Source: Liolophura sinensis
Lineage: Eukaryota; Mollusca; Polyplacophora; Chitonida; Chitonidae
Direction of reading: 5' to 3'
Length of the DNA stretch: 64,000 bases
Assembly: GCF_032854445.1 (NCBI RefSeq)
Contig: NC_088302.1
Span: 55,220,237-55,284,236 of the forward strand
Below, in pieces: positions 1 to 64,000 of the stretch; the stretch's first letter is position 1, and each line of letters opens with the position of its first letter. Position numbers and translations under genes: made by a program. The notes under the pieces are model-generated. The model was not told the DNA's origin and searched no databases. It worked only from the letters and a program-made list of their open reading frames with translations.

Positions 1-152
1 TTTTTCAAAACTCTGTCCAGTTTAGATTTCTATCCCTGTCTTGAAGGGCATAGTATTGCTCTGCCTATGCTGCGTCGAGACCTGTATACATCATACTTTT
101 CCCCAAACCAATAGGATATCCAATCCCCCATGAATGTCTATAAGAATAAGCC

Positions 153-534
153 TCCTGTCCAACCTTGACGGCCATCCCCATCACGGCAAAATCCTGTCCA
201 ACCTTGACGGCCATCCCCATCACGGCAAAATCCTGTCCAGATCTGACGGCCATCCCCATCACGGCAAAATCCTGTCCAACCTTGACGGCCATCCCCATCA
301 CGGCAAAATCCGGTCCAACCTTGACGGCCATCCCCATCACGGCGAAATCCTGTCCGACCTTGACGGCCATCCCTATCACGGCAAAATCCTGTCCAACCTT
401 GACGGCCATCCCCATCACGGTAAAATCCTGTCCAACCTTGACGGCCATCCCCATCACGGCAAAATCCTGTCCAACCTTGACGGCCATCCCCATCACGGCA
501 AAATCCTGTCCAGATCTGACGGTTATCCGCATCA
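153..534. repeat. 39-bp minisatellite, about 10 copies
   Basis: A unit built around 'ccttgacggccatcccc' and 'atcacggcaaaatcctgtcc' repeats head to tail every 39 bases with few differences. Because 39 is divisible by three, every frame that lacks a stop stays open on both strands, which gives spurious reading frames of about 137 to 179 codons. I see no coding evidence. The flanks (1-152 and 535-911) hold diverged 'cctgtccagttt' and 'agtcctattcagttttg' motifs, which may be decayed outer copies, and nothing else that I recognise. Confidence 0.95.
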
Positions 535-911
535 AAGGCCTGTCTAGTTTTTGTTTTCTGTACCAGTCAAAATAGTGCAAAATGTTGATTTGTAGTCTTA
601 CCAAAAGGATGTGTAATCTAGCACCTTACCACCATTAAAAATACTGCTTAATACTGATTTTTAAAATATTTGATTTTTGTCCGTACTGACCAATCTTGCT
701 GTCCCTCCGTATCAAAGTTTTGTTAAATCCTGGGGTTTTTTATCCCTTTCAAAGTCCTATTCAGTTTTGAATTTTATCCTTATTAGTCCAGTTAAATCTT
801 GCTTTGTATCCCTGTAATCGTCGCTCACAGACTCTTTTGATGCTGTCCACAGAATTCATAATATTCACAGGAACTGCTTGACACTGGAATATAGGTTTGT
901 TTCCTTGGAAG

Positions 912-1077
912 TATTTATTTATTTATTTGACTAGTGTTTTACGCCGTTCTCAAGAATATTTCACTTATACGACGGCGGCCAGCATTATGGTGGGAGGAAA
1001 CCGGGCAGAGCCCGGGGAAACCCACAATCATCCGCAGGTTGTTGAAGACCTTCCCACTTACGGCCTGGGAGGAATCC
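912..1077 (-). mobile_element. SINE copy, head-truncated, reverse orientation
   Basis: Read on the minus strand this ends in the (ATTT)n tail at 912-932, preceded by the core that appears on the plus strand as 'cttatacgacggcggccag', then 'gtgggaggaaaccgggcaga' and 'cgcaggttgttg'. The tRNA-like head is missing. The sequence switches directly into the Penelope-like element at about 1075-1080. Confidence 0.85.
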
Positions 1078-2175
1078 TTTGACGTACAGTCTTTGTTCAC
1101 CAATGTACAGTTTTTGTTCACCAATGTTAATAAGACCATTGACATCATTATGAATAGAATCTACAATGAGAATCATGTAATCACCAAACTGAAGAAAGAA
1201 GCTCATCAAGAACACATGCACGAGGACACCTTATTCGGTTACTCAAGATCTTTACCTTGAGTAAAACTGATGGTGTATCAGTGGGCTCCTCACTTGGCCC
1301 TTTCCTCGCTAATTTTATTCTTACCATTTCTTAGACATTACATTAGACTCCTCGTCCACAACTGTGTAAGGAAACCTACCAACACTGGTCAATATGTTCA
1401 TTCTGGTAGTTTTGAACTATGGTGTAGAAAGGTGGCATGGGTCAGATCTCTTGTGTTGGGGGCTTTCAAAATTTGCACAGATCAAACAACCTTCTCTGCC
1501 GAATTAAATAAAATTGCCCAATTCCTCTCCTGGAATGGCTTCACAAAACACACAGGAAGACATCCGATAGGTAAGTTTACCCCAAAATTCGGACCTAAAT
1601 ATAGACCATCTGAAGAATGGTCAAAATCGTCAAAATATGGATGCGCCTCCCTTACACTGGTAAAAAAGGGGAGTACCTTGCTAGAAAATGTATTTCTAAA
1701 ATACGCACCCTCTTGAACAAACCTGTTACGTTTGTCTTTATCTGGCAGACTACCAAATCCAGTTTTTACCTGAACACAAAAGATCTGACTCCTAAAGAAT
1801 TTAAAAGCTCTGTTGTATACAAGTTCTCATGTCCAGGGTGTCTTTCTGAATACAAAACCGACAAATGTCTCCTCTCTAAAATGGAACACAGCGGTGGTCT
1901 CAGGTACAGTGAAGTATTTAACCACATTTCTCAACGTGCTGAATGTTCCACTACCTTGCAAATCTATTTTGTCTAGCAGACTGCCTTAATGGCATTGATC
2001 CTTCGAGTCTTTGTGGTAGTATTTTAAGTAATGCAAAGATTGTAGACCAATCTTATCACTGGTCAGACATCATATTTAAAGAAGCTTTATGGATACGTAG
2101 GTACAGGCCTGTTTTAAATCACGGTCTAAAAGCCTCGAAAGAATTAATTTTTTTTTCAACTTACCAGATGTAGCT
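1078..2175 (+). mobile_element. Degraded Penelope-like element (RT + GIY-YIG)
   Basis: Broken plus-strand frames show a string of Penelope-like retroelement hallmarks. The reverse transcriptase palm is represented by FDVQSLFTNV and KTIDIIMNRIYNEN near 1078-1185. RT thumb sequences follow (CVRKPTNTGQYVHSG near 1360-1410, and FLSWNGF near 1530). Next comes the linker LPYTGKKGEYLARKCISKI near 1645-1705, and then a GIY-YIG-type endonuclease with YKFSCPGC near 1818-1845 and a C-terminal FKEALWIRRYRPVLNHGLKAS near 2075-2135. The frames are interrupted by stops and shifts, the invariant part of the RT active site is not visible, and the 5' end is missing. It is a dead copy. Assignment to Penelope rather than another retroelement rests on the RT plus GIY-YIG order and the CPGC motif. 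Confidence 0.82.
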
Positions 2176-2496
2176 GGGTTACTCTAGGTATTTAAAAAAT
2201 AAAAATAAAAGCTGTCGGCCAACCTATAAGTGAAACATTCTCCAGCCCAAAGTAAAATAATAAACAAATAATTAAATGAAAACATTAATAATTTTTTGTC
2301 AAGTTTTTTATACAAAGGTAAATGGAAGAACAAACAATTTACCTAGGGTAGAGCCATACGCTAATGGCTATAATATATTTTTTGCCGGTCGCCTATATTC
2401 AGCTGTCGGCAAACATCAGTCATACTCGCTACCAAAAGTGCCTGTAGTCAGTGACACGTAACAACACAAACTCATTTGTACTGGGGAATGCATCAG
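2176..2496. other. Intergenic, A/T-rich, nothing recognised
   Basis: This stretch between the Penelope-like remnant and the next SINE contains no repeat, splice pattern or reading frame that I can support. Confidence 0.6.
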
Positions 2497-2743
2497 TATT
2501 TATTTATTAATTATTTATTTGGTTGGTGTGCTCAAGAATATTTTACGTATACGACGGCGGCCAGCATTATGGTGGGAGGAAACCGGGGGAAACCCACGAC
2601 CATCCGCAGGTTGCTGTTAGACCTTCGCACGTACGGCCGGAGAGGAGGCCAGCATGAGCTGGACTCACAGCGGCCGCATTGGTGAGAGACTCCTGGGAGA
2701 GACCGCTGTGCTAGCGTGCTAACCAACTGAGCCACGGAGGCCC
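2497..2743 (-). mobile_element. Full-length SINE, reverse orientation
   Basis: This is the most complete copy of the main SINE family. On the minus strand it starts 'ggggcctccgtggctcagtt', which resembles a tRNA A box. It continues through 'gtgagtccagctcatgctgg', the core and the ATTT-type tail at 2497-2520. Length is about 247 bases. The head looks derived from a tRNA gene, but the cloverleaf is not intact, so it is not called as a tRNA. Confidence 0.88.
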
Positions 2744-3235
2744 CAGGGTAATTTATCAGCACCCCATATGTATAGCCATATCATTATTGGGTAATCCTAT
2801 CATACAAATTATCTGTTTTCTGAACAACATCTTAACTCGACGTAACTCGTTTTACGTATGTGTACCCAACCAATCATTTTAAATAGAGCACAAACCATAC
2901 AGTTTCCTTTCAATGGCTGCGCTCATAACTTCAAGATTTGAAAATTGTGTCTTTTTCGATTTGTGACACTTTTTCAGTTTGGAAAAGTATAAAGCATTAC
3001 AAGTTTCTATTAAATGAAAAATTCCAACAGAAGCATTGTTGTAGATATAAATACATTTCTATTTCTTAAGAAATTAGACAAAAATCAATAAAACCCAAAT
3101 AATTCGCACTAGCCTCCAGTATGAAAAATTCTATAATATTTCTTACTATGGAGTATATCATGTGACATAGCATATTGAAGTACCAAAAAATCCTTTTTTC
3201 TTCAGGTGTAAAAATTAGTTTAAACTGCAGTTTAA

Positions 3236-3340
3236 TAGGGTGGTCGTGAGCCCGGTTTCTTCCCACCGTAATGTTGGCCGCCGTCGTATAAGTGAAATAT
3301 TCTTATATATGAATAAATAAATAAATAAATAAATAAAATA
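3236..3340 (+). mobile_element. SINE tail fragment
   Basis: A 5'-truncated copy of the main SINE starts near 'gggtggtcgtgagcccgg', includes the core, and ends in 'gaataaataaataaataa'. The region 2744-3235 before it and 3341-4064 after it hold no gene that I can see. Confidence 0.85.
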
Positions 3341-4064
3341 GGGCCCTACACTACAAAGGTGAAAAATTGTTTCTCATGTTTTTGATAAATGTTTCTTCAT
3401 TTTGCTTAAACCATACTCTATGTTTTACGGTACCTTTTCATATTATCCTTTAATATACCCGTTAGAGGACATGTAATTGCTGAGTTGTAATCGCAAGATG
3501 GATTCAAACCATCATTTTACCTGTATTTGAGAAATCCCATTAATTAGGTTCTCAACTAACCTTGCATACTTTAAAAAAAAGATAGCAAATAATATAACCT
3601 TAGCGATCACAGCCATTTTGTTCTGACTTGCTTGGTATTTCTATAAATATATTTTTAATCCGTGGTTAATCCGAGGCCATGAAATGCGCCATGTTAAAGA
3701 AATCGGACACACGATGTCGCCCGTACCTCACGTTCATACGGCTAAAGGTAAAACAGGATTCTCGTCACCTTAGCGAAAGTTACTGTGCTCTTGGGTTATA
3801 TAAATAACTGCGCCTATATGTGGTTACAACTGATAACATGGCGGTGCTTTCGTTTTCTCTTTGTGTGCTATTTCTATGACTTTGAACTGCGATATCTGTT
3901 ATGCAACATAATGGAATTTTAAAAGATATCTATTTTTTAAACTTCACCCGAGATGGTTTGTCTTTGACTTTGGTCTAGTGTTGCCTTTTCTTTCAATTTT
4001 CCACATTTTCTAAATGATATTTTGTTACAGTCACATTTCCTTGCTTTTACAGGGGGGACACGTC

Positions 4065-5105
4065 ATGGCGTTTTTGGAGAACGAAACGGTTTTCGAAGAG
4101 GGTGTGGATGGCCCACATGGGTTGCCTAGCAATTCCGACATGCGCATCGTGGTCCGAATGCAATGTGTCCTTTTACTGGTGGGGGTGATTGGTAACACCT
4201 TAATTTTGTACCTGTTCGGCAAGCGAAGAGAATGCCTCACGTACGTGATTGCAATACTCTCTCTGGCCGTCAAAGATCTTCTCGCCTGTTGTATCTACTT
4301 ACCGTTCTCTATCGCTCTGGAAGCTCAGGAGTTCGCCACCTCCTCCGACTTCGTATGCAAGTGTTACCACTTTTTTGCAAATGTGACACATAATTTCACC
4401 ATGCCATCCTTGTTGCTGATTTCCCTAGATCGATGCGCGTGCGTGTGTGTGGGTCACATCCAAGCCACTTATTACAAACGAGCTTTCATCGCCATTGGGA
4501 TCGTTGGCGTCTTTTCACTATCGGTGTCCATTGTTCCAACGCTGACGTTCCGAGTTAACGACGGTTACTGCGTTTTCAGTGTTTCGAAAAATTTATTGGA
4601 GCCCATTCGAATTTTTGAGATGATTATGGCGCTTGTATTCGTGATAGACGGTGTTGTTTCCATTCTGATATATTCTGTTATCTTTGGCACAGTTCTTTAC
4701 CACAAGTACAGTTCAAAACATCCCGCTCCACATTCCCAGTTAGATGATATGGGGGATCGGTCTGGTGAATCTAGTTCATCGAATTTCGCGGAAACAACGA
4801 CCTTTGGCGACTCGGAAAATACCATTAGTAAGAGGAAGCAACTCGTTCAATTACAGAAGGATCAAATCTCACTTACTGGTGTTATGTTTGCTCTCACACT
4901 CCTGTATTTTATCCAGTATTTTCCGGCACTATTCAGTTCTTTTAATCATGTAAGACACGTGAGTATCGCTATTTTTCTGATGTTTCAAATACGTTTTGTG
5001 AGCAATTTTTTCGTGTATTTGTGTCTTGATGCAACATTCCGCAGAGATCTCAAGGATCTACTGCAGCTAACATGCTCTCGACTTCGGTCTGTTCGCTTAC
5101 TGTAA
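4065..5105 (+). CDS. Rhodopsin-like (class A) G protein-coupled receptor, orphan
   Basis: A 346-residue seven-helix receptor of the plasma membrane, coded in one exon. Helices lie at about 32-52 (GN pair, Asn44), 60-82 (LSLAVKD, Asp71), 98-121, 140-162, 184-210, 269-290 and 301-321. The DRY motif is LDRC at 121-124. Cys98 or Cys100 and Cys169 can form the extracellular disulfide. Helix 6 lacks CWxP (it reads FIQYFP), and NPxxY is NFFVY at 314-318, so it is a diverged member. Asn6, Asn106 and Asn110 are in glycosylation sequons, and loop 3 is Ser-rich. The reading frame is open back to 4014, but I chose Met 4065 because a good acceptor, 'ccttgcttttacag', ends at 4052, suggesting a 5' UTR intron. 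The ligand cannot be told. Confidence 0.9.
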   Translation: MAFLENETVFEEGVDGPHGLPSNSDMRIVVRMQCVLLLVGVIGNTLILYLFGKRRECLTYVIAILSLAVKDLLACCIYLPFSIALEAQEFATSSDFVCKCYHFFANVTHNFTMPSLLLISLDRCACVCVGHIQATYYKRAFIAIGIVGVFSLSVSIVPTLTFRVNDGYCVFSVSKNLLEPIRIFEMIMALVFVIDGVVSILIYSVIFGTVLYHKYSSKHPAPHSQLDDMGDRSGESSSSNFAETTTFGDSENTISKRKQLVQLQKDQISLTGVMFALTLLYFIQYFPALFSSFNHVRHVSIAIFLMFQIRFVSNFFVYLCLDATFRRDLKDLLQLTCSRLRSVRLL

Positions 5106-5345
5106 AATGGAATCTGTCTGCAGTATTTCTGCTTATTACGTAGCGGCTCTTCAGTTTGATTTTGAATTTTTCGTATATTTTCACATATATATAATGGTAC
5201 GACCGCTTCAAAAACAGTTTGTTAACAAAGCTAAATTTTTCAACATTTTAATTAGGTAAAATTGATTTGTTTTAGAAAGAAAATTACCTTTTGTGTGTGT
5301 GTTTGATGCCCGATTTTTTTTTCTTTGTTGCATTTTTATGCCGTG

Positions 5346-5351
5346 AATAAA
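5346..5351 (+). terminator. AATAAA polyadenylation signal of the GPCR
   Basis: AATAAA lies about 240 bases after the receptor stop codon in T-rich sequence. It is the first such hexamer on this strand downstream of the gene. Confidence 0.5.
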
Positions 5352-6927
5352 ATGCAAAGTTAATTGAGTTAAGCACAATCTGTACGACTTCGCAGATTGA
5401 TGTTTGCTGACTCTATGTGTTATACTTCCATATTAAGTACACATGTAGCAGGTCTGCTACATGTATATCCATGCTGAACGCAGAAATAGATAGCACTCAA
5501 TGTCCAGTAGCTATAAAAGCAAACGTTGACGTCCTTTTGCCACAGCTTGGTGTTTTGAATGATGCATACTTTATATAAAGGTGGTGTGTTCTTTCGACGG
5601 AGTACGAGATTGTAATCAAATCATATACCAAATTAGACTATGGTTTACATGTTGAAAACTTTAGGCCTATTTGAAGTTTTGTCGCTCTAACGATTCATCG
5701 TTTGGATATTATTAGATGGACATCGCAAAACTAATACTAATATGAAAATGAACGAGACGAGTGTCACAAGTGTGTGCAGTTTCATTAGAGACAGTGTAAA
5801 GTTTGTGAACACTTGTATTTGTATGTTCTCAGTTTGTTTCATGACTTACTATATACACGTAATCGCAGCCTTCTTAACTTTGCATATGTGTGGAAATCTT
5901 TGATTTGTTATTTTAAACTCTTGCGCTTTGTTCATTTATGTAAATTACGCAATGGCCGAAACAGATTAAAGGTAACAGTTGATTGTGTCCATGAATATAT
6001 CAAATTATTTTTTTCTTACCAAGAAATTCGTGAAAAATCGATAAAGGTACATGTAGGTTTTACTTGAATAGCAGTATTCCAAAGGGATAGATCTTGTTTG
6101 ATCCTGTGAGTTGTGTGATGATTTCAATTAAGATCAGTTAAAGTTAAAGTTATTATTGCAACAATTACCACATCAAACGTCTTCTCTCTACGTTTCTCAA
6201 CTTTTTAAAGTGAATATAATGCTCTTGTATTGTGCTTCTCAATAGTGTCCAATTCCGTTTAACCCGGGGATGCGGGCTGCATAGTCATCGTGATGAAGAC
6301 GATCGTCACTCTGGATATATAAACGGTTGCAATCAAAGCGCATCTTAGATTCTCATAATGGACAACTTATAAACTAGCATGGTACACGATTTGGGTATTG
6401 ATTTAATTCATTCGCTTAGAACATTTCTGGTGTCTTCTCAAACCTCTGTGCTAACATACTCTTGTCTCACTCAAATACATAGCCTAAGACACCAGAGATG
6501 ACAACAGGACTAATCTATTGTTCCAAGCACCCAGTGAGAAAGTATTATTCTATAGAATCACTCTGCAACAAAACAATACACTAAAACAAAGTACTTTCAC
6601 TCAGCACATTTGTTCAAGTAATCAAGAACTTGCTAAATAGGACGCGTAATAAATCAAACAACGATCTTAAGAGGTGGTTATTTCATGACAAGTCACTAGA
6701 CAAACACATGATTATTGAAAGTCACGTGAAAATCAAAACCACTGTATCAATAATAATGTTCATTGCTGCTGGGCAATCCCCAAATCTGCAGCGCCCAATG
6801 TCTCTTAGCTTGTTGGTGAAAACATTCGCCTTTCTGCCTATCAACTAATACAGATTTAACCAACATCGCTTCCAATGTGCGCATTCGAAAAAGTATCACT
6901 TATGCTAATGATTCTAAACTGTATAAA
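5352..6927. other. Intergenic, no gene seen
   Basis: This is A/T-rich DNA with only short frames (for example around 5813-6067 and 6630-6848). None shows homology, splice structure or biased composition that I can recognise. Confidence 0.6.
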
Positions 6928-7045
6928 GGGGCCTCCGTGGCTCAAGTCGGTTAGTGACCCAGAAGCCTCTCACCAATGCGGTCGCTGTGAGTTCAAGACC
7001 AGCTCATGCTGGCTTCCTCTCCGGCCGTACGTGGGAAGGTCTGCA
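6928..7045 (+). mobile_element. SINE head fragment
   Basis: Starts 'ggggcctccgtggctcaagt' and runs through 'tgagttcaagaccagctcat' to 'ccgtacgtgggaaggtctg', then stops. It is the tRNA-like 5' half only and complements the tail-only copies elsewhere. From 7046 to 7803 I see nothing except downstream flank of the next gene. Confidence 0.85.
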
Positions 7046-7803
7046 TTGAAACAGAATTAAGTTTTTTTTTCTCGTTTAAATGAGAAATTCAAAACATTAA
7101 CTTTACCAATGAAATGTTCTCACTCATTCAAACAAAACGATACTAGACATTTTACCATGTTAAATGTTTCTAATGCCACATCGGCCGTTTTACACTCATT
7201 TCCAGTGGGCGTGAACAGCTCTAAAGTTATTGACTTGTACAACTGCATTCAAGCGAATCACTAAGCAGAGCCTTGCGCAATAAACTGATTGAACACTTAG
7301 AGTATGAAAAAGGGGATGCATATTGTGCTGTTCTAGACTAAATCAGGACCAACGCATCACTGTAAAACAATAAAGTAGTTCGCGTTCAATATGGCAGCCC
7401 ACGAAGGCCAAACGTGTTTGTTGTTAGCTTTCGTGTTAGCGCTGTTAATCAATAAGCCAAACTTAACACGTATTACAAATGTACAGTAGTCTAATGCATA
7501 CTTTTATTACATAAAAGACAATCAAAAGTTTGAAATATACATCATAGCAAACGTAAAGGTGTAAAGAAGATAAGATGTGTAAATGCAAACTGTCCATTTT
7601 CAAGACCCAATAACCTTATACATATAGTGTGGCAGTGAAAACAGAAACGAAAATCGAAATGGATTTATGAGAAGTCAAACATTTTCTTTTTTCTGTGTAA
7701 AACAAATAATTTTAAATATATCAACTTCTCTAGTTCAAACTTCTGGAAATGGTAAAATTAATACTGACTGGATCAGATAAAGCACCTTTGTGGTTTGACT
7801 GGT

Positions 7804-10800
7804 TTAGTCGGAAACGGGCACAATGAGGGGACAGATGAACTCGGAATGTCGTATCCCCATGGAGACTCTAGGCTGTTGTCGAGTGTTGATGACCACATTT
7901 TCTGGAAAATGCGCCCCGGGACCTGGCTTCTGTGTGCTATCCCCGGGCATGTAGTGGCGGTTCCTCATGGTGTAGAGGGGAGCCCTGCCTCTGTACACTT
8001 CGGTAGCTATGACGTCATAGCGACCTGGCCCAGGTGTCTTGGCCAAGTCTTCCAGGTAACCTCCAATCTTCTGGCGGGGTCTCATCGAGAATACGGGAGG
8101 GGCCTGTTTGTCAGGCTGATTGGCCCCAAGAACTTTGGGCAGGCTGTAAGCATTAGGTGCTGGGTGGCCACACCTCCTGCTGAATCTGGTGCGTGCAGCC
8201 AGGGAGTACCTGGGGGCCTGTCTCTCCCCCTGAGGGTGAGCTTGTTCCGGGCGGTAAGCTCCAGGGCCTGGGGTCTTAAAAGGTTCTACAAAATGATAAG
8301 TACAGCGTATTATTTCTAGTACTGTTTCATATATGTTGGTATAATTTTATTTTGCATTTCACATCCGCGATTTGCAAGACAATCGGCAACCTTTAAACTA
8401 AAAATCAATAGAATTTTTGTTACTTTGGTGCGTGTTTTTGCCACTTTCCATGTAATTTTACAGAGTATAATGATTTACAAGCCGGTGTCTTCCAAAAAGA
8501 GTATTATGTTTATTCATAAAGTGGGTGAATTAAGAGACATAATTTCGGTAAACATATCTAAAAAGTAAATTACTTGAAAGCTGGCATTTAATGAGGTCAC
8601 ACAAGAACAATTATCAAAAGCACTTTCCCAACAGTTTTGGGCACAAAAACAAACATTATTATCTTTCAAAGTGGGAGTTCCATGAGCTGGAGCAGCTGTT
8701 GGGTAATGATAGTAGTCTATAGACATGGATAACTTTTATGCAACTGTGATATTTATAGCTTCAAAGAAGGTCACCATGTCATGGCATTAAAGCTTGTAGT
8801 TTGAATCCTGCATTCATATTTAGACATAGGGAGTTTGAGCTCCTTTAAGTTTTCATTACACGTGGTCGACGACATCCGTACGGCCATTCGCGCAGTCTAA
8901 CGGTTGTTGACGACGACACTCGTACGGCCATTCGCGCAGTTTTACGGTTGTTGACCTCCACTTGTCTTCCACCAATATGGCATACATGTTTTCCACCAAC
9001 ATGGCGTGTTTGTTTTCCACCAATATGGCGTGCTCGTTTTCCACCAATACGGCGTGCTTGTCTTCCACCAGTATGGCGTGCAAATCCGTATGTTCACAAT
9101 TAAGTGGCAAACTTCGCCCGTAACTCGCCAAAAGTCGGTGGATTCCACCGATCACACCGGTCACACCGGTTTCCTCCGTTCATAAAGATGATAACAATAA
9201 ATACATAAAGAAATGTACTATATTTGTTCATGTCTCTTAACAAGAACTGGATTCGATATGTAACCTCAGACACTAGTGAAGGGCCTGGCTGACAATCGCA
9301 GAGAGCGAACGTTTATATAACTTTCTGAGCGATGCGCTATATACAGTACTATGTTTTAAAAGAAGATATGTGCGACTTATCACGTTCTCTAATTCAGGAC
9401 TACTCAATTTCTTGTTATCATGACTCACCTGCATATCACAACCACAGGTCAATAGAAAGTTTGAAGGCCTGCTTTACTTGTTAGTATTGTTGAAATTCAA
9501 ATTCATAATTTGATGATTGAGTGGTATCTATATAAACACAGTACTCAACAACACTTGTTCCAAGCTCGAAGTAAATACAGCTAGACAGCAAAACCAATTT
9601 TACCAAGCAACATACAACATTATTCATATGTCGCACATGTATGTAGATCTCCATCCTCAGACAGAGGTCAACGTGAATATGTAGTATCGCTAGAAGGTAC
9701 GAGGTAATCTCCGATAAATGATTACCCTCCGTATTTTTAGTATATAACATCCAGACAGTGAGCAAAGTAAGTAGACCTATATAAATATCTGAAGTCCTGT
9801 CTGAGTGAAAATACCTTCTCTATAATGTAATATAACTGTGTAAGTCAACTTACTGCATCCCTCTTGCCTTGCCAACATAGAATACGCCGGAGTCCCATCA
9901 GCACCCCCGTCGTGTGATTGTAGAGTCGATTTTGTACCTTGGACCGGGGCTGCAGTGTTTCTTGTAACCTGATTGAGTATAACATAGCAATGTATTTGGG
10001 AAATATGAGCCGTTGAAATGGTTCCATTCATTGTCCATACCTACATATACAACAGCATTCACTTAAACTTACTGCGACCACATGTTTTCTCACATAATCC
10101 GAATCATAATCAGGCAGCGTATACGCCTAAGTTGAAAGTCAAGAACAGGTCTAAAAATAGTTGACAGTGAATGAGATACAACTTACAAATAGGCCTAATT
10201 CATGCAGAAAATGAATCGATTTAGTCAGATTTTAAAAACCGAATCCACATTGTTCACCGGGGGTTCTCCGTGGTCGAGTGGCTAGGGTGCTAGTGCAGCT
10301 TAATGACTCATGAGCCTCTCACCAATGTGGTAGACGTGAGCTCTAGTCCAGCCCATCCTAGCTTCATCCCCGGTCGTACCATTCTTCCAGCCCACCTGCG
10401 GATGGTCGTGGGTTTCCCCCGGGCTCCTTCCTGTTTCCCTCCATAATAATGCTGGCCGCCGTCGTATAAGTGAAACAGTCTTGAGTACGGCGTAAAATAC
10501 CAATCAAATAAATAGATACATTTTTCACTTCTGTCCCGCTCAAACATTGCCAGCGTTTCATTTTATCTTATATACGTGATGTGAATAAAGTATGTTGGCC
10601 TAGTAATAAAAAATGAAATGAAAAGAGAACGGCTTGCTCACTGTCATCGATCAGTCTTCTGCCGAAGGAATAGGCGGGTTTCTGGTGTTTTGTGTAATCG
10701 TGGCCCGTGGACCCACATGTTGATGGTAAGCCATACCTTCCTGGACCAGGGCCTGCAGGTAAAATACACGTAACACAATATGTATTCCTAAAGAGACTCG

Positions 10801-11288
10801 TCAGAATGGGCATGAATTACATGTAGGTAATAAATATTATACTCGGGTAAAGAACTATTTTCAACAAAATCATTATTATTATTATTATTATTATTTTAAT
10901 AAACACATAGGCATATGCCATTAATAATCTTTCTGTATTTCTGTGCACTGTAATTAAATTTAAAAATATGTATATCTATTTTTAATAGCTTACTTGCATG
11001 TAGCCTATACGCGCTCTTGAGTATAGGTACAATTACAGGCAAGAGATATAGATTTTTTTTTAAATTAAAAATGTGCGTTTACTGTGTTATTTGGGAAACC
11101 GTCATAAATTTTGGTCTTGTGTGACCTGCATATGGATAGGCCTACGTGTTTTGTTTTTCTCTCTTAGGCGATTTCGAAAAAATTCAATAAAATTAGGCAT
11201 ATAGATTTTTTAAATGAAGTATACACTTACCTCTTTCTCTCGCAGCTATCACAGTAATTTTCTGTGTACCTGATTCTTTTATGGACAT
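7804..11288 (-). CDS. ODF3: ODF3/CIMAP1-like SHIPPO-repeat protein
   Basis: Four coding exons: 11231-11288, 10642-10752, 9854-9949 and 7804-8285, with GT-AG borders and matching phases, giving 248 residues (human ODF3 is about 254). The N-terminus is MSIKESGTQKITVIAARERG, followed by GPGPGRYGLP and PAYSFGRRL. The last exon carries TPGPGAYRPE, a PAPNAYSLP unit, TPGPGRYDV, KPGPGAH and the C-terminal GIRHSEF. PGPGxY repeats define the sperm-tail and ciliary-microtubule-associated SHIPPO family, so the product probably binds axonemal or outer dense fibre structures. In exon 3 the spliced frame reads through the place where SPGPRY would be encoded one frame over (see findings). Intron 3 contains 44-bp and 24-bp repeats. 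The gene is head to head with SPG21. Which ODF3 paralogue it matches is uncertain. Confidence 0.9.
8868..8957. repeat. 44-bp direct duplication
   Basis: Two copies of a 44-base unit containing 'gtacggccattcgcgcag' and 'acggttgttgac' lie side by side in intron 3 of the ODF3-like gene, immediately before the 24-bp array. Confidence 0.85.
8961..9084. repeat. 24-bp minisatellite, five copies
   Basis: The unit 'ttccaccaatatggcgtgct' plus four bases repeats at 8967, 8991, 9015, 9039 and 9063, spaced exactly 24 bases apart, inside intron 3 of the ODF3-like gene. Confidence 0.93.
9180..9853. other. Intronic DNA of the ODF3-like gene
   Basis: This is the remainder of intron 3 (the whole intron spans 8286-9853). 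It is A/T-rich and I see no exon or mobile element in it. Confidence 0.6.
10259..10513 (+). mobile_element. Full-length SINE in an ODF3 intron
   Basis: Head 'gggggttctccgtggtcgag', middle 'gtgagctctagtccagccca', core 'gccgccgtcgtataagtg' and tail 'caatcaaataaatagata' appear in order over about 255 bases. It sits in intron 2 of the ODF3-like gene, antisense to it. Confidence 0.87.
10869..10896. repeat. (ATT)n microsatellite
   Basis: An uninterrupted run of ATT triplets in intron 1 of the ODF3-like gene. Confidence 0.95.
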
Positions 11289-11560
11289 GTTGACGTCAGC
11301 TATTGTTAAATTCTTTTCCAGATGAAAGACATCAACACACCTAAACTGTCACAAATAAATAACCAAGCTTGACAGACATGTCAACGTTTTGAATATGCAG
11401 CAAGTTGCGACGTAGCCATGCGACCGCCCATAGCAACCTGTCAAAGCTTGTTGCGTCGGACTCGGTTGTTTCCGTTGATTTTCGGGCAGCCGGAAACTAC
11501 CGAACTTGTGAAGAGATGTCAAATGACTTCCTGTACATAAAAAAAGTCATGTCTTGGTAA
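11289..11560. promoter_or_regulatory. Probable shared upstream region of ODF3-like and SPG21
   Basis: The two genes diverge from this region. It is less A/T-rich than its surroundings, holds an ETS-like 'gccggaaac' near 11490, and has a possible non-coding SPG21 first exon ending at a 'cttg|gtaaag' donor near 11560. A GTAGCC at 11412 and an AGCAAC at 11432 match the two halves of a ciliary X-box, but they are too far apart for a normal site. The promoter role is inferred from position. Confidence 0.35.
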
Positions 11561-11924
11561 AGATGATGTTATGCACTTGTCTCAGTTCCAATCACCTTGT
11601 TAGGATTTTATTTGTTCCGAGGAACTCACCGATGAAGTCAGCGCATTCCATATATTGATAAAAGGTGGGTTATGAAACTCTACTGAAACGTGCCCTGTCA
11701 GAAACGCACTGATACAACAACAACAACACTACAAAGCTCGAGACTGCCATAAAGTGTGAGCAAAGTGGGCGTGTAAAATTAACAGTCTGTGTCATTAGCA
11801 AATAAAATGTAAAGACTGATTGGCATGAATGTCCTTCCTCATACATGTTACACTATTCTGGTAAGGGAAGTCATGATTGTCATTTGTCTGTCGTTCCAGC
11901 GTTTGTGAAAACGTATACTTATCT

Positions 11925-12172
11925 TCTTTAGCCTACCAACGACTGGTTGACCCGTATCAGTATAATGGCTCGGGCGGGGCGGCTTACTTGCCTTCGGTAA
12001 GTCGTCTCAGTTAAGCAGCACTAGATAAGAGAGCGGTGGAAATCCGTCCTGCTACAAGGAGGCACATTACACGCACATGCACCCTAAGGATCCCTTCGTC
12101 GTCATATGACTGAAAAATTGTTGAGTACGACGTTAAACCCCAAGCACTCACTCACTCACTCTTTAGCCTACC
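11925..12172 (+). mobile_element. Second SINE family with target-site duplication
   Basis: A 222-base element (11938-12159) contains 'gggcggggcggcttacttgc', 'gtcgtcatatgactg' and 'gttgagtacgacgttaaacc', and ends in (ACTC)n. It is flanked by a perfect 13-base direct repeat, TCTTTAGCCTACC, at 11925-11937 and 12160-12172. The duplication is the direct footprint of a target-primed insertion. It lies upstream of the first coding exon of SPG21. Confidence 0.88.
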
Positions 12173-12717
12173 GCTATGTCTGAACTGATGGGAGTACATA
12201 TGGCAAGAAAAATGTGCAGCATTATTCATTCTAGTGAGTGCATTGCATGTGGTCCTCAAAATTAGTGTAACAGAGATCTGCCAGGAGATAGGGAAAATAT
12301 ATTCATACCTGTCAGACTTTCACAGTGTTTCCTACATTACCAAAAACTGTCAAATTAAAGTGGATGTTTCAAAGTTGTTGTAAGCTGATGTGCTCTTTCT
12401 TGCATTCCATCAGAAACTGGCTAATGTATTAGGCTTGCACAGTATAATGCAATCTAAACTGAAATAGGAATAAGTCTTTGGCATACACTACCAAGAAAAC
12501 AAACTTTGTTAACTTAGTCTTATTTACTTTATCATCTTGACAGCCTAATGATGTCAGGAAAGCACATGTTTGAATTTATGACTGTTACACGTAAGAAGAA
12601 AAGAAAATGTTATTTTAAATTGTTAGTAGTTTACTTTTTACTACCAAATGTTCTGGGTTTTTGCTTTATATTGTGAAATATAAAAATTTTGTTTGTTTTT
12701 TCTTTTCCAAAATAGAA

Positions 12718-15700
12718 ATGAGTGAACTACAGAAGTCACAAGATTACCAGAGTTTTAGGAGCACCATTTCCCAGAAGAAGGTTGGTTATTTGGCCAAGAC
12801 AAGGATGTATTATGATTTTAGTTCAGGTGATGAAGGTTAATAGAGTGTCAGGTAAACTATAAGTGATTCGACACCAAGCTATTTTGATGTAAATGGGGTA
12901 ATAACAAGATAATGACAATCAGTTTTTTCAAACATCCCTAGTGAAGACATATTCACAGCCTAAATCTTAATTTTTAATCTTTGTTGAGTGATGGAATTTG
13001 TCTGATTTGTCTGTCTTTGTTGATAAATTGATTCCCCTGTTAAATCAACCATATTTGCAACTGTGGCTTAACTGTTACCAACTCCTGCTCTGTGTGATTG
13101 TCTTAACTAAATTTTACAAATGTCTTTAAACATTTACGGTCATTGATTCTTCTTGCATCCTTCCATCCATGTGTTAGCATTCCCCTATTCCCTCTAATTT
13201 TTTGGACAGATATTAGTAGTGCTGATAACGAAGAAATACATTTCTCCCCAGTTTTTTTTTTTGTTTGTTTTTTTTTTCTCTTTGAAAGTAAAGATATTGA
13301 TATGTTGTTCATTAGATGGACTAGCCATGTGAAAACAAGAAACGAAGACAAGAAGAAGATCATTACTACTTCAGTTACATGTGTATTGGCTAAAAAGAGC
13401 AGATCAGGTCTCCCAAAAATTAGAGGAATTAGTCTACTAAAGATTGATGGAGTGACTCAACCCAGACACAGTTATGTCCTAGCTGGCATCCTGACATTCA
13501 GCAATTTGATATGGAGCATGATTGGTTCAATAATAAAGTCAACTGAATTGGTCCGTTTACCTGCAGTCTGCCATCAAGAGAGCCCACAATGTGGTTTCTG
13601 AGAATCCGTTTGTCAGGGAGAATGCAGCTAGAAAAATCACTGCCAGAACTTGGTCAAAAGCTCTTTTGGTTCTACCAAGGTTTCTAGCAGTGTTTGTCTT
13701 TGTTTGCTTTTCAAAGAGAAATTAATTCCTAATGAATCATTTGAAAGTGTGAGAGATTTTGCAAGGATCGAGATTTCATTTTTTAAATGGTCACTCTGCA
13801 CGATTAGGTGGTTTGTGAAGAACAGTTTTCAACCATGACTGAACTGAACCTCAGTAACTAGATAGCAGCTTATGGCTCATACGTGTAACTGTGCTCATGG
13901 AATTATCAGAGTTTTTTGTCAGGAATGACATAACGATGGTCATGGATGACATGTAGTAGGCATAATCCATCAATGTGAAACCTTGTATTCAGGTTGGGGA
14001 TAACCAAATTGTAGTCAGTTTACATACTGATTGGTTATTTGCAGATTGTAGTTGACGATGATGGGAAAAAGGTATGGACTCTGTACGATGCTGGACCCAG
14101 ACATATCCGCTGTCCACTGATCTGCTTCCCTCCAGCCAGCGGAACAGCTGACGTGTTCTATCGTCAGATAATGGCTCTTTCCACTGTCGGGTTTAGGGTT
14201 ATTTCTGTAAGTGTGTTCTGAAGATTAGGGCGAGGGGATAATTCCATTAACATGACAGTTACAGAATGATGTCTCATGTGCCTGTCAGATATGAGTGTAA
14301 TCAGGCCTCTCTAAATTCTTTACATTTTTGACTTTACATATGAACATACACATTTAGACTGTAACAGTTAAATAGTTGATATGGCTTAGTGAATACCATG
14401 AATATTTTTCACCCAAGTTAAGTGACCTTTGAATATTTATAACGTTCAAACATGACTGTGCAACATTTTTATTATATGTATTTTCTTAATACGATGAAAT
14501 AATGTATTGGACACCATGGTCAGAGATCAGTTTTCATGCAATAACACAGTGTGAAGTATCACTTGTATCTAGAGAGAAAACACAGATACATGGCATTTTA
14601 TATCTATGGAAATAATAATGTATTTTAAGCTCAAACTTTTTTCATTTGGAAGGTGGATTCATTTAATGTGAGATAATGGCTTCCAAAGTGTGTCTCTCAG
14701 ATTCTGAGATAATGGCTTCCAGTGTGTGTCTCTCAGATTCTGAGATAATGGCTTCCAGTGTGTGTCTCTCAGATTCTGAGATAATGGCTTCCAATGTGTG
14801 TCTCTCAGATTCTGAGATAATGGCTTCCAATGTGTGTCTCTCAGATTCTGAGATAATGGCTTCCAGTGTGTGTCTCTCAGATTCTGTCATAATGAGCTCT
14901 GTTCATGTAAATGATTTAACAGTTCATTATCACCTCATTGATATTGGAAGACAAAGTTTTGACCTTGAACGATACCATACGGAAGACTTGTGGCCTTGAC
15001 ATTAGGGAAGAAGCCATGGAGATATTTGTATTAGTTTATTATTAAAGACGGATTTATATCCATGAGATTTTGTCTATTATGGAAATTATCATCATAAACT
15101 GCTATGTACTATATGATTTGATGTGGTGTCCTGTCTGGTGTTTTCTGCTTGATGAAGCAGCACTGTCAGACACCAATAGAAGGAAGCTGTTATCAATGAT
15201 CTTATCAATAATTGATCAACCGTGCTAACATCATATTAAGGGTGACAAGCATTTGTTTTGGATAAAGTAATTATTCTATGTGTGTAAATTCAGTATAATG
15301 TGTGCAGTATAAAATTTCAGGCTTTTCTTTTGTGTTTCAGGTTGAATATCCAGTGTATTGGACGCTAAAGGAATTCTGTGAGGGCTTCAGGCGCTTCCTT
15401 GATCATTTGCAACTCGATCGGGTAACAAGGCCTTTTATTAACACATATTACTTCAACTGAAGCAAACTTTGTTATTACAGATGTTAAACATATTGTAGTG
15501 AAATTTAGTGCAAGATGTATTGGCACATCTATGAATAGATTGACTTTTTGCTCCCAAGCCTGATCCATTGTTTTGTTTTAGGTTCACATATTTGGTGCTT
15601 CCTTAGGGGGTTTTTTAGCCCAGAAGTTTGCAGAGTACACTAGCCGTTCACCAAGAATAGCCTCCCTGATCCTCTGTAATGCATTTTCTGACACAACAAT

Positions 15701-17320
15701 ATTTCAGCAGACAACTTCTGCAGCCACGTAAGTTCTGAATATTTCTGCGACATATTTTGTTACAAGCTGTACAAGAGAGGAATGGTCAAGGAGCCCTGCT
15801 ATGCAGTACACTGCATCAGCACAGGAAGATGTTAACAAAAGATTTACAAGACTCCTGTGACATATCAATAGATCAGCAGAAGTCCCCCATTTTCTATTTG
15901 TGTGTGAACACTTTTTGGGGATGCTGCAATACTTCTATGTCTTCACCTTTCTGATGGATTTAATTGCTCAAAAACACTGTGATTAATAGTATTTAACTCA
16001 TGTGAGGAACGCCAGCTCAAATTAAACCACCAGCCTTTGGCAAGTAGCTGACAAACATTCACTCATGTGACACATACATTTTCACTTGTAGAACTGGCTC
16101 AGATTGTATGCCATATTGGTGAAAGGCAAGTGATCTGGAAAGCACTTTATGTAACCACCTCAATGAGCCTACAAGCACTTGTGGCCACTTATTGACTCCA
16201 ATGCCTATTATTGTCTATCCTTTACCTGTGGCTGGTAAGACTTTCTCGGGTATGAGAACATCTTCTTTAGCCAAGGTATTGAGTAAAGCGTCATATCTAT
16301 ATCATTTGGCTACCAAAGATGGCACGAGGACTAAAATAGGATTTTGGGAAAAGTGCATTTTGATAGAATTTTTATGCATGCTAATGAGTCACAAAACACA
16401 TTATTTCTCCTTGCATTGGTCTGTAGGTTTTGGATGATGCCAGCTCTGATTCTGAAGAAAATGGTAATGGGAAATTTTGAGCGTGGTTTTGTAGATGCAG
16501 ATATAGCAGATTCCGTGGATTTCTTAGTAGACAAGGTAAGACGCATTTTGTGATGTTTGAATCGGATGAAAATGCTATGAAGGTAGTATAAAATATGCCT
16601 AGCATGTGTACCATAACAGGGGAAAAAGTATTAGCAAGCAAATGGTTCACCAACATCCTCTTCAACCAAAACAGAAATACGTGCGGTTTTTGAGATTTGT
16701 TCATGGTCCTCTATAATTGTCAGTGGAGTTCTGGACATTTCTTTGTCCAATTCTTGACACTTCTTAATGCAGGGGTGAAATTTGGCCATTTTTGTTTTAT
16801 TTTATATTTTGATTCTCCATTTTATTATCTTTCCTCTCACTGATAGACGTTTTCCCATGCAAGCAATGTCATCCTAATGTAGATATTAGCAAAAACAACA
16901 GCCTTAATCACCCCGCAGGAATCAGTTTATTAACATGTTCAAGCAGGGTGTGCTCAGAACTGTCAAGATAAGACATCCTACACTTAACAGGCTAGTCCAA
17001 CTTGAGAATTGCCACTAGAACGTCACGTACCTGTATGAAGAATAAATGGAGTGATCCATAGAATCTACATAATGTGTGATTGTTCTTGTGTCTGGTATTT
17101 GCATTGTAAGTGTGTTTAGTATTTAGTCTACATTTTGCCACTATTACCATACCTGTATATATCTGTAACATACACCTGTTACCCATGGCTTTAAAGCCAT
17201 TATAGAATATTGTTCAGATAATATCTGGCTGGATTACGTTATCGTGCTGCCTTATTCGCTGTATCTATATCTTACGGTGATTTAACATCTAGTCTGTATT
17301 TTGGGGCTGTGTCTCCATAC

Positions 17321-17396
<76 letters not shown>

Positions 17397-19198
17397 GTAA
17401 TGTTCACTATGAAATTTAGTTCTCGTAATGGTGGTAAAATAAAGTGCTGAAATATTGAGTCAAAACGAGTCTTTCAGTTTTCGTTGTTACACTACACATG
17501 GATAACGTTGAATCTGCAATACTTACTGTCATCACTGCCATTGAATCATGCCATACTATAAGGGCTGGATGAACTTTGTCCTGCAGTTAGACGGCTTAAC
17601 CCAGCAGGAGCTCGCATCACGGCTTACACTTAACTGTATGAATGCCTATGTGGAGCCCCAGAAACTCAAGGAGTTGGACATTACATTAATGGATGTGAGT
17701 TGTGTGGTTTTATGTTCTCCTTTTACAAAAACAAAGCATAACAGCTGAGATAATGAATCACCTACAGGTGGCAACGTAGATAAACATGATGCTTTCTGAG
17801 AGCTTTTATGTTTTCCAATGAAAGAATTTAATTGTTAGTTTTAATCTTGATTAGTTTGGGCAGTGGAATAAATCAGCATTTATTATCAGTTGTATCAAAT
17901 ATTGCCTTGTGAGATTCTGTTCCAGACAAGTGAAAAAAATAAAACAATCGCAAAGAAACCCTTGTACAATAGATGAATGTCATGGACCACTATAATGGCA
18001 GGTATAACATTAAAATATTCAGATGACCTACCCCTTAAAATAGTAAACTCTGTTCTGTGTTGTTTGGATTGCATTGAGTTTTCCACTCGAACTGCCTGTA
18101 CTAATGTGTGTGATAGCAGCCTGTTCTTTACCTCCCCAGGTGTTTGACGAGTGTGCATTGTCCCACCAGGTGAAGGAGGAGATGTATAAGTGTTACCCTG
18201 ACGCACGGAGAGCTCACCTAAAGTCAGGCGGGAACTTCCCTTACCTGAGTCGTAGTGATGAGGTCAACATTTACATACAGGTGAGAAAAACTGTCCTACT
18301 TCCATTCAGGTGAGAACTTCCCTACCTGAGTAGTAGTGATCCCGAAAATGTCCCAAAAACCTCAGAAGTAAAGCAAATAAATAGGTCTCTGTTATGTGTG
18401 TGTTTTTGATTGACATGTCATTTATGTTTGCTACAAATGGCAACACAAGTGCATTAAAACGTTAACTTGTAAACAGTGCTTTTTAACATCACACCATGAA
18501 GAATATGACTTAGTCTGGAGCTCTTGTGTGATAGAAGAGAAAACTACAACTCATATATTTTGAGATGCATGTACATGTATATTAGGACATACAAGTTACC
18601 AAGTCCCCTCTCTCCTCCTGGCTCTTTCAACCAATAGTTGTCTGCAGCCATTTGCTCACCTATGAGGTTACAGGTTTGACTACAGCTTTTGCTTATTTGG
18701 CTGCAGCTTTGTGTCAGGAAATTTGTTATGCCCCAACTGTAGGGCAATGGTTTACTCCAAACAGTCAGGGTTCCTCTACCCATACAAATGTAAGCTGTCA
18801 TGCAAGTACAAATTTCTTGAGTATGGCTTAGGAACTGCCAGTGAAGTGTTTAAAGATGTGGAATTTTATGTGTATTATTTCTGGATAATAAAACCCTCCA
18901 ACTCTGGCTATTTTCATTCTCTTTCCAAAAGAAGGCAATTTGTTATTTAAGCACATCAATTTGTGAAAACTTTTAAATGATTTCAATGTAATTTTCAGAG
19001 TCGTGTTATACATACACAAGTACCTGTTGTGGTCATTTAACGCAATTTGTCTTGTTGAGTTTCTCATCTACGATTTATGACAATGTATGTGTGTTTGTAT
19101 AGATCCATCTCCAGAAGTATGAAGGTGGGAAGTATAGTGCCAAGGATGCACCTAAAGTGGATGAGTGTAGAGAAGCACATTCCTCACAGGAGTTATAA
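12718..19198 (+). CDS. SPG21: Maspardin, alpha/beta-hydrolase-fold protein
   Basis: Eight coding exons: 12718-12780, 14045-14206, 15341-15421, 15582-15727, 16427-16535, 17587-17694, 18140-18280 and 19103-19198. All borders are GT-AG and phases join without a break to give 301 residues (human maspardin 308). The N-terminus [21 protein letters not shown] leads into [18 protein letters not shown] and PASGTADVF. The nucleophile elbow FGASLGG puts Ser at residue 109. Strongly conserved later blocks are [29 protein letters not shown] and [16 protein letters not shown]. Maspardin is an endosome/trans-Golgi-associated protein that binds CD4 and is mutated in Mast syndrome; an enzymatic substrate is not established. 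The first coding exon begins 2 bases after an acceptor ('ttccaaaatag'), so at least one 5' UTR exon lies upstream. Introns carry a 36-bp array and a (TA)n tract. Confidence 0.95.
12781..14044. other. SPG21 intron 1
   Basis: A reading frame on the plus strand at 13143-13601 and a short one from 13650 overlap T-rich sequence. They have no recognisable domain. A stretch near 13570-13700 following 'tttacctgcag' could be a relic of something coding, but I cannot name it. Confidence 0.4.
14669..14890. repeat. 36-bp minisatellite, six copies, SPG21 intron 2
   Basis: The unit 'agataatggcttccagtgtg' followed by 'tgtctctcagattctg' repeats every 36 bases. Its first part resembles a stretch of exon 2 of the same gene at about 14166-14190 ('agataatggctctttccact'), about 480 bases upstream. 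It is open in frame on both strands only because of the unit length. Confidence 0.93.
17325..17394. repeat. (TA)n dinucleotide tract
   Basis: About 35 uninterrupted TA units in SPG21 intron 5, followed by the only other notable content of that intron, short A/T-rich sequence. Confidence 0.97.
18303..18346. repeat. Partial duplicate of SPG21 exon 7 end
   Basis: Starting 22 bases into intron 7, 'caggtgagaacttcccta' and 'cctgagtagtagtgat' copy parts of exon 7 ('gggaacttcccttacctgag' and 'cgtagtgatgagg') together with the CAG|GTGAGAA donor context. It is a second, apparently unused, donor-like copy. Confidence 0.7.
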
Positions 19199-19790
19199 GG
19201 GGTCACCAGCCATCGAGGTGAATCCGATGACTACTCACATATTGACATATTAAATAATCACGCTCACTTTACTCATCAAAACAAGCTGGGGTTGGGTGGT
19301 CATTCTTTTTGCCAAATCTTCAACGTTATGAAATCTTTAGCAGGTAAGAGTGGATATATAAATGTGTGAAAAGTTAATCACCAGCTGAGAATGCAAGTTT
19401 AACTTGTCATGGATTTATTTTGGATTCTGGACTCGACCTTTCCTTGCCAACCTAGATGCTCTCTCACTAAAATGATGTTAGAGAGGGTGTCTGCCAAATC
19501 AAGAGTACTCTCCCTTGGATCAGTTTGGTTCCTCAATATTAATCACACATTGAAAGCTGCCTATGCAGGTGCAGTGATAATGTGAACAATGAAGTTTGTA
19601 ATTTACATCCAGTTTTGTAGCACTGTATTGTTACGTTGTTATAACAGAGATAAAGAGTTTAGCAAAGACATAAACTGTCAACGAATCATGACCACAATGC
19701 AATGATGTGGAGAGAGATCATAGTACTGGTGTGGTCATGCAAATGTCCCATCATTTACAATAATGCTCACAAATAATCTGTGCATTGCTT

Positions 19791-19796
19791 AATAAA
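19791..19796 (+). terminator. AATAAA polyadenylation signal of SPG21
   Basis: AATAAA about 600 bases after the SPG21 stop codon, before the 63-bp array begins. The intervening 19199-19790 is taken as 3' UTR. Confidence 0.5.
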
Positions 19797-20059
19797 ATAT
19801 TTTTGAAAGTTTTTGTATGGGCAGTGTCATTAAAGTTCTTTCTGTATAAATGTTTGTTTTCAGTGACAGTCACGCACTTGTAATGCGATATATCCTTAAC
19901 TGATGTAAATCATAAACCACTTTGTATGAAGCTTTGATTTCATCACTTTGCTAATATTAAACTGGAAACATGTCCAAGTATCGCCGTAAATAATTTTTTG
20001 ATTTCCATCTGAGTCACTCATTCATGCAGACGTAATCAAGGAGGAAGTGATGGTTTTGT

Positions 20060-21082
20060 TTAGAACAGTGCTCTGTAGTGTGGCGCCACAGAGATCCACA
20101 GTGGCACAGGTAGTGCACTTTGTACAGCAGTGCTCTGTAGTTTGGTGCTAATGGAGATCCACAGTGGCGCAGGTAGTGGACTTTGCACAGCAGCGCTCTG
20201 TCGTGTGGCGCCTCTGGAGATCCACAGTGGCACAGGTAATACACTTTGTACAGCAGTGTCTTTAGTGTGGCGCCTCTGGAGATCCACAGTGGCACAGGTA
20301 ATGCACTTTGTACAGCAGTGTCTTTAGTGTGGCGCCTCTGGAGATCCACAGTGGCACAGGTAATGCACTTTGTACAGCAGCTCTCTGTCGTGTGGTGCCT
20401 CTGGAGATCCACAGTGGCACAGGTAATGCACTTTGTACAGCAGCTCTCTGTCGTGTGGTGCCTCTGGAGATCCACAGTGGCACAGGTAATGCACTTTGTA
20501 CAGCAGTGTCTTTAGTGTGGCGCCTCTGGAGATCCACAGTGTCACAGGTAATGCACTTTGTACAGCAGCGCTCTGTAGTGTGGCGCTTCTGGAGATCCTC
20601 AGTGGCACAGGTAATACACTTTGTACAGCAGCACTCTGTAGTGTGGCGCATCTGGAGATCCACAGTGGCACATGTAATACACTTTGTACAGCAGTGCTCT
20701 CTAGTGTGGCGCCTCTGGAGATCCACAGTGGCACAGGTAATACACTTTGTACCGCAGTGCTCTGCAGTGTGGTGCTTCTGGAGATCCACAGTGGCACAGG
20801 TAGTGCACTTTGTACAGCAGCGCTCTGTAGTGTGGCGCCTCTGGAGATCCACAGTGGCACAGGTAATACACTTTGTACAGCAGTGCTCTGTAGTGTGGTA
20901 ATACACTTTGTACAGCAGTGCTCTCTAGTGTGGCGCCTCTGGAGATCCACAGTGGCACAGGTAATGCACTTTGTACAGCAGCGCTCTGTCGTGTGGCGCC
21001 TCTGGAGATCCACAGTGGCACAGTTAATACACTTTGTACAGCAGCGCTCTGTAGTGTGGCGCTTCTAGAGATCCACAGTGGC
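20060..21082. repeat. 63-bp minisatellite, about 16 copies
   Basis: The unit contains 'cagtgctctgtagtgtggcg', 'cctctggagatccacagtgg' and 'cacaggtaatacactttgta'. The period is 63 bases, so several long frames stay open on both strands (up to about 229 codons). Each unit holds an acceptor-like 'ctttgtacag' and a donor-like 'cacag|gtaata'. No coding support. Confidence 0.95.
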
Positions 21083-22520
21083 TCAACTCTCTGTTATGTT
21101 ATGTACGCATAACTAACACCTAACAACTGGGTGTGGCAAGTACTACAGGTTACCACATTGACATTCTACCAGATACATATATGCAGCACTACATGTAGTT
21201 TGTGGTGATAACTAGCTGGTTATTATGGGGTACCACTAATATTTTCTAACATTTTGAGTGAGAGAGTGCTTGGGGCTTAATGTCACACTTAAGGTAGCAC
21301 TTTGTGTTGTATAATAACCATTCCCAAGTTTTCTTCCACTTGCATACCAGTGAATCACTTCCACATTACTGAGACCAGTACCTATGCCTTACCTCAAGCA
21401 GTTATTCATAGACAATAGGGGTCCAAAATTGACTTCTTACGCAGCTTGACTTCTATGCAGATGAATCTAAGCTTTCTAAACATCTTTATTATGATTTACG
21501 CTACTGAAACAGATGAATCCTCACCAGGTACAAATACTGGTATGCTTTGTGTCTGACGCCATTTTGTCACATCTGAATAGAGAGCAGGCTAACCCCTATG
21601 TGGTAAACAGAGTTGTCTCCCACCTCTCCAGGTCTATCTATTTTTGTATATGTTCATAGTCGTTTGTTAAAGCTTACTGAAACGATGTATGAGAAGAGAT
21701 ACACAATGGCAGTTTTGTTGTGTAGTATTACACTAATTTCAACATAGGAAACCTTGAAATTCATCTGAGCTCTTTATGAATTTTTAGATTCCATAAACAA
21801 AGCTACGAGCGTATCATTGTTTATCTGTGACCAGTCGAGTTTGTCGACGTCATATTATGCATAATCATGATTAGATATTTTTGATGAAACACTATACAGG
21901 GACTACGACAGCTTTGTTGTCAGTTGGAGGAATGGGTGATGACCAGATCTCATTATGCTGAATAATGTGCTAACATTGACTGTAGTGTCAGTACATCAGT
22001 CCTTCAGATACCAAGACCAGGTGGTACCCAGAACATAGGATATCATATATACGTTGTTATGTTTGTAAAATTTGCGTCCTTCATCTGCCCTAATGAACGT
22101 TAGTGGAGGATGTGCGACATGTTCACCTGCACTTTAGCCTACATGTAAATCAGGCAGTGGTAATTTTGATGGGCAAATGTTTTTGTGGGCACATTTTTCA
22201 TAGCTTATTTATGTAACATAGCACCTGGGGATTTGGTTTTTTGTGTTATGTAAGTTGTTATTTTCCATATTCCCTTGGAAGACATTATCCAATGTTCTGC
22301 AAAACTTACTGTGTCTATTATGTGAGAAGCTCATGCAGTCGTATGGAATAGAGACCTGTGTTGTTACACATTGGCATGTTGTATGTTACTTTTCCACCAA
22401 TAGAACAGCAAAAGTTCAAATTATCTAGGATGATGTACATAGTTTCAGAAGTCTTTGTCACAGAAATTCCGAGTTCCCTGCATCATGAGTAATACTGATT
22501 TATCAGTTAGTGACTTTATA
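21083..22520. other. Intergenic, no gene seen
   Basis: Low-complexity A/T-rich DNA between two minisatellites. The short frame at 22243-22428 has no recognisable feature. Confidence 0.55.
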
Positions 22521-22526
22521 TCTGTC

Positions 22527-23490
22527 TGTTGTTCTGCAGGGTGTGGCAGTACATGGGTCTGTTGGTTCTGCAGGGTGTGGCAGTACATGGGTCTGTTGTT
22601 CTGCAGGGTGTGGCAGTACATGGGTCTGTTGTTCTGCAGGGTGTGGCAGTACATGGGTCTGTTGTTGTGCAGGGTGTGGCAGTACATGGGTCTGTTGTTG
22701 TGCAGGGTGTGGCAGTACATGGGTCTGTTGTTGTGCAGGGTGTGGCAGTACATGGGTCTGTTTGTTCTGCAGGGGATTGGCAGTACATGGGTCTGTTTTT
22801 CTGCAGGGTTTGACAGTACATGGGTCTGTTGTTCTGCAGGGTGTGACAGTACATGGGTCTGTTGTTGTGCAGGGTGTGGCAGTACATGGGTCTGTTTTTC
22901 TGCTGGGTGTGACAGTACATGGGTCTGTTGTTCTGCTGGGTGGGGCAGTACATGGGTCTGTTGTTCTGCATGATGTGGCAGTATATGGGTCTGTTGTTCT
23001 GCAGGGTGTGGCAGTACATGGGTCTGTTGTTCTGCTGGGTGGGGCAGTACATGGGACTGTTGTTCTGCATGGTGTGGCAGTATATGGGTCTGTTGTTCTG
23101 CAGGGTGTGGCAGTACATGGGTCTGTTGTTCTGCATGATGTGGCAGTACATGCATCTGTTGTTCTGCAGGGTGTGGCAGTACATGGGTCTGTTGTTCTGC
23201 AGGGTGTGACAGTACATGGGTCTGTTGTTCTGCAGGGTGTGGCAGTACATGGGTCTGTTGTTCTGCTGGGTGGGGCAGTACATGGGTCTGTTGTTCTGCA
23301 TGATGTGGCAGTACATGGGTCTGTTGTTCTGCAGGGTGTGGCAGTACATGGGTCTGTTGTTCTGCAGGGTGTGGCAGTACAAGGGTCTGTTGTTCTGCTG
23401 GGTGTTGCAGTACATGGGTCTGTTGTTCTGCAGGGTGTAGTAGTACATGGGTCTGTTGTTCTGCAGGCAGTGGCAGTACATGTAATAATA
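22527..23490. repeat. 33-bp minisatellite, about 28 copies
   Basis: The unit 'ctgcagggtgtggcagtaca' plus 'tgggtctgttgtt' recurs every 33 bases with point changes (ctgcat, ctgctg and similar variants). Frames of 340 to 400 codons on both strands are an artefact of the 33-base period. Confidence 0.96.
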
Positions 23491-25159
23491 CAGGCAGTAT
23501 GCCATGTGCAGCCAAATTGTGCTCACAGCAAAGTTGCTCATTTTGCATGATGCTCACAGTTGTGTTGCTCTTAGAAAGTGTTTTGAGGTTTGAAAGGTAG
23601 GAGGAGGATGTCCCACTGGGAAATAGAAGTTTCAGCACCAGAGTTAACATTTTGCAACATTAATTTGCCACTCAAAGTGTACATTTTGGGGCCAAATCTT
23701 AGGTCATTCACCATGGTGTTTAATTCTTCAAAATATGGGACCATTTTGGCTTCAATACTTCCTCATTGTTTTATTACACCATTGTGAGAGGTACATGTAA
23801 TAAATGGATAGCAGGGGCACAGCAAATTGAAAAATGGTTTCATTTTCACCATGTGCGTTCTATTTAAAAATCATCAGTGGAACTACTGGATTTTAAAATG
23901 CCTTATGCTCTGAAGGATTTGGGGTATCTTGTAGTGATTCAGTTGTTTAATGTTATGAGCAAGGGATGTTTGTATTTTAATTGTTACATTTAACAAAATT
24001 TACCACATTGTTCTTGTAATGTTTTGGCGTCTGATGTAATTCTGTTATTTGTTTTAATAGTTTTTGATGTTTGTATTTCTTTGATAATTATATTTTGTGA
24101 CGCTTGTTTTGTACGTATGTACAATTATGTACACGTTATACTTGTGCACCATAATGGAAGTCATTGCAGTCTAGATTGTACAATTCATTTTGTTGATACA
24201 TGGATGGTGTATATAGTAATTTCTGTTTGTGATTTTCTTTAATTTGATGAAGTTGTCTTCATTATATATGTGACCCAGTAATCCAAGGTTGCGATTAGTA
24301 TTAACCATCAGTACATGGGAGGGTCTGGCAGCAACCTGTGGTTGGTTGTGGGTGTCTTGAGTGAAATATTCTTGAGTTCGACGTAAAACACCAATCAAAT
24401 AAAATTAAACTAAATTATTAACCGTCGAGCCACATTTTGAGCTTGTTACAGATTAATCGTGAACTTAGAAGTAACTGTTAGCAGACACACCTATAAGATT
24501 TCTGACCAACAGATGTGCCAAATGAAGGACACAAACATAAGATTTCCTCTCACCACCACTGGTCAAGTGGACCAGTAATAAAGATAAAATGTACTTATGG
24601 TTTATTCATGCTGCTGATATTCTGAGGTAGCAATTGTATCAGTAAAGTTGTTGATAACTTCCCTTATCTATCAACAGAATACCTTAAAGCTGTAGAAATG
24701 GCATGTGTAAGGTGTCTGTGTATTAAAGAAAAAAGCTGAACAAATTTACTGTTGTAAATCATTTATCAGCAGACAAAATAAGGTGTCACTGAAATTTAGT
24801 CTGAGGACTTTGTGGCATGTTTATATGGTTACAACACTTTGTCCTCAATCTTTTTACTCTTACGTACTTAGTCCTCTTATACGGAGGTGAAACTAGTACG
24901 TCTAGAACTGTGTGGGAGGTCCCACATAAGTGGTGATTTTCTGCATGACTGGGTTCATATGATTGAGATTATATAATATAATGATTGAATTTGTACATTA
25001 TATGTATTTGGAAGTAAAGTTGCTATTCATGCTAAATTCGAATTTTTTTTTATCTTTTGTCTATCATGTTCAGTGTGTTATCATCAAATATTTGTAACCT
25101 TACAACATACAACTAATTCTATCATCTTGTCATTAGATAGGTAATCAGGAACTGGAGTG
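23491..25159. other. Intergenic with one SINE fragment
   Basis: No gene recognised. A diverged SINE 3' half lies at about 24290-24410 and is listed separately. Confidence 0.55.
24290..24412 (+). mobile_element. Diverged SINE 3' fragment
   Basis: 'cagcaacctgtggttggttg', 'agtgaaatattcttgagttc' and 'gacgtaaaacaccaatcaaa' match the 3' half of the main SINE. The core between them is deleted. Confidence 0.75.
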
Positions 25160-25890
25160 ATCTGCAGGTTTAGCACACACCTGGCAAGGAGCAGTGGTTT
25201 CCTCCAAGCTGTACCCAAATTTGTCCATTGTGAATCTGATCAGTGACGTGACTCCAGCTCTTGGTGTTTGTCAAAACCACACACCAGCAGGTTTAGCACA
25301 CACCTTGCAAGGAGCAGTGGTTTCCTCCAAGCTGTACCCAAATTGGTCCATTGTGAATCTGATCAGTGACGTGACTCCAGTTCTTGGTGTTCGTCAAAAC
25401 CACACACCAGCAGGTTTAGCACACACCTGGCAAGAAGCAGTGGTTTCCTCCAAGCTGTACCCAAATTTGTCCATTGTGAATCTGATCAGTGACGTGACTC
25501 CAGCTCTTGGTGTTTGTCAAAACCACACACCAGCAGGTTTAGCACACACCTGGCAAGGAGCAGTGGTTTCCACCAAGCTGTACCCAAATTGGTCCATTGT
25601 GAATCTGATCTATCACAACTACACCTCTGGCAAGGTGCAGTGGTTTCCTGTAGACAGATTTTCCACTGTGTAACTTGATCAGGGACATGCGACTCCAGCT
25701 CTCAGTGTCTGTCAGAACTACACCTCTGGCAAGGTGCAGTGGTTTCCTCTAGGCTGTAAACAGATTTTCCACTGTGTAACCTGATCAGGGACATGTGACT
25801 CCAGCTTTCAGTGTCTGTCACAACTACACCTCTGGCAAGGTGCAGTGGTTTCCTCTAGGTTGTACCCAGAATTGTCCACTGTTAAACCTG
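25160..25890. repeat. 123-bp tandem repeat with shorter degenerate units
   Basis: Four units starting at 'caggtttagcacacacctgg' are spaced 123 bases apart from 25165. From about 25600 shorter related units of about 100 bases continue, marked by 'acacctctggcaaggtgcag'. Open on the plus strand over 159 codons because of the period. Confidence 0.92.
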
Positions 25891-26564
25891 ATCAGTAACA
25901 TGTAATGTAACCTATATGTTCAACAAATTAAACCAGAGGCAGAATACATCTTTTGGCATATTAGAGGAATGTTATCTTATCTGGACTTCAGACTTCTGAT
26001 CTTGCTTATTAACATCTCAATCAATGAGGTAGAGTCTTTGTCAAGTTGCGGCTGGTTTTGTTGTGGGAGTACTATGGTTTAGCTCGTATGTACCCAATTT
26101 CCTTCACCCATAAACACAACCACCATTGTATGAGTGGAATATAATTGATTATGACATAAATCTTAATGAAATAATAAACTTGGCGCTAACGTATTAATGG
26201 TGCTGCCTCAGTGGAATGCCATGCTAAAGACCCTAGCCATGACCAAAATACAGTACATGTATATCAACTGAGTGTTAAGCCAGGGAAATCTGGCTTAAGT
26301 GTCCTGATCCCAAAATTAAACTATGTTTGTTATGAATCAATTGCATCATTCACTTGTGTTTGTGTGAAAAAAGCAGAAGACACAGAGTATTCAAAAGAGA
26401 TCCTTTTTAATTTTATATCTAGCTTCTTACAAAACACGGAAATTCACAGAATTAACTTTTCAGTATGAAGAAAGCGCATGCACAGCTACACATAAGCAAC
26501 ACTATGCCTTGGATATTTGACCTACATCTCTTCCTCACTGTACAGTGTCCAACCTTTGCGGCCA
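25891..26564. other. Downstream flank of MRPL34
   Basis: An 85-codon plus-strand frame at 26211-26468 has no recognisable homology. The rest is presumed 3' UTR or intergenic for the minus-strand MRPL34 gene. Confidence 0.45.
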
Positions 26565-27330
26565 TCACCATTTCACTTTACGCGGTTTCCTCTGAAACTC
26601 CTTAAGTAAGGGTCTAAAATCCTCGTACACAGCCAGATTATGACGCCCTTTTAGAAATCTCCTCCATAGTATTTCCACACCACTCTCCGTCTGAATTCTT
26701 TTATGAATGCCGTGAGTTTTAATCCGTTTGGCTGCATTTGGTCTATAATACACACGAACTTTTGTTCGTACAGTCTGTTTGTTTAGCCAGGGTTTACAGA
26801 CCTGAGGATTATTTAGCACTGTTTGACTGAGGGGTATCTTTTTGGATTTATTCAACAGAACAGCTGTTGGGTTATTTTCACTGGCAGATTTTGGGCAAAC
26901 CATCAGGCTTCTCTGTGCCTGACATGCTTTTTTTGTAACACTGAAAATATAAAAAGTCAAATAACATCCATTTGTTCACATTCTACACTGTCTTCTGGTT
27001 ACAATTGTTCACTATTATTTCCATTAATCAAATACTCCATAAATCCTGCGAGCAGACCAAGCTACACTTTGTAGTCAAATCCATGAAGGCTACAGGCATA
27101 TGGGCCCTATTCCACCCAAACGTCATACATTGCCATAACTCTACTTTGCTCTATACCTTTGCTAACTCTAGAGTAATGTTAATAGGTAGAGAGTAATGCT
27201 GCAGTCCTGTACATTACGACACTCTCAGTATATTTATGCCTCTGACTTGACAAATAGTATTCTGTAATCTGTGAGTTGTGAAGTTTAGACTGCTGGTTAG
27301 GTTGAAGAATCTGCTTTTCACAATCAACAT
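26565..27330 (-). CDS. MRPL34: Mitochondrial ribosomal protein bL34m
   Basis: The C-terminal exon (26565-26940) encodes the bL34 signature: YRPNAAKRIKTHGIHKRI followed by ESGVEILWRRFLKGRHNL, the short basic protein that packs into large-subunit rRNA near the exit tunnel. An acceptor 'ttatattttcag' precedes it. I propose exon 1 at 27218-27330, ending at a GTAATG donor in the matching phase. It encodes MLIVKSRFFNL and then a stretch rich in Arg, Ser and Thr with no acidic residue, as expected of a mitochondrial import sequence. The product would be 162 residues (172 if an in-frame ATG at 27358-27360 is used), longer than the 92 of human, with about 20 extra residues after the signature. The signature exon is firm, exon 1 is probable. 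The gene diverges from ABHD8. Confidence 0.82.
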
Positions 27331-28870
27331 CTGCGAAGGAAACGACAAACAGTTGTGCATGTAACAAACTACACTTCACCACTACCACTGATATATATTA
27401 TATATGGCCCAATTTTCGACAGTGAACAGACAGAATCGCACTGGTATTCTGTCCACTTTTATTAAATGTCTTCCGCTTACCTTAAACAGCTCTGTAGACG
27501 AGTAAATAAAAACTGTTTAGAAACAGAAATGCCGTGGTTCAGGAACATTGACAGAAACATTTTTCCCCTGATGGTCTAGCGTGCAAACCTAACACGCCTG
27601 AAATCTCTATCGTTAAAAAATCAAAGTAGATGTAACCTTTTAAATAGGCCGTGATAAATTTCCTCCACTGAATATCTGCCACATCCTTTACAAGTCTGAT
27701 ATCAACACAAATGAAAATGTAAAATACATAGTTCAGAAGAACAACCACAAACCAACTAATTTCACATATATCTGTTGCTGTTTTATTTTAAACTTTTAGT
27801 TTAGTTACCAGACTGTCTCTAGGGTGCTGGTGTACGCGGGAGAGCACAGTTTTGCGAGGCTAATGGGAGGGTCGATCGAAAGCGAGGCTACAGAGGTCGG
27901 CCTAAGCTGTCAGTCTCCGTGGTAAATATGTAAACACTTGTAAATCAAATGCATGAGTTTCTGTATGCCTAACACTTTACAACGACCTGTTTTTTGAGTG
28001 TTTGAATATTATGTGTGAAAGTGCAATGAAAGTCAATGAGGAAAGTTTGGAAATCAAACCGTAATTTAGCTAAAGGGAACCATTCTAAATACAGCGAAAT
28101 TCCGTTCAGCACTGCACATTTGGCACTGTGTTAGCCCAGCCATTCACGGAGTGTAGACGGTTCAGCTCAGTTAAATAACAGTTTGGTTTCTTCCCTTTAA
28201 ATTTAATGGGTATTTTATACTGGCAAGGGTTGGCTTCTGTTTAGGTGAATTGTTTATAGGAGAGTTGAGAATGGTGAACATCGATTGAAACAATGATTAT
28301 AATTTATAGCTCACTTAAATCAGCACTATTGCTATGGTACAGTTTCAAGCTGACAAGGAGGCTCAAAGAATTTATTCAGATTCAGATTTTTTGTCTCGAA
28401 TCCAAGATTTTTTTTGTTGTAGTTTTTGTTTAAGAAAGTCATTCCCGGATTTCTGTTGAAATTAAAGCCCTATAGCTGTGTGTATAAGCCAGTAGCTCAC
28501 TAGTGGGCAAATAGTGAAGACCTGTCATACCTAGCACTATTTTGTTTTATCAAGAACCTTTTCCCTAACCAGCTATAACATATAATTTTTTTTAAATGCC
28601 CCCAGAATGCAAAAGTCCACACAGAAAAAGGAAAGGTTTTTGTCTCTGTTATGATTGATGGCTTTGGGTTAACTTTTAATATCGTCTGCTTAGATTTGGC
28701 TGCAGAAATCTCATGCTGAAACATGTTAATGTTAAAAATGTACTCCTTATTAGATATTGGAGGGTTATTCACTCAGAACTGAAAAAAATGTTGCAGCAGT
28801 AGAAAATGTTATTAAATGTTATTTCTCGATGACATTGTTTCAGTAGCCACTGGAGATCAGGGAGATGTTG
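27331..28870. promoter_or_regulatory. Divergent spacer between MRPL34 and ABHD8
   Basis: Both genes read away from this 1.5-kb stretch. A relatively GC-rich section at 27810-27920 is the most likely promoter area. I see no defined motif, and the true first exon of ABHD8 may also lie here. The function is inferred from position only. Confidence 0.3.
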
Positions 28871-28874
28871 ATCC

Positions 28875-29703
28875 TGCATTGTAAGGAAGGACAGATGAAT
28901 CACAGCAGGCCACAGTTTTGTTGATGGGGAAGGACAAATGAATCACAGGAGATCACAGTTCTGTTGCTGGTGATGTGGAAGGACAAATGAATCACAAGAG
29001 ATCACAGTTCTGTTGCTGGTGATGTGGAAGGACAAATGAATCACAGGAGATCACAGTTCTGTTGCTGGTGATGTGGAAGGACAAATGAATCACAAGAGAT
29101 CACTGTTCTGTTGCTGTTGATGTGGAAGGACAAATGAATCACAAGAGATCACAGTTCTGTTGCTGTTGATGTGGAAGGACAAATGAATCACAAGAGATCA
29201 CAGTTCTGTTGCTGTTGATGTGGAAGGACAAATGAATCACAAGAGATCACTGTTCTGTTGCTGTTGATGTGGAAGGACAAATGAATCACAAGAGATCACA
29301 GTTCTGTTGCTGTTGATGTGGAAGGACAAATGAATCACAAGAGATCACAGTTCTGTTGCTGTTGATGTGGAAGGACAAATGAATCACAACATATCACTGT
29401 TCTGTTGCTGTTGATATGGAAGGACAAATGAATCACAACATATCACTGTTCTGTTGCTGTTGATGTGGAAGGACAAATGAATCACAAGAGATCACAGTTC
29501 TGTTGCTGTTGATGTGGAAGGACAAATGAATCACAACATATCACTGTTCTGTTGCTGTTGATATGGAAGGACAAATGAATCACAACATATCACTGTTCTG
29601 TTGATGTAGAAGAACTATTGAATTACAACTCGTCACAGTTCTTTTGCAGTGGAAAGACCAATGAGTCACAACAGGTCACAGTTTTGTTGCTGTGGAAGGA
29701 GAG
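28875..29703. repeat. 49-bp minisatellite reaching the first recognised ABHD8 exon
   Basis: The unit 'ggacaaatgaatcacaagag' plus 'atcacagttctgttgctgtt' and 'gatgtggaa' repeats every 49 bases about 16 times. The last degenerate units run into the first recognised ABHD8 coding exon, so the 20 codons after the ATG at 29649 are repeat-derived. The exon itself reads 'aatgattcacaagataac', close to the unit's 'aatgaatcacaagagatc'. Confidence 0.93.
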
Positions 29704-32700
29704 TTTTTAATCTCCAGAGAATCGCACCACTGAATGATTCACAAGATAACTACTTGTTTTTGGAAGTACGACCGAAGAGATGGCTGAACATTTGTCATTT
29801 GAACGCCAGATCCAGAGATGACCAGTTCAGCCGTGAACTCCTTTTGGCGGCTCAGGGTACCAACAATGGGTTCCCAGTCATTAGATGCGCTAAGGTTGTT
29901 CCAAGTCCTGTTCATACCTCTCAAAGAGTCCAAGAGGCACCAGCCCTATCTGACACAATGGGATCTAACAGAGTCCAAATGCACCTGAACACCCCTGAGT
30001 CTGTCAAAGCACGTGTGCATTTTGACTCCAGTATAGGTGGGGATGATAAAGCTGCTTCACGATTCATTGACGCTACTGTTGACAGGGGGCATTCTGCTGC
30101 AAGTGTTGCCTTGTCATTGGCATCCCACCAGAGTTCTGCCCCTTCACCTCATGCGCAGCTCCCATCATCGAAAACTGAAAAGCATTCATGTGAATCTCAG
30201 AAAGAAAGTGAAAGTGTAAAGCTTGAAATATCCACAAGTAATTCTCCATCTAAACCTAAGAGTTCTCAGCAAGGAGAGAAGGAAGCTGTGTTATTTTTCT
30301 TCCACGGGGTTGGCGGGTCCTCTGACACGTGGAGGGCCCAGATAGATTATTTCTCTGCACAAGGCTATGAGGTGGTTGCCCCAGATCTGCTTGGGCATGG
30401 GTTTAGCGGGGCACCTGACAAAAGGAAGGCTTACCACTTTGAGGAAATCACAAAGGACTTAGAAGCCGTATTTGACAAGTTCTGCAAGAAAAGAAATGTT
30501 ATTATTGCTCACTCATATGGGTATGTCTATGACAATCTATTTTGTTTATGGGCTAGAACAATTATAAGTAGTTTTTCCAAAGTGTCTGTATAGGATAACT
30601 TGGATGTCAATCTTGTCAAGTTTTGAGTCTTTTCAAGGTCAGTTACTAAGCATTAGCACAGACCTCAATGTATTTGAACTGGCATAGTTGTAGGAATACT
30701 ATAAGGCACCATATTTGCATTTGAAATTTGGTCCTGGATATTGTCAGTGTTGCTTAATTCTTGCATTTGTGTTTCCATTTGTGGAAACTCTGCTACATAA
30801 CCTGTATACAAGTATCTAGAGAGCCGTTTGATTCATTTGTATGATACATTACAGGTGTTCATTTGCTGTTGTGCTGGCACGGAAGCGATCTCGGCGTGTC
30901 ACCAAGATAGTGCTGATCAGTGGTGGAGGCCCCACCCCTTTGGCTCCCCAGCCCGGTGTGTTCAGTCTGCCATTCTGCCTGCTTGTGTGCGTTAGACCAT
31001 GCCTTGATTGTGGATTTCAGCAGTAAGTATCTAGATCCAGACTGTAACATCATTATCGCTGTATTTAGCTGAGTATAAATCAATCCCATGAAAGGGAGTA
31101 ATCAGTCCCACGCAGCTGAGTTATCATTTTCTTGTACATGTGGCTGAGTAATCTGTCCTGTGTGGGTGAGTAATCAGTCCCATGTGGGTGAGTAATCAAT
31201 CGCATGTGGGTGAGTAATCCATCCCATGTGGGTGAGTAATCTGTCCCATGTGGGTGAGTAATCAGTCCCATGTGGGTGAGTAATCAGTGCCATGTGGGTG
31301 AGTTATCAGTCCCATGTGGGCGAGTAATCAGTCCCATGTAGTTGAGTAATCAGTCCCATGTAGCTGAGTAATCAGTCTCATGTGGCTGAGTAATCTGTCT
31401 CATGTGGCTGAGTAATCTAACCCATGTAGCTGAGCAATCAGTCTCATGTAGCTGAGTAATCTGTCCCATGTAGCTGAGTAATCAGTCCCATGTGGGCGAG
31501 TAATCAGCCCCATGTAGCTGAGTAATCAGTCCCACATAGCTGAGTAATCTGTCCCATGTAGCTGAGTAATCTGTCCCATGTAGCTGAGTAATCAGTCCCA
31601 TGTAGCTGAGCAACCAGTCCCATGTGGCTGAGTAATCTGTCTCATGTAGCTGAGTAATCTGTCCCATGTAGCTGAGTAATCTGTCACATGTGGCTGAGCA
31701 ATCAGCCCCATGTAGCGGAATAATCAGTCCCATGTAGCTGAACAATCAGTCCCATGTAGCTGAGTAACCAGTCCCATGTAGGGGAGTAATTAGTCTCATG
31801 TAGCTCAGTAATCAGTCCCATGTAGCTGAGTAATCAGTCCCACATAGCTGAGTAATCTGTCCCATGTGGCTGAGTAATCAGTCCCATATAGCTGAGTAAT
31901 TAGTCTCATGTAGCTGAGTAATCTGTCCCATGTAGCTGAGTAATCAGTCCCATGTAGCTGAGCAACCAGTCCCATGTGGCTGAGTAATCAGTCCCATGTG
32001 GCTGAGTAATCTGTCCCATGTGGCTGAGTAATCTGTCCTATGTAGCTGAGTAATCAGTCCCATGTAGTTGAGTAATCTGTCCCATATAGCTGAGTAATTA
32101 GTCTCATGTAGCTGAGTAATCAGTCCCATGTAGCTGAGTAATCAGTCCCATGTGGGTGAGTAATCAGTGCCATGTGGGTGAGTTATCAGTCCCATGTGGG
32201 CGAGTAATCAGTCCCATGTAGCTGAGTAATCAGTCTCATGTGGCTGAGTAATCTGTCCCATGTAGCTGAGTAATCAGTCCCATGTTGCTGAGTAATCTAA
32301 CCCATGTAGCTGAGCAATCAGTCTCATGTAGCTGAGTAATCTGTCCCATGTAGCTGAGTAATCAGTCCCATGTAGCTGAGTAATCAGTCCCATGTAGTTG
32401 AGTAATCTGTCCCATGTAGCTGAGTAATCTAACCCATGTAGCTGAGCAATCAGTCTCATGTGGCTGAGTAATCTGTCCCATGTAGCTGAGTAATCAATCC
32501 CATGTAGCTGAGTAATCTGTCCCATGTAGCTGAGTAATCTGTCCCATGTAGCTGAGTAATCAGTCCCATGTGGGCGAGTAATCAGCCCCATGTAGCTGAG
32601 TAATCAGTCCCACATAGCTGAGTAATCTGTCCCATGTAGCTGAGTAATCTGTCCCATGTAGCTGAGTAATCAGTCCCATGTAGCTGAGCAACCAGTCCCA

Positions 32701-35700
32701 TGTGGCTGAGTAATCTGTCCCATGTAGCTGAGTAATCAGTCCCATGTAGTTGAGTAATCTAACCCATGTAGCTGAGTAATCTGTCTCATGTAGCTGAGTA
32801 GTCTAACCCATGTAGCTGAGCAATCAGTCCCATGTGGCTGAGTAATCTGTCACATGTGGCTGAGCAATCAGCCCCATGCAGCGGAATAATCAGTCCCATG
32901 TAGCTGAACAATCAGTCCCATGTAGCTGAGTAACCAGTCCCATGTAGGGGAGTAATTAGTCTCATGTAGCTCAGTAATCAGTCCCATGTAGCTGAGTAAT
33001 CAGTCCCACATAGCTGAGTAATCTGTCCCATGTGGCTGAGTAATCAGTCCCATGTGGCTGAGTAATCTGTCCCATTTGGCTGAGTAATCTGTCCCATATA
33101 GCTGAGTAATTAGTCTCATGTAGCTGAGTAATCTGTCCCATGTAGCTGAGTAATCAGTCCCATGTAGCTGAGCAACCAGTCCCATGTGGCTGAGTAATCA
33201 GTCCCATGTGGCTGAGTAATCTGTCCCATGTGGCTGAGTAATCTGTCCTATGTAGCTGAGTAATCAGTCCCATGTAGTTGAGTAATCTGTCCTATGTAGT
33301 TGAGTAATCAGTCCCATATAGCTGAGTAATTAGTCTCATGTAGCTGAGTAATCAGTCCCATGTAGCTGAGTAATCAGTCCCATGTGGCTGAGTAATTAGT
33401 CTCATGTAGTTGAGTAATCAGTCCCATGTAGCTGAGTAATCAGTCCCATGTGGCTGAGTAATCTAACCCATGTAGCTGAGTAATCAGTCCCATGTGGCTG
33501 AGTAATCTGTCCCATGTAGGGGAGTAATCTGTCTCATGTAGCTGAGTAGTCTAACCCATGTAGGGGAGTAATCTGTCCTATGTAGTTGAGTAATCAGTCC
33601 CATGTAGTTGAGTAATCTAACCCATGTGGGTGAGATATCAGTCCCCTGTCAGATATCGAAGTAGTTAGTCCCATCTAGCTGGTCCATCATTACACAGTCA
33701 TGTAATGAGTCACATCAAGCTGAGTAATCTCATATGAAGTAATTTGATGGTTATGCGTGACTAATGTGGAGCACTGTGGATTAATTATGATGGGTATTCA
33801 CTCATTGTCAACATATAAACTAGTGCAGGTGATCTTTGACAAGTGCTGTCAGATTTGACAGGAGCACTGTGGATAGACTGATGGGGATTGACTCATTGTC
33901 AACATATAAACTAGTGCAGGTGATCTTTGACAAGTGCTGTTAGATGTGACAGGAGCACTGTGGATAGACTGTGATGGGAATTCACTCATTGTCAACATAT
34001 AAACTAGTGCAGGTGATGTTTGACAAGTGCTTTCAGATTTGACAGGAGCACTGTGGATAGACTGTGATGGGGATTGACTCATTGTCAACATATAAACTAG
34101 TGCAGGTGATCTTTGACAAGTGCTGTCAGATTTGACAGGAGCACTGTGGATAGACTGATGGGGATTGACTCATTGTCAACATATAAACTAGTGCAGGTGA
34201 TCTTTGACAAGTGCTGTTAGATGTGACAGGAGCACTGTGGATAGACTGTGATGGGAATTCACTCATTGTCAACATATAAACTAGTGCAGGTGATGTTTGA
34301 CAAGTGCTTTCAGATTTGACAGGAGCACTGTGGATAGACTGTGATGGGGATTGACTCATTGTCAACATATAAACTAGTGCAGGTGATCTTTGACAAGTGC
34401 TGTCAGATTTGACAGGAGCACTGTGGATAGACTGTGATGGGGATTGACTCATTGTCAACATATAAACTAGTGCAGGTGATCTTTGACAAGTGCTTTCAGA
34501 TTTGACAGGAGCACTGTGGATAGGCTGTGATGGGGATTGACTCATTGTCAACATATAAACTAGTGCAGGTGATCTTTGACAAGTGCTGTCAGATTTGACA
34601 GGAGCACTGTGGATAGACTGTGATGGGGATTGACTCATTGTCAACATATAAACTAGTGCAGGCGATCTTTGACAAGTGCTTTCAGATTTGACAGGAGCAC
34701 TGTGGATAGACTGTGATGGGGATTGACTCATTGTCAACATATAAACTAGTGCAGGTGATCTTTGACAAGTGCTGTCAGATTTGACAGGAGCACTGTGGAT
34801 AGACTGTGATGGGGATTGACTCATTGTCAACATATAAACTAGTGCAGGCGATCTTTGACAAGTGCTTTCAGATTTGACAGGAGCACTGTGGATAGGCTGT
34901 GATGGGGATTGACTCATTGTCAACATATAAACTAGTGCAGGTGATCTTTGACAAGTGCTGTCAGATTTGACAGGAGCACTGTGGATAGACTGTGATGGGG
35001 ATTCACTCATTGTCAACATATAAACTAGTGCAGGTGATCTTTGACAAGTGCTGTCAGATTTGACAGGAGCACTGTGGATAGACTGTGATGGGGATTCACT
35101 CATTGTCAACATATAAACTAGTGCAGGTGATCTTTGACAAGTGCTTTCAGATTTGACAGGAGCACTGTGGATAGACTGTGATGGGGATTGACTCATTGTC
35201 AACATATAAACTAGTGCAGGCGATCTTTGACAAGTGCTGTCAGATTTGACAGGAGCACTGTGGATAGACTGTGATGGGGATTGACTCATTGTCAACATAT
35301 AAACTAGTGCAGGTGATCTTTGACAAGTGCTGTCAGATTTGACCGGAGCACCTCAGGATAACTGTGATGCAGATTCACTCCTTATGAACATTTTAACCGG
35401 TGCAGGTGATCTTTGACAAGTGCTGTCAGATAGTGCCAATGATCTGTTACAGAAGTGCTGTCAGATATCATAGAAGTATGGTCATGTGCTGTAGCGAGGA
35501 GTCATTAATTATATCCATAATCAGTGCTGGTGGTCTGTTACAGAAGTGCTGTCAGATAGTGCCAATGATCTGTTACATAAGTGCTGTCAGATATCACAGG
35601 AGTATGGTCATGTGCTGTAGCGATGAGTCATTAACTGTGTCCATAACCAGTGCCAATGATCTGTTACAGAAGTGCTGTTAGATAGTGCCAATGATCTGTT

Positions 35701-38582
35701 ACAGAAGTGCTATCAGATATCATAGGAGTATGGTCATGTGCTGTAGCGATGAGTCATTAATTGTGTCCATAACCAGTGCCGGTGATCTGTTACAGAAGTG
35801 CTGTCAGATAGTGCCAATGATCTGTTACAGAAGTGCTATCAGATATCCTAGGAGTATGGTCATGTGCTGTAGCGATGAGTCATTAACTGTATCCATAACC
35901 AGTGCCGATGATCTGTTACAAAAGTGCTGTTAGATATCATAGGAGTATGGTCATGTGCTGTAGCGATGAGTTATTAACTGTATCCATAACCAGTGCCGAT
36001 GGTCTGTTACAGAAGTGCTGTCAGATAGTGCCAATGATCTGTTACAGAAGTGCTGTTAGATATCATAGGAGTATGGTCATGTGCTGTAGCAATGAGTCAT
36101 TAACTGTATCCATAACCAGTGCCGATGGTCTGTTACAGAAGTGCTGTCAGATAGTGCCAATGACCTGTTACAGAAGTGCTGTCAGATATCATAGGAGTAT
36201 GGTCATATGCTGTAGCGAGGAGTCATCAACTGTATCCATAACCAGTGCCGATGATCTTTTACAGAAGTGCCTTTCATAAGAGTAGACGAGTGCACAGCCC
36301 AAAGGATCAGGCCTTTGACATCCCAACGTATGTCCTGCGTCACATGATGAATGGCCAGAGGTGGTTGGAGGGCGATCGGGTGTTCCACAACTGGCTGAGT
36401 GTGGCTACTCTACTGATCTACGGGAAACATGACAAGCTGGTCACCCTTGAAGAGGAGCGGACAATGGAGAAGGTAGTTGGCAGAGTTTGTGTGTTACTGT
36501 GAGAAGGTAGCTAGTGTAGTTCGACTGTTACTGTTCACCAAGCTCTCACAGTAAATTGCCAGACACCTGACAGACAGACACTAGGTAGCTTAAAGAGCAA
36601 GAGCTGGACTTGAATACACAACCTTAATGGGGTTTTTAGCTGGCTGTTATGAAGTAAAGCGAGGTATTGTGAGTGGGGAGGAAAAGTGGCCTTGGTGTTG
36701 GTATCTGAGTAAGCTTTTTTGTTTGGGTCAGTTGAGTAAAGTTTTTTGTTTGGGTCAGTTGAGCAAGGTTTCTTGTTTGGGTCAGTTGAGTAAGGTTTTA
36801 TGTTTGGGTCAGTTGAGTAAGCTTTTTCGCTTGGGTCAGTTGAGTAAGGTTTTTTGTTTGGGTCAGTTGAGTAAGGTTTTATGTTTGGGTCAGTTGAGTA
36901 AGGTTTTATGTTTGGGTCAGTTGAGTAAGGTTTTATGTGTGGGTCAGTTGAGTAAGGTTTTTTGTTTGGGTCAGTTGAGTAAGGTTTTTTGTTTGGGTCA
37001 GTTGAGTAAGGTTTTATGTTTGGGTCAGTTGAGTAAGGTTTTATGTTTGGGTCAGTTGAGTAAGGTTTTTTGTTTGGGTCAGTTGAGTAAGGTTTTTTGT
37101 TTGGGTCAGTTGAGTAAGGTTTTATGTTTGGGTCAGTTGAGTAAGGTTTTATGTTTGGGTCAGTTGAGTAAGGTTTTATGTTTGGGTCAGTTGAGTAAGG
37201 GTTTTTGTTTGGGTCAGTTGAGTAAGGTTTTTTGTTTGGGTCAGTTGAGTAAGGTTTTATGTTTGGGTCAGTTGAGTAAGGTTTTATGTTTGGGTCAGTT
37301 GAGTAAGGTTTTTTGTTTGGGTCAGTTGAGTAAGGTTTTATGTTTGGGTCAGTTGAGTAAGGTTTTTTGTTTGGGTCAGTTGAGTAAGGTTTTTTGTTTG
37401 GGTCAGTTGAGCAAGGTTTTATGTTTGGGCCTGCTAGTCTCACAGTTTTCACATCACCTTTATGAAACTTGGTTGGATGAAGATGATTTGGACATTTACT
37501 CATTTTGGTTATAAATTAGGGATATCTGAATTTTGATTCACATTATCAGGTTTTGGGCTCAGCCATTTTATCCATTCCAGTTCTATAGTCGGCCAGGGTA
37601 AGGCTTTTTGTTTGGGTGAGCTGTTGGGTGGCACAGTTTTTACATTATCTTGCTGTAACTTGTGGGAACAATGGGCATACCGTGAAAACCTCATCAAATA
37701 AATGATTTTAAATAATTAGTTATATTTGTCTTATTAAAATTATCAGGTTTTGGCCATTTTATGTTAGCCAGTACTCTTCAGTTTTGTTAGCTAGGATAAG
37801 GTTTTGTGTTTGGGTCAGATATTCCAACATCTTTATGAAACTGGGTGGGAATGATGAACAGGATTTGGGGATTTACTCATTTTGATTAGGGATGTTTGCA
37901 TTTTTATTCAGATTATCAGGTTTTTGCCTTGGCCATTTTATCTTAGCCAGTACTGTTCAGTTTTGTTGGCCAGGGTAAGGTTTTATGTTTGGGTCAGATA
38001 TCCCATCAGTTTTCACATCATCTTCTTGAAACTGGGTGGGAATGATGAACAGGATTTGGGGATTTACTCATTTTGAATAATTGGGGATATGTGCTTTTTT
38101 AGCTGGTCGTTACAATGTAAGCTTCTTTGTTTGGGTCAGCTGTTGTCAAAAGTTTTCACAATATGTTCATGAAACTTCTTGGGCTTGATAAACATGCTTT
38201 GAAGATGTTGACATAATACTTGGTTTTTCTGTTATTTTTCTGTAAAAACTAGCATGTTTTGGACTTGATGTGCTTACATTCACTTCACAGGAGTATATGT
38301 AGCCTCAGAGTAAGGTTTCATGTTTGGGTCAGCTGTTACCAGTTTTCAACATACCTTCATGAAACTTAGGCTGTCATTTAAACTGAAAAAATTGCCGACA
38401 AGCTGTTAAGTTTCTCATAACCCTTGTTTTTATGTGTATCCTGTTGACAGACAATCTACGGCTCAAGGCTGGAGGTGGTGGATGGGGCTAGTCACATGGT
38501 GATGATGGAACAGCCACAGGCCGTCAACTCTCTTATCCACAACTTTCTATTGTCAGACTTCATGATAGCTGGGCAGAGCTGA
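29649..38582 (+). CDS. ABHD8: ABHD8, alpha/beta-hydrolase domain protein
   Basis: Coding exons 29649-30520, 30855-31022, 36265-36472 and 38451-38582 join in phase to 459 residues (human 439). The N-terminal block NYLFLEVRPKRW, a Ser-rich linker (about 90-210), and the hydrolase domain from FFFHGVGG (oxyanion His219-Gly220) are followed by the nucleophile elbow IAHSYG (Ser289, with Ala in place of the first Gly of GxSxG), GKHDKLV (Asp403) and GASHMVM (His431), so the triad is intact. Family-specific blocks ISGGGPTPL and YVLRHMMNGQRW support ABHD8. Human ABHD8 is poorly characterised and no substrate can be stated. The start is uncertain: the first 20 codons come from a minisatellite, and 'tttttaatctccag' ending near 29717 is a possible acceptor that would place the real start in an unseen upstream exon. 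Introns 2 and 3 are mostly minisatellite. The stop codon lies inside the first unit of a 20-bp array. Confidence 0.94.
31080..33655. repeat. 22-bp minisatellite, about 115 copies, ABHD8 intron 2
   Basis: The unit 'agctgagtaatcagtcccat' plus 'gt' repeats for 2.6 kb, beginning about 60 bases after the exon 2 donor. Variants (ctgtcc, ctaacc, gggtgag, ggggag) occur in the same order in two distant blocks, which shows higher-order duplication (see findings). Confidence 0.97.
33750..35400. repeat. 93-bp minisatellite, about 17 copies, ABHD8 intron 2
   Basis: The unit runs 'ttgacaggagcactgtggat', 'gactcattgtcaacatataa', 'actagtgcaggtgatctttg', 'acaagtgctgtcagatt'. Spacing is 93 bases. 'gctgtcag' and 'gctttcag' variants tend to alternate, so part of the array is a 186-bp dimer repeat. 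The 390-codon minus-strand frame across it is a period artefact. Confidence 0.96.
35400..36264. repeat. 126-bp array abutting the ABHD8 exon 3 acceptor
   Basis: The anchor 'agtatggtcatgtgctgtag' recurs every 126 bases (one step is 91). Each unit has one or two copies of 'gatctgttacagaagtgctg'. The array ends at the real acceptor, where the sequence is 'gatcttttacag|aagtgcc'. The 126-bp units share this core with the preceding 93-bp units ('gatctttgacaagtgctgtc'). Confidence 0.95.
36705..37430. repeat. 27-bp minisatellite, about 27 copies, ABHD8 intron 3
   Basis: The unit 'gttttatgtttgggtcagtt' plus 'gagtaag' repeats every 27 bases, with 'ttttttg' and 'ttttatg' variants. Both strands are open for about 300 codons because 27 is divisible by three. 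Copies of 'tgtttgggtcag' continue at wide spacing to 38340. Confidence 0.96.
37440..38345. repeat. Imperfect long repeats of about 200 bp
   Basis: Three or four diverged copies share 'gaaactgggtgggaatgatg', 'ggggatttactcattttga', 'attatcaggtttt' and 'tgtttgggtcag'; the best pair is about 197 bases apart near 37830 and 38027. The 27-bp array looks like an amplification of one segment of this longer unit. Confidence 0.75.
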
Positions 38583-40370
38583 GGATAGCTGGACACACCT
38601 GAGGACAGCTGGACAGACCTGAGGGCAGCTGAACAGACCTGATGATACCTGGTGCCTGAGCACAGCTGGTCATAGCTGAGGACAGCTGGACAGAGCTGAG
38701 GATAGCTAGACAGAGCTAAGCATAGCTTGGCAGAGCTGAGAATAGCTGAACAGAGCTGAGGCTAGTTGATCCGAGTCAAGGATAGCTAGACAGAGGTGAG
38801 GATAGTTGGGCAGAATTGAGGATAGCTGAACATAGCTGAGAATAGTTTGGCAGAACTGAGGCTAGCTGGGCACAGCCGAGGATAGCTGGTCAGAGTTGAG
38901 GCAAGCTAGACACAGCTGAGGCTAGCTGGACACAGCTGAGGATAGCTGGACATAGCTTAGGATAGCTGGACATAGCTGCGAACAGTTTGGCAGAACTGAG
39001 GCTAGCTGGGCAGAGCTGAGGATAGCTGGACAAAGCCGAGGATAGCTGGACAGCTGAGGCTAGATGTGCAGAGCTGAGGCTAGCTGCGCAGAGCTGAGGC
39101 TAGTTGGACACAGCTGAGGCTAGCTGGACACAGCTGAGGCTAGCTGGTCAATGCTGAGGCTAGCTGGGCAGAGCTGAGGCTACCTGGACACAGCTGAGGA
39201 TAACTGGTCAGAGCTGAGGCCAGCTGGACAGAGCTGAGGCTAGCTGCGCAGAGCTGAGGCTAGCTGGACACAGCTGAGGCTAGCTGGACACAGCTGAGGC
39301 TAGCTGGACACAGCTGAGGCTAGCTGGACAGAGCTGAGGCTAGCTAGGCAGAGCTGAGGCTATCTGGGCAGAGCTGAGGCTAGCTGTGCAGAGCTGAGGA
39401 TAGCTGGACACAGGTGAGACTAACTGGACACAGCTGAGGATAGCTGGTCAGAGCTGAGGCCAGCTGGACAGAGCTGAGGCTAGCTGCGCAGAGCTGAGGC
39501 TAGCTGGACACAGCTGAAACTAGCTGGACAGAGCTGAGGCTAGCTAGGCAGAGCTGAGGCTAGCTGGGCAGAGCTGAGGCTAGCTGGGCAGAGCTGAGGC
39601 TAGCTGGACAGAGGTGAGACTAGCTGGGCAGAGCTGAGGCCAGCTGGACAGAGTTGAGGCTAGCTAGGCAGAGCTGAGGCTAGCTGGACAGCTGAGGCTA
39701 GCTGGTCAGAGCTGAGGCTAGCTGGGCAGAGCTGAGGATAGCTGGACACAGCTGAGGATAGCTGGGCAGAGCTGAGGATAGCTGGACACAGCTGAGACTA
39801 GCTGGTCAGAGCTGAGGCTAGTTGGGCAGAGCTAAGGCTAGTTCGACAGAGCTGAGGATAGCTGGACAGAGGTGAGGCTAACTGGACACAGCTGAAGATA
39901 GCTGGGAAGAGCTGAGGATAGCTGGTCAGAGCTGAGGCTAGCTGGACACAGCTGAGGCTATTTGGGCAGAGCTGAGGATAGCTGAACAGAGCTGAGGATA
40001 GCTAGACAGAGCTGAGGCTAGCTGGACACAGCTGAGGCTAGCTGGGCAGAGCTGAGGATAGCTGGACACAGCTGAGGCTAGCTGGGCAGAGCTGAGGATA
40101 GCTGGACACAGCTGAGGATAGCTGGGCAGAGCTGAGGCTAGCTGGACATAGCTGAGAATAGTTTGGCAGAACTGAGGCTAGCTGGTCAGAGCTGAGGATA
40201 GCTGGACAGAGCAGAGGATAGCTGGACAGAGCTGAAACTAGCTGGGCAGAGCTGATGCTAGCTGGACAGAGCTGATGCTAGCTGGGCAGAGCTGAGGCTA
40301 GCTGGACAGAGCTGAGGCTAGCTGGACAGAGCTGAGGCTAGCTGGGCAGTGCTGAGGGTACCGGAACAGA
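38560..40370. repeat. 20-bp minisatellite starting at the ABHD8 stop codon
   Basis: The unit 'gctggacagagctgaggcta' repeats about 90 times over 1.8 kb. The final ABHD8 codons (38564-38582, 'atagctgggcagagctga') are themselves one unit, so the array is the 3' UTR. An AATAAA follows at 40481. Confidence 0.97.
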
Positions 40371-40480
40371 GATGAGGATTATTTCTCATCTGCAGAATGG
40401 GAAACTGAACCCAACTGATCATCTGTGATATTATGCTCATTGCTGTTTTGAGAGTCTAATTCTCTAGGTGGATGGTATAA

Positions 40481-40486
40481 AATAAA
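40481..40486 (+). terminator. AATAAA polyadenylation signal of ABHD8
   Basis: First AATAAA on the plus strand after the ABHD8 stop codon, about 110 bases beyond the end of the 20-bp array. It implies that the whole array is transcribed in the mature 3' UTR. Confidence 0.55.
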
Positions 40487-41487
40487 TATGTGATTGTCCA
40501 ACTATTTAAATCAGCTGATGGTAAAAGTGTGAAAGTAGTTGTAAATGAATAATATTGCTGCGTACATATATATATATATATATGAAACCCATCCTCATGC
40601 AAATGAGCTCAGAATTTATCATTAAAAAGAAGCCATAATTATATTTGTTCTGAAAGTCAGTCTCAACCAGTTGTGTAAAATTGTATTTACAAAGTTTATT
40701 TTTTATGCAAAATTCTTATGAAAAGAGCAGATGTACATCACGTGAATGTACACCTCTTTATATTCATGTTTAAGATTACTTTGCCTTGGCGGTTTGATAA
40801 TATATATATATATATATGTTATTTTCTTAATAGTTCCTAATGGCTGTTAGTCACAAAATAATGGTATTATTGTTACTTTATATTCTTTTACATATAGATA
40901 TTTATTGTAAAGATTGTGAATCAAATATGGTCATATTTATAGCCCATGGATTTATTTTAATATTATGTTTCTTTGTGGATTGGCACATTCTACATGTAGG
41001 TACGTTATGTTTCAGTCACCACCTGTGAAATGCTGCGAAATGTACAATACCAAATAGAGATCTACCTATCCTTGCATATGTAATGTAACAAGCCCGCTTG
41101 TGACAAATTTCCAGACAAAAACAACTAACTAGTTAGTCTGAAATCAGCCAGGAAATAATCACTCTCCTGTTTACTGAAATGACCCTGTTCAGTCATTACT
41201 GTGGTTATGTCAAAGAACCAGTATTGCCCCAGGAACAAGCCCCAGGCATCAGTGTAAAATGATTGGGTGAGGTAACCCTTGGCAGCGTACATGACAACAC
41301 TGGGACTGGCCTGCTACAACCATTGTTGTCACATGACAGAAATAACTATAAAACCGATACAAAACACCATACATTTACAAAACACCATTCACACTGTATT
41401 ATGAAAATGAACGAACTTTCTTTACATGTACATGGTATATACAATCAGTTCAAATAAATATTCAACTGACATGTAACTTCGACCTCA
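40487..41487. other. Convergent intergenic spacer
   Basis: Short (TA)n tracts near 40567-40583 and 40799-40817 and A/T-rich DNA lie between the convergent ABHD8 and MFSD3 genes. No gene recognised. Confidence 0.6.
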
Positions 41488-44400
41488 TCAATGATTTTTG
41501 TAAAGGGCTGGGTGTCTGACAACTGATGGACAAAACTGGTACAGGATTAAAACTAGAAGAGACAAAACTGTAAACACTGAGAACATGAACCCATAACCCA
41601 ACAAATCTGTTGCAGGACCGGTGACGACAGAGAAACTCAGTTTTCCCATGACTTCCAATGTGGCAAGTGTTGTGTAGTGACTGGCTTGTACGTGTGACGG
41701 GGCGCGTTGTGAACACTGCATCATCATGGTGAAGGTTGCCGTGGTGACGACTCCGCTGATCAGTAAGAGGAAACTCATGCTGCCGATAGCCAGTACTGTA
41801 ATACAAAAGGCAGTCTTGAAAGAATCTATTTAAATACAAAATTGCTGTGTTAAACTCCACAGAAAAGGGCATCCATAATCATTTTTTGACAATTTGCCAG
41901 CAATATCCTCCTGTATGATACAAAAGAATGGATAAATGAATGATTATTAATTAAAGTTATTATGGCATTATAGGTATTTCAGCCATATCATGGTGAGGAA
42001 ATGTCAGAACCAGGAAATACATTGGAATTGATGAGATAACATTCAATACAAACAGGAAACCGATGTTTAAGCCAAGTAAAATAAACAAAAATCAGTTAAG
42101 ATCTGCAAATGTCAATTTAATAACTTCAAAAATACATATAGGCCTACCTTTTAAATGTGACATCTTTCACTGATGTACTAATAACAGAACTTCACTAGCT
42201 CATGTGGCTTACGCATTGCTCTCACTGCAGCTGATTGGCCCTGTGCCAATGATGTTGCTTGGATGAAGTTAAATAGTTACTAAAGTTTGAAAAGAGAATC
42301 ACAATTTGCAAACAGCAACCTACCAAAGAGTGATGCAGTGCTTATCCTGGAAGCTGACAGTGCTTGTGGCCACAGTAGAATTATCACAGTCTGCAGAGCT
42401 ATGAGGACAACCCTCACAGAACAGAAGAAAAGGGTCACCTGAACTGGTGAAAACCTGAAGAACAGCAACAACACACAGGCTTAACGTATGCAACATAATA
42501 CACAAAGAAAAATTAAATTCTCTAAAGCAAGAGACATTCACTGTATGTTAAAAGATTGTTCTCAAAATGGTTGAATTCTTTTTACAATATACTATAATCC
42601 ATGAAGTTTAGATTGCACACTTCATCACAACAATATACATGTAACATACACTTAAAACAGTAGCAATGTTTCTTAGTGATGCTTATCTAGATTACACTAT
42701 AGTGTATCAGTATGAAAACACACTCAAGTAAGCAAGCATGTCTGACACATACCTGATTCACCCAGAATATCATGAACTGATGTATACTGTGTACATTTCA
42801 GTCAGTTTCACTTACACAACAGCACTCAATATCATCAGTGGAGAAAGTGCTCAGAATTAATCTCTGGCACTGGCAAGTAATTAACGCATTTTCCCACATG
42901 TAATGAATACAGTGAAATCAATGCATTTGTCATAATGATGGAGGGTAAGTGATATCAACAAAACAAATTAAAACTATTTTACCCAATGATTCACCCATTT
43001 CAGTATGTGTAACTTTTGGACATTACAATTCTGAAATTCATCCTCACCACTCTAAAAAAAACATGGCGTGGATTTCAAGCTCCCATCGTCAAGCAGACAA
43101 GGCTGTCAAAACTCACTTCTGCTCATTTCTAGGACATCTTGAAGCTGAATTTCCCTTACTGTCATCTTAAGTTACTACCCTCACGAATGTCACTAACTCT
43201 GCCTGGTAGTCACAATAACTGCCAGAACTCTGATAGCACTGAGTGCCTCCCGGGTATAGCCATTCTTATATTTAAATTCTCCAAAAGATTACAACTTCAA
43301 TCTGCATAATCCAACCCAGGAAGGCATAAAAAAGAACTTTATTATTAGTACAGGTAAGTGTGGGTGCCACCAGCGTGGGGCTCACTGACATTAATTCCAT
43401 GGAGTTGGCATCTGCAAAAAGTTCTTTTGGGAAGCAGACATGGACTCAGTGTTACAGTGAATGTCAGAATTTTAAAATAGGACATCTAGATGGACTGTGT
43501 GCACCTACCCCGTAAGGCCTATTATTATTCACATGTGAAGCCATCTTGAGTACGGAAATGTGTCGTACATAAATATTATTGTATATATTACCTGCTACCT
43601 GAGATAAGCCATCCTCCGAGGAGAGATCCCATGACTGAGAACCCCTGACCAGCCACACCTGTCCAGAATCCCACTTCAGTGGATGATACTGCATGGTCAA
43701 CCAGAAACAGAGGGAGCATGTTCAGGGCAGATACTTCACCTGTATAACACAATGACCAGTCATGCAATCGTGATTAAGAACCTCCCTTAGCAAACACAGT
43801 GGTCACAATAAGATGCTGAAGTCACCAGAATGAGTTTGAGATAAAATGATCACGGTACTGCAAATTATCCATTCCAACTATACTAACCGCTAATGCAGCA
43901 TTAACATTCTTTTATGTTAACAAGTGCATCATGTATGAAATGCACAACACATCTGTAGGAGGTGAATACTACTTTCTTTTACTTACCTAATTTGTACAAC
44001 AGGACATAAACAGTGATCCATGTAGTTCCCTCTGTGCTTTTAATATCAGAGATGTGCTTAACTACCTTTGAAACAAAATTTGGGTCATTACTGTGTTTCT
44101 CAGAAATATTCTCTGTTGCTTTAACATTGTCATCAGGACCAATTTTATGCTCTTCTCTGGGGTAAATTAACTCAGATTTCACCTGAAAATGCACTAAGAG
44201 GACAGCTACTGCATATGTGATACTTAGGCACCAGAAAAGCATAGACCACGTGATGTAGTTACTAAGCCACAGAAAAACTCCTCCTCCCATGATGGCGCCA
44301 AGTTTATACCCTACAACCTGTGAAATGTTTCCCATAGCAAGCTCCGTGCTGGACAATATCTTGATAGCCAGTCCATCTACTGCTATATCTTGCGTGGATG

Positions 44401-44722
44401 TCACTAGGTTTAACACCAACATTAATATGCCTAGTTTAACAAGATCGTTGGGTTCCAGACATGCGCCCAGGGCACACGTAATGACAAGCCCCACGAGACT
44501 CCACATCAGCCAAGACTTCTTTGTGCCTACCCGATCCACGAGTGGCGCCCACATTGCTTTACACATCCAGGGGACTAGTAACAGTTTGAAGAGACCCACA
44601 TTGGTCAGTGACATGCCCCGCGTCCGTAGGTAGATCGGTAGAAACCGTGCCTGCAATCCGTACGGTAGGCCCTGTATGAAATACAGGAAAGCTAAAAGAA
44701 GGATGTTCCTGTATGTCTCCAT
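41488..44722 (-). CDS. MFSD3: Major facilitator superfamily transporter MFSD3
   Basis: Four coding exons, 43987-44722, 43592-43739, 42324-42454 and 41488-41795, join in phase to 440 residues (human MFSD3 412). It is a 12-helix-type MFS carrier related to the acetyl-CoA transporter group; the substrate is not established. Family blocks: FLYFIQGLPYGLQARFLP at residues 12-29, VPWMCKAMWAPLVDRVG (MFS loop 2-3 region), STQDIAVDGLAIKIL, QVVGYKLGAIMGGG, and near the C-terminus VTTATFTMMMQCSQRAP and SHYTTLATLEVMGKL. A hydrophilic insert at about 190-225 separates the two six-helix halves. For exon 2 I used the GTAATA donor after 43592 rather than GTAGCA a few bases earlier, because only the former keeps the phase. 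The next gene on the same strand is ANKLE1. Confidence 0.95.
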
Positions 44723-46809
44723 AAGGAAAAATTTCCCTCCTGATTTGAAATTTGACGATCCGTTCAGCTATTTGTATACAAGTGCACGAAGATGCGTCGT
44801 TGGCCGACGGCTGTACTGAACTGAACACAAACTAGCCACTCAAACATTTCATGACGCTGGAATCTTCACAAAATAAACAGGTTAGTTTACCCGTGAATAT
44901 AAGTGCATAAGTGCCCAGTTGACAAAGATTACGACTGAACCCATGAGAAAGCCTATCAAAGGTCTTTCCTCCGCTAAAACAAGAAATCGAAAGGGACAAC
45001 AGTAGTCTCCGCTGTGGACCACTATTTACCTTCGGCACTGAAGAGCTATCTTTTTCCCACAAGAGTTATCTCCCCAAAGTCTACCCAGCCCTTAAAAATA
45101 CAAATTTCTTTAGACTTAACGAACGTTGACCTGTTTATTATCCGTTTTTACAGGTTAAGTACATGTAATTTTAACTAAAATACTGTTCAATAAATGCATG
45201 ATTTGTTTCTGAGCACCACAGCATCATGTACTCTTGTATATGAATACAGTATGAACTTAAAAAGTTCCCATAATATAATGAATAAAGCACTTTTATACCA
45301 TCACTAATAGGCGATATGAAATCTTCTCAATGATTGAGTTAAATGCATATGTCAGAATGACTGAAGGATTTGTGATGTGATCAAAAGTTGAATATATGAA
45401 CATATGCACGACAAGGAAGCTTTCGTGGAGAACCAAACATGTGCAAACTGGAAAAGATATGAATAAAACCTAGGTTATGTAAAGCACTTGTGGCAGTAAG
45501 GTGACAGTAGCTACAGGTATCAGTCTAGTTTCAATTCTGGCTACCTTGTGAAACAAGAAACACCTGGTCCTGCTTTGAACAAAACTGAAGAACATGTATA
45601 GCAATATGTCAGGGTGGCTTTGATGAGAAACTGATCATGGACAAACTTCATGATGATTATGGATATCCTTAAAAACATACACAACAAATACACAGTAAGC
45701 AATTTACATAATGTAACAATGTAAGCGTACACTTGGTAAGATCAGTCAGTAGTTTTACTTCACCATAACTATTTCATATTTACCGGTACTATCGTACCCC
45801 ATACAGTATTTAACAAAAATAAACATAACAATTATAAAGTACCTAAATCAAAATGTAACAACCTGTATGAAAATAAAATGTACATTTCCAACGACTGATT
45901 CTTTCTATGGTCAAATTTCATAGGAATGTAAAAAGATATGTTTTACATCTTTTTGACAGTTAAACATAATTTAACAAAGTTAAGACTTGACAGGGTAAGG
46001 GCAGAGTTTTGGCACATGAGCAAAATCCCATAAAATTCAGACAAGAAAACATAAACCATACCTCTTCATGCGAGATTCACTACATACAAATCACAAATGT
46101 ACACATACACTTATAAACATGTACACATACACTTATAAACATGTACATATACACATATAACATGTACACATACACTTATAAACATGTACATATACACATA
46201 TAACATGTACATATACACTTATAAACACTCCATTCTCCAGCATTTAGACAGGATTAAAACCAGTTCTTAATGTTTTACTTGCATAATGAAGTCATGTTTT
46301 AACATATTTGCATACACTGTCCCAGTTTGCTGGGAGTGTTATCTAAATGTCTAATTTAATAGACAACTGGGCTCTGAAAATAAGGTTTATATATCAACAT
46401 CAGGTAAACATAGAAAGTTGCTGAAAAATTACAGTAATTCTCCTCTTGTACAGTATTTTACAATACAGCTTTGTAAAACCTGAAGTTTTCAAAGTCTTCT
46501 GTTTTATGAATATACATGAATCTGACGTTCACTGAACTATATCAGGATTCAGACGTAAACATATAAGGACACTTCGGCTCACTGCCTGCTGTTATAAGGA
46601 AAATTTCCATCAAGTAAGAGTCTTCAAAATCAACAGAGTTTGACTGTCATGACTGCTCAGTCACTCTTTTTCTATACTACTTCCAGAAATTTTGGGGAAT
46701 TCCAGAAAATTGTGTATTTAAATGGATAGCTGTGCAGTTTTTAAGTGCAGCCCCATGCCATACTGTTTGGTACCAGTCAGATATAGGGTTTTACACCACA
46801 AACATACAT
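44723..46809. other. Spacer between MFSD3 and ANKLE1
   Basis: No gene recognised. A few 22-bp units of 'acacatacacttataaacat' lie at 46088-46222. The rest is A/T-rich DNA, upstream of MFSD3 and downstream of ANKLE1. Confidence 0.55.
46088..46222. repeat. Short 22-bp repeat 'cacttataaacatgtacaca'
   Basis: Five or six imperfect copies of a 20-22 base unit alternating 'cacttataaacatgtac' and 'cacatataacatgtac'. Confidence 0.8.
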
Positions 46810-47380
46810 TAGTGAGTCTAATGTTACATGGTTTATCTGTTATCAGGGCCAGGTGACTCAGGTGTACTTACGAGGCCTTACTGGTGAGTCTAATGTTACA
46901 TGGTTTATCTGTTGTCATGGCCAGGTGACTCAGGTTTAATTACGAGGCCTTACTGGTGAGTCCAATGTTACCTGGTTATCTGTGGTTAGGGCCAGGTGAC
47001 TCAGGTGTAATGAAGCCTTACTGGTGAGTCCAATGTTACCCAGTTTATCTGTTGTCAGGGCCAGGTGACTCAGGGGTAATTATGAGGCCTTACTGGTGAG
47101 TCCAATGTTACCTGGTTTATCTGTTGTCAGGGCCAGGTGACTCTGGTGTACTTACAAGGCCTTACTGGTAAGTCCAATGTTACCTGGTTTATCTGTTGTC
47201 AGGGCCAGGTGACTCAGGTTTAATTACGAGGCCTTACTGGTGAGTCCAATGTTACCTGTTTATCTGTGGTCAGGGCCAGGTGACTCAGGTGTAATGAGGC
47301 CTTACTGGTGAGTCCAATGTTACCTGGTTTATCCATGGTCAGGGCCAGATGGCTCAGGTGTAATGAGGCCTTACCTGGTC
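46810..47380. repeat. 72-bp minisatellite, block downstream of ANKLE1
   Basis: About eight units with 'tggtgagtccaatgttacct', 'ggtttatctgttgtcagggc' and 'caggtgactcaggt' match the array in ANKLE1 intron 5, more than 2 kb away. On the ANKLE1 strand each unit reads as a copy of the LEM exon end followed by GTAA. This block lies beyond the last ANKLE1 exon. Confidence 0.92.
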
Positions 47381-47708
47381 TGTAGCCCTGCAAGCAATGT
47401 CTATACCCATGCCACCAGTCGTGCAGTCTGCTGGTAAGTGCTCAGTGTTGTGTAAACAAGTTTGTCCCACTACTCAGGGCATGGGTTTTTATGTGTTGCA
47501 GATTTGTGACAACATACAGCAAACTCGTGCCTCATCTCGGCACCTTCAGGTGCCTTCACAGGTTGCGGAAATACAGCACATCACATAATTGCCAACCAAA
47601 ATAACTGGCTGGCTGAAAATACATTTGAAACATACATGCTGTTTTGGTTATTCACTGACCATGAACAACGACCATCACTAACTACTACATATATAACATA
47701 TATATAGC

Positions 47709-50700
47709 CTACTGCCCAACACCGATGTCAGGTGGGCAGATTTGTCTCTCTCCCTCAGCCAGAAAAATACAAAGGGCTTTCTTCAACAAATGCACGCCAA
47801 CCTTCCGCCTCTGATTGGCTGGCCACGTCGATGACGGCCCATAATAGTCCCCTCTTTTCTTATTGGTCAAGTTGTTCAACCCTGAAACAGTTCCAATCCA
47901 GACTATGAGTGATTATTTGTAGAAATCTCTCACAGATGTGCATGTAAATGAACGAGACCAAACAATACACACCCAAATCTTACCTGGATATATTTGTCTC
48001 TTTGATTGGTGTTTAAAGCCATACACAAGAACATCGCACTCACACCATGGCAGCCAGCGATGCAGTGGGAGGAAACCGGGCAAAGCCCAAGGGAAACCAA
48101 CTACCGTCATCAGGTTGCGAGAAGACCTTCCCACATACAACCGGTGAGGAAACAAACGTAAGCTGGACTTGAACTCACATTTATGGCATTGGTAAAAGGC
48201 TCCTGTGTGACTGCGCTAACATGCTAACAATGGGGTCATGTTACCTTCAGCAAAATGTTATTTATTCATTTGTTAATTTATTATTAGATTCTCATTACCC
48301 TGCATGTAAGAAAAATGATGCTATTTAATATACTAATTATTATTTAGTAATTTTCAAACAAGATGTATGTGAATCTGAAGAAAAGTCTGTTTTAAATTTC
48401 CAATCCCGCATTGATTAGAATTATTCTGCTTGTAATATAATACACAAAGGTCATGAGAAAGAACCAATTACTAAACAACAGTCTATTATTTAAAAGTTGC
48501 AGAATTAGATATCTACCAAAAAAGTCCAACGTTTTGGACCACTTACCCATGGCATCCACCATACAAGCCTCTCTGGTATAAGCCTCTACTGGAATGACGT
48601 TTTGGAATATATGAAGGGAGATAACTCCCAGCCCCTCAGACCAGACATCAAGAATCTTCTGTACCTTCTCACTGGGCTTCTATGTATATACAAAGACACA
48701 AATATAAACATATCTTTAAGATGTGAAAGATATAAAACAATTCACATAACATTATATTCGCTTTATCCTTGTTTCATTCCATGTATACAGGACTTGATTT
48801 TATTCTTCAAACTTTATTTTTCTGATCCGCTGTCAGATACGACTAAGAAGAGCTATAACCAAGAACAATGCCTTTGCAAAGCAGGTTTCTCTCTGTTTTC
48901 CCAAAGCAAATTGCAAATTTAGATCTTTCCCCTTACCTTAATCTGTGGTGATTTCCTGTGTTTTATGGCTTCATACAAGTGACAGTAAGGCCGAGATCTT
49001 TTCCCTTTCCCAATATAAAAGATGGCAGATATGAAAATCTTGAAGGTTTCCAGATCCCCTGTAAGAACAAGGACGAGGAAAAAAGAAATCCTTTGAGTTT
49101 GTACATCTAATGCAACTTAATAGAACTCTTGGTTTGCAAGGAGAGTACAATATTTGCCCTGCAAAATACATCTCATCTTGACAGAAACGGAAATGAAAAA
49201 AACACCATCCAGAATACAAAACCATGAACTTCAGCTTGAAAAAAGCTAGATTATGCTCCTTACCTCTTAATGAAAAAACCAAAGTCAGAAAGACACCTAC
49301 CCAGGATCTGTGCCCTAGTGGGAAGATTCTGGGCAACCCTGGGGTCAAGCAGCAGATAGTTAAAGGAGGACTTCAGCACGCCCTCCCTCCACTTCCTGTC
49401 AGCTCGCGGCCTCTGGAAAGGTTCCACCATTCGGGTCTCTGTCTCTTCCAGTCCAGCATAGGAAAACATTCCACTCAGTGCATGCCTCAGTTCTGAGGAG
49501 TACCCTACAACAGGCAGCAACCATGAAATTAATTAGACAGGCACTATTACATTATGACATAAGAGAAGCCTCGGGCGTATTATAAAAAAATGGCTCAGGT
49601 TTTTAATTACAAGGCCTTACTGGTCAGTTCTCTCTTACCTGGTTTATCTGGTGTCAGGGCCAGACAGCTCAGGTTTTTTAATTACAAGGCCTTACTGGTC
49701 ACTCCACTCTTACCTGGCTTATCTCTTCTCAGGGCCAGATGGCTCAGGTTTAATTACAAGGCCTTACTGGTCAGTCCTCTCTTACCTGGTTTATCTGATG
49801 TCAGGGCCAGATGGCTCAGGTTTAATTACAAGGCCTTACTGGTCAGTCCACTCTTACCTGGTTTATCTGATGTCAGGGCCAGACAGCTCAGGTTTTTAAT
49901 TACAAGGCCTTACTGGTCAGTCCACTCTTACCTGGTTTATCTCTTGTCAGGGCCAGACAGCTCAGGTTTAATTACAAGGCCTTACTGGTCACTCCACTCT
50001 TACCTGGTTTATCACTTGTCAGGGTCAGACAGCTCAGGTTTTTAATTACAAGGCCTTAATGGTCAGTCCACTCTTACCTGGTTTATCTCTTGTCAGGGCC
50101 AGACAGCTCAGGTTTTTAATTACAAGGCCTTACTGGTCACTCAAGTCTTACCTGACTTATCTATTGTCAGGGCCAGGTGGATCAGGTGTAATTACGATGC
50201 GTTACTGGTGAGACCAATCTTACCTGGCTTATCTGTTGTCAGGGCCAGGTGACTCAGGTGTAATTACAAGGCATTACTGGTTAGACCAGTCATACCTGGC
50301 TTATCTGTTGTCAGGGCCAGGTGACTCAGGTGTAATTACGAGGAGATACTGGTGAGACCAATCTTACCTGGCTAATCTACTGTCAGGGCCAGGGGGATCA
50401 GGTGTAATTATGAGGTCTTACTGGTGAGTCCAGTCTTACCTGGTTTGTCAGTCGTCAGAGCCAGCCGGCTGAGGTCAGGGTTGTTCTGCAGGTCCATAAG
50501 CCTGATCAGGTATGTCTGCCGTGTGGAAGGGGTAACAGGCCCAGGTTCATCCCCCAGGCTCACCAACCGTTTCTTCAACTCCACATTACTCAGCCTCTTC
50601 AGGACAGCAGGGATGTCAGGGGTCGCGTCCCCAATCACCTTACAATCTGATAATGAGGACGTCGTCAAAACAAGGGTTGCTTCTGAATCCTCACTATGGT

Positions 50701-53700
50701 CTGGGGTGTTTGTCTGTCCAGGCCCCCGTGGAGAGTGTCTGCAGCCATTCGGAGTTATCTGCAAATAGTCCTCCCAGGAATACAGCACTGTGTCATTGTC
50801 CGAATCCTGTAGATCTTGTGTCTGTGAGCTAAGCCCACTCTCCAGGCTGGTTCTGCCACTGTGTATGGAGGAAGGGCCATGCCGCTCAATCAGGGTGATG
50901 CCTTCCTCTGGGTCTGAGTACACATAGTTTATGGTCGAAGTAGAACTGACAGCAGATTCCAGAGAACAACGTTCTCTGTTCCGGTGACAAAACTGCCCAG
51001 GATGTCTGCCAGAACCCGACTTGTGACTGTTGTTGGTGTTTATGGTCAAATCAGACAAATTAAATTCATCTGGAATAAAGTCAGCAAGAGAGTCCTCTTC
51101 ACCAGGTATAGAAGAGTTATCTCCCCTTTGATGATGGCAAGACGATAAAGTACTTTTGTGATGAGTGGCGGAAGAGTTACAATGCAAGTCTGGAGGCAGA
51201 ACGCTGATATGACTGAATAGTGAAGAGGTATCATCAGAATCTGGTAAGCCAAGTTCGTTGGAATCAGGATGGATGGGATTGTTTGGCTTCACTGGTTTAC
51301 CACTTTGAGTATTCTGTTCTAGCTCAGAGCACAGTTTTGGAGAGGGTACTTCATCTTGGAGAGAAATTCCAGTGAACTGTTTTTCGAGAAACGCTTCAGC
51401 ATACTCATCTCTCGTAAAGCGATGCTGACAGGCTGTATCCTGCTGTCTGCTTTGCTCTTCTACACCCTGAGAACGGGATGATCTCAACTGAGAGCAATGA
51501 CTTTTCCCAGTTGCCCAGCAATCATAGCTAGAGACACACTGTTGCTGTGACTGAGATAAATCACAAGAGTTATTCATATCCAAATCTCGATTAATACCGC
51601 ACGTCACACAGCTTGTTGATGACACATTCTCACACATATGTGCAGCATAAAATCCACTAGCATCATGGGAAATATTTGAGCTTGACTTCTTCAAACTGTC
51701 TCTGCAGTCAAGGCTTTTCTCTGCTATCACTGACACCGATGGCAAAGAGGTCGTTAAGGGGGAGAACTTCAGAGATGAAACTCGATACGATTTTTTGGGG
51801 CTATGATTTTGTTTAGATTGGCTTTGCCCATCACCCCCACTGTAAGTATTGTTTTCAAGGTTCTGGCTAGTGCAGGTAACAAATGAATCTTCACTGCTGT
51901 CGGTGATATCCGCACTTTTATCTGACCTGTACTGTGGTAAATGTTCATCTGTGGCTCTCTCTTTAGCGCCTTTCCTGGTCTCAATGTAGGGGTGGCTAGG
52001 CGAGGTCACATCAAAGATCATGTCCTTGGCACATTCCTCATCGAGCAGGTAACTAGAGAGCAGATTGTTAATATCCTGTGTATACATGGATGTGTTTCTG
52101 TGTCGAGGTTTGATGATCGTCCTCTCATCAGGCTTAAACGGAGATTCCTCTTCTAACAAAAATGATAAACACTCTTTTTCATCATCTGAAAACAAATCAC
52201 AGTTTGAATTCCAAAAAACAATGTAAAAAGAAAGTTTTCAGGTGGAAAAATAACATAAAATACTTCCTGTTGTGTTCTAGATTCAACACGAGTAATTAAT
52301 CATCATCAACAAGGGCAGGTTTATAATGGTCATACCGTCATTCCCTGATCAATGACCAGACTTCACAGCGCATACACCATCGTTATGATGGTTACTGTAA
52401 TTCTTCATACTTTTCACATGTTTGCAGGGTGTTTATAAAGCGCATTCTGGAGGCATTATTCTGTGTAGACTGATAAAATTATACTTTTTGTGAAGCCTGA
52501 AAATTGGCAAATCCAACCAAGTTATTTATTTTTTCTCCAAAATCAAATAACAAAAATGTTCATATATTGCACTGAAAGTTGCTCTTTCATATGTGAAAAG
52601 TTTGAGGACTTAGGGTATAACACTTACACGGTACAATAGTGTACCTGCAGCAGCCATCCTCAGGTGTCTCAGTCATAAAGTCCAGTAACAACTCCACACA
52701 ATCCTTGTTGTCATACTGACTCGCCAGGTCGAAACAATCCATGTCATCCTGAAAATGAAAGTACCAGACACATTTAGGCGTACAAAATCTGCATAATTAA
52801 CACTAAGGATGGGTCATCATGCCACAGTGTGCGACGCTGCAATGAATAAAAAATGTGTGTTTCTGAGTATATTAATATGTAAAGGCCCAACACTGAGATC
52901 ATGATTACTATACATGTACTTATAGCTTACATGTGGAGACAGCTTGAGTTGTGATGCAGGCTACTCACATGCTTCCTGTATATCCCTACATCATGTTTCA
53001 TTTATTCATTTATTTCATTGGCGTTTTATGCCACACTCAAGAATATTTCACTTATACCATGGCGAGCAGCATCATGGTGTGGGCGAACCAGGCAGAGTTC
53101 CGGAAATCTATGCATGACCATCTGCAGGTTGTTGGAACTGCAGAAAACTTTAACAACATACACATAGCTAAAATTTGTTGTCATTTAAAAGGGCTGGATT
53201 AACAAAGCATCTCTAACATGACTGTAAAATGATGAGGCTGAAATTGCACATAAATATTCTTACTATACATTTAATGGTAAAGTCAAAGCAATGCTTAAGG
53301 GACACTATACAATGTATTTTACCAGCATGTTTTACCTCGTCTTTCAGCGCCGGGTCTCCTCCATTGAGCAGGAGTAATCGCAGACAGTCCAGATTACCCC
53401 ATGTGGCAGCTACGTGGAGGGGTGTCATGCCCTGGGTGGATCTGTAAAAGGGCACCTATTCCTTAAAAGCATGGGACAATTACATGCATCTGGTCTTTCC
53501 TGTTTACACCATTTAATTGCTAGGATGAGCTAACACTACCCTATTTCTTCACACTTTCCATTTTGAGGGCATTTTTTGGCCTGGACTAACAAAATTTGAT
53601 TCTCTGTAAAGCCCAGATTCTCTGTAAATCTCACCAAAATAAAATTTGCCATAACAAAAATTTGACGTGGGGAAATTGCAGTCAAAGTTGCCTTTAAACA

Positions 53701-54791
53701 CTCAAAAGGCTGTATAAAAGCTCTTCAATTATTCCAACTGCACGTAGCTTGATATTACCTGACAAGAGAATCTTCCCCCTCACATACACAGTTTTATTCA
53801 GTCACCTTCGAGAACAGCTTGATGTTATATGTGACATTTTGGGATCAATGTGACAGTGAATCTGACATTCCATGTACAATCTGTTTTACACAGTAACCTT
53901 ACAAGCACATTTTGAGACCATAAGCAGACACTGTACCTGACATTGGGATCTGCCCCATATTCCAGAAATAATCTGGTCAGTTCGGGATTCTTGGAATCTT
54001 GCTGTCCCACAGCATAGTGGAAGGGAGTAATACCCTCAGGCTGTAGCTGGTTAGGGTTAGCCCCATGTCGTAACAGTTTCTCCACCTGCCTGAAGTTCCA
54101 CACACAAACCCATTAAACTACTTAATGTGAATAAAATGAACTTGTAACCTTTCAATTGGTGATAATTGAGATATATCTGCTGAGGCAAATAACAAAGAAT
54201 ATTAAAAGGCAAACTGAATTCTTTGTAACCAACCTACAGATTTAGTGAGAATTTGACATCTGCTTGCCTCATTTACACTTTTTTACCCATTTATTCATAC
54301 AATACAATATCTTTAGTGTTTATCTTCAGCAGAAAAAATGTTTCAAAGACACTGACAAAGGACCCAAAGCTGGACAATGTTTACACTTGGTACATGACAG
54401 CTGATTTGTTTATCTATACTGTTCAGAGTAAGTCAACAATAAAATGGATAGCACTGCAGGAACTTTTCATCATTCTGTCTTCAAATGAAAAGCATGAATA
54501 CAAAGCCTTCAGCAATGTTGTAACCACCATTACTGGCTTGGCTACCTCTTTCTATAACGTGCCAAGACATACCAGTTCAATAACCCTTTTGGCCATGTTT
54601 TAAAATTCTGACAATTAGACTTTTCATTGCGAATTTATTTTGTTTTTTTTCTCTTTTGTTTTCATTTTGTTCCCTTCAAAAATAATGGCACTTATTGCCT
54701 ATTGCTGATCTCTTATAACTCACCAGCTGTTCCCATTCTGAATGACATCTATCAGTTTCTTTCCCTTGAGCAGTGGAGACTGGTACGCCAT
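47709..54791 (-). CDS. ANKLE1: ANKLE1, ankyrin-LEM-GIY-YIG structure-selective endonuclease
   Basis: Nine coding exons: 54724-54791, 53937-54089, 53336-53441, 52628-52748, 50440-52185, 49301-49504, 48937-49058, 48547-48667 and 47709-47881. Phases all agree, giving 937 residues (human 615). Ankyrin repeats fill about 5-125 (HGANPNQ, ITPFHYAV, TPLHVAATWG, LLLNGGDPALKD). The large exon 5 encodes a long Ser-rich, acidic, probably disordered region (about 150-680), then the LEM domain (NVELKKRLVSL and GPVTPSTRQTYLIRLM, about 680-720). The GIY-YIG nuclease follows: WREGVLKSSFNYLLLDP, FYIGKGKRSRPY (813-824), NVIPVEAYTREAC and the tail VGVHLLKKALCIFLAEG. Human ANKLE1 cuts branched DNA and chromatin bridges. 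Exon 4 was ended at a strong GTAAGTG donor (52628) because only that choice keeps the phase. Introns hold SINEs and a 72-bp array. Confidence 0.95.
47998..48230 (-). mobile_element. Diverged SINE in ANKLE1 intron 8
   Basis: 'gtgggaggaaaccgggcaaa', 'gaagaccttcccacatac', 'gctggacttgaactcac' and 'gctaacatgctaac' follow the order of the main SINE in reverse orientation, but the core region is replaced by 'acaccatggcagccagcg'. It represents another subfamily. Confidence 0.75.
49588..50440. repeat. 72-bp minisatellite made from the ANKLE1 LEM exon border
   Basis: About 12 units fill the intron directly after exon 5. On the minus strand each unit includes 'gccatctggccctgacatca' and 'gataaaccag|gtaagagtgg'. 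The authentic exon end is 'ggctctgacgactgacaaac' followed by 'cag|gtaagactgg'. The unit is therefore a copy of about 36 coding bases plus the donor site and adjoining intron. Confidence 0.95.
52996..53135 (-). mobile_element. SINE fragment in ANKLE1 intron 3
   Basis: The (ATTT)n-like tail at 52999-53017, 'caagaatatttcacttatac' and 'catctgcaggttgttgg' match the 3' half of the main SINE in reverse orientation, with a diverged core. Confidence 0.8.
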
Positions 54792-54884
54792 GTTGACTGT
54801 CAGGCAGTGATTTGCAAAGGAGCATTTCACTTTGCAGTTTCTGAGTAGGCATAATGAAATGTAAAAAAACACATAATACATATG

Positions 54885-57001
54885 TAAGACCTGGGTGTGC
54901 AGTGAATTATTACCACCGGACTGTTTCACGGTAATCTGGGCAAGTGTGTACGGTAACAAATCCTGAGTAGAATCAGCTTGAAAGAAACAAAACCAACTCA
55001 GTGAAAATGCCTTGCAGTTAAACACAGGTTTATTGGTAGAAAGAAAAGAGAAGGAAAGAAGGGAACATGTCGAAAGAATGCTCAATCTCAACATGCCAGT
55101 TTGAATGACCTCATCTGTAATGAGAGGCCTGCATGCTGTGGACATCTGAAATAACCTAAACACAGAGGATAGTAGTGGTATAACGGCTGCTGTGGAAGTG
55201 CCACGTGCACTTAAACTCTTCAGATGTCCAGGCATATGTGACCACATGTAGCTGCACACAAAGACATCATGGTTTTGCAACTAGCTTCTGAAAGCACACT
55301 AAGGGCTACAGACTGCTTTGCAACTGCAGGACATGTAAAAGTTCTGCAAATAATACCAGGAGACTAGCTAAGAAGGGTAATGTTTGAAGGATTTCACTGC
55401 GTGGGTCGCACAAGGATTTGAACTCAGGTCTCTGCAGCTGAAGTCCAGCGCTCTACCAACTGAGCTAAAGGGAAATTCACGCTAGCTACTGCTGGTATAA
55501 GCACTGGAAAGCTGCTCCCGTTACATTCCTCCCCACTTAAATCCTTCCCCCTCTCCCAAGACACACCCACGTTCACAGGCCCAGAGCTCCTCACTTCTAG
55601 GAACCTGTTAGGTCACTGCACCAGTGTAATGGTTGAACGATTTCACTACGTGGGTCACACATGGAATCGAACTCAAGTCTCTGCAGTCGAAGTCCTGCGC
55701 TATACATGAGCTGAAACTCTGGCGTCTGGGAGTTATGAGGCGACATAGGCTTTCTTCGAGTGAAAAGAACAGGTGCTATATACAGATCTTCATCATCTGA
55801 TGTACAGATATCCCGTACATCTGTATCTAGCATATCCTCTGAGATCTGGTTACAGGATTTTGACCTCAAGCGTCAAAGAGCCAATACGCAGCAACAGATT
55901 TCGGTGGTAAGTCTTTGGAGGGGCCATCTCCATTTTCTGGTCTAACCACGTAGACGGGGAGGTCGGCTTGCTCTCGTTCTACAACCAAGACCCCTGACTT
56001 CCACCTGTCGGTAATTTTATGCTTACCCATGACACCAACGTTCTTAACCTGAACTCTGTCTCCCGACTCAAGTGCAATAGCATGCGCCTTCTTGTCGTAG
56101 TAGTTTGAAAATGACCTTTCCCAATGTCATGGGGCAGACATTGCTCACTATATCCTTGTTCTTTTGCTTAATTATGTCCATCATCCAGCCTCTGAGGTCC
56201 TCCTGTGAGAGGGACAGGGGAGCCCTCTCGACGACGTGTCTTACCACTTGGTAATCCACTCCGTCGACAGTCACAATGTCTTTATACCACTCTGAGTCCA
56301 CGGCAAATCTCTCTGTTTGACTGGGGAGGCCTAAAACCTTGGATACCAGGAAGTGACTTACACCTAGTGATCTTTTTAGATCCTGGACAGGTCAAAATTG
56401 TTGCTACCCAGAATCTCCTCCAGCGATGGTGATGAAGATCCGTTCATGGCCATGGTGGTGTAGGTAACACTCGGGGATGGAGACTGAGACAGCAGAGGAA
56501 ATGAGGGTTGAAAAAGAAAATGAATGCACAGAACGCAACTCACAAAAGTAAATATAAAATTGGGTGGCAGAATACCAATAGCCGATATTAACAGACTGGC
56601 ACTCCCAAAGATAAGTAAGCTCTAACTGCTCTATCAGAAGGGCGCGCAAGCACAATTGCCCCACGTTGGGCGCCAATGTCATACCTGGGTGTACAACTGT
56701 ACAGTGAATTATTACCACCGGACTGTCTCAACGTAGTCTCATGGACTGTCTCAACGTAGTCTCACAGACTGTCTCATGGTAGTCTGGGAAAGAAAGAAAA
56801 GGAAGGAAGGAGACAGGTTCCCTTTTTTCCTTCTCTTTTTCTTTCTAATAATAAACCTGTGTTTAACTGCATGGCATTTTGACTGAGTTGGTCTTGTTGC
56901 TTTCAAGCGGATTCTACTCAGGATTTTAGTATCGCACACACTTGCCCAGATTACCGTGAGACAGTCCGGTGGTAATAATTCACTGCACACCCAGGTCTTA
57001 A
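54885..57001 (-). mobile_element. Rearranged LTR (Ty3/gypsy-like) retrotransposon remnant
   Basis: On the minus strand 56678-57001 looks like a 5' LTR of about 320 bases, followed at about 56677 by 'ttggcgcccaacgtggggca', a typical primer-binding site. A short gag-like frame lies near 56068-56450 and, after a large internal deletion, an integrase C-terminal segment (DLPVYVVRPENGDG) near 55920-56100. The left end, 54885-55060, repeats the LTR start but in the opposite orientation, so the element was rearranged or hit by a second copy. Both frames are broken, and RT and protease are not seen. The left edge is only about 95 bases upstream of the ANKLE1 start codon. Confidence 0.72.
55380..55715 (-). 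mobile_element. Two tRNA-like (SINE-type) segments inside the LTR remnant
   Basis: At about 55387-55472 the minus strand reads 'tccctttagctcagttggta' and 'gagcgctggacttcagctgc', with a B-box-like 'gagttcaaatcc'. A diverged second copy is at about 55625-55715, with the same 'gatttcactacgtgggtc' flank. The acceptor stem does not pair, so these are tRNA-derived repeats and not tRNA genes. Confidence 0.6.
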
Positions 57002-57628
57002 ACATAAAAACAATATTAAATGGTTACGCATGCAGTCATGGATAGGGTACTCACATTTCAGTCTATTAAGCTATGTACCACATTCTGACACTATAGATCT
57101 GCCACTGAAACGAATTATAATTTGAACAGTTGGCTACAGTGTATCTCCCATTTGTTACACAGACTTCCCGACAAGTCATGGCACTCTTTTAATCGTAGTA
57201 AGTTGCTTAGAAAGAAACAAAACAGTGCCATCAAGTAACAGAAACACGCCCAGCATTCATCTAGACAAAGAACACTTAACGTGTAAGATATACAATAAAT
57301 ACACGTTGTTGTTGTTGTAGCACTTGTTACTTTCGATTTACAATTTCAAAACGGAATAACAGTCTTAAAAGCTGCTTAGTATTCTCACTTTAGCCCCAAT
57401 ACCAACGTTTCCCATACACAAGCCTACTTCTGATGGACGATCTTCGCACCACGAACAATGCAGTTGCTGTTGTTTTGTGTGTTTTTTTCTTGCTGGCGAC
57501 GATTCAATCACATTTTAACATTTTCATAACATCCGCCAAATTACCACCGTACCGGTTACTAAACACAGTTTTCATTGGCTCGGTAAAAAGCTACAACCAA
57601 TCATAATTCCTGTTTCAGTGTCGTCGGC
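57002..57628. promoter_or_regulatory. Probable promoter region of the GBA1-like gene
   Basis: Two CCAAT-type sequences ('cattggctcgg' near 57573 and 'accaatcata' near 57596) lie just upstream of the proposed first coding exon. The rest of the interval is flank shared with the divergent ANKLE1/LTR side. The promoter role is inferred. Confidence 0.35.
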
Positions 57629-60600
57629 ATGGTTGAGGCGGTGCTCAAGAATGAGAGAGGAAGGCACACATCGTCTGCTGTTGATCAAGTTTTCCTGTTG
57701 TTTTATACTGTGTCTGCGATTTTGTGTCGGTGAAGGTAAATCAGACAGAACTAGTAGCCTGTGACACCTGCAGGTATACTTATAGCCGTTGATTGTTTGC
57801 ACAGGCAGAAGGAAGTTGTTCTAACTTGTTTTCGACGCTGGCCGCCGTCGTATAAGTGAAGTATTCTTGAGTACGTCGTAAAACACTAATCAGTTAAATA
57901 AATAAATAACTTGTTTAACCTAAGGGCACACAAAATGGACGGGGCATTAGAGTTTCGAGTTGAAGGTGTAGAGTCCTCATGAATTTATCAATAATACACT
58001 GTATCTTGTTATCACCATGATAAAGATACATACATTGTTGCAGGTGTACTTCCTTATTCCAATTAAGAGTCTTATGATTATGATGCTTTATACTAAAGAT
58101 AGAACAACAAAGAGCTCAAAATAATCCTGATCAAACAGTGACTATTTGTAACATATATGAACCATCAGTAATGAAGATTGATCTAATTATCTTCTAGGAT
58201 AATGGCCTGTAGTAAAGCATGCATATCTCTTCTTGTTTCTATTACAGATGTATAAACTATAATGCAAAACAATCCTCATGTGTCAGTGTGGGAAACCCCA
58301 CCTGTGATTTTTGATAATATCATACTTTATACCACTAAACAGTGAATTGTGAATGATTAATTTAACACTGCTTTTGTCAAAAATTTGCAGAAATGTTGTT
58401 AGAGTGACCTAGAGGCATAAACAAGGCTTGTTTTATGTCATAGTCTGGGTGATTAAGTTGAAAATTTGAAAATTTCTGCATGTTCTAGTCCATATTCCAT
58501 TGTCTTACAATACCATATAATGGGAAGAGACTTTCTTAATGCTTCTATAATCTCTGTAGTTTCATTATTCCACAACAGGGAGGAGTTTGTGGCTCACCCA
58601 CCAAGACCAGCTGTTATCGGCTTCTTAGTACTAATAATTATAGCATTCAACAACACCCACAGGGTCCTTCAGGTAATCGTATGTTTATTTACTGGTTTCT
58701 GTCTCTTCAGGGAGAATCCCATGCCAGGCAAAGAGCTTTGGGTCCAGTTCCAGTGTTTGTGTGTGTAATGCTCAGAGGTGTGATACAGTCGAGCCAGTCG
58801 GCAACCTCCATAATGGACAGTTTGTGGTGTACACATCCTCACTGGATGGACGTAGGCTGGAAAAGACTGTAGGGACAATACAAACACAGGAGAATGGTAG
58901 GAAGATGGTATAGATTCCATTAAATTTATAGGAACTGAACAAGCGTAATTTTGAATGAATTACCTCATGAATGTGACAATATATTCTGCTCTGATAATGC
59001 TTGTATAGTCTCATTTACTTTGTTTCTATTCTGATATTTTCATTAATCATAATTCACTTTATTAAATTCGCTTATTTGTAATGCTTCTATTAATAACTCA
59101 GTTAACTAGTGAAGTGTTCAGTCTTAGCCCTGTTAGTATAAGATATATATCTGTGTTTACCAAGATTGATTGGTGCTATGATTGTCTGTGAGTTGACCTC
59201 TATTCTCCTGAAAAATGTTTACACAAGTTTTGTCTGATAACACCAGAAGTAACATTTTAATCTTTGCATCAATCCTCAGTCTGTGTTTATTAAGTTGGAG
59301 ACTAAGATATAATCATGTTATGTTGTCAGGAAGCCTTACGCTCTCCGTGAGGGCCAATGTGACATATCAGACCATCATTGGGTTTGGCGGGGCTGTGACT
59401 GATGCTGCTGGTATTAACATCTATAATCTAAGTACAGCTGCCCGCCAGAACCTTTTGGCTTCCTATTACTCCCAAGATGGTAAGTGAATGTATAACAGGC
59501 TGTCATTTATCCCATAAGCAGGTTGTGACGTTAGTCTGAAATATATGTAAACCCCCAGGTCAGATCTGCCCAAATCTCCAGGCCAGATCTGCTCTGGGTG
59601 TTCACCAGTAAGCTAGTCACATCAGTAACCAAGCCTTATGCTTGTGGGGGAGTGCCCATGGCCTGAGGGGGGGTGGGAGGTCAGATGACCTCCACACCCC
59701 AACCTTGGCATGCGACCCTTTTGTTTTAGCCCCACTCCCTCCAAGACAGCCGAGCAGTCAAGACATGTTTTGCCAAGATCACAGCCAGTCTTCACTCATA
59801 CATTTCACCCAGGTGCTGTACCGTCTTGACTGCCAGACGTTATCCTGCTTCTCCTTGTGAGTCCCTCAGTGGGAACACTGTCCAAACTCAGAAGGAAGGA
59901 AGGAAGGGAAGAAACATATTTACAGATACTCCTACTCTTATACTGATTACATCTGTCCCACGTAATAAATTCTCAGGCTGTGGCATTTGTGAAAACCACC
60001 AGAGCATTTGCGTTTCTTTGTCCAGCATATATTTAATACTTGTTTCCCCAAAAGCCGTCACGTGTCCACCCGACAACGTAAGATAGTCTCGCAGGTGATT
60101 CAACTGCAGACAAACAGGCCTTACATATAAATAAGAAAAGCAATGTTTTGATTATAAGAACAGACATACACAGAATATGCATCAAATAATAATTGCATAC
60201 TGGTAGCTTGGGACAGATCTGTGAAGGGCAGACACAATTTACTGGTCTGTCCATTTATGTTTCAAAGTAAAAGATGAACTTGTTTTGGAATTTCCTGTAC
60301 AGTTAAGACATATTTGGCATCTTTCAGGCATAGAGTATAATGTTGTGCGAGTCCCCATGGCAAGCTGTGACTTTTCAACACATCCCTACTCCTATGATGA
60401 CACACCAATGGACTTCAGTCTGTCAAAGTTTGCTCTGGCTAAGGAGGATCTCAGTTACAAGGTACGACCCATACCTGAAGCTCTGCTGATAATATTATTA
60501 CATACAGATTGATCAGTTTCAGATTTACTTCTTTTTTGGATATGTGTTCATTGTGTTGCTAACTTCATGTCTAATTAATTTGAAGTAATGTTGACATATT

Positions 60601-63600
60601 TATAGCAGTGTAGAATTTAATAGATTTCAGACAGTGTCTGCTTTGTTGAAAATTAGCTTGTCCAGAATTGTTTGTAACAATGATAACAACAATCTGATTA
60701 CAAGTCAGTATCTCTTTCCTGATGTGGTTATATTAGTCCTGTTGAGACATGTTGTCCCTGTGCACTCGTAAATTCTAATAGTAAAGCAGGTGTTTTTCCA
60801 AACGTTTTTCAATAGATTCCCATCATCACTGAAGCGAAAAAGCTGGCAGACAAACCACTAAAGATATTTGGCAGTCCATGGAGTGCTCCTTTCTGGATGA
60901 AAACTGACCAAAACATGACTGGTAAAGGCTCTCTCATCGGTCAACCTGGTGGGAAATATTTCAAAACATGGGCAAACTACTTTGTCAGGTAAACCTTGTT
61001 GTTCGTATAGACAGCGTGACTAAGACTTCTCCTGCTTTTGTATTTTCTGGCTTCCCTTATGTTCTTGTAGAACTATGAATGTGCTGACAAATTCCTAACA
61101 GTGTCATCCTGAACTGGCTAATTGGCTGGTCCGCCGTTTCTAGGTCAGGCACCTGGCAAGTGGCCACCGGTAAAGGTGGCCTTCAATACTCTTTTTCAAA
61201 TTTTCTTTAAAGAGAAAAGGACAATTGAAAATAATATTTGCATGGTGGATATTTAATTGGGACCACCTCTTGGTATATATTGTCTTTGCATAATAATGTA
61301 TAAATAAGGATATTTTTAATATATGCATAAATGTTTTTAGAATTCAGATTGAATGTGTGTGTTTGGATATAAACAACAAATTTACGTTCAAATAAATTTA
61401 TCAGACATACATCACATCCTTTATTAGAACATTATTATACACAGACGATATACTAGTATACCAAGAAGTAGTCCCAAATACCCGCTATTTAAAAATATTT
61501 TCAAATTTCCGTTTCTCTTGAAAGAAAAAATAGAAGAAAAAAAGAAATATTAAAGACTATACTTTCAAAAAAGTTTCAACACTCTTAAATCTTTCATCTG
61601 ATTTTAGCATCATAGTTACGTTTTCTTTAAAACCATTGACTGTATAAGTAAAAAATTCTTGAGTTGGTGTTCAATACAAATCAAGTAAATTCATAAATAA
61701 TATCAAAATAAATTGTTATTCAGTAAGAACTAGGTTGATTTAAAACATTTGACATTGCTGCCTGGCAAGGTTATATTTACACATATACTATTGTGTATTA
61801 CTGAGGGACATCTTTAGTTTAAATACTGTGATACCTCCGCTGATTGTTTCAGGTTCATACAGGAGTATGGCAAGCACAATATAACCATCTGGGGGCTTAC
61901 TGGCCAGAACGAGCCTGTAGATGGGAAAATCATCAAGTTCCCGTTCCAGGCCATGGATGGACGGCTGAAATGCAGAGGGACTTTATCGCAGAAGATTTGG
62001 GTCCAGCACTGAAGCAGAATGGTTATGGCGATGTGAAACTGATGATCCTGGATGACCAGAGAGTTTTCTTACCGCGCTGGCTGATATTGTGAGTACACAG
62101 CAACTTTAAATGTTGTGAAATTGCACAGAATAGCCTATCTGAAAAGTTTATCTTCACAAATTTCAGACTTTTGAACATCCCAAATGAGTCTGAACAGCCC
62201 AAAGCTTGTAAAATATAACACTGATATAAGTGATGTCCCTCACATGACAATGCCAGTGGTTTCCTAGAAGCAGCTTGATCATGCTGGTTGGTGTGTTAGA
62301 TTACTGTCATGAAAATACCAGGCCCGTGGTCAGTTTTACATGCTGTACAGTTGTAACTGACTTTATTGGCCTCAGTGGTTACATGCTGCTCGCTAGCACA
62401 ACATGGTGATTCAGGAATCTCCCACCAATGCAGTTGATGCAAGTTCAAGTCCAGCTTATTCTGGCTTCCTCTTAGGTCGTACACGGGAAGATCCGTAAGT
62501 AACTTCCAGTTGGTCATGGGTTTCCCCTGGACTCCTCCCACCATAACACTGGCCGTGGCCGTGTAAGTGAAATATACTTGGGTACGGCAAATACACAGAA
62601 CAAACAAATGAATAAATATTTTTATAATTTATTCGGAAAAAACAAAGGGTGTGTATTGGTTATAATTTGTCTTGGCAAATCTGAGTATCTTTTGTACACA
62701 CTAGAGCTTGTGTTATTACAGGTATTGGGAAACAAGACAGCTCACTCATACGTTTCCGGTGTGGCTGTCCACTGGTACCTTGATTTCCTTATACCACCAA
62801 TCACGCTGCAGTACACTCATGAGGACTTCCCTGACAAGTTCCTTTTCTCCTCTGAGGCTTGTGCTGGGTCCTTCCCCTGGGAAAAGAAGGTGGTGCTGGG
62901 TAGCTGGGAGAGAGCCGAGTCATATGCCCATGACATCATTGGGGTAAGAAGCCATTCTGGGTCTGCCTATGCTTACATCATTGTGGGAAAGTCCCACATC
63001 ATTTCAGCAGCTGCCAGCGTAATTATTAATCATCATATTTCTAACCAGGTTCAAAATATCTACTTCATCTGACATGGAAATAAGGCAGGCTGATCCCACT
63101 ATAGAACTTTCAGATGACAATCTGCCTGATCACGTACAGCTGCATAGATATACCCAGTAAAACACAGTACCATGTGGATGCTGGTCATTACTACACTCCG
63201 CCATCTCACTTGAGTTAGCGGTGACAACTGTTTTTTAATGCCTCTAATACCTATGAGCAATACTGAAAATATGTAAAAATGCTGATTCATAGCTGATGGG
63301 AGAATGTTGTGTTGCAGGTGTTGAATCACTGGGTTAGTGGCTGGACAGACTGGAACATCGCCCTGAACATGGAAGGAGGTCCTAACTGGGTGAAGAACTT
63401 TGTGGACAGCCCAGTCATAGTGAATGCAGCTCATGATGAGTTTTATAAACAACCCATGTTTTATATCATGGGACACTTCAGGTAACTCACGTGATCTGTA
63501 CTACATGTAGGATGCTCACTCTTTATTATGTGTGATTCAAAAATTGCTGAATGGACACACTTGTTATATATGGTAAAATATGTATATATGTATGTAAATA

Positions 63601-63952
63601 CTGTGAATTAAATGTCTGTACAGTGACTAAGCTGGCAGTATGAAGTGCACAGACCTCATATATATCTGTATTAAGTCACTGAGTTTGCCAGGCATGTTGT
63701 TGAGTATATTATAGACATTTTATAACTTCACTAAGTGACCATGTCCCAGTAAAGACCATACACAGTCAGTCCAATCAAATTCTTACATCCAGCTGACACT
63801 TCAGATTAACCATCTCATATCATCTATCATTTCAGCAAGTTTGTGTTGCCAGGGTCTAAGAGAATTGAAGTGACGGCTAATGCTGCTACAGATCTGGAGT
63901 TTGTGGGAGTCATTATTCCTGGTCGCTCCATCGCTTTAGTTGTGCTCAACAG
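57629..63952 (+). CDS. GBA1: Glucosylceramidase (GH30), partial, with apparent frameshifts
   Basis: Lysosomal acid beta-glucosidase, which cleaves glucosylceramide to glucose and ceramide. Exons: 57629-57729 and 58579-58672 (proposed N-terminus with a hydrophobic segment, [14 protein letters not shown]), 58711-58896 ([18 protein letters not shown]), 59330-59479 ([13 protein letters not shown]), 60328-60461 ([11 protein letters not shown]), 60816-60988, 61853-62088, 62722-62943, 63318-63481 and 63836-63952, where the window cuts the gene. The acid/base Glu is in TGQNEP and the nucleophile Glu in [18 protein letters not shown] and [15 protein letters not shown] are classic family blocks. Exon 61853-62088 needs two single-base insertions, at about 61956 and 62079, to stay in frame, and the junction from 58672 to 58711 is also one base short. 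It could be a pseudogene, but conservation elsewhere is excellent. The first two exons are the least certain. Confidence 0.9.
57836..57912 (+). mobile_element. SINE tail fragment in GBA1 intron 1
   Basis: 'gctggccgccgtcgtataag', 'tattcttgagtacgtcgtaa' and 'taaataaataaataac' match the 3' third of the main SINE. Confidence 0.85.
59480..60327. other. GBA1 intron, no element recognised
   Basis: C-rich sequence at 59560-59830 includes two 'ccaggtcagatctgccc'-like copies and several short spurious frames. I see no exon. Confidence 0.5.
61632..61706 (+). mobile_element. Old SINE tail relic
   Basis: 'gactgtataagtaaaaaatt', 'cttgagttggtgttcaatac' and 'aaatcaagtaaattcataaa' resemble a strongly mutated SINE 3' end, in a GBA1 intron. 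Confidence 0.45.
62362..62622 (+). mobile_element. Full-length SINE in a GBA1 intron
   Basis: Head 'ttggcctcagtggttacatg', B-box-like 'caagttcaagtccagcttat', middle 'ggtcatgggtttcccctgga', core 'ggccgtgtaagtgaaatata' and tail 'aacaaatgaataaata' appear in order. It lies in the intron between 62088 and 62722. Confidence 0.83.
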
Positions 63953-64000
63953 GTGAGGATCCTTGAAACAATGAAAACAACCTTATGATGGACAAAGATT

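Follow-up and report, generated by a model that had tools for sequence, protein, structure and literature searches.

Minisatellites founded in situ carry exon borders at many loci of an animal genome, at a rate close to background

The closest described counterparts of the repeats considered here are individual cases. A 31-bp VNTR in CBS (Lievers 2001, cited in PMC2630376) reportedly spans the border of exon 13 and intron 13, and the unit of the IFI6 minisatellite is said to be 12 bp long. As relayed in later papers, the minisatellite of human IFI6 (6-16) supplies multiple donor sites (Turri, Cuin and Porter 1995, via PMC3618361, PMC2572611). Splicing bypasses the duplicated intron 7/exon 8 junction of CBS 844ins68 (PMC2630376), a precedent for the neutrality of such a duplication. 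Tandem duplication has also been proposed as a source of new introns (Rogers; Hellsten 2011; discussed in PMC4974935). For scale, the tandem repeats taken as reference in a study of human minisatellites make up 0.52% of the genome, a filtered set that is not directly comparable with the array fractions given below (PMC8096271). An earlier note on the DNA analysed here was aware of no description of minisatellite birth at exon borders as a class. At the level of a class this holds, in that a literature search, mostly of journals open without subscription, found no description of border-carrying arrays as a genome-wide class; single cases, IFI6 and CBS, are known.

The arrays described below resemble the IFI6 minisatellite in lying at an exon–intron edge with a donor in each unit, as is seen at ANKLE1 exon 5 and at the sampled loci L020, L069, L086, L097 and L127. 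Tandem arrays with units longer than about 10 bp overlap real borders at ANKLE1 50440, at ABHD8 36265 and at 11 sampled sites, and each unit appears to keep a usable splice site, judging from the GT or AG present in most copies. IFI6, however, is one gene with a 12-bp unit, whereas the units here measure 27–140 bp, carry donors as well as acceptors, and are found in many genes. With CBS 844ins68 they have in common that an entire splice junction is duplicated in tandem and, presumably here too, tolerated as splicing settles on one copy, but the CBS duplication has two copies only and is polymorphic in people, whereas arrays here reach 44 copies. The CBS VNTR likewise lies across an exon–intron border, but as a single case. 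The intron-gain models of Rogers and Hellsten also invoke tandem duplication of short stretches in which splice signals are copied; in those models an intron is created within an exon, whereas the arrays here extend, from the edge, introns that already exist.

The window, a 64-kb stretch of a 609-Mb animal genome (C8:55220237-55284236), contains four complete genes with 25 exons, rebuilt from open frames, GT/AG splice signals and protein likeness; its arrays are those listed by Tandem Repeats Finder (TRF). Two of the genes encode alpha/beta hydrolases by Pfam, SPG21 (12718-19198, plus strand, 8 exons) and ABHD8 (29650-38582, plus strand, 4 exons). The others are MFSD3 (44722-41488, minus strand, 4 exons), an acetyl-CoA transporter/MFS protein by Pfam, and ANKLE1 (54791-47709, minus strand, 9 exons), with ankyrin, LEM and LEM-3-like GIY-YIG matches in Pfam. 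The folds thus have Pfam support; the four names follow from likeness recognised by eye. Upstream of SPG21, Pfam further identifies a rhodopsin-like GPCR that is apparently single-exon (4014-5105, plus strand) and an exon with the sperm-tail PG-rich repeat (SHIPPO; 7804-8346, minus strand). A 39-bp array of 9.8 copies at the window edge (153-534) leaves several frames open on both strands.

Exon 5 of ANKLE1 (50440-52185, minus strand; gene model and Pfam) ends at a donor at 50440 that is overlapped by a 72-bp minisatellite of 12 copies (49590-50475, minus strand; TRF, model and alignment). The exon-proximal copy is the 3' end of the exon together with its donor. GT is kept in all 11 further copies, and 10 of these equal or exceed the score of the true donor. 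A second array of the same 72-bp family (46812-47379, minus strand; TRF, model and unit search) contains no exon edge: it lies about 330 bp downstream of the stop codon (47709), past the last exon, so that the ANKLE1 arrays hold one true donor and not two. About 2.2 kb and four ANKLE1 exons separate the two arrays. It seems that the 72-bp unit was born on the exon-5 donor and that the distant array was seeded from it, a step for which simple slippage provides no explanation.

Three landmarks of ABHD8 lie within arrays, all on the plus strand. Upstream of the gene is a 49-bp minisatellite of 14 copies (28919-29607; TRF and alignment), each unit of which holds an ATG-led stretch resembling the ABHD8 N-terminus (MNHKRSQFCC...); if transcribed, this array may offer many upstream start codons. 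Degenerate copies of the unit continue at 29609-29690 (alignment score 44; gene model) and include a putative acceptor at 29649/29650 and the start codon at 29661. In intron 2, a compound array of 93-bp and then 35/91/126-bp units (33768-36270; TRF, model and alignment) ends just past the acceptor of exon 3 (36265-36472; gene model), the junction at 36264/36265 being contained in the final copy. There are 12 other junction-like copies in this array, and AG is kept in 10 of them. Nearly all of intron 2 (31023-36264, 5.2 kb) consists of tandem arrays, and its collapsed length would be no more than a few hundred bases. The stop codon at 38580-38582 falls within the first copy of a 20-bp minisatellite of about 91 copies (38566-40377; TRF, model and alignment). 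Intron 3 holds a 27-bp minisatellite (36706-37429), and related single copies occur further downstream to about 38330.

SPG21 provides a counter-example. By gene model and alignment, the 36-bp array of intron 2 (14669-14894, plus strand; TRF, model and alignment) contains no exon edge. The likeness of exon 2 to this array is uninformative, with a score of 14, the same as that of exon 5. Elsewhere in the gene, 36 bp from the interior of exon 7 is repeated once in the next intron (18224-18340, plus strand; alignment), about 26 bp past the donor at 18280; this is a two-copy duplication of displaced exon interior rather than an edge array. SPG21 was therefore rejected as a third gene with a border array. 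Of the five exon edges in three genes that had been claimed for this region, what survives is four landmarks in two genes: the ABHD8 start codon, exon-3 acceptor and stop codon, and the ANKLE1 exon-5 donor. Gene models and alignment remove SPG21 and the second ANKLE1 donor.

The same note had argued that random overlap with exon borders must be rare because exons are rare. That argument does not survive the array density. Tandem arrays make up 35% of 14045-50440, so that 2–4 hits are expected by chance among about 50 borders (P = 0.11–0.50), and exon rarity was rejected as a null in favour of founding units counted on array-collapsed DNA. When arrays are collapsed and each counts as a single founding unit within the non-coding DNA, the founding rate in the window is 3.6% per site, and 1.8 hits are expected against the 3–4 seen at 50 borders (P = 0.27 and 0.11, respectively). 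A detector-independent measure, which asks whether the 20-base word at each junction recurs nearby, finds 4 of 51 borders duplicated against 3.6 expected (P = 0.50). By the array count and by the junction-word test, border hits in the window are not above the prediction from array density. The interiors of exons are avoided, only 59 of the 6434 exon bases of the window genes lying inside arrays.

Exons elsewhere in the genome were sampled by protein family, irrespective of repeats; the kinesin, myosin, TCP1 and UCH exons used represent the conserved domains of four families and may be unrepresentative. The sample comprises 155 exons with 310 borders in 63 genes, 65 of the exons being held out. 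Sample 1, which was inspected before the test was fixed, consists of 60 exon hits for kinesin and myosin, taken with 1.5-kb flanks, merged into 46 regions that span 178 kb and contain 90 exons. The held-out sample consists of 65 further TCP1, UCH, myosin and kinesin exons with 200-bp flanks, picked from hit tables prior to inspection of the sequence; it detects arrays only within 200 bp. A simple splice-site score, applied near the ends of profile-HMM matches, set the positions of the borders, some of which are likely to be a few bases off; copy numbers are those of the genome assembly.

Arrays make up 14.6% of the 178 kb around the kinesin and myosin exons, and none of them lies wholly within a sampled exon. 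Eleven of the 310 borders (about 1 in 28), in 10 of the 63 genes, lie within arrays that include the exon edge in their units. By junction reading, those of sample 1 are the donors of a kinesin exon (L020, 73-bp unit) and of two myosin exons (L069, 66 bp; L065, 140 bp), and the acceptors of two kinesin exons (L007, 64 bp; L005, 27 bp) and one myosin exon (L071, 32 bp). The held-out sample adds five of its 130 borders, all donors: three in TCP1 (L086, L094 and L097), one in myosin (L127) and one in kinesin (L139). L077 is an additional probable case found by the junction-word test only, and the acceptor of L095 is borderline. Border-carrying arrays are thus a genome-wide phenomenon, and their generality beyond one cluster is supported in an independent sample, with all 11 units matching only their own loci among the best candidates. 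In one TCP1 (CCT subunit) gene, at C8:53.405-53.413 Mb, arrays cross or touch the borders of three exons (L086, L094 and L095). Genes such as this one and ABHD8 suggest that births of arrays are concentrated in certain genes.

Most copies in the border arrays keep the canonical GT or AG and score near the authentic site. The extra copies retain it in 11 of 11 cases at ANKLE1, 14 of 14 at L069 and 19 of 21 at L071, where 19 further AG acceptors score as high as the true one. An array often contains about a dozen working-looking copies of its splice site, and as many as 44 copies occur.

How these arrays came to lie at exon edges can be explained in several ways. Were they dispersed satellites or transposon-borne repeats that landed there by accident, their units should not be confined to one place. 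A dispersed family does exist: the 27-bp unit of ABHD8 intron 3 forms arrays on at least C1, C6, C8, C10, C11 and C12, but its array in the window touches no border. When the 11 sampled units were compared with the whole genome, all 122 matches listed fell at the 11 source loci, and the window units, the 27-bp one apart, were likewise local among the best candidates, the border units matching only their own locus; because the search lists nothing beyond its top candidates, a few remote copies could exist. Each array was therefore founded in situ, and since every sampled unit contains the sequence of its own exon, these are independent births and not one mobile family. Within the reach of the search, accidental landing of dispersed repeats is refuted. 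The idea that the arrays mark newly created introns gains some appeal from the exon sequence and donor or acceptor within each unit, since duplicated splice-signal segments are a proposed route to intron birth (PMC4974935). That route needs a duplicated exonic piece at both ends of the intron, however, and junction reading found only one edge matching the unit in each case, the other being unrelated; we consider this origin highly improbable. It is also very unlikely that the extra splice sites, start codons and stop codons are retained for a selected function, the tuning of splicing or expression that the multiple donors of IFI6 perform. The canonical dinucleotides and near-authentic scores of most copies speak for such a function, but the copies of a young array are alike everywhere, and conservation of GT or AG needs no selection. 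In addition, the arrays are private to single genes, and use of the next donor would often shift the reading frame (offsets of 68, 26, 140, 109 and 124 nt).

Whether a feature of the exon edge itself, such as splice-linked pausing, R-loops or GT-rich donors, raises the founding rate, especially at donors, is a matter of the excess at borders. By array count, 11 hits are seen against 5.6 expected, a ratio of 1.98, with confidence intervals that include 1 whether computed by locus (0.83–4.02) or by gene (0.92–3.62). The nominal binomial P of 0.027 treats as independent the exons of one gene, and three events or near-events fall in a single TCP1 gene; the five border arrays of the held-out sample alone give P = 0.087. 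The junction-word test gives 3.9% at borders and 2.85% at other non-coding words, a ratio of 1.36 (CI 0.68–2.28) against a control that over-weights long or diverged arrays. A control of intronic words within 80 bp, which gives a ratio of 2.2, was set aside as biased: copies of an array are displaced beyond this distance, and within it they count for less. Founding rates are thus 1.8% (arrays) or 2.85% (words) at non-coding sites and 3.5–3.9% at borders. Donors account for 8 of the 11 crossed borders, at a rate of 5.8% compared with the 2.85% control, but the donor–acceptor difference by words, 9 against 3, has P = 0.14. Furthermore, the window shows no excess, and the ABHD8 start and stop codons are also hit, which a splice-linked process does not predict. 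The border-specific birth put forward in the earlier note finds no strong enrichment in the sample, where its genome-wide check yields 1.36- to 1.98-fold with intervals that include 1, and we regard it as unlikely. A border preference of some degree could nevertheless exist, since the point estimate stays above 1 (1.4–2.0-fold) with a nominal P of 0.027.

The border arrays probably result from a very high frequency of tandem duplication in non-coding DNA, on which selection acts as a filter. Minisatellites would be founded at a very high rate across non-coding DNA, short stretches of roughly 20–140 bp being duplicated in tandem where they lie and then expanding. The founding duplications would land more or less at random, perhaps through slippage or template switching, and those wholly inside coding exons would be lost through selection. 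A duplication that spans a border, in contrast, may be tolerated, since the border survives unbroken in one exon-proximal copy while the remainder becomes intron or flank. The array could then grow into the intron or flank with splicing and coding preserved, the exon-proximal site presumably remaining the one in use, and the outcome would be gene-private arrays with a genuine splice site, start codon or stop codon at one end. Since borders are hit at about chance frequency, no special process at exon edges is needed. Duplicated splice sites should sometimes do harm, however, and a truly neutral rate at borders would itself need explaining.

A cluster of repeats that overlap exon borders is to be expected by chance where one third of the DNA is minisatellite, and annotators of such genomes should be warned that exon ends may recur in introns. 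It is conceivable, if doubtful, that founding is raised about two-fold at borders, mainly at donors, so that thousands of splice sites end long decoy arrays and are chosen by position alone. The decoy splice sites are the most useful part of the finding. If arrays carry the splice sites at roughly 3–4% of borders, the genome would hold a large natural set of exons with copies of their own sites, up to dozens, and the choice that the spliceosome makes among near-identical neighbouring sites would become testable from RNA-seq alone.
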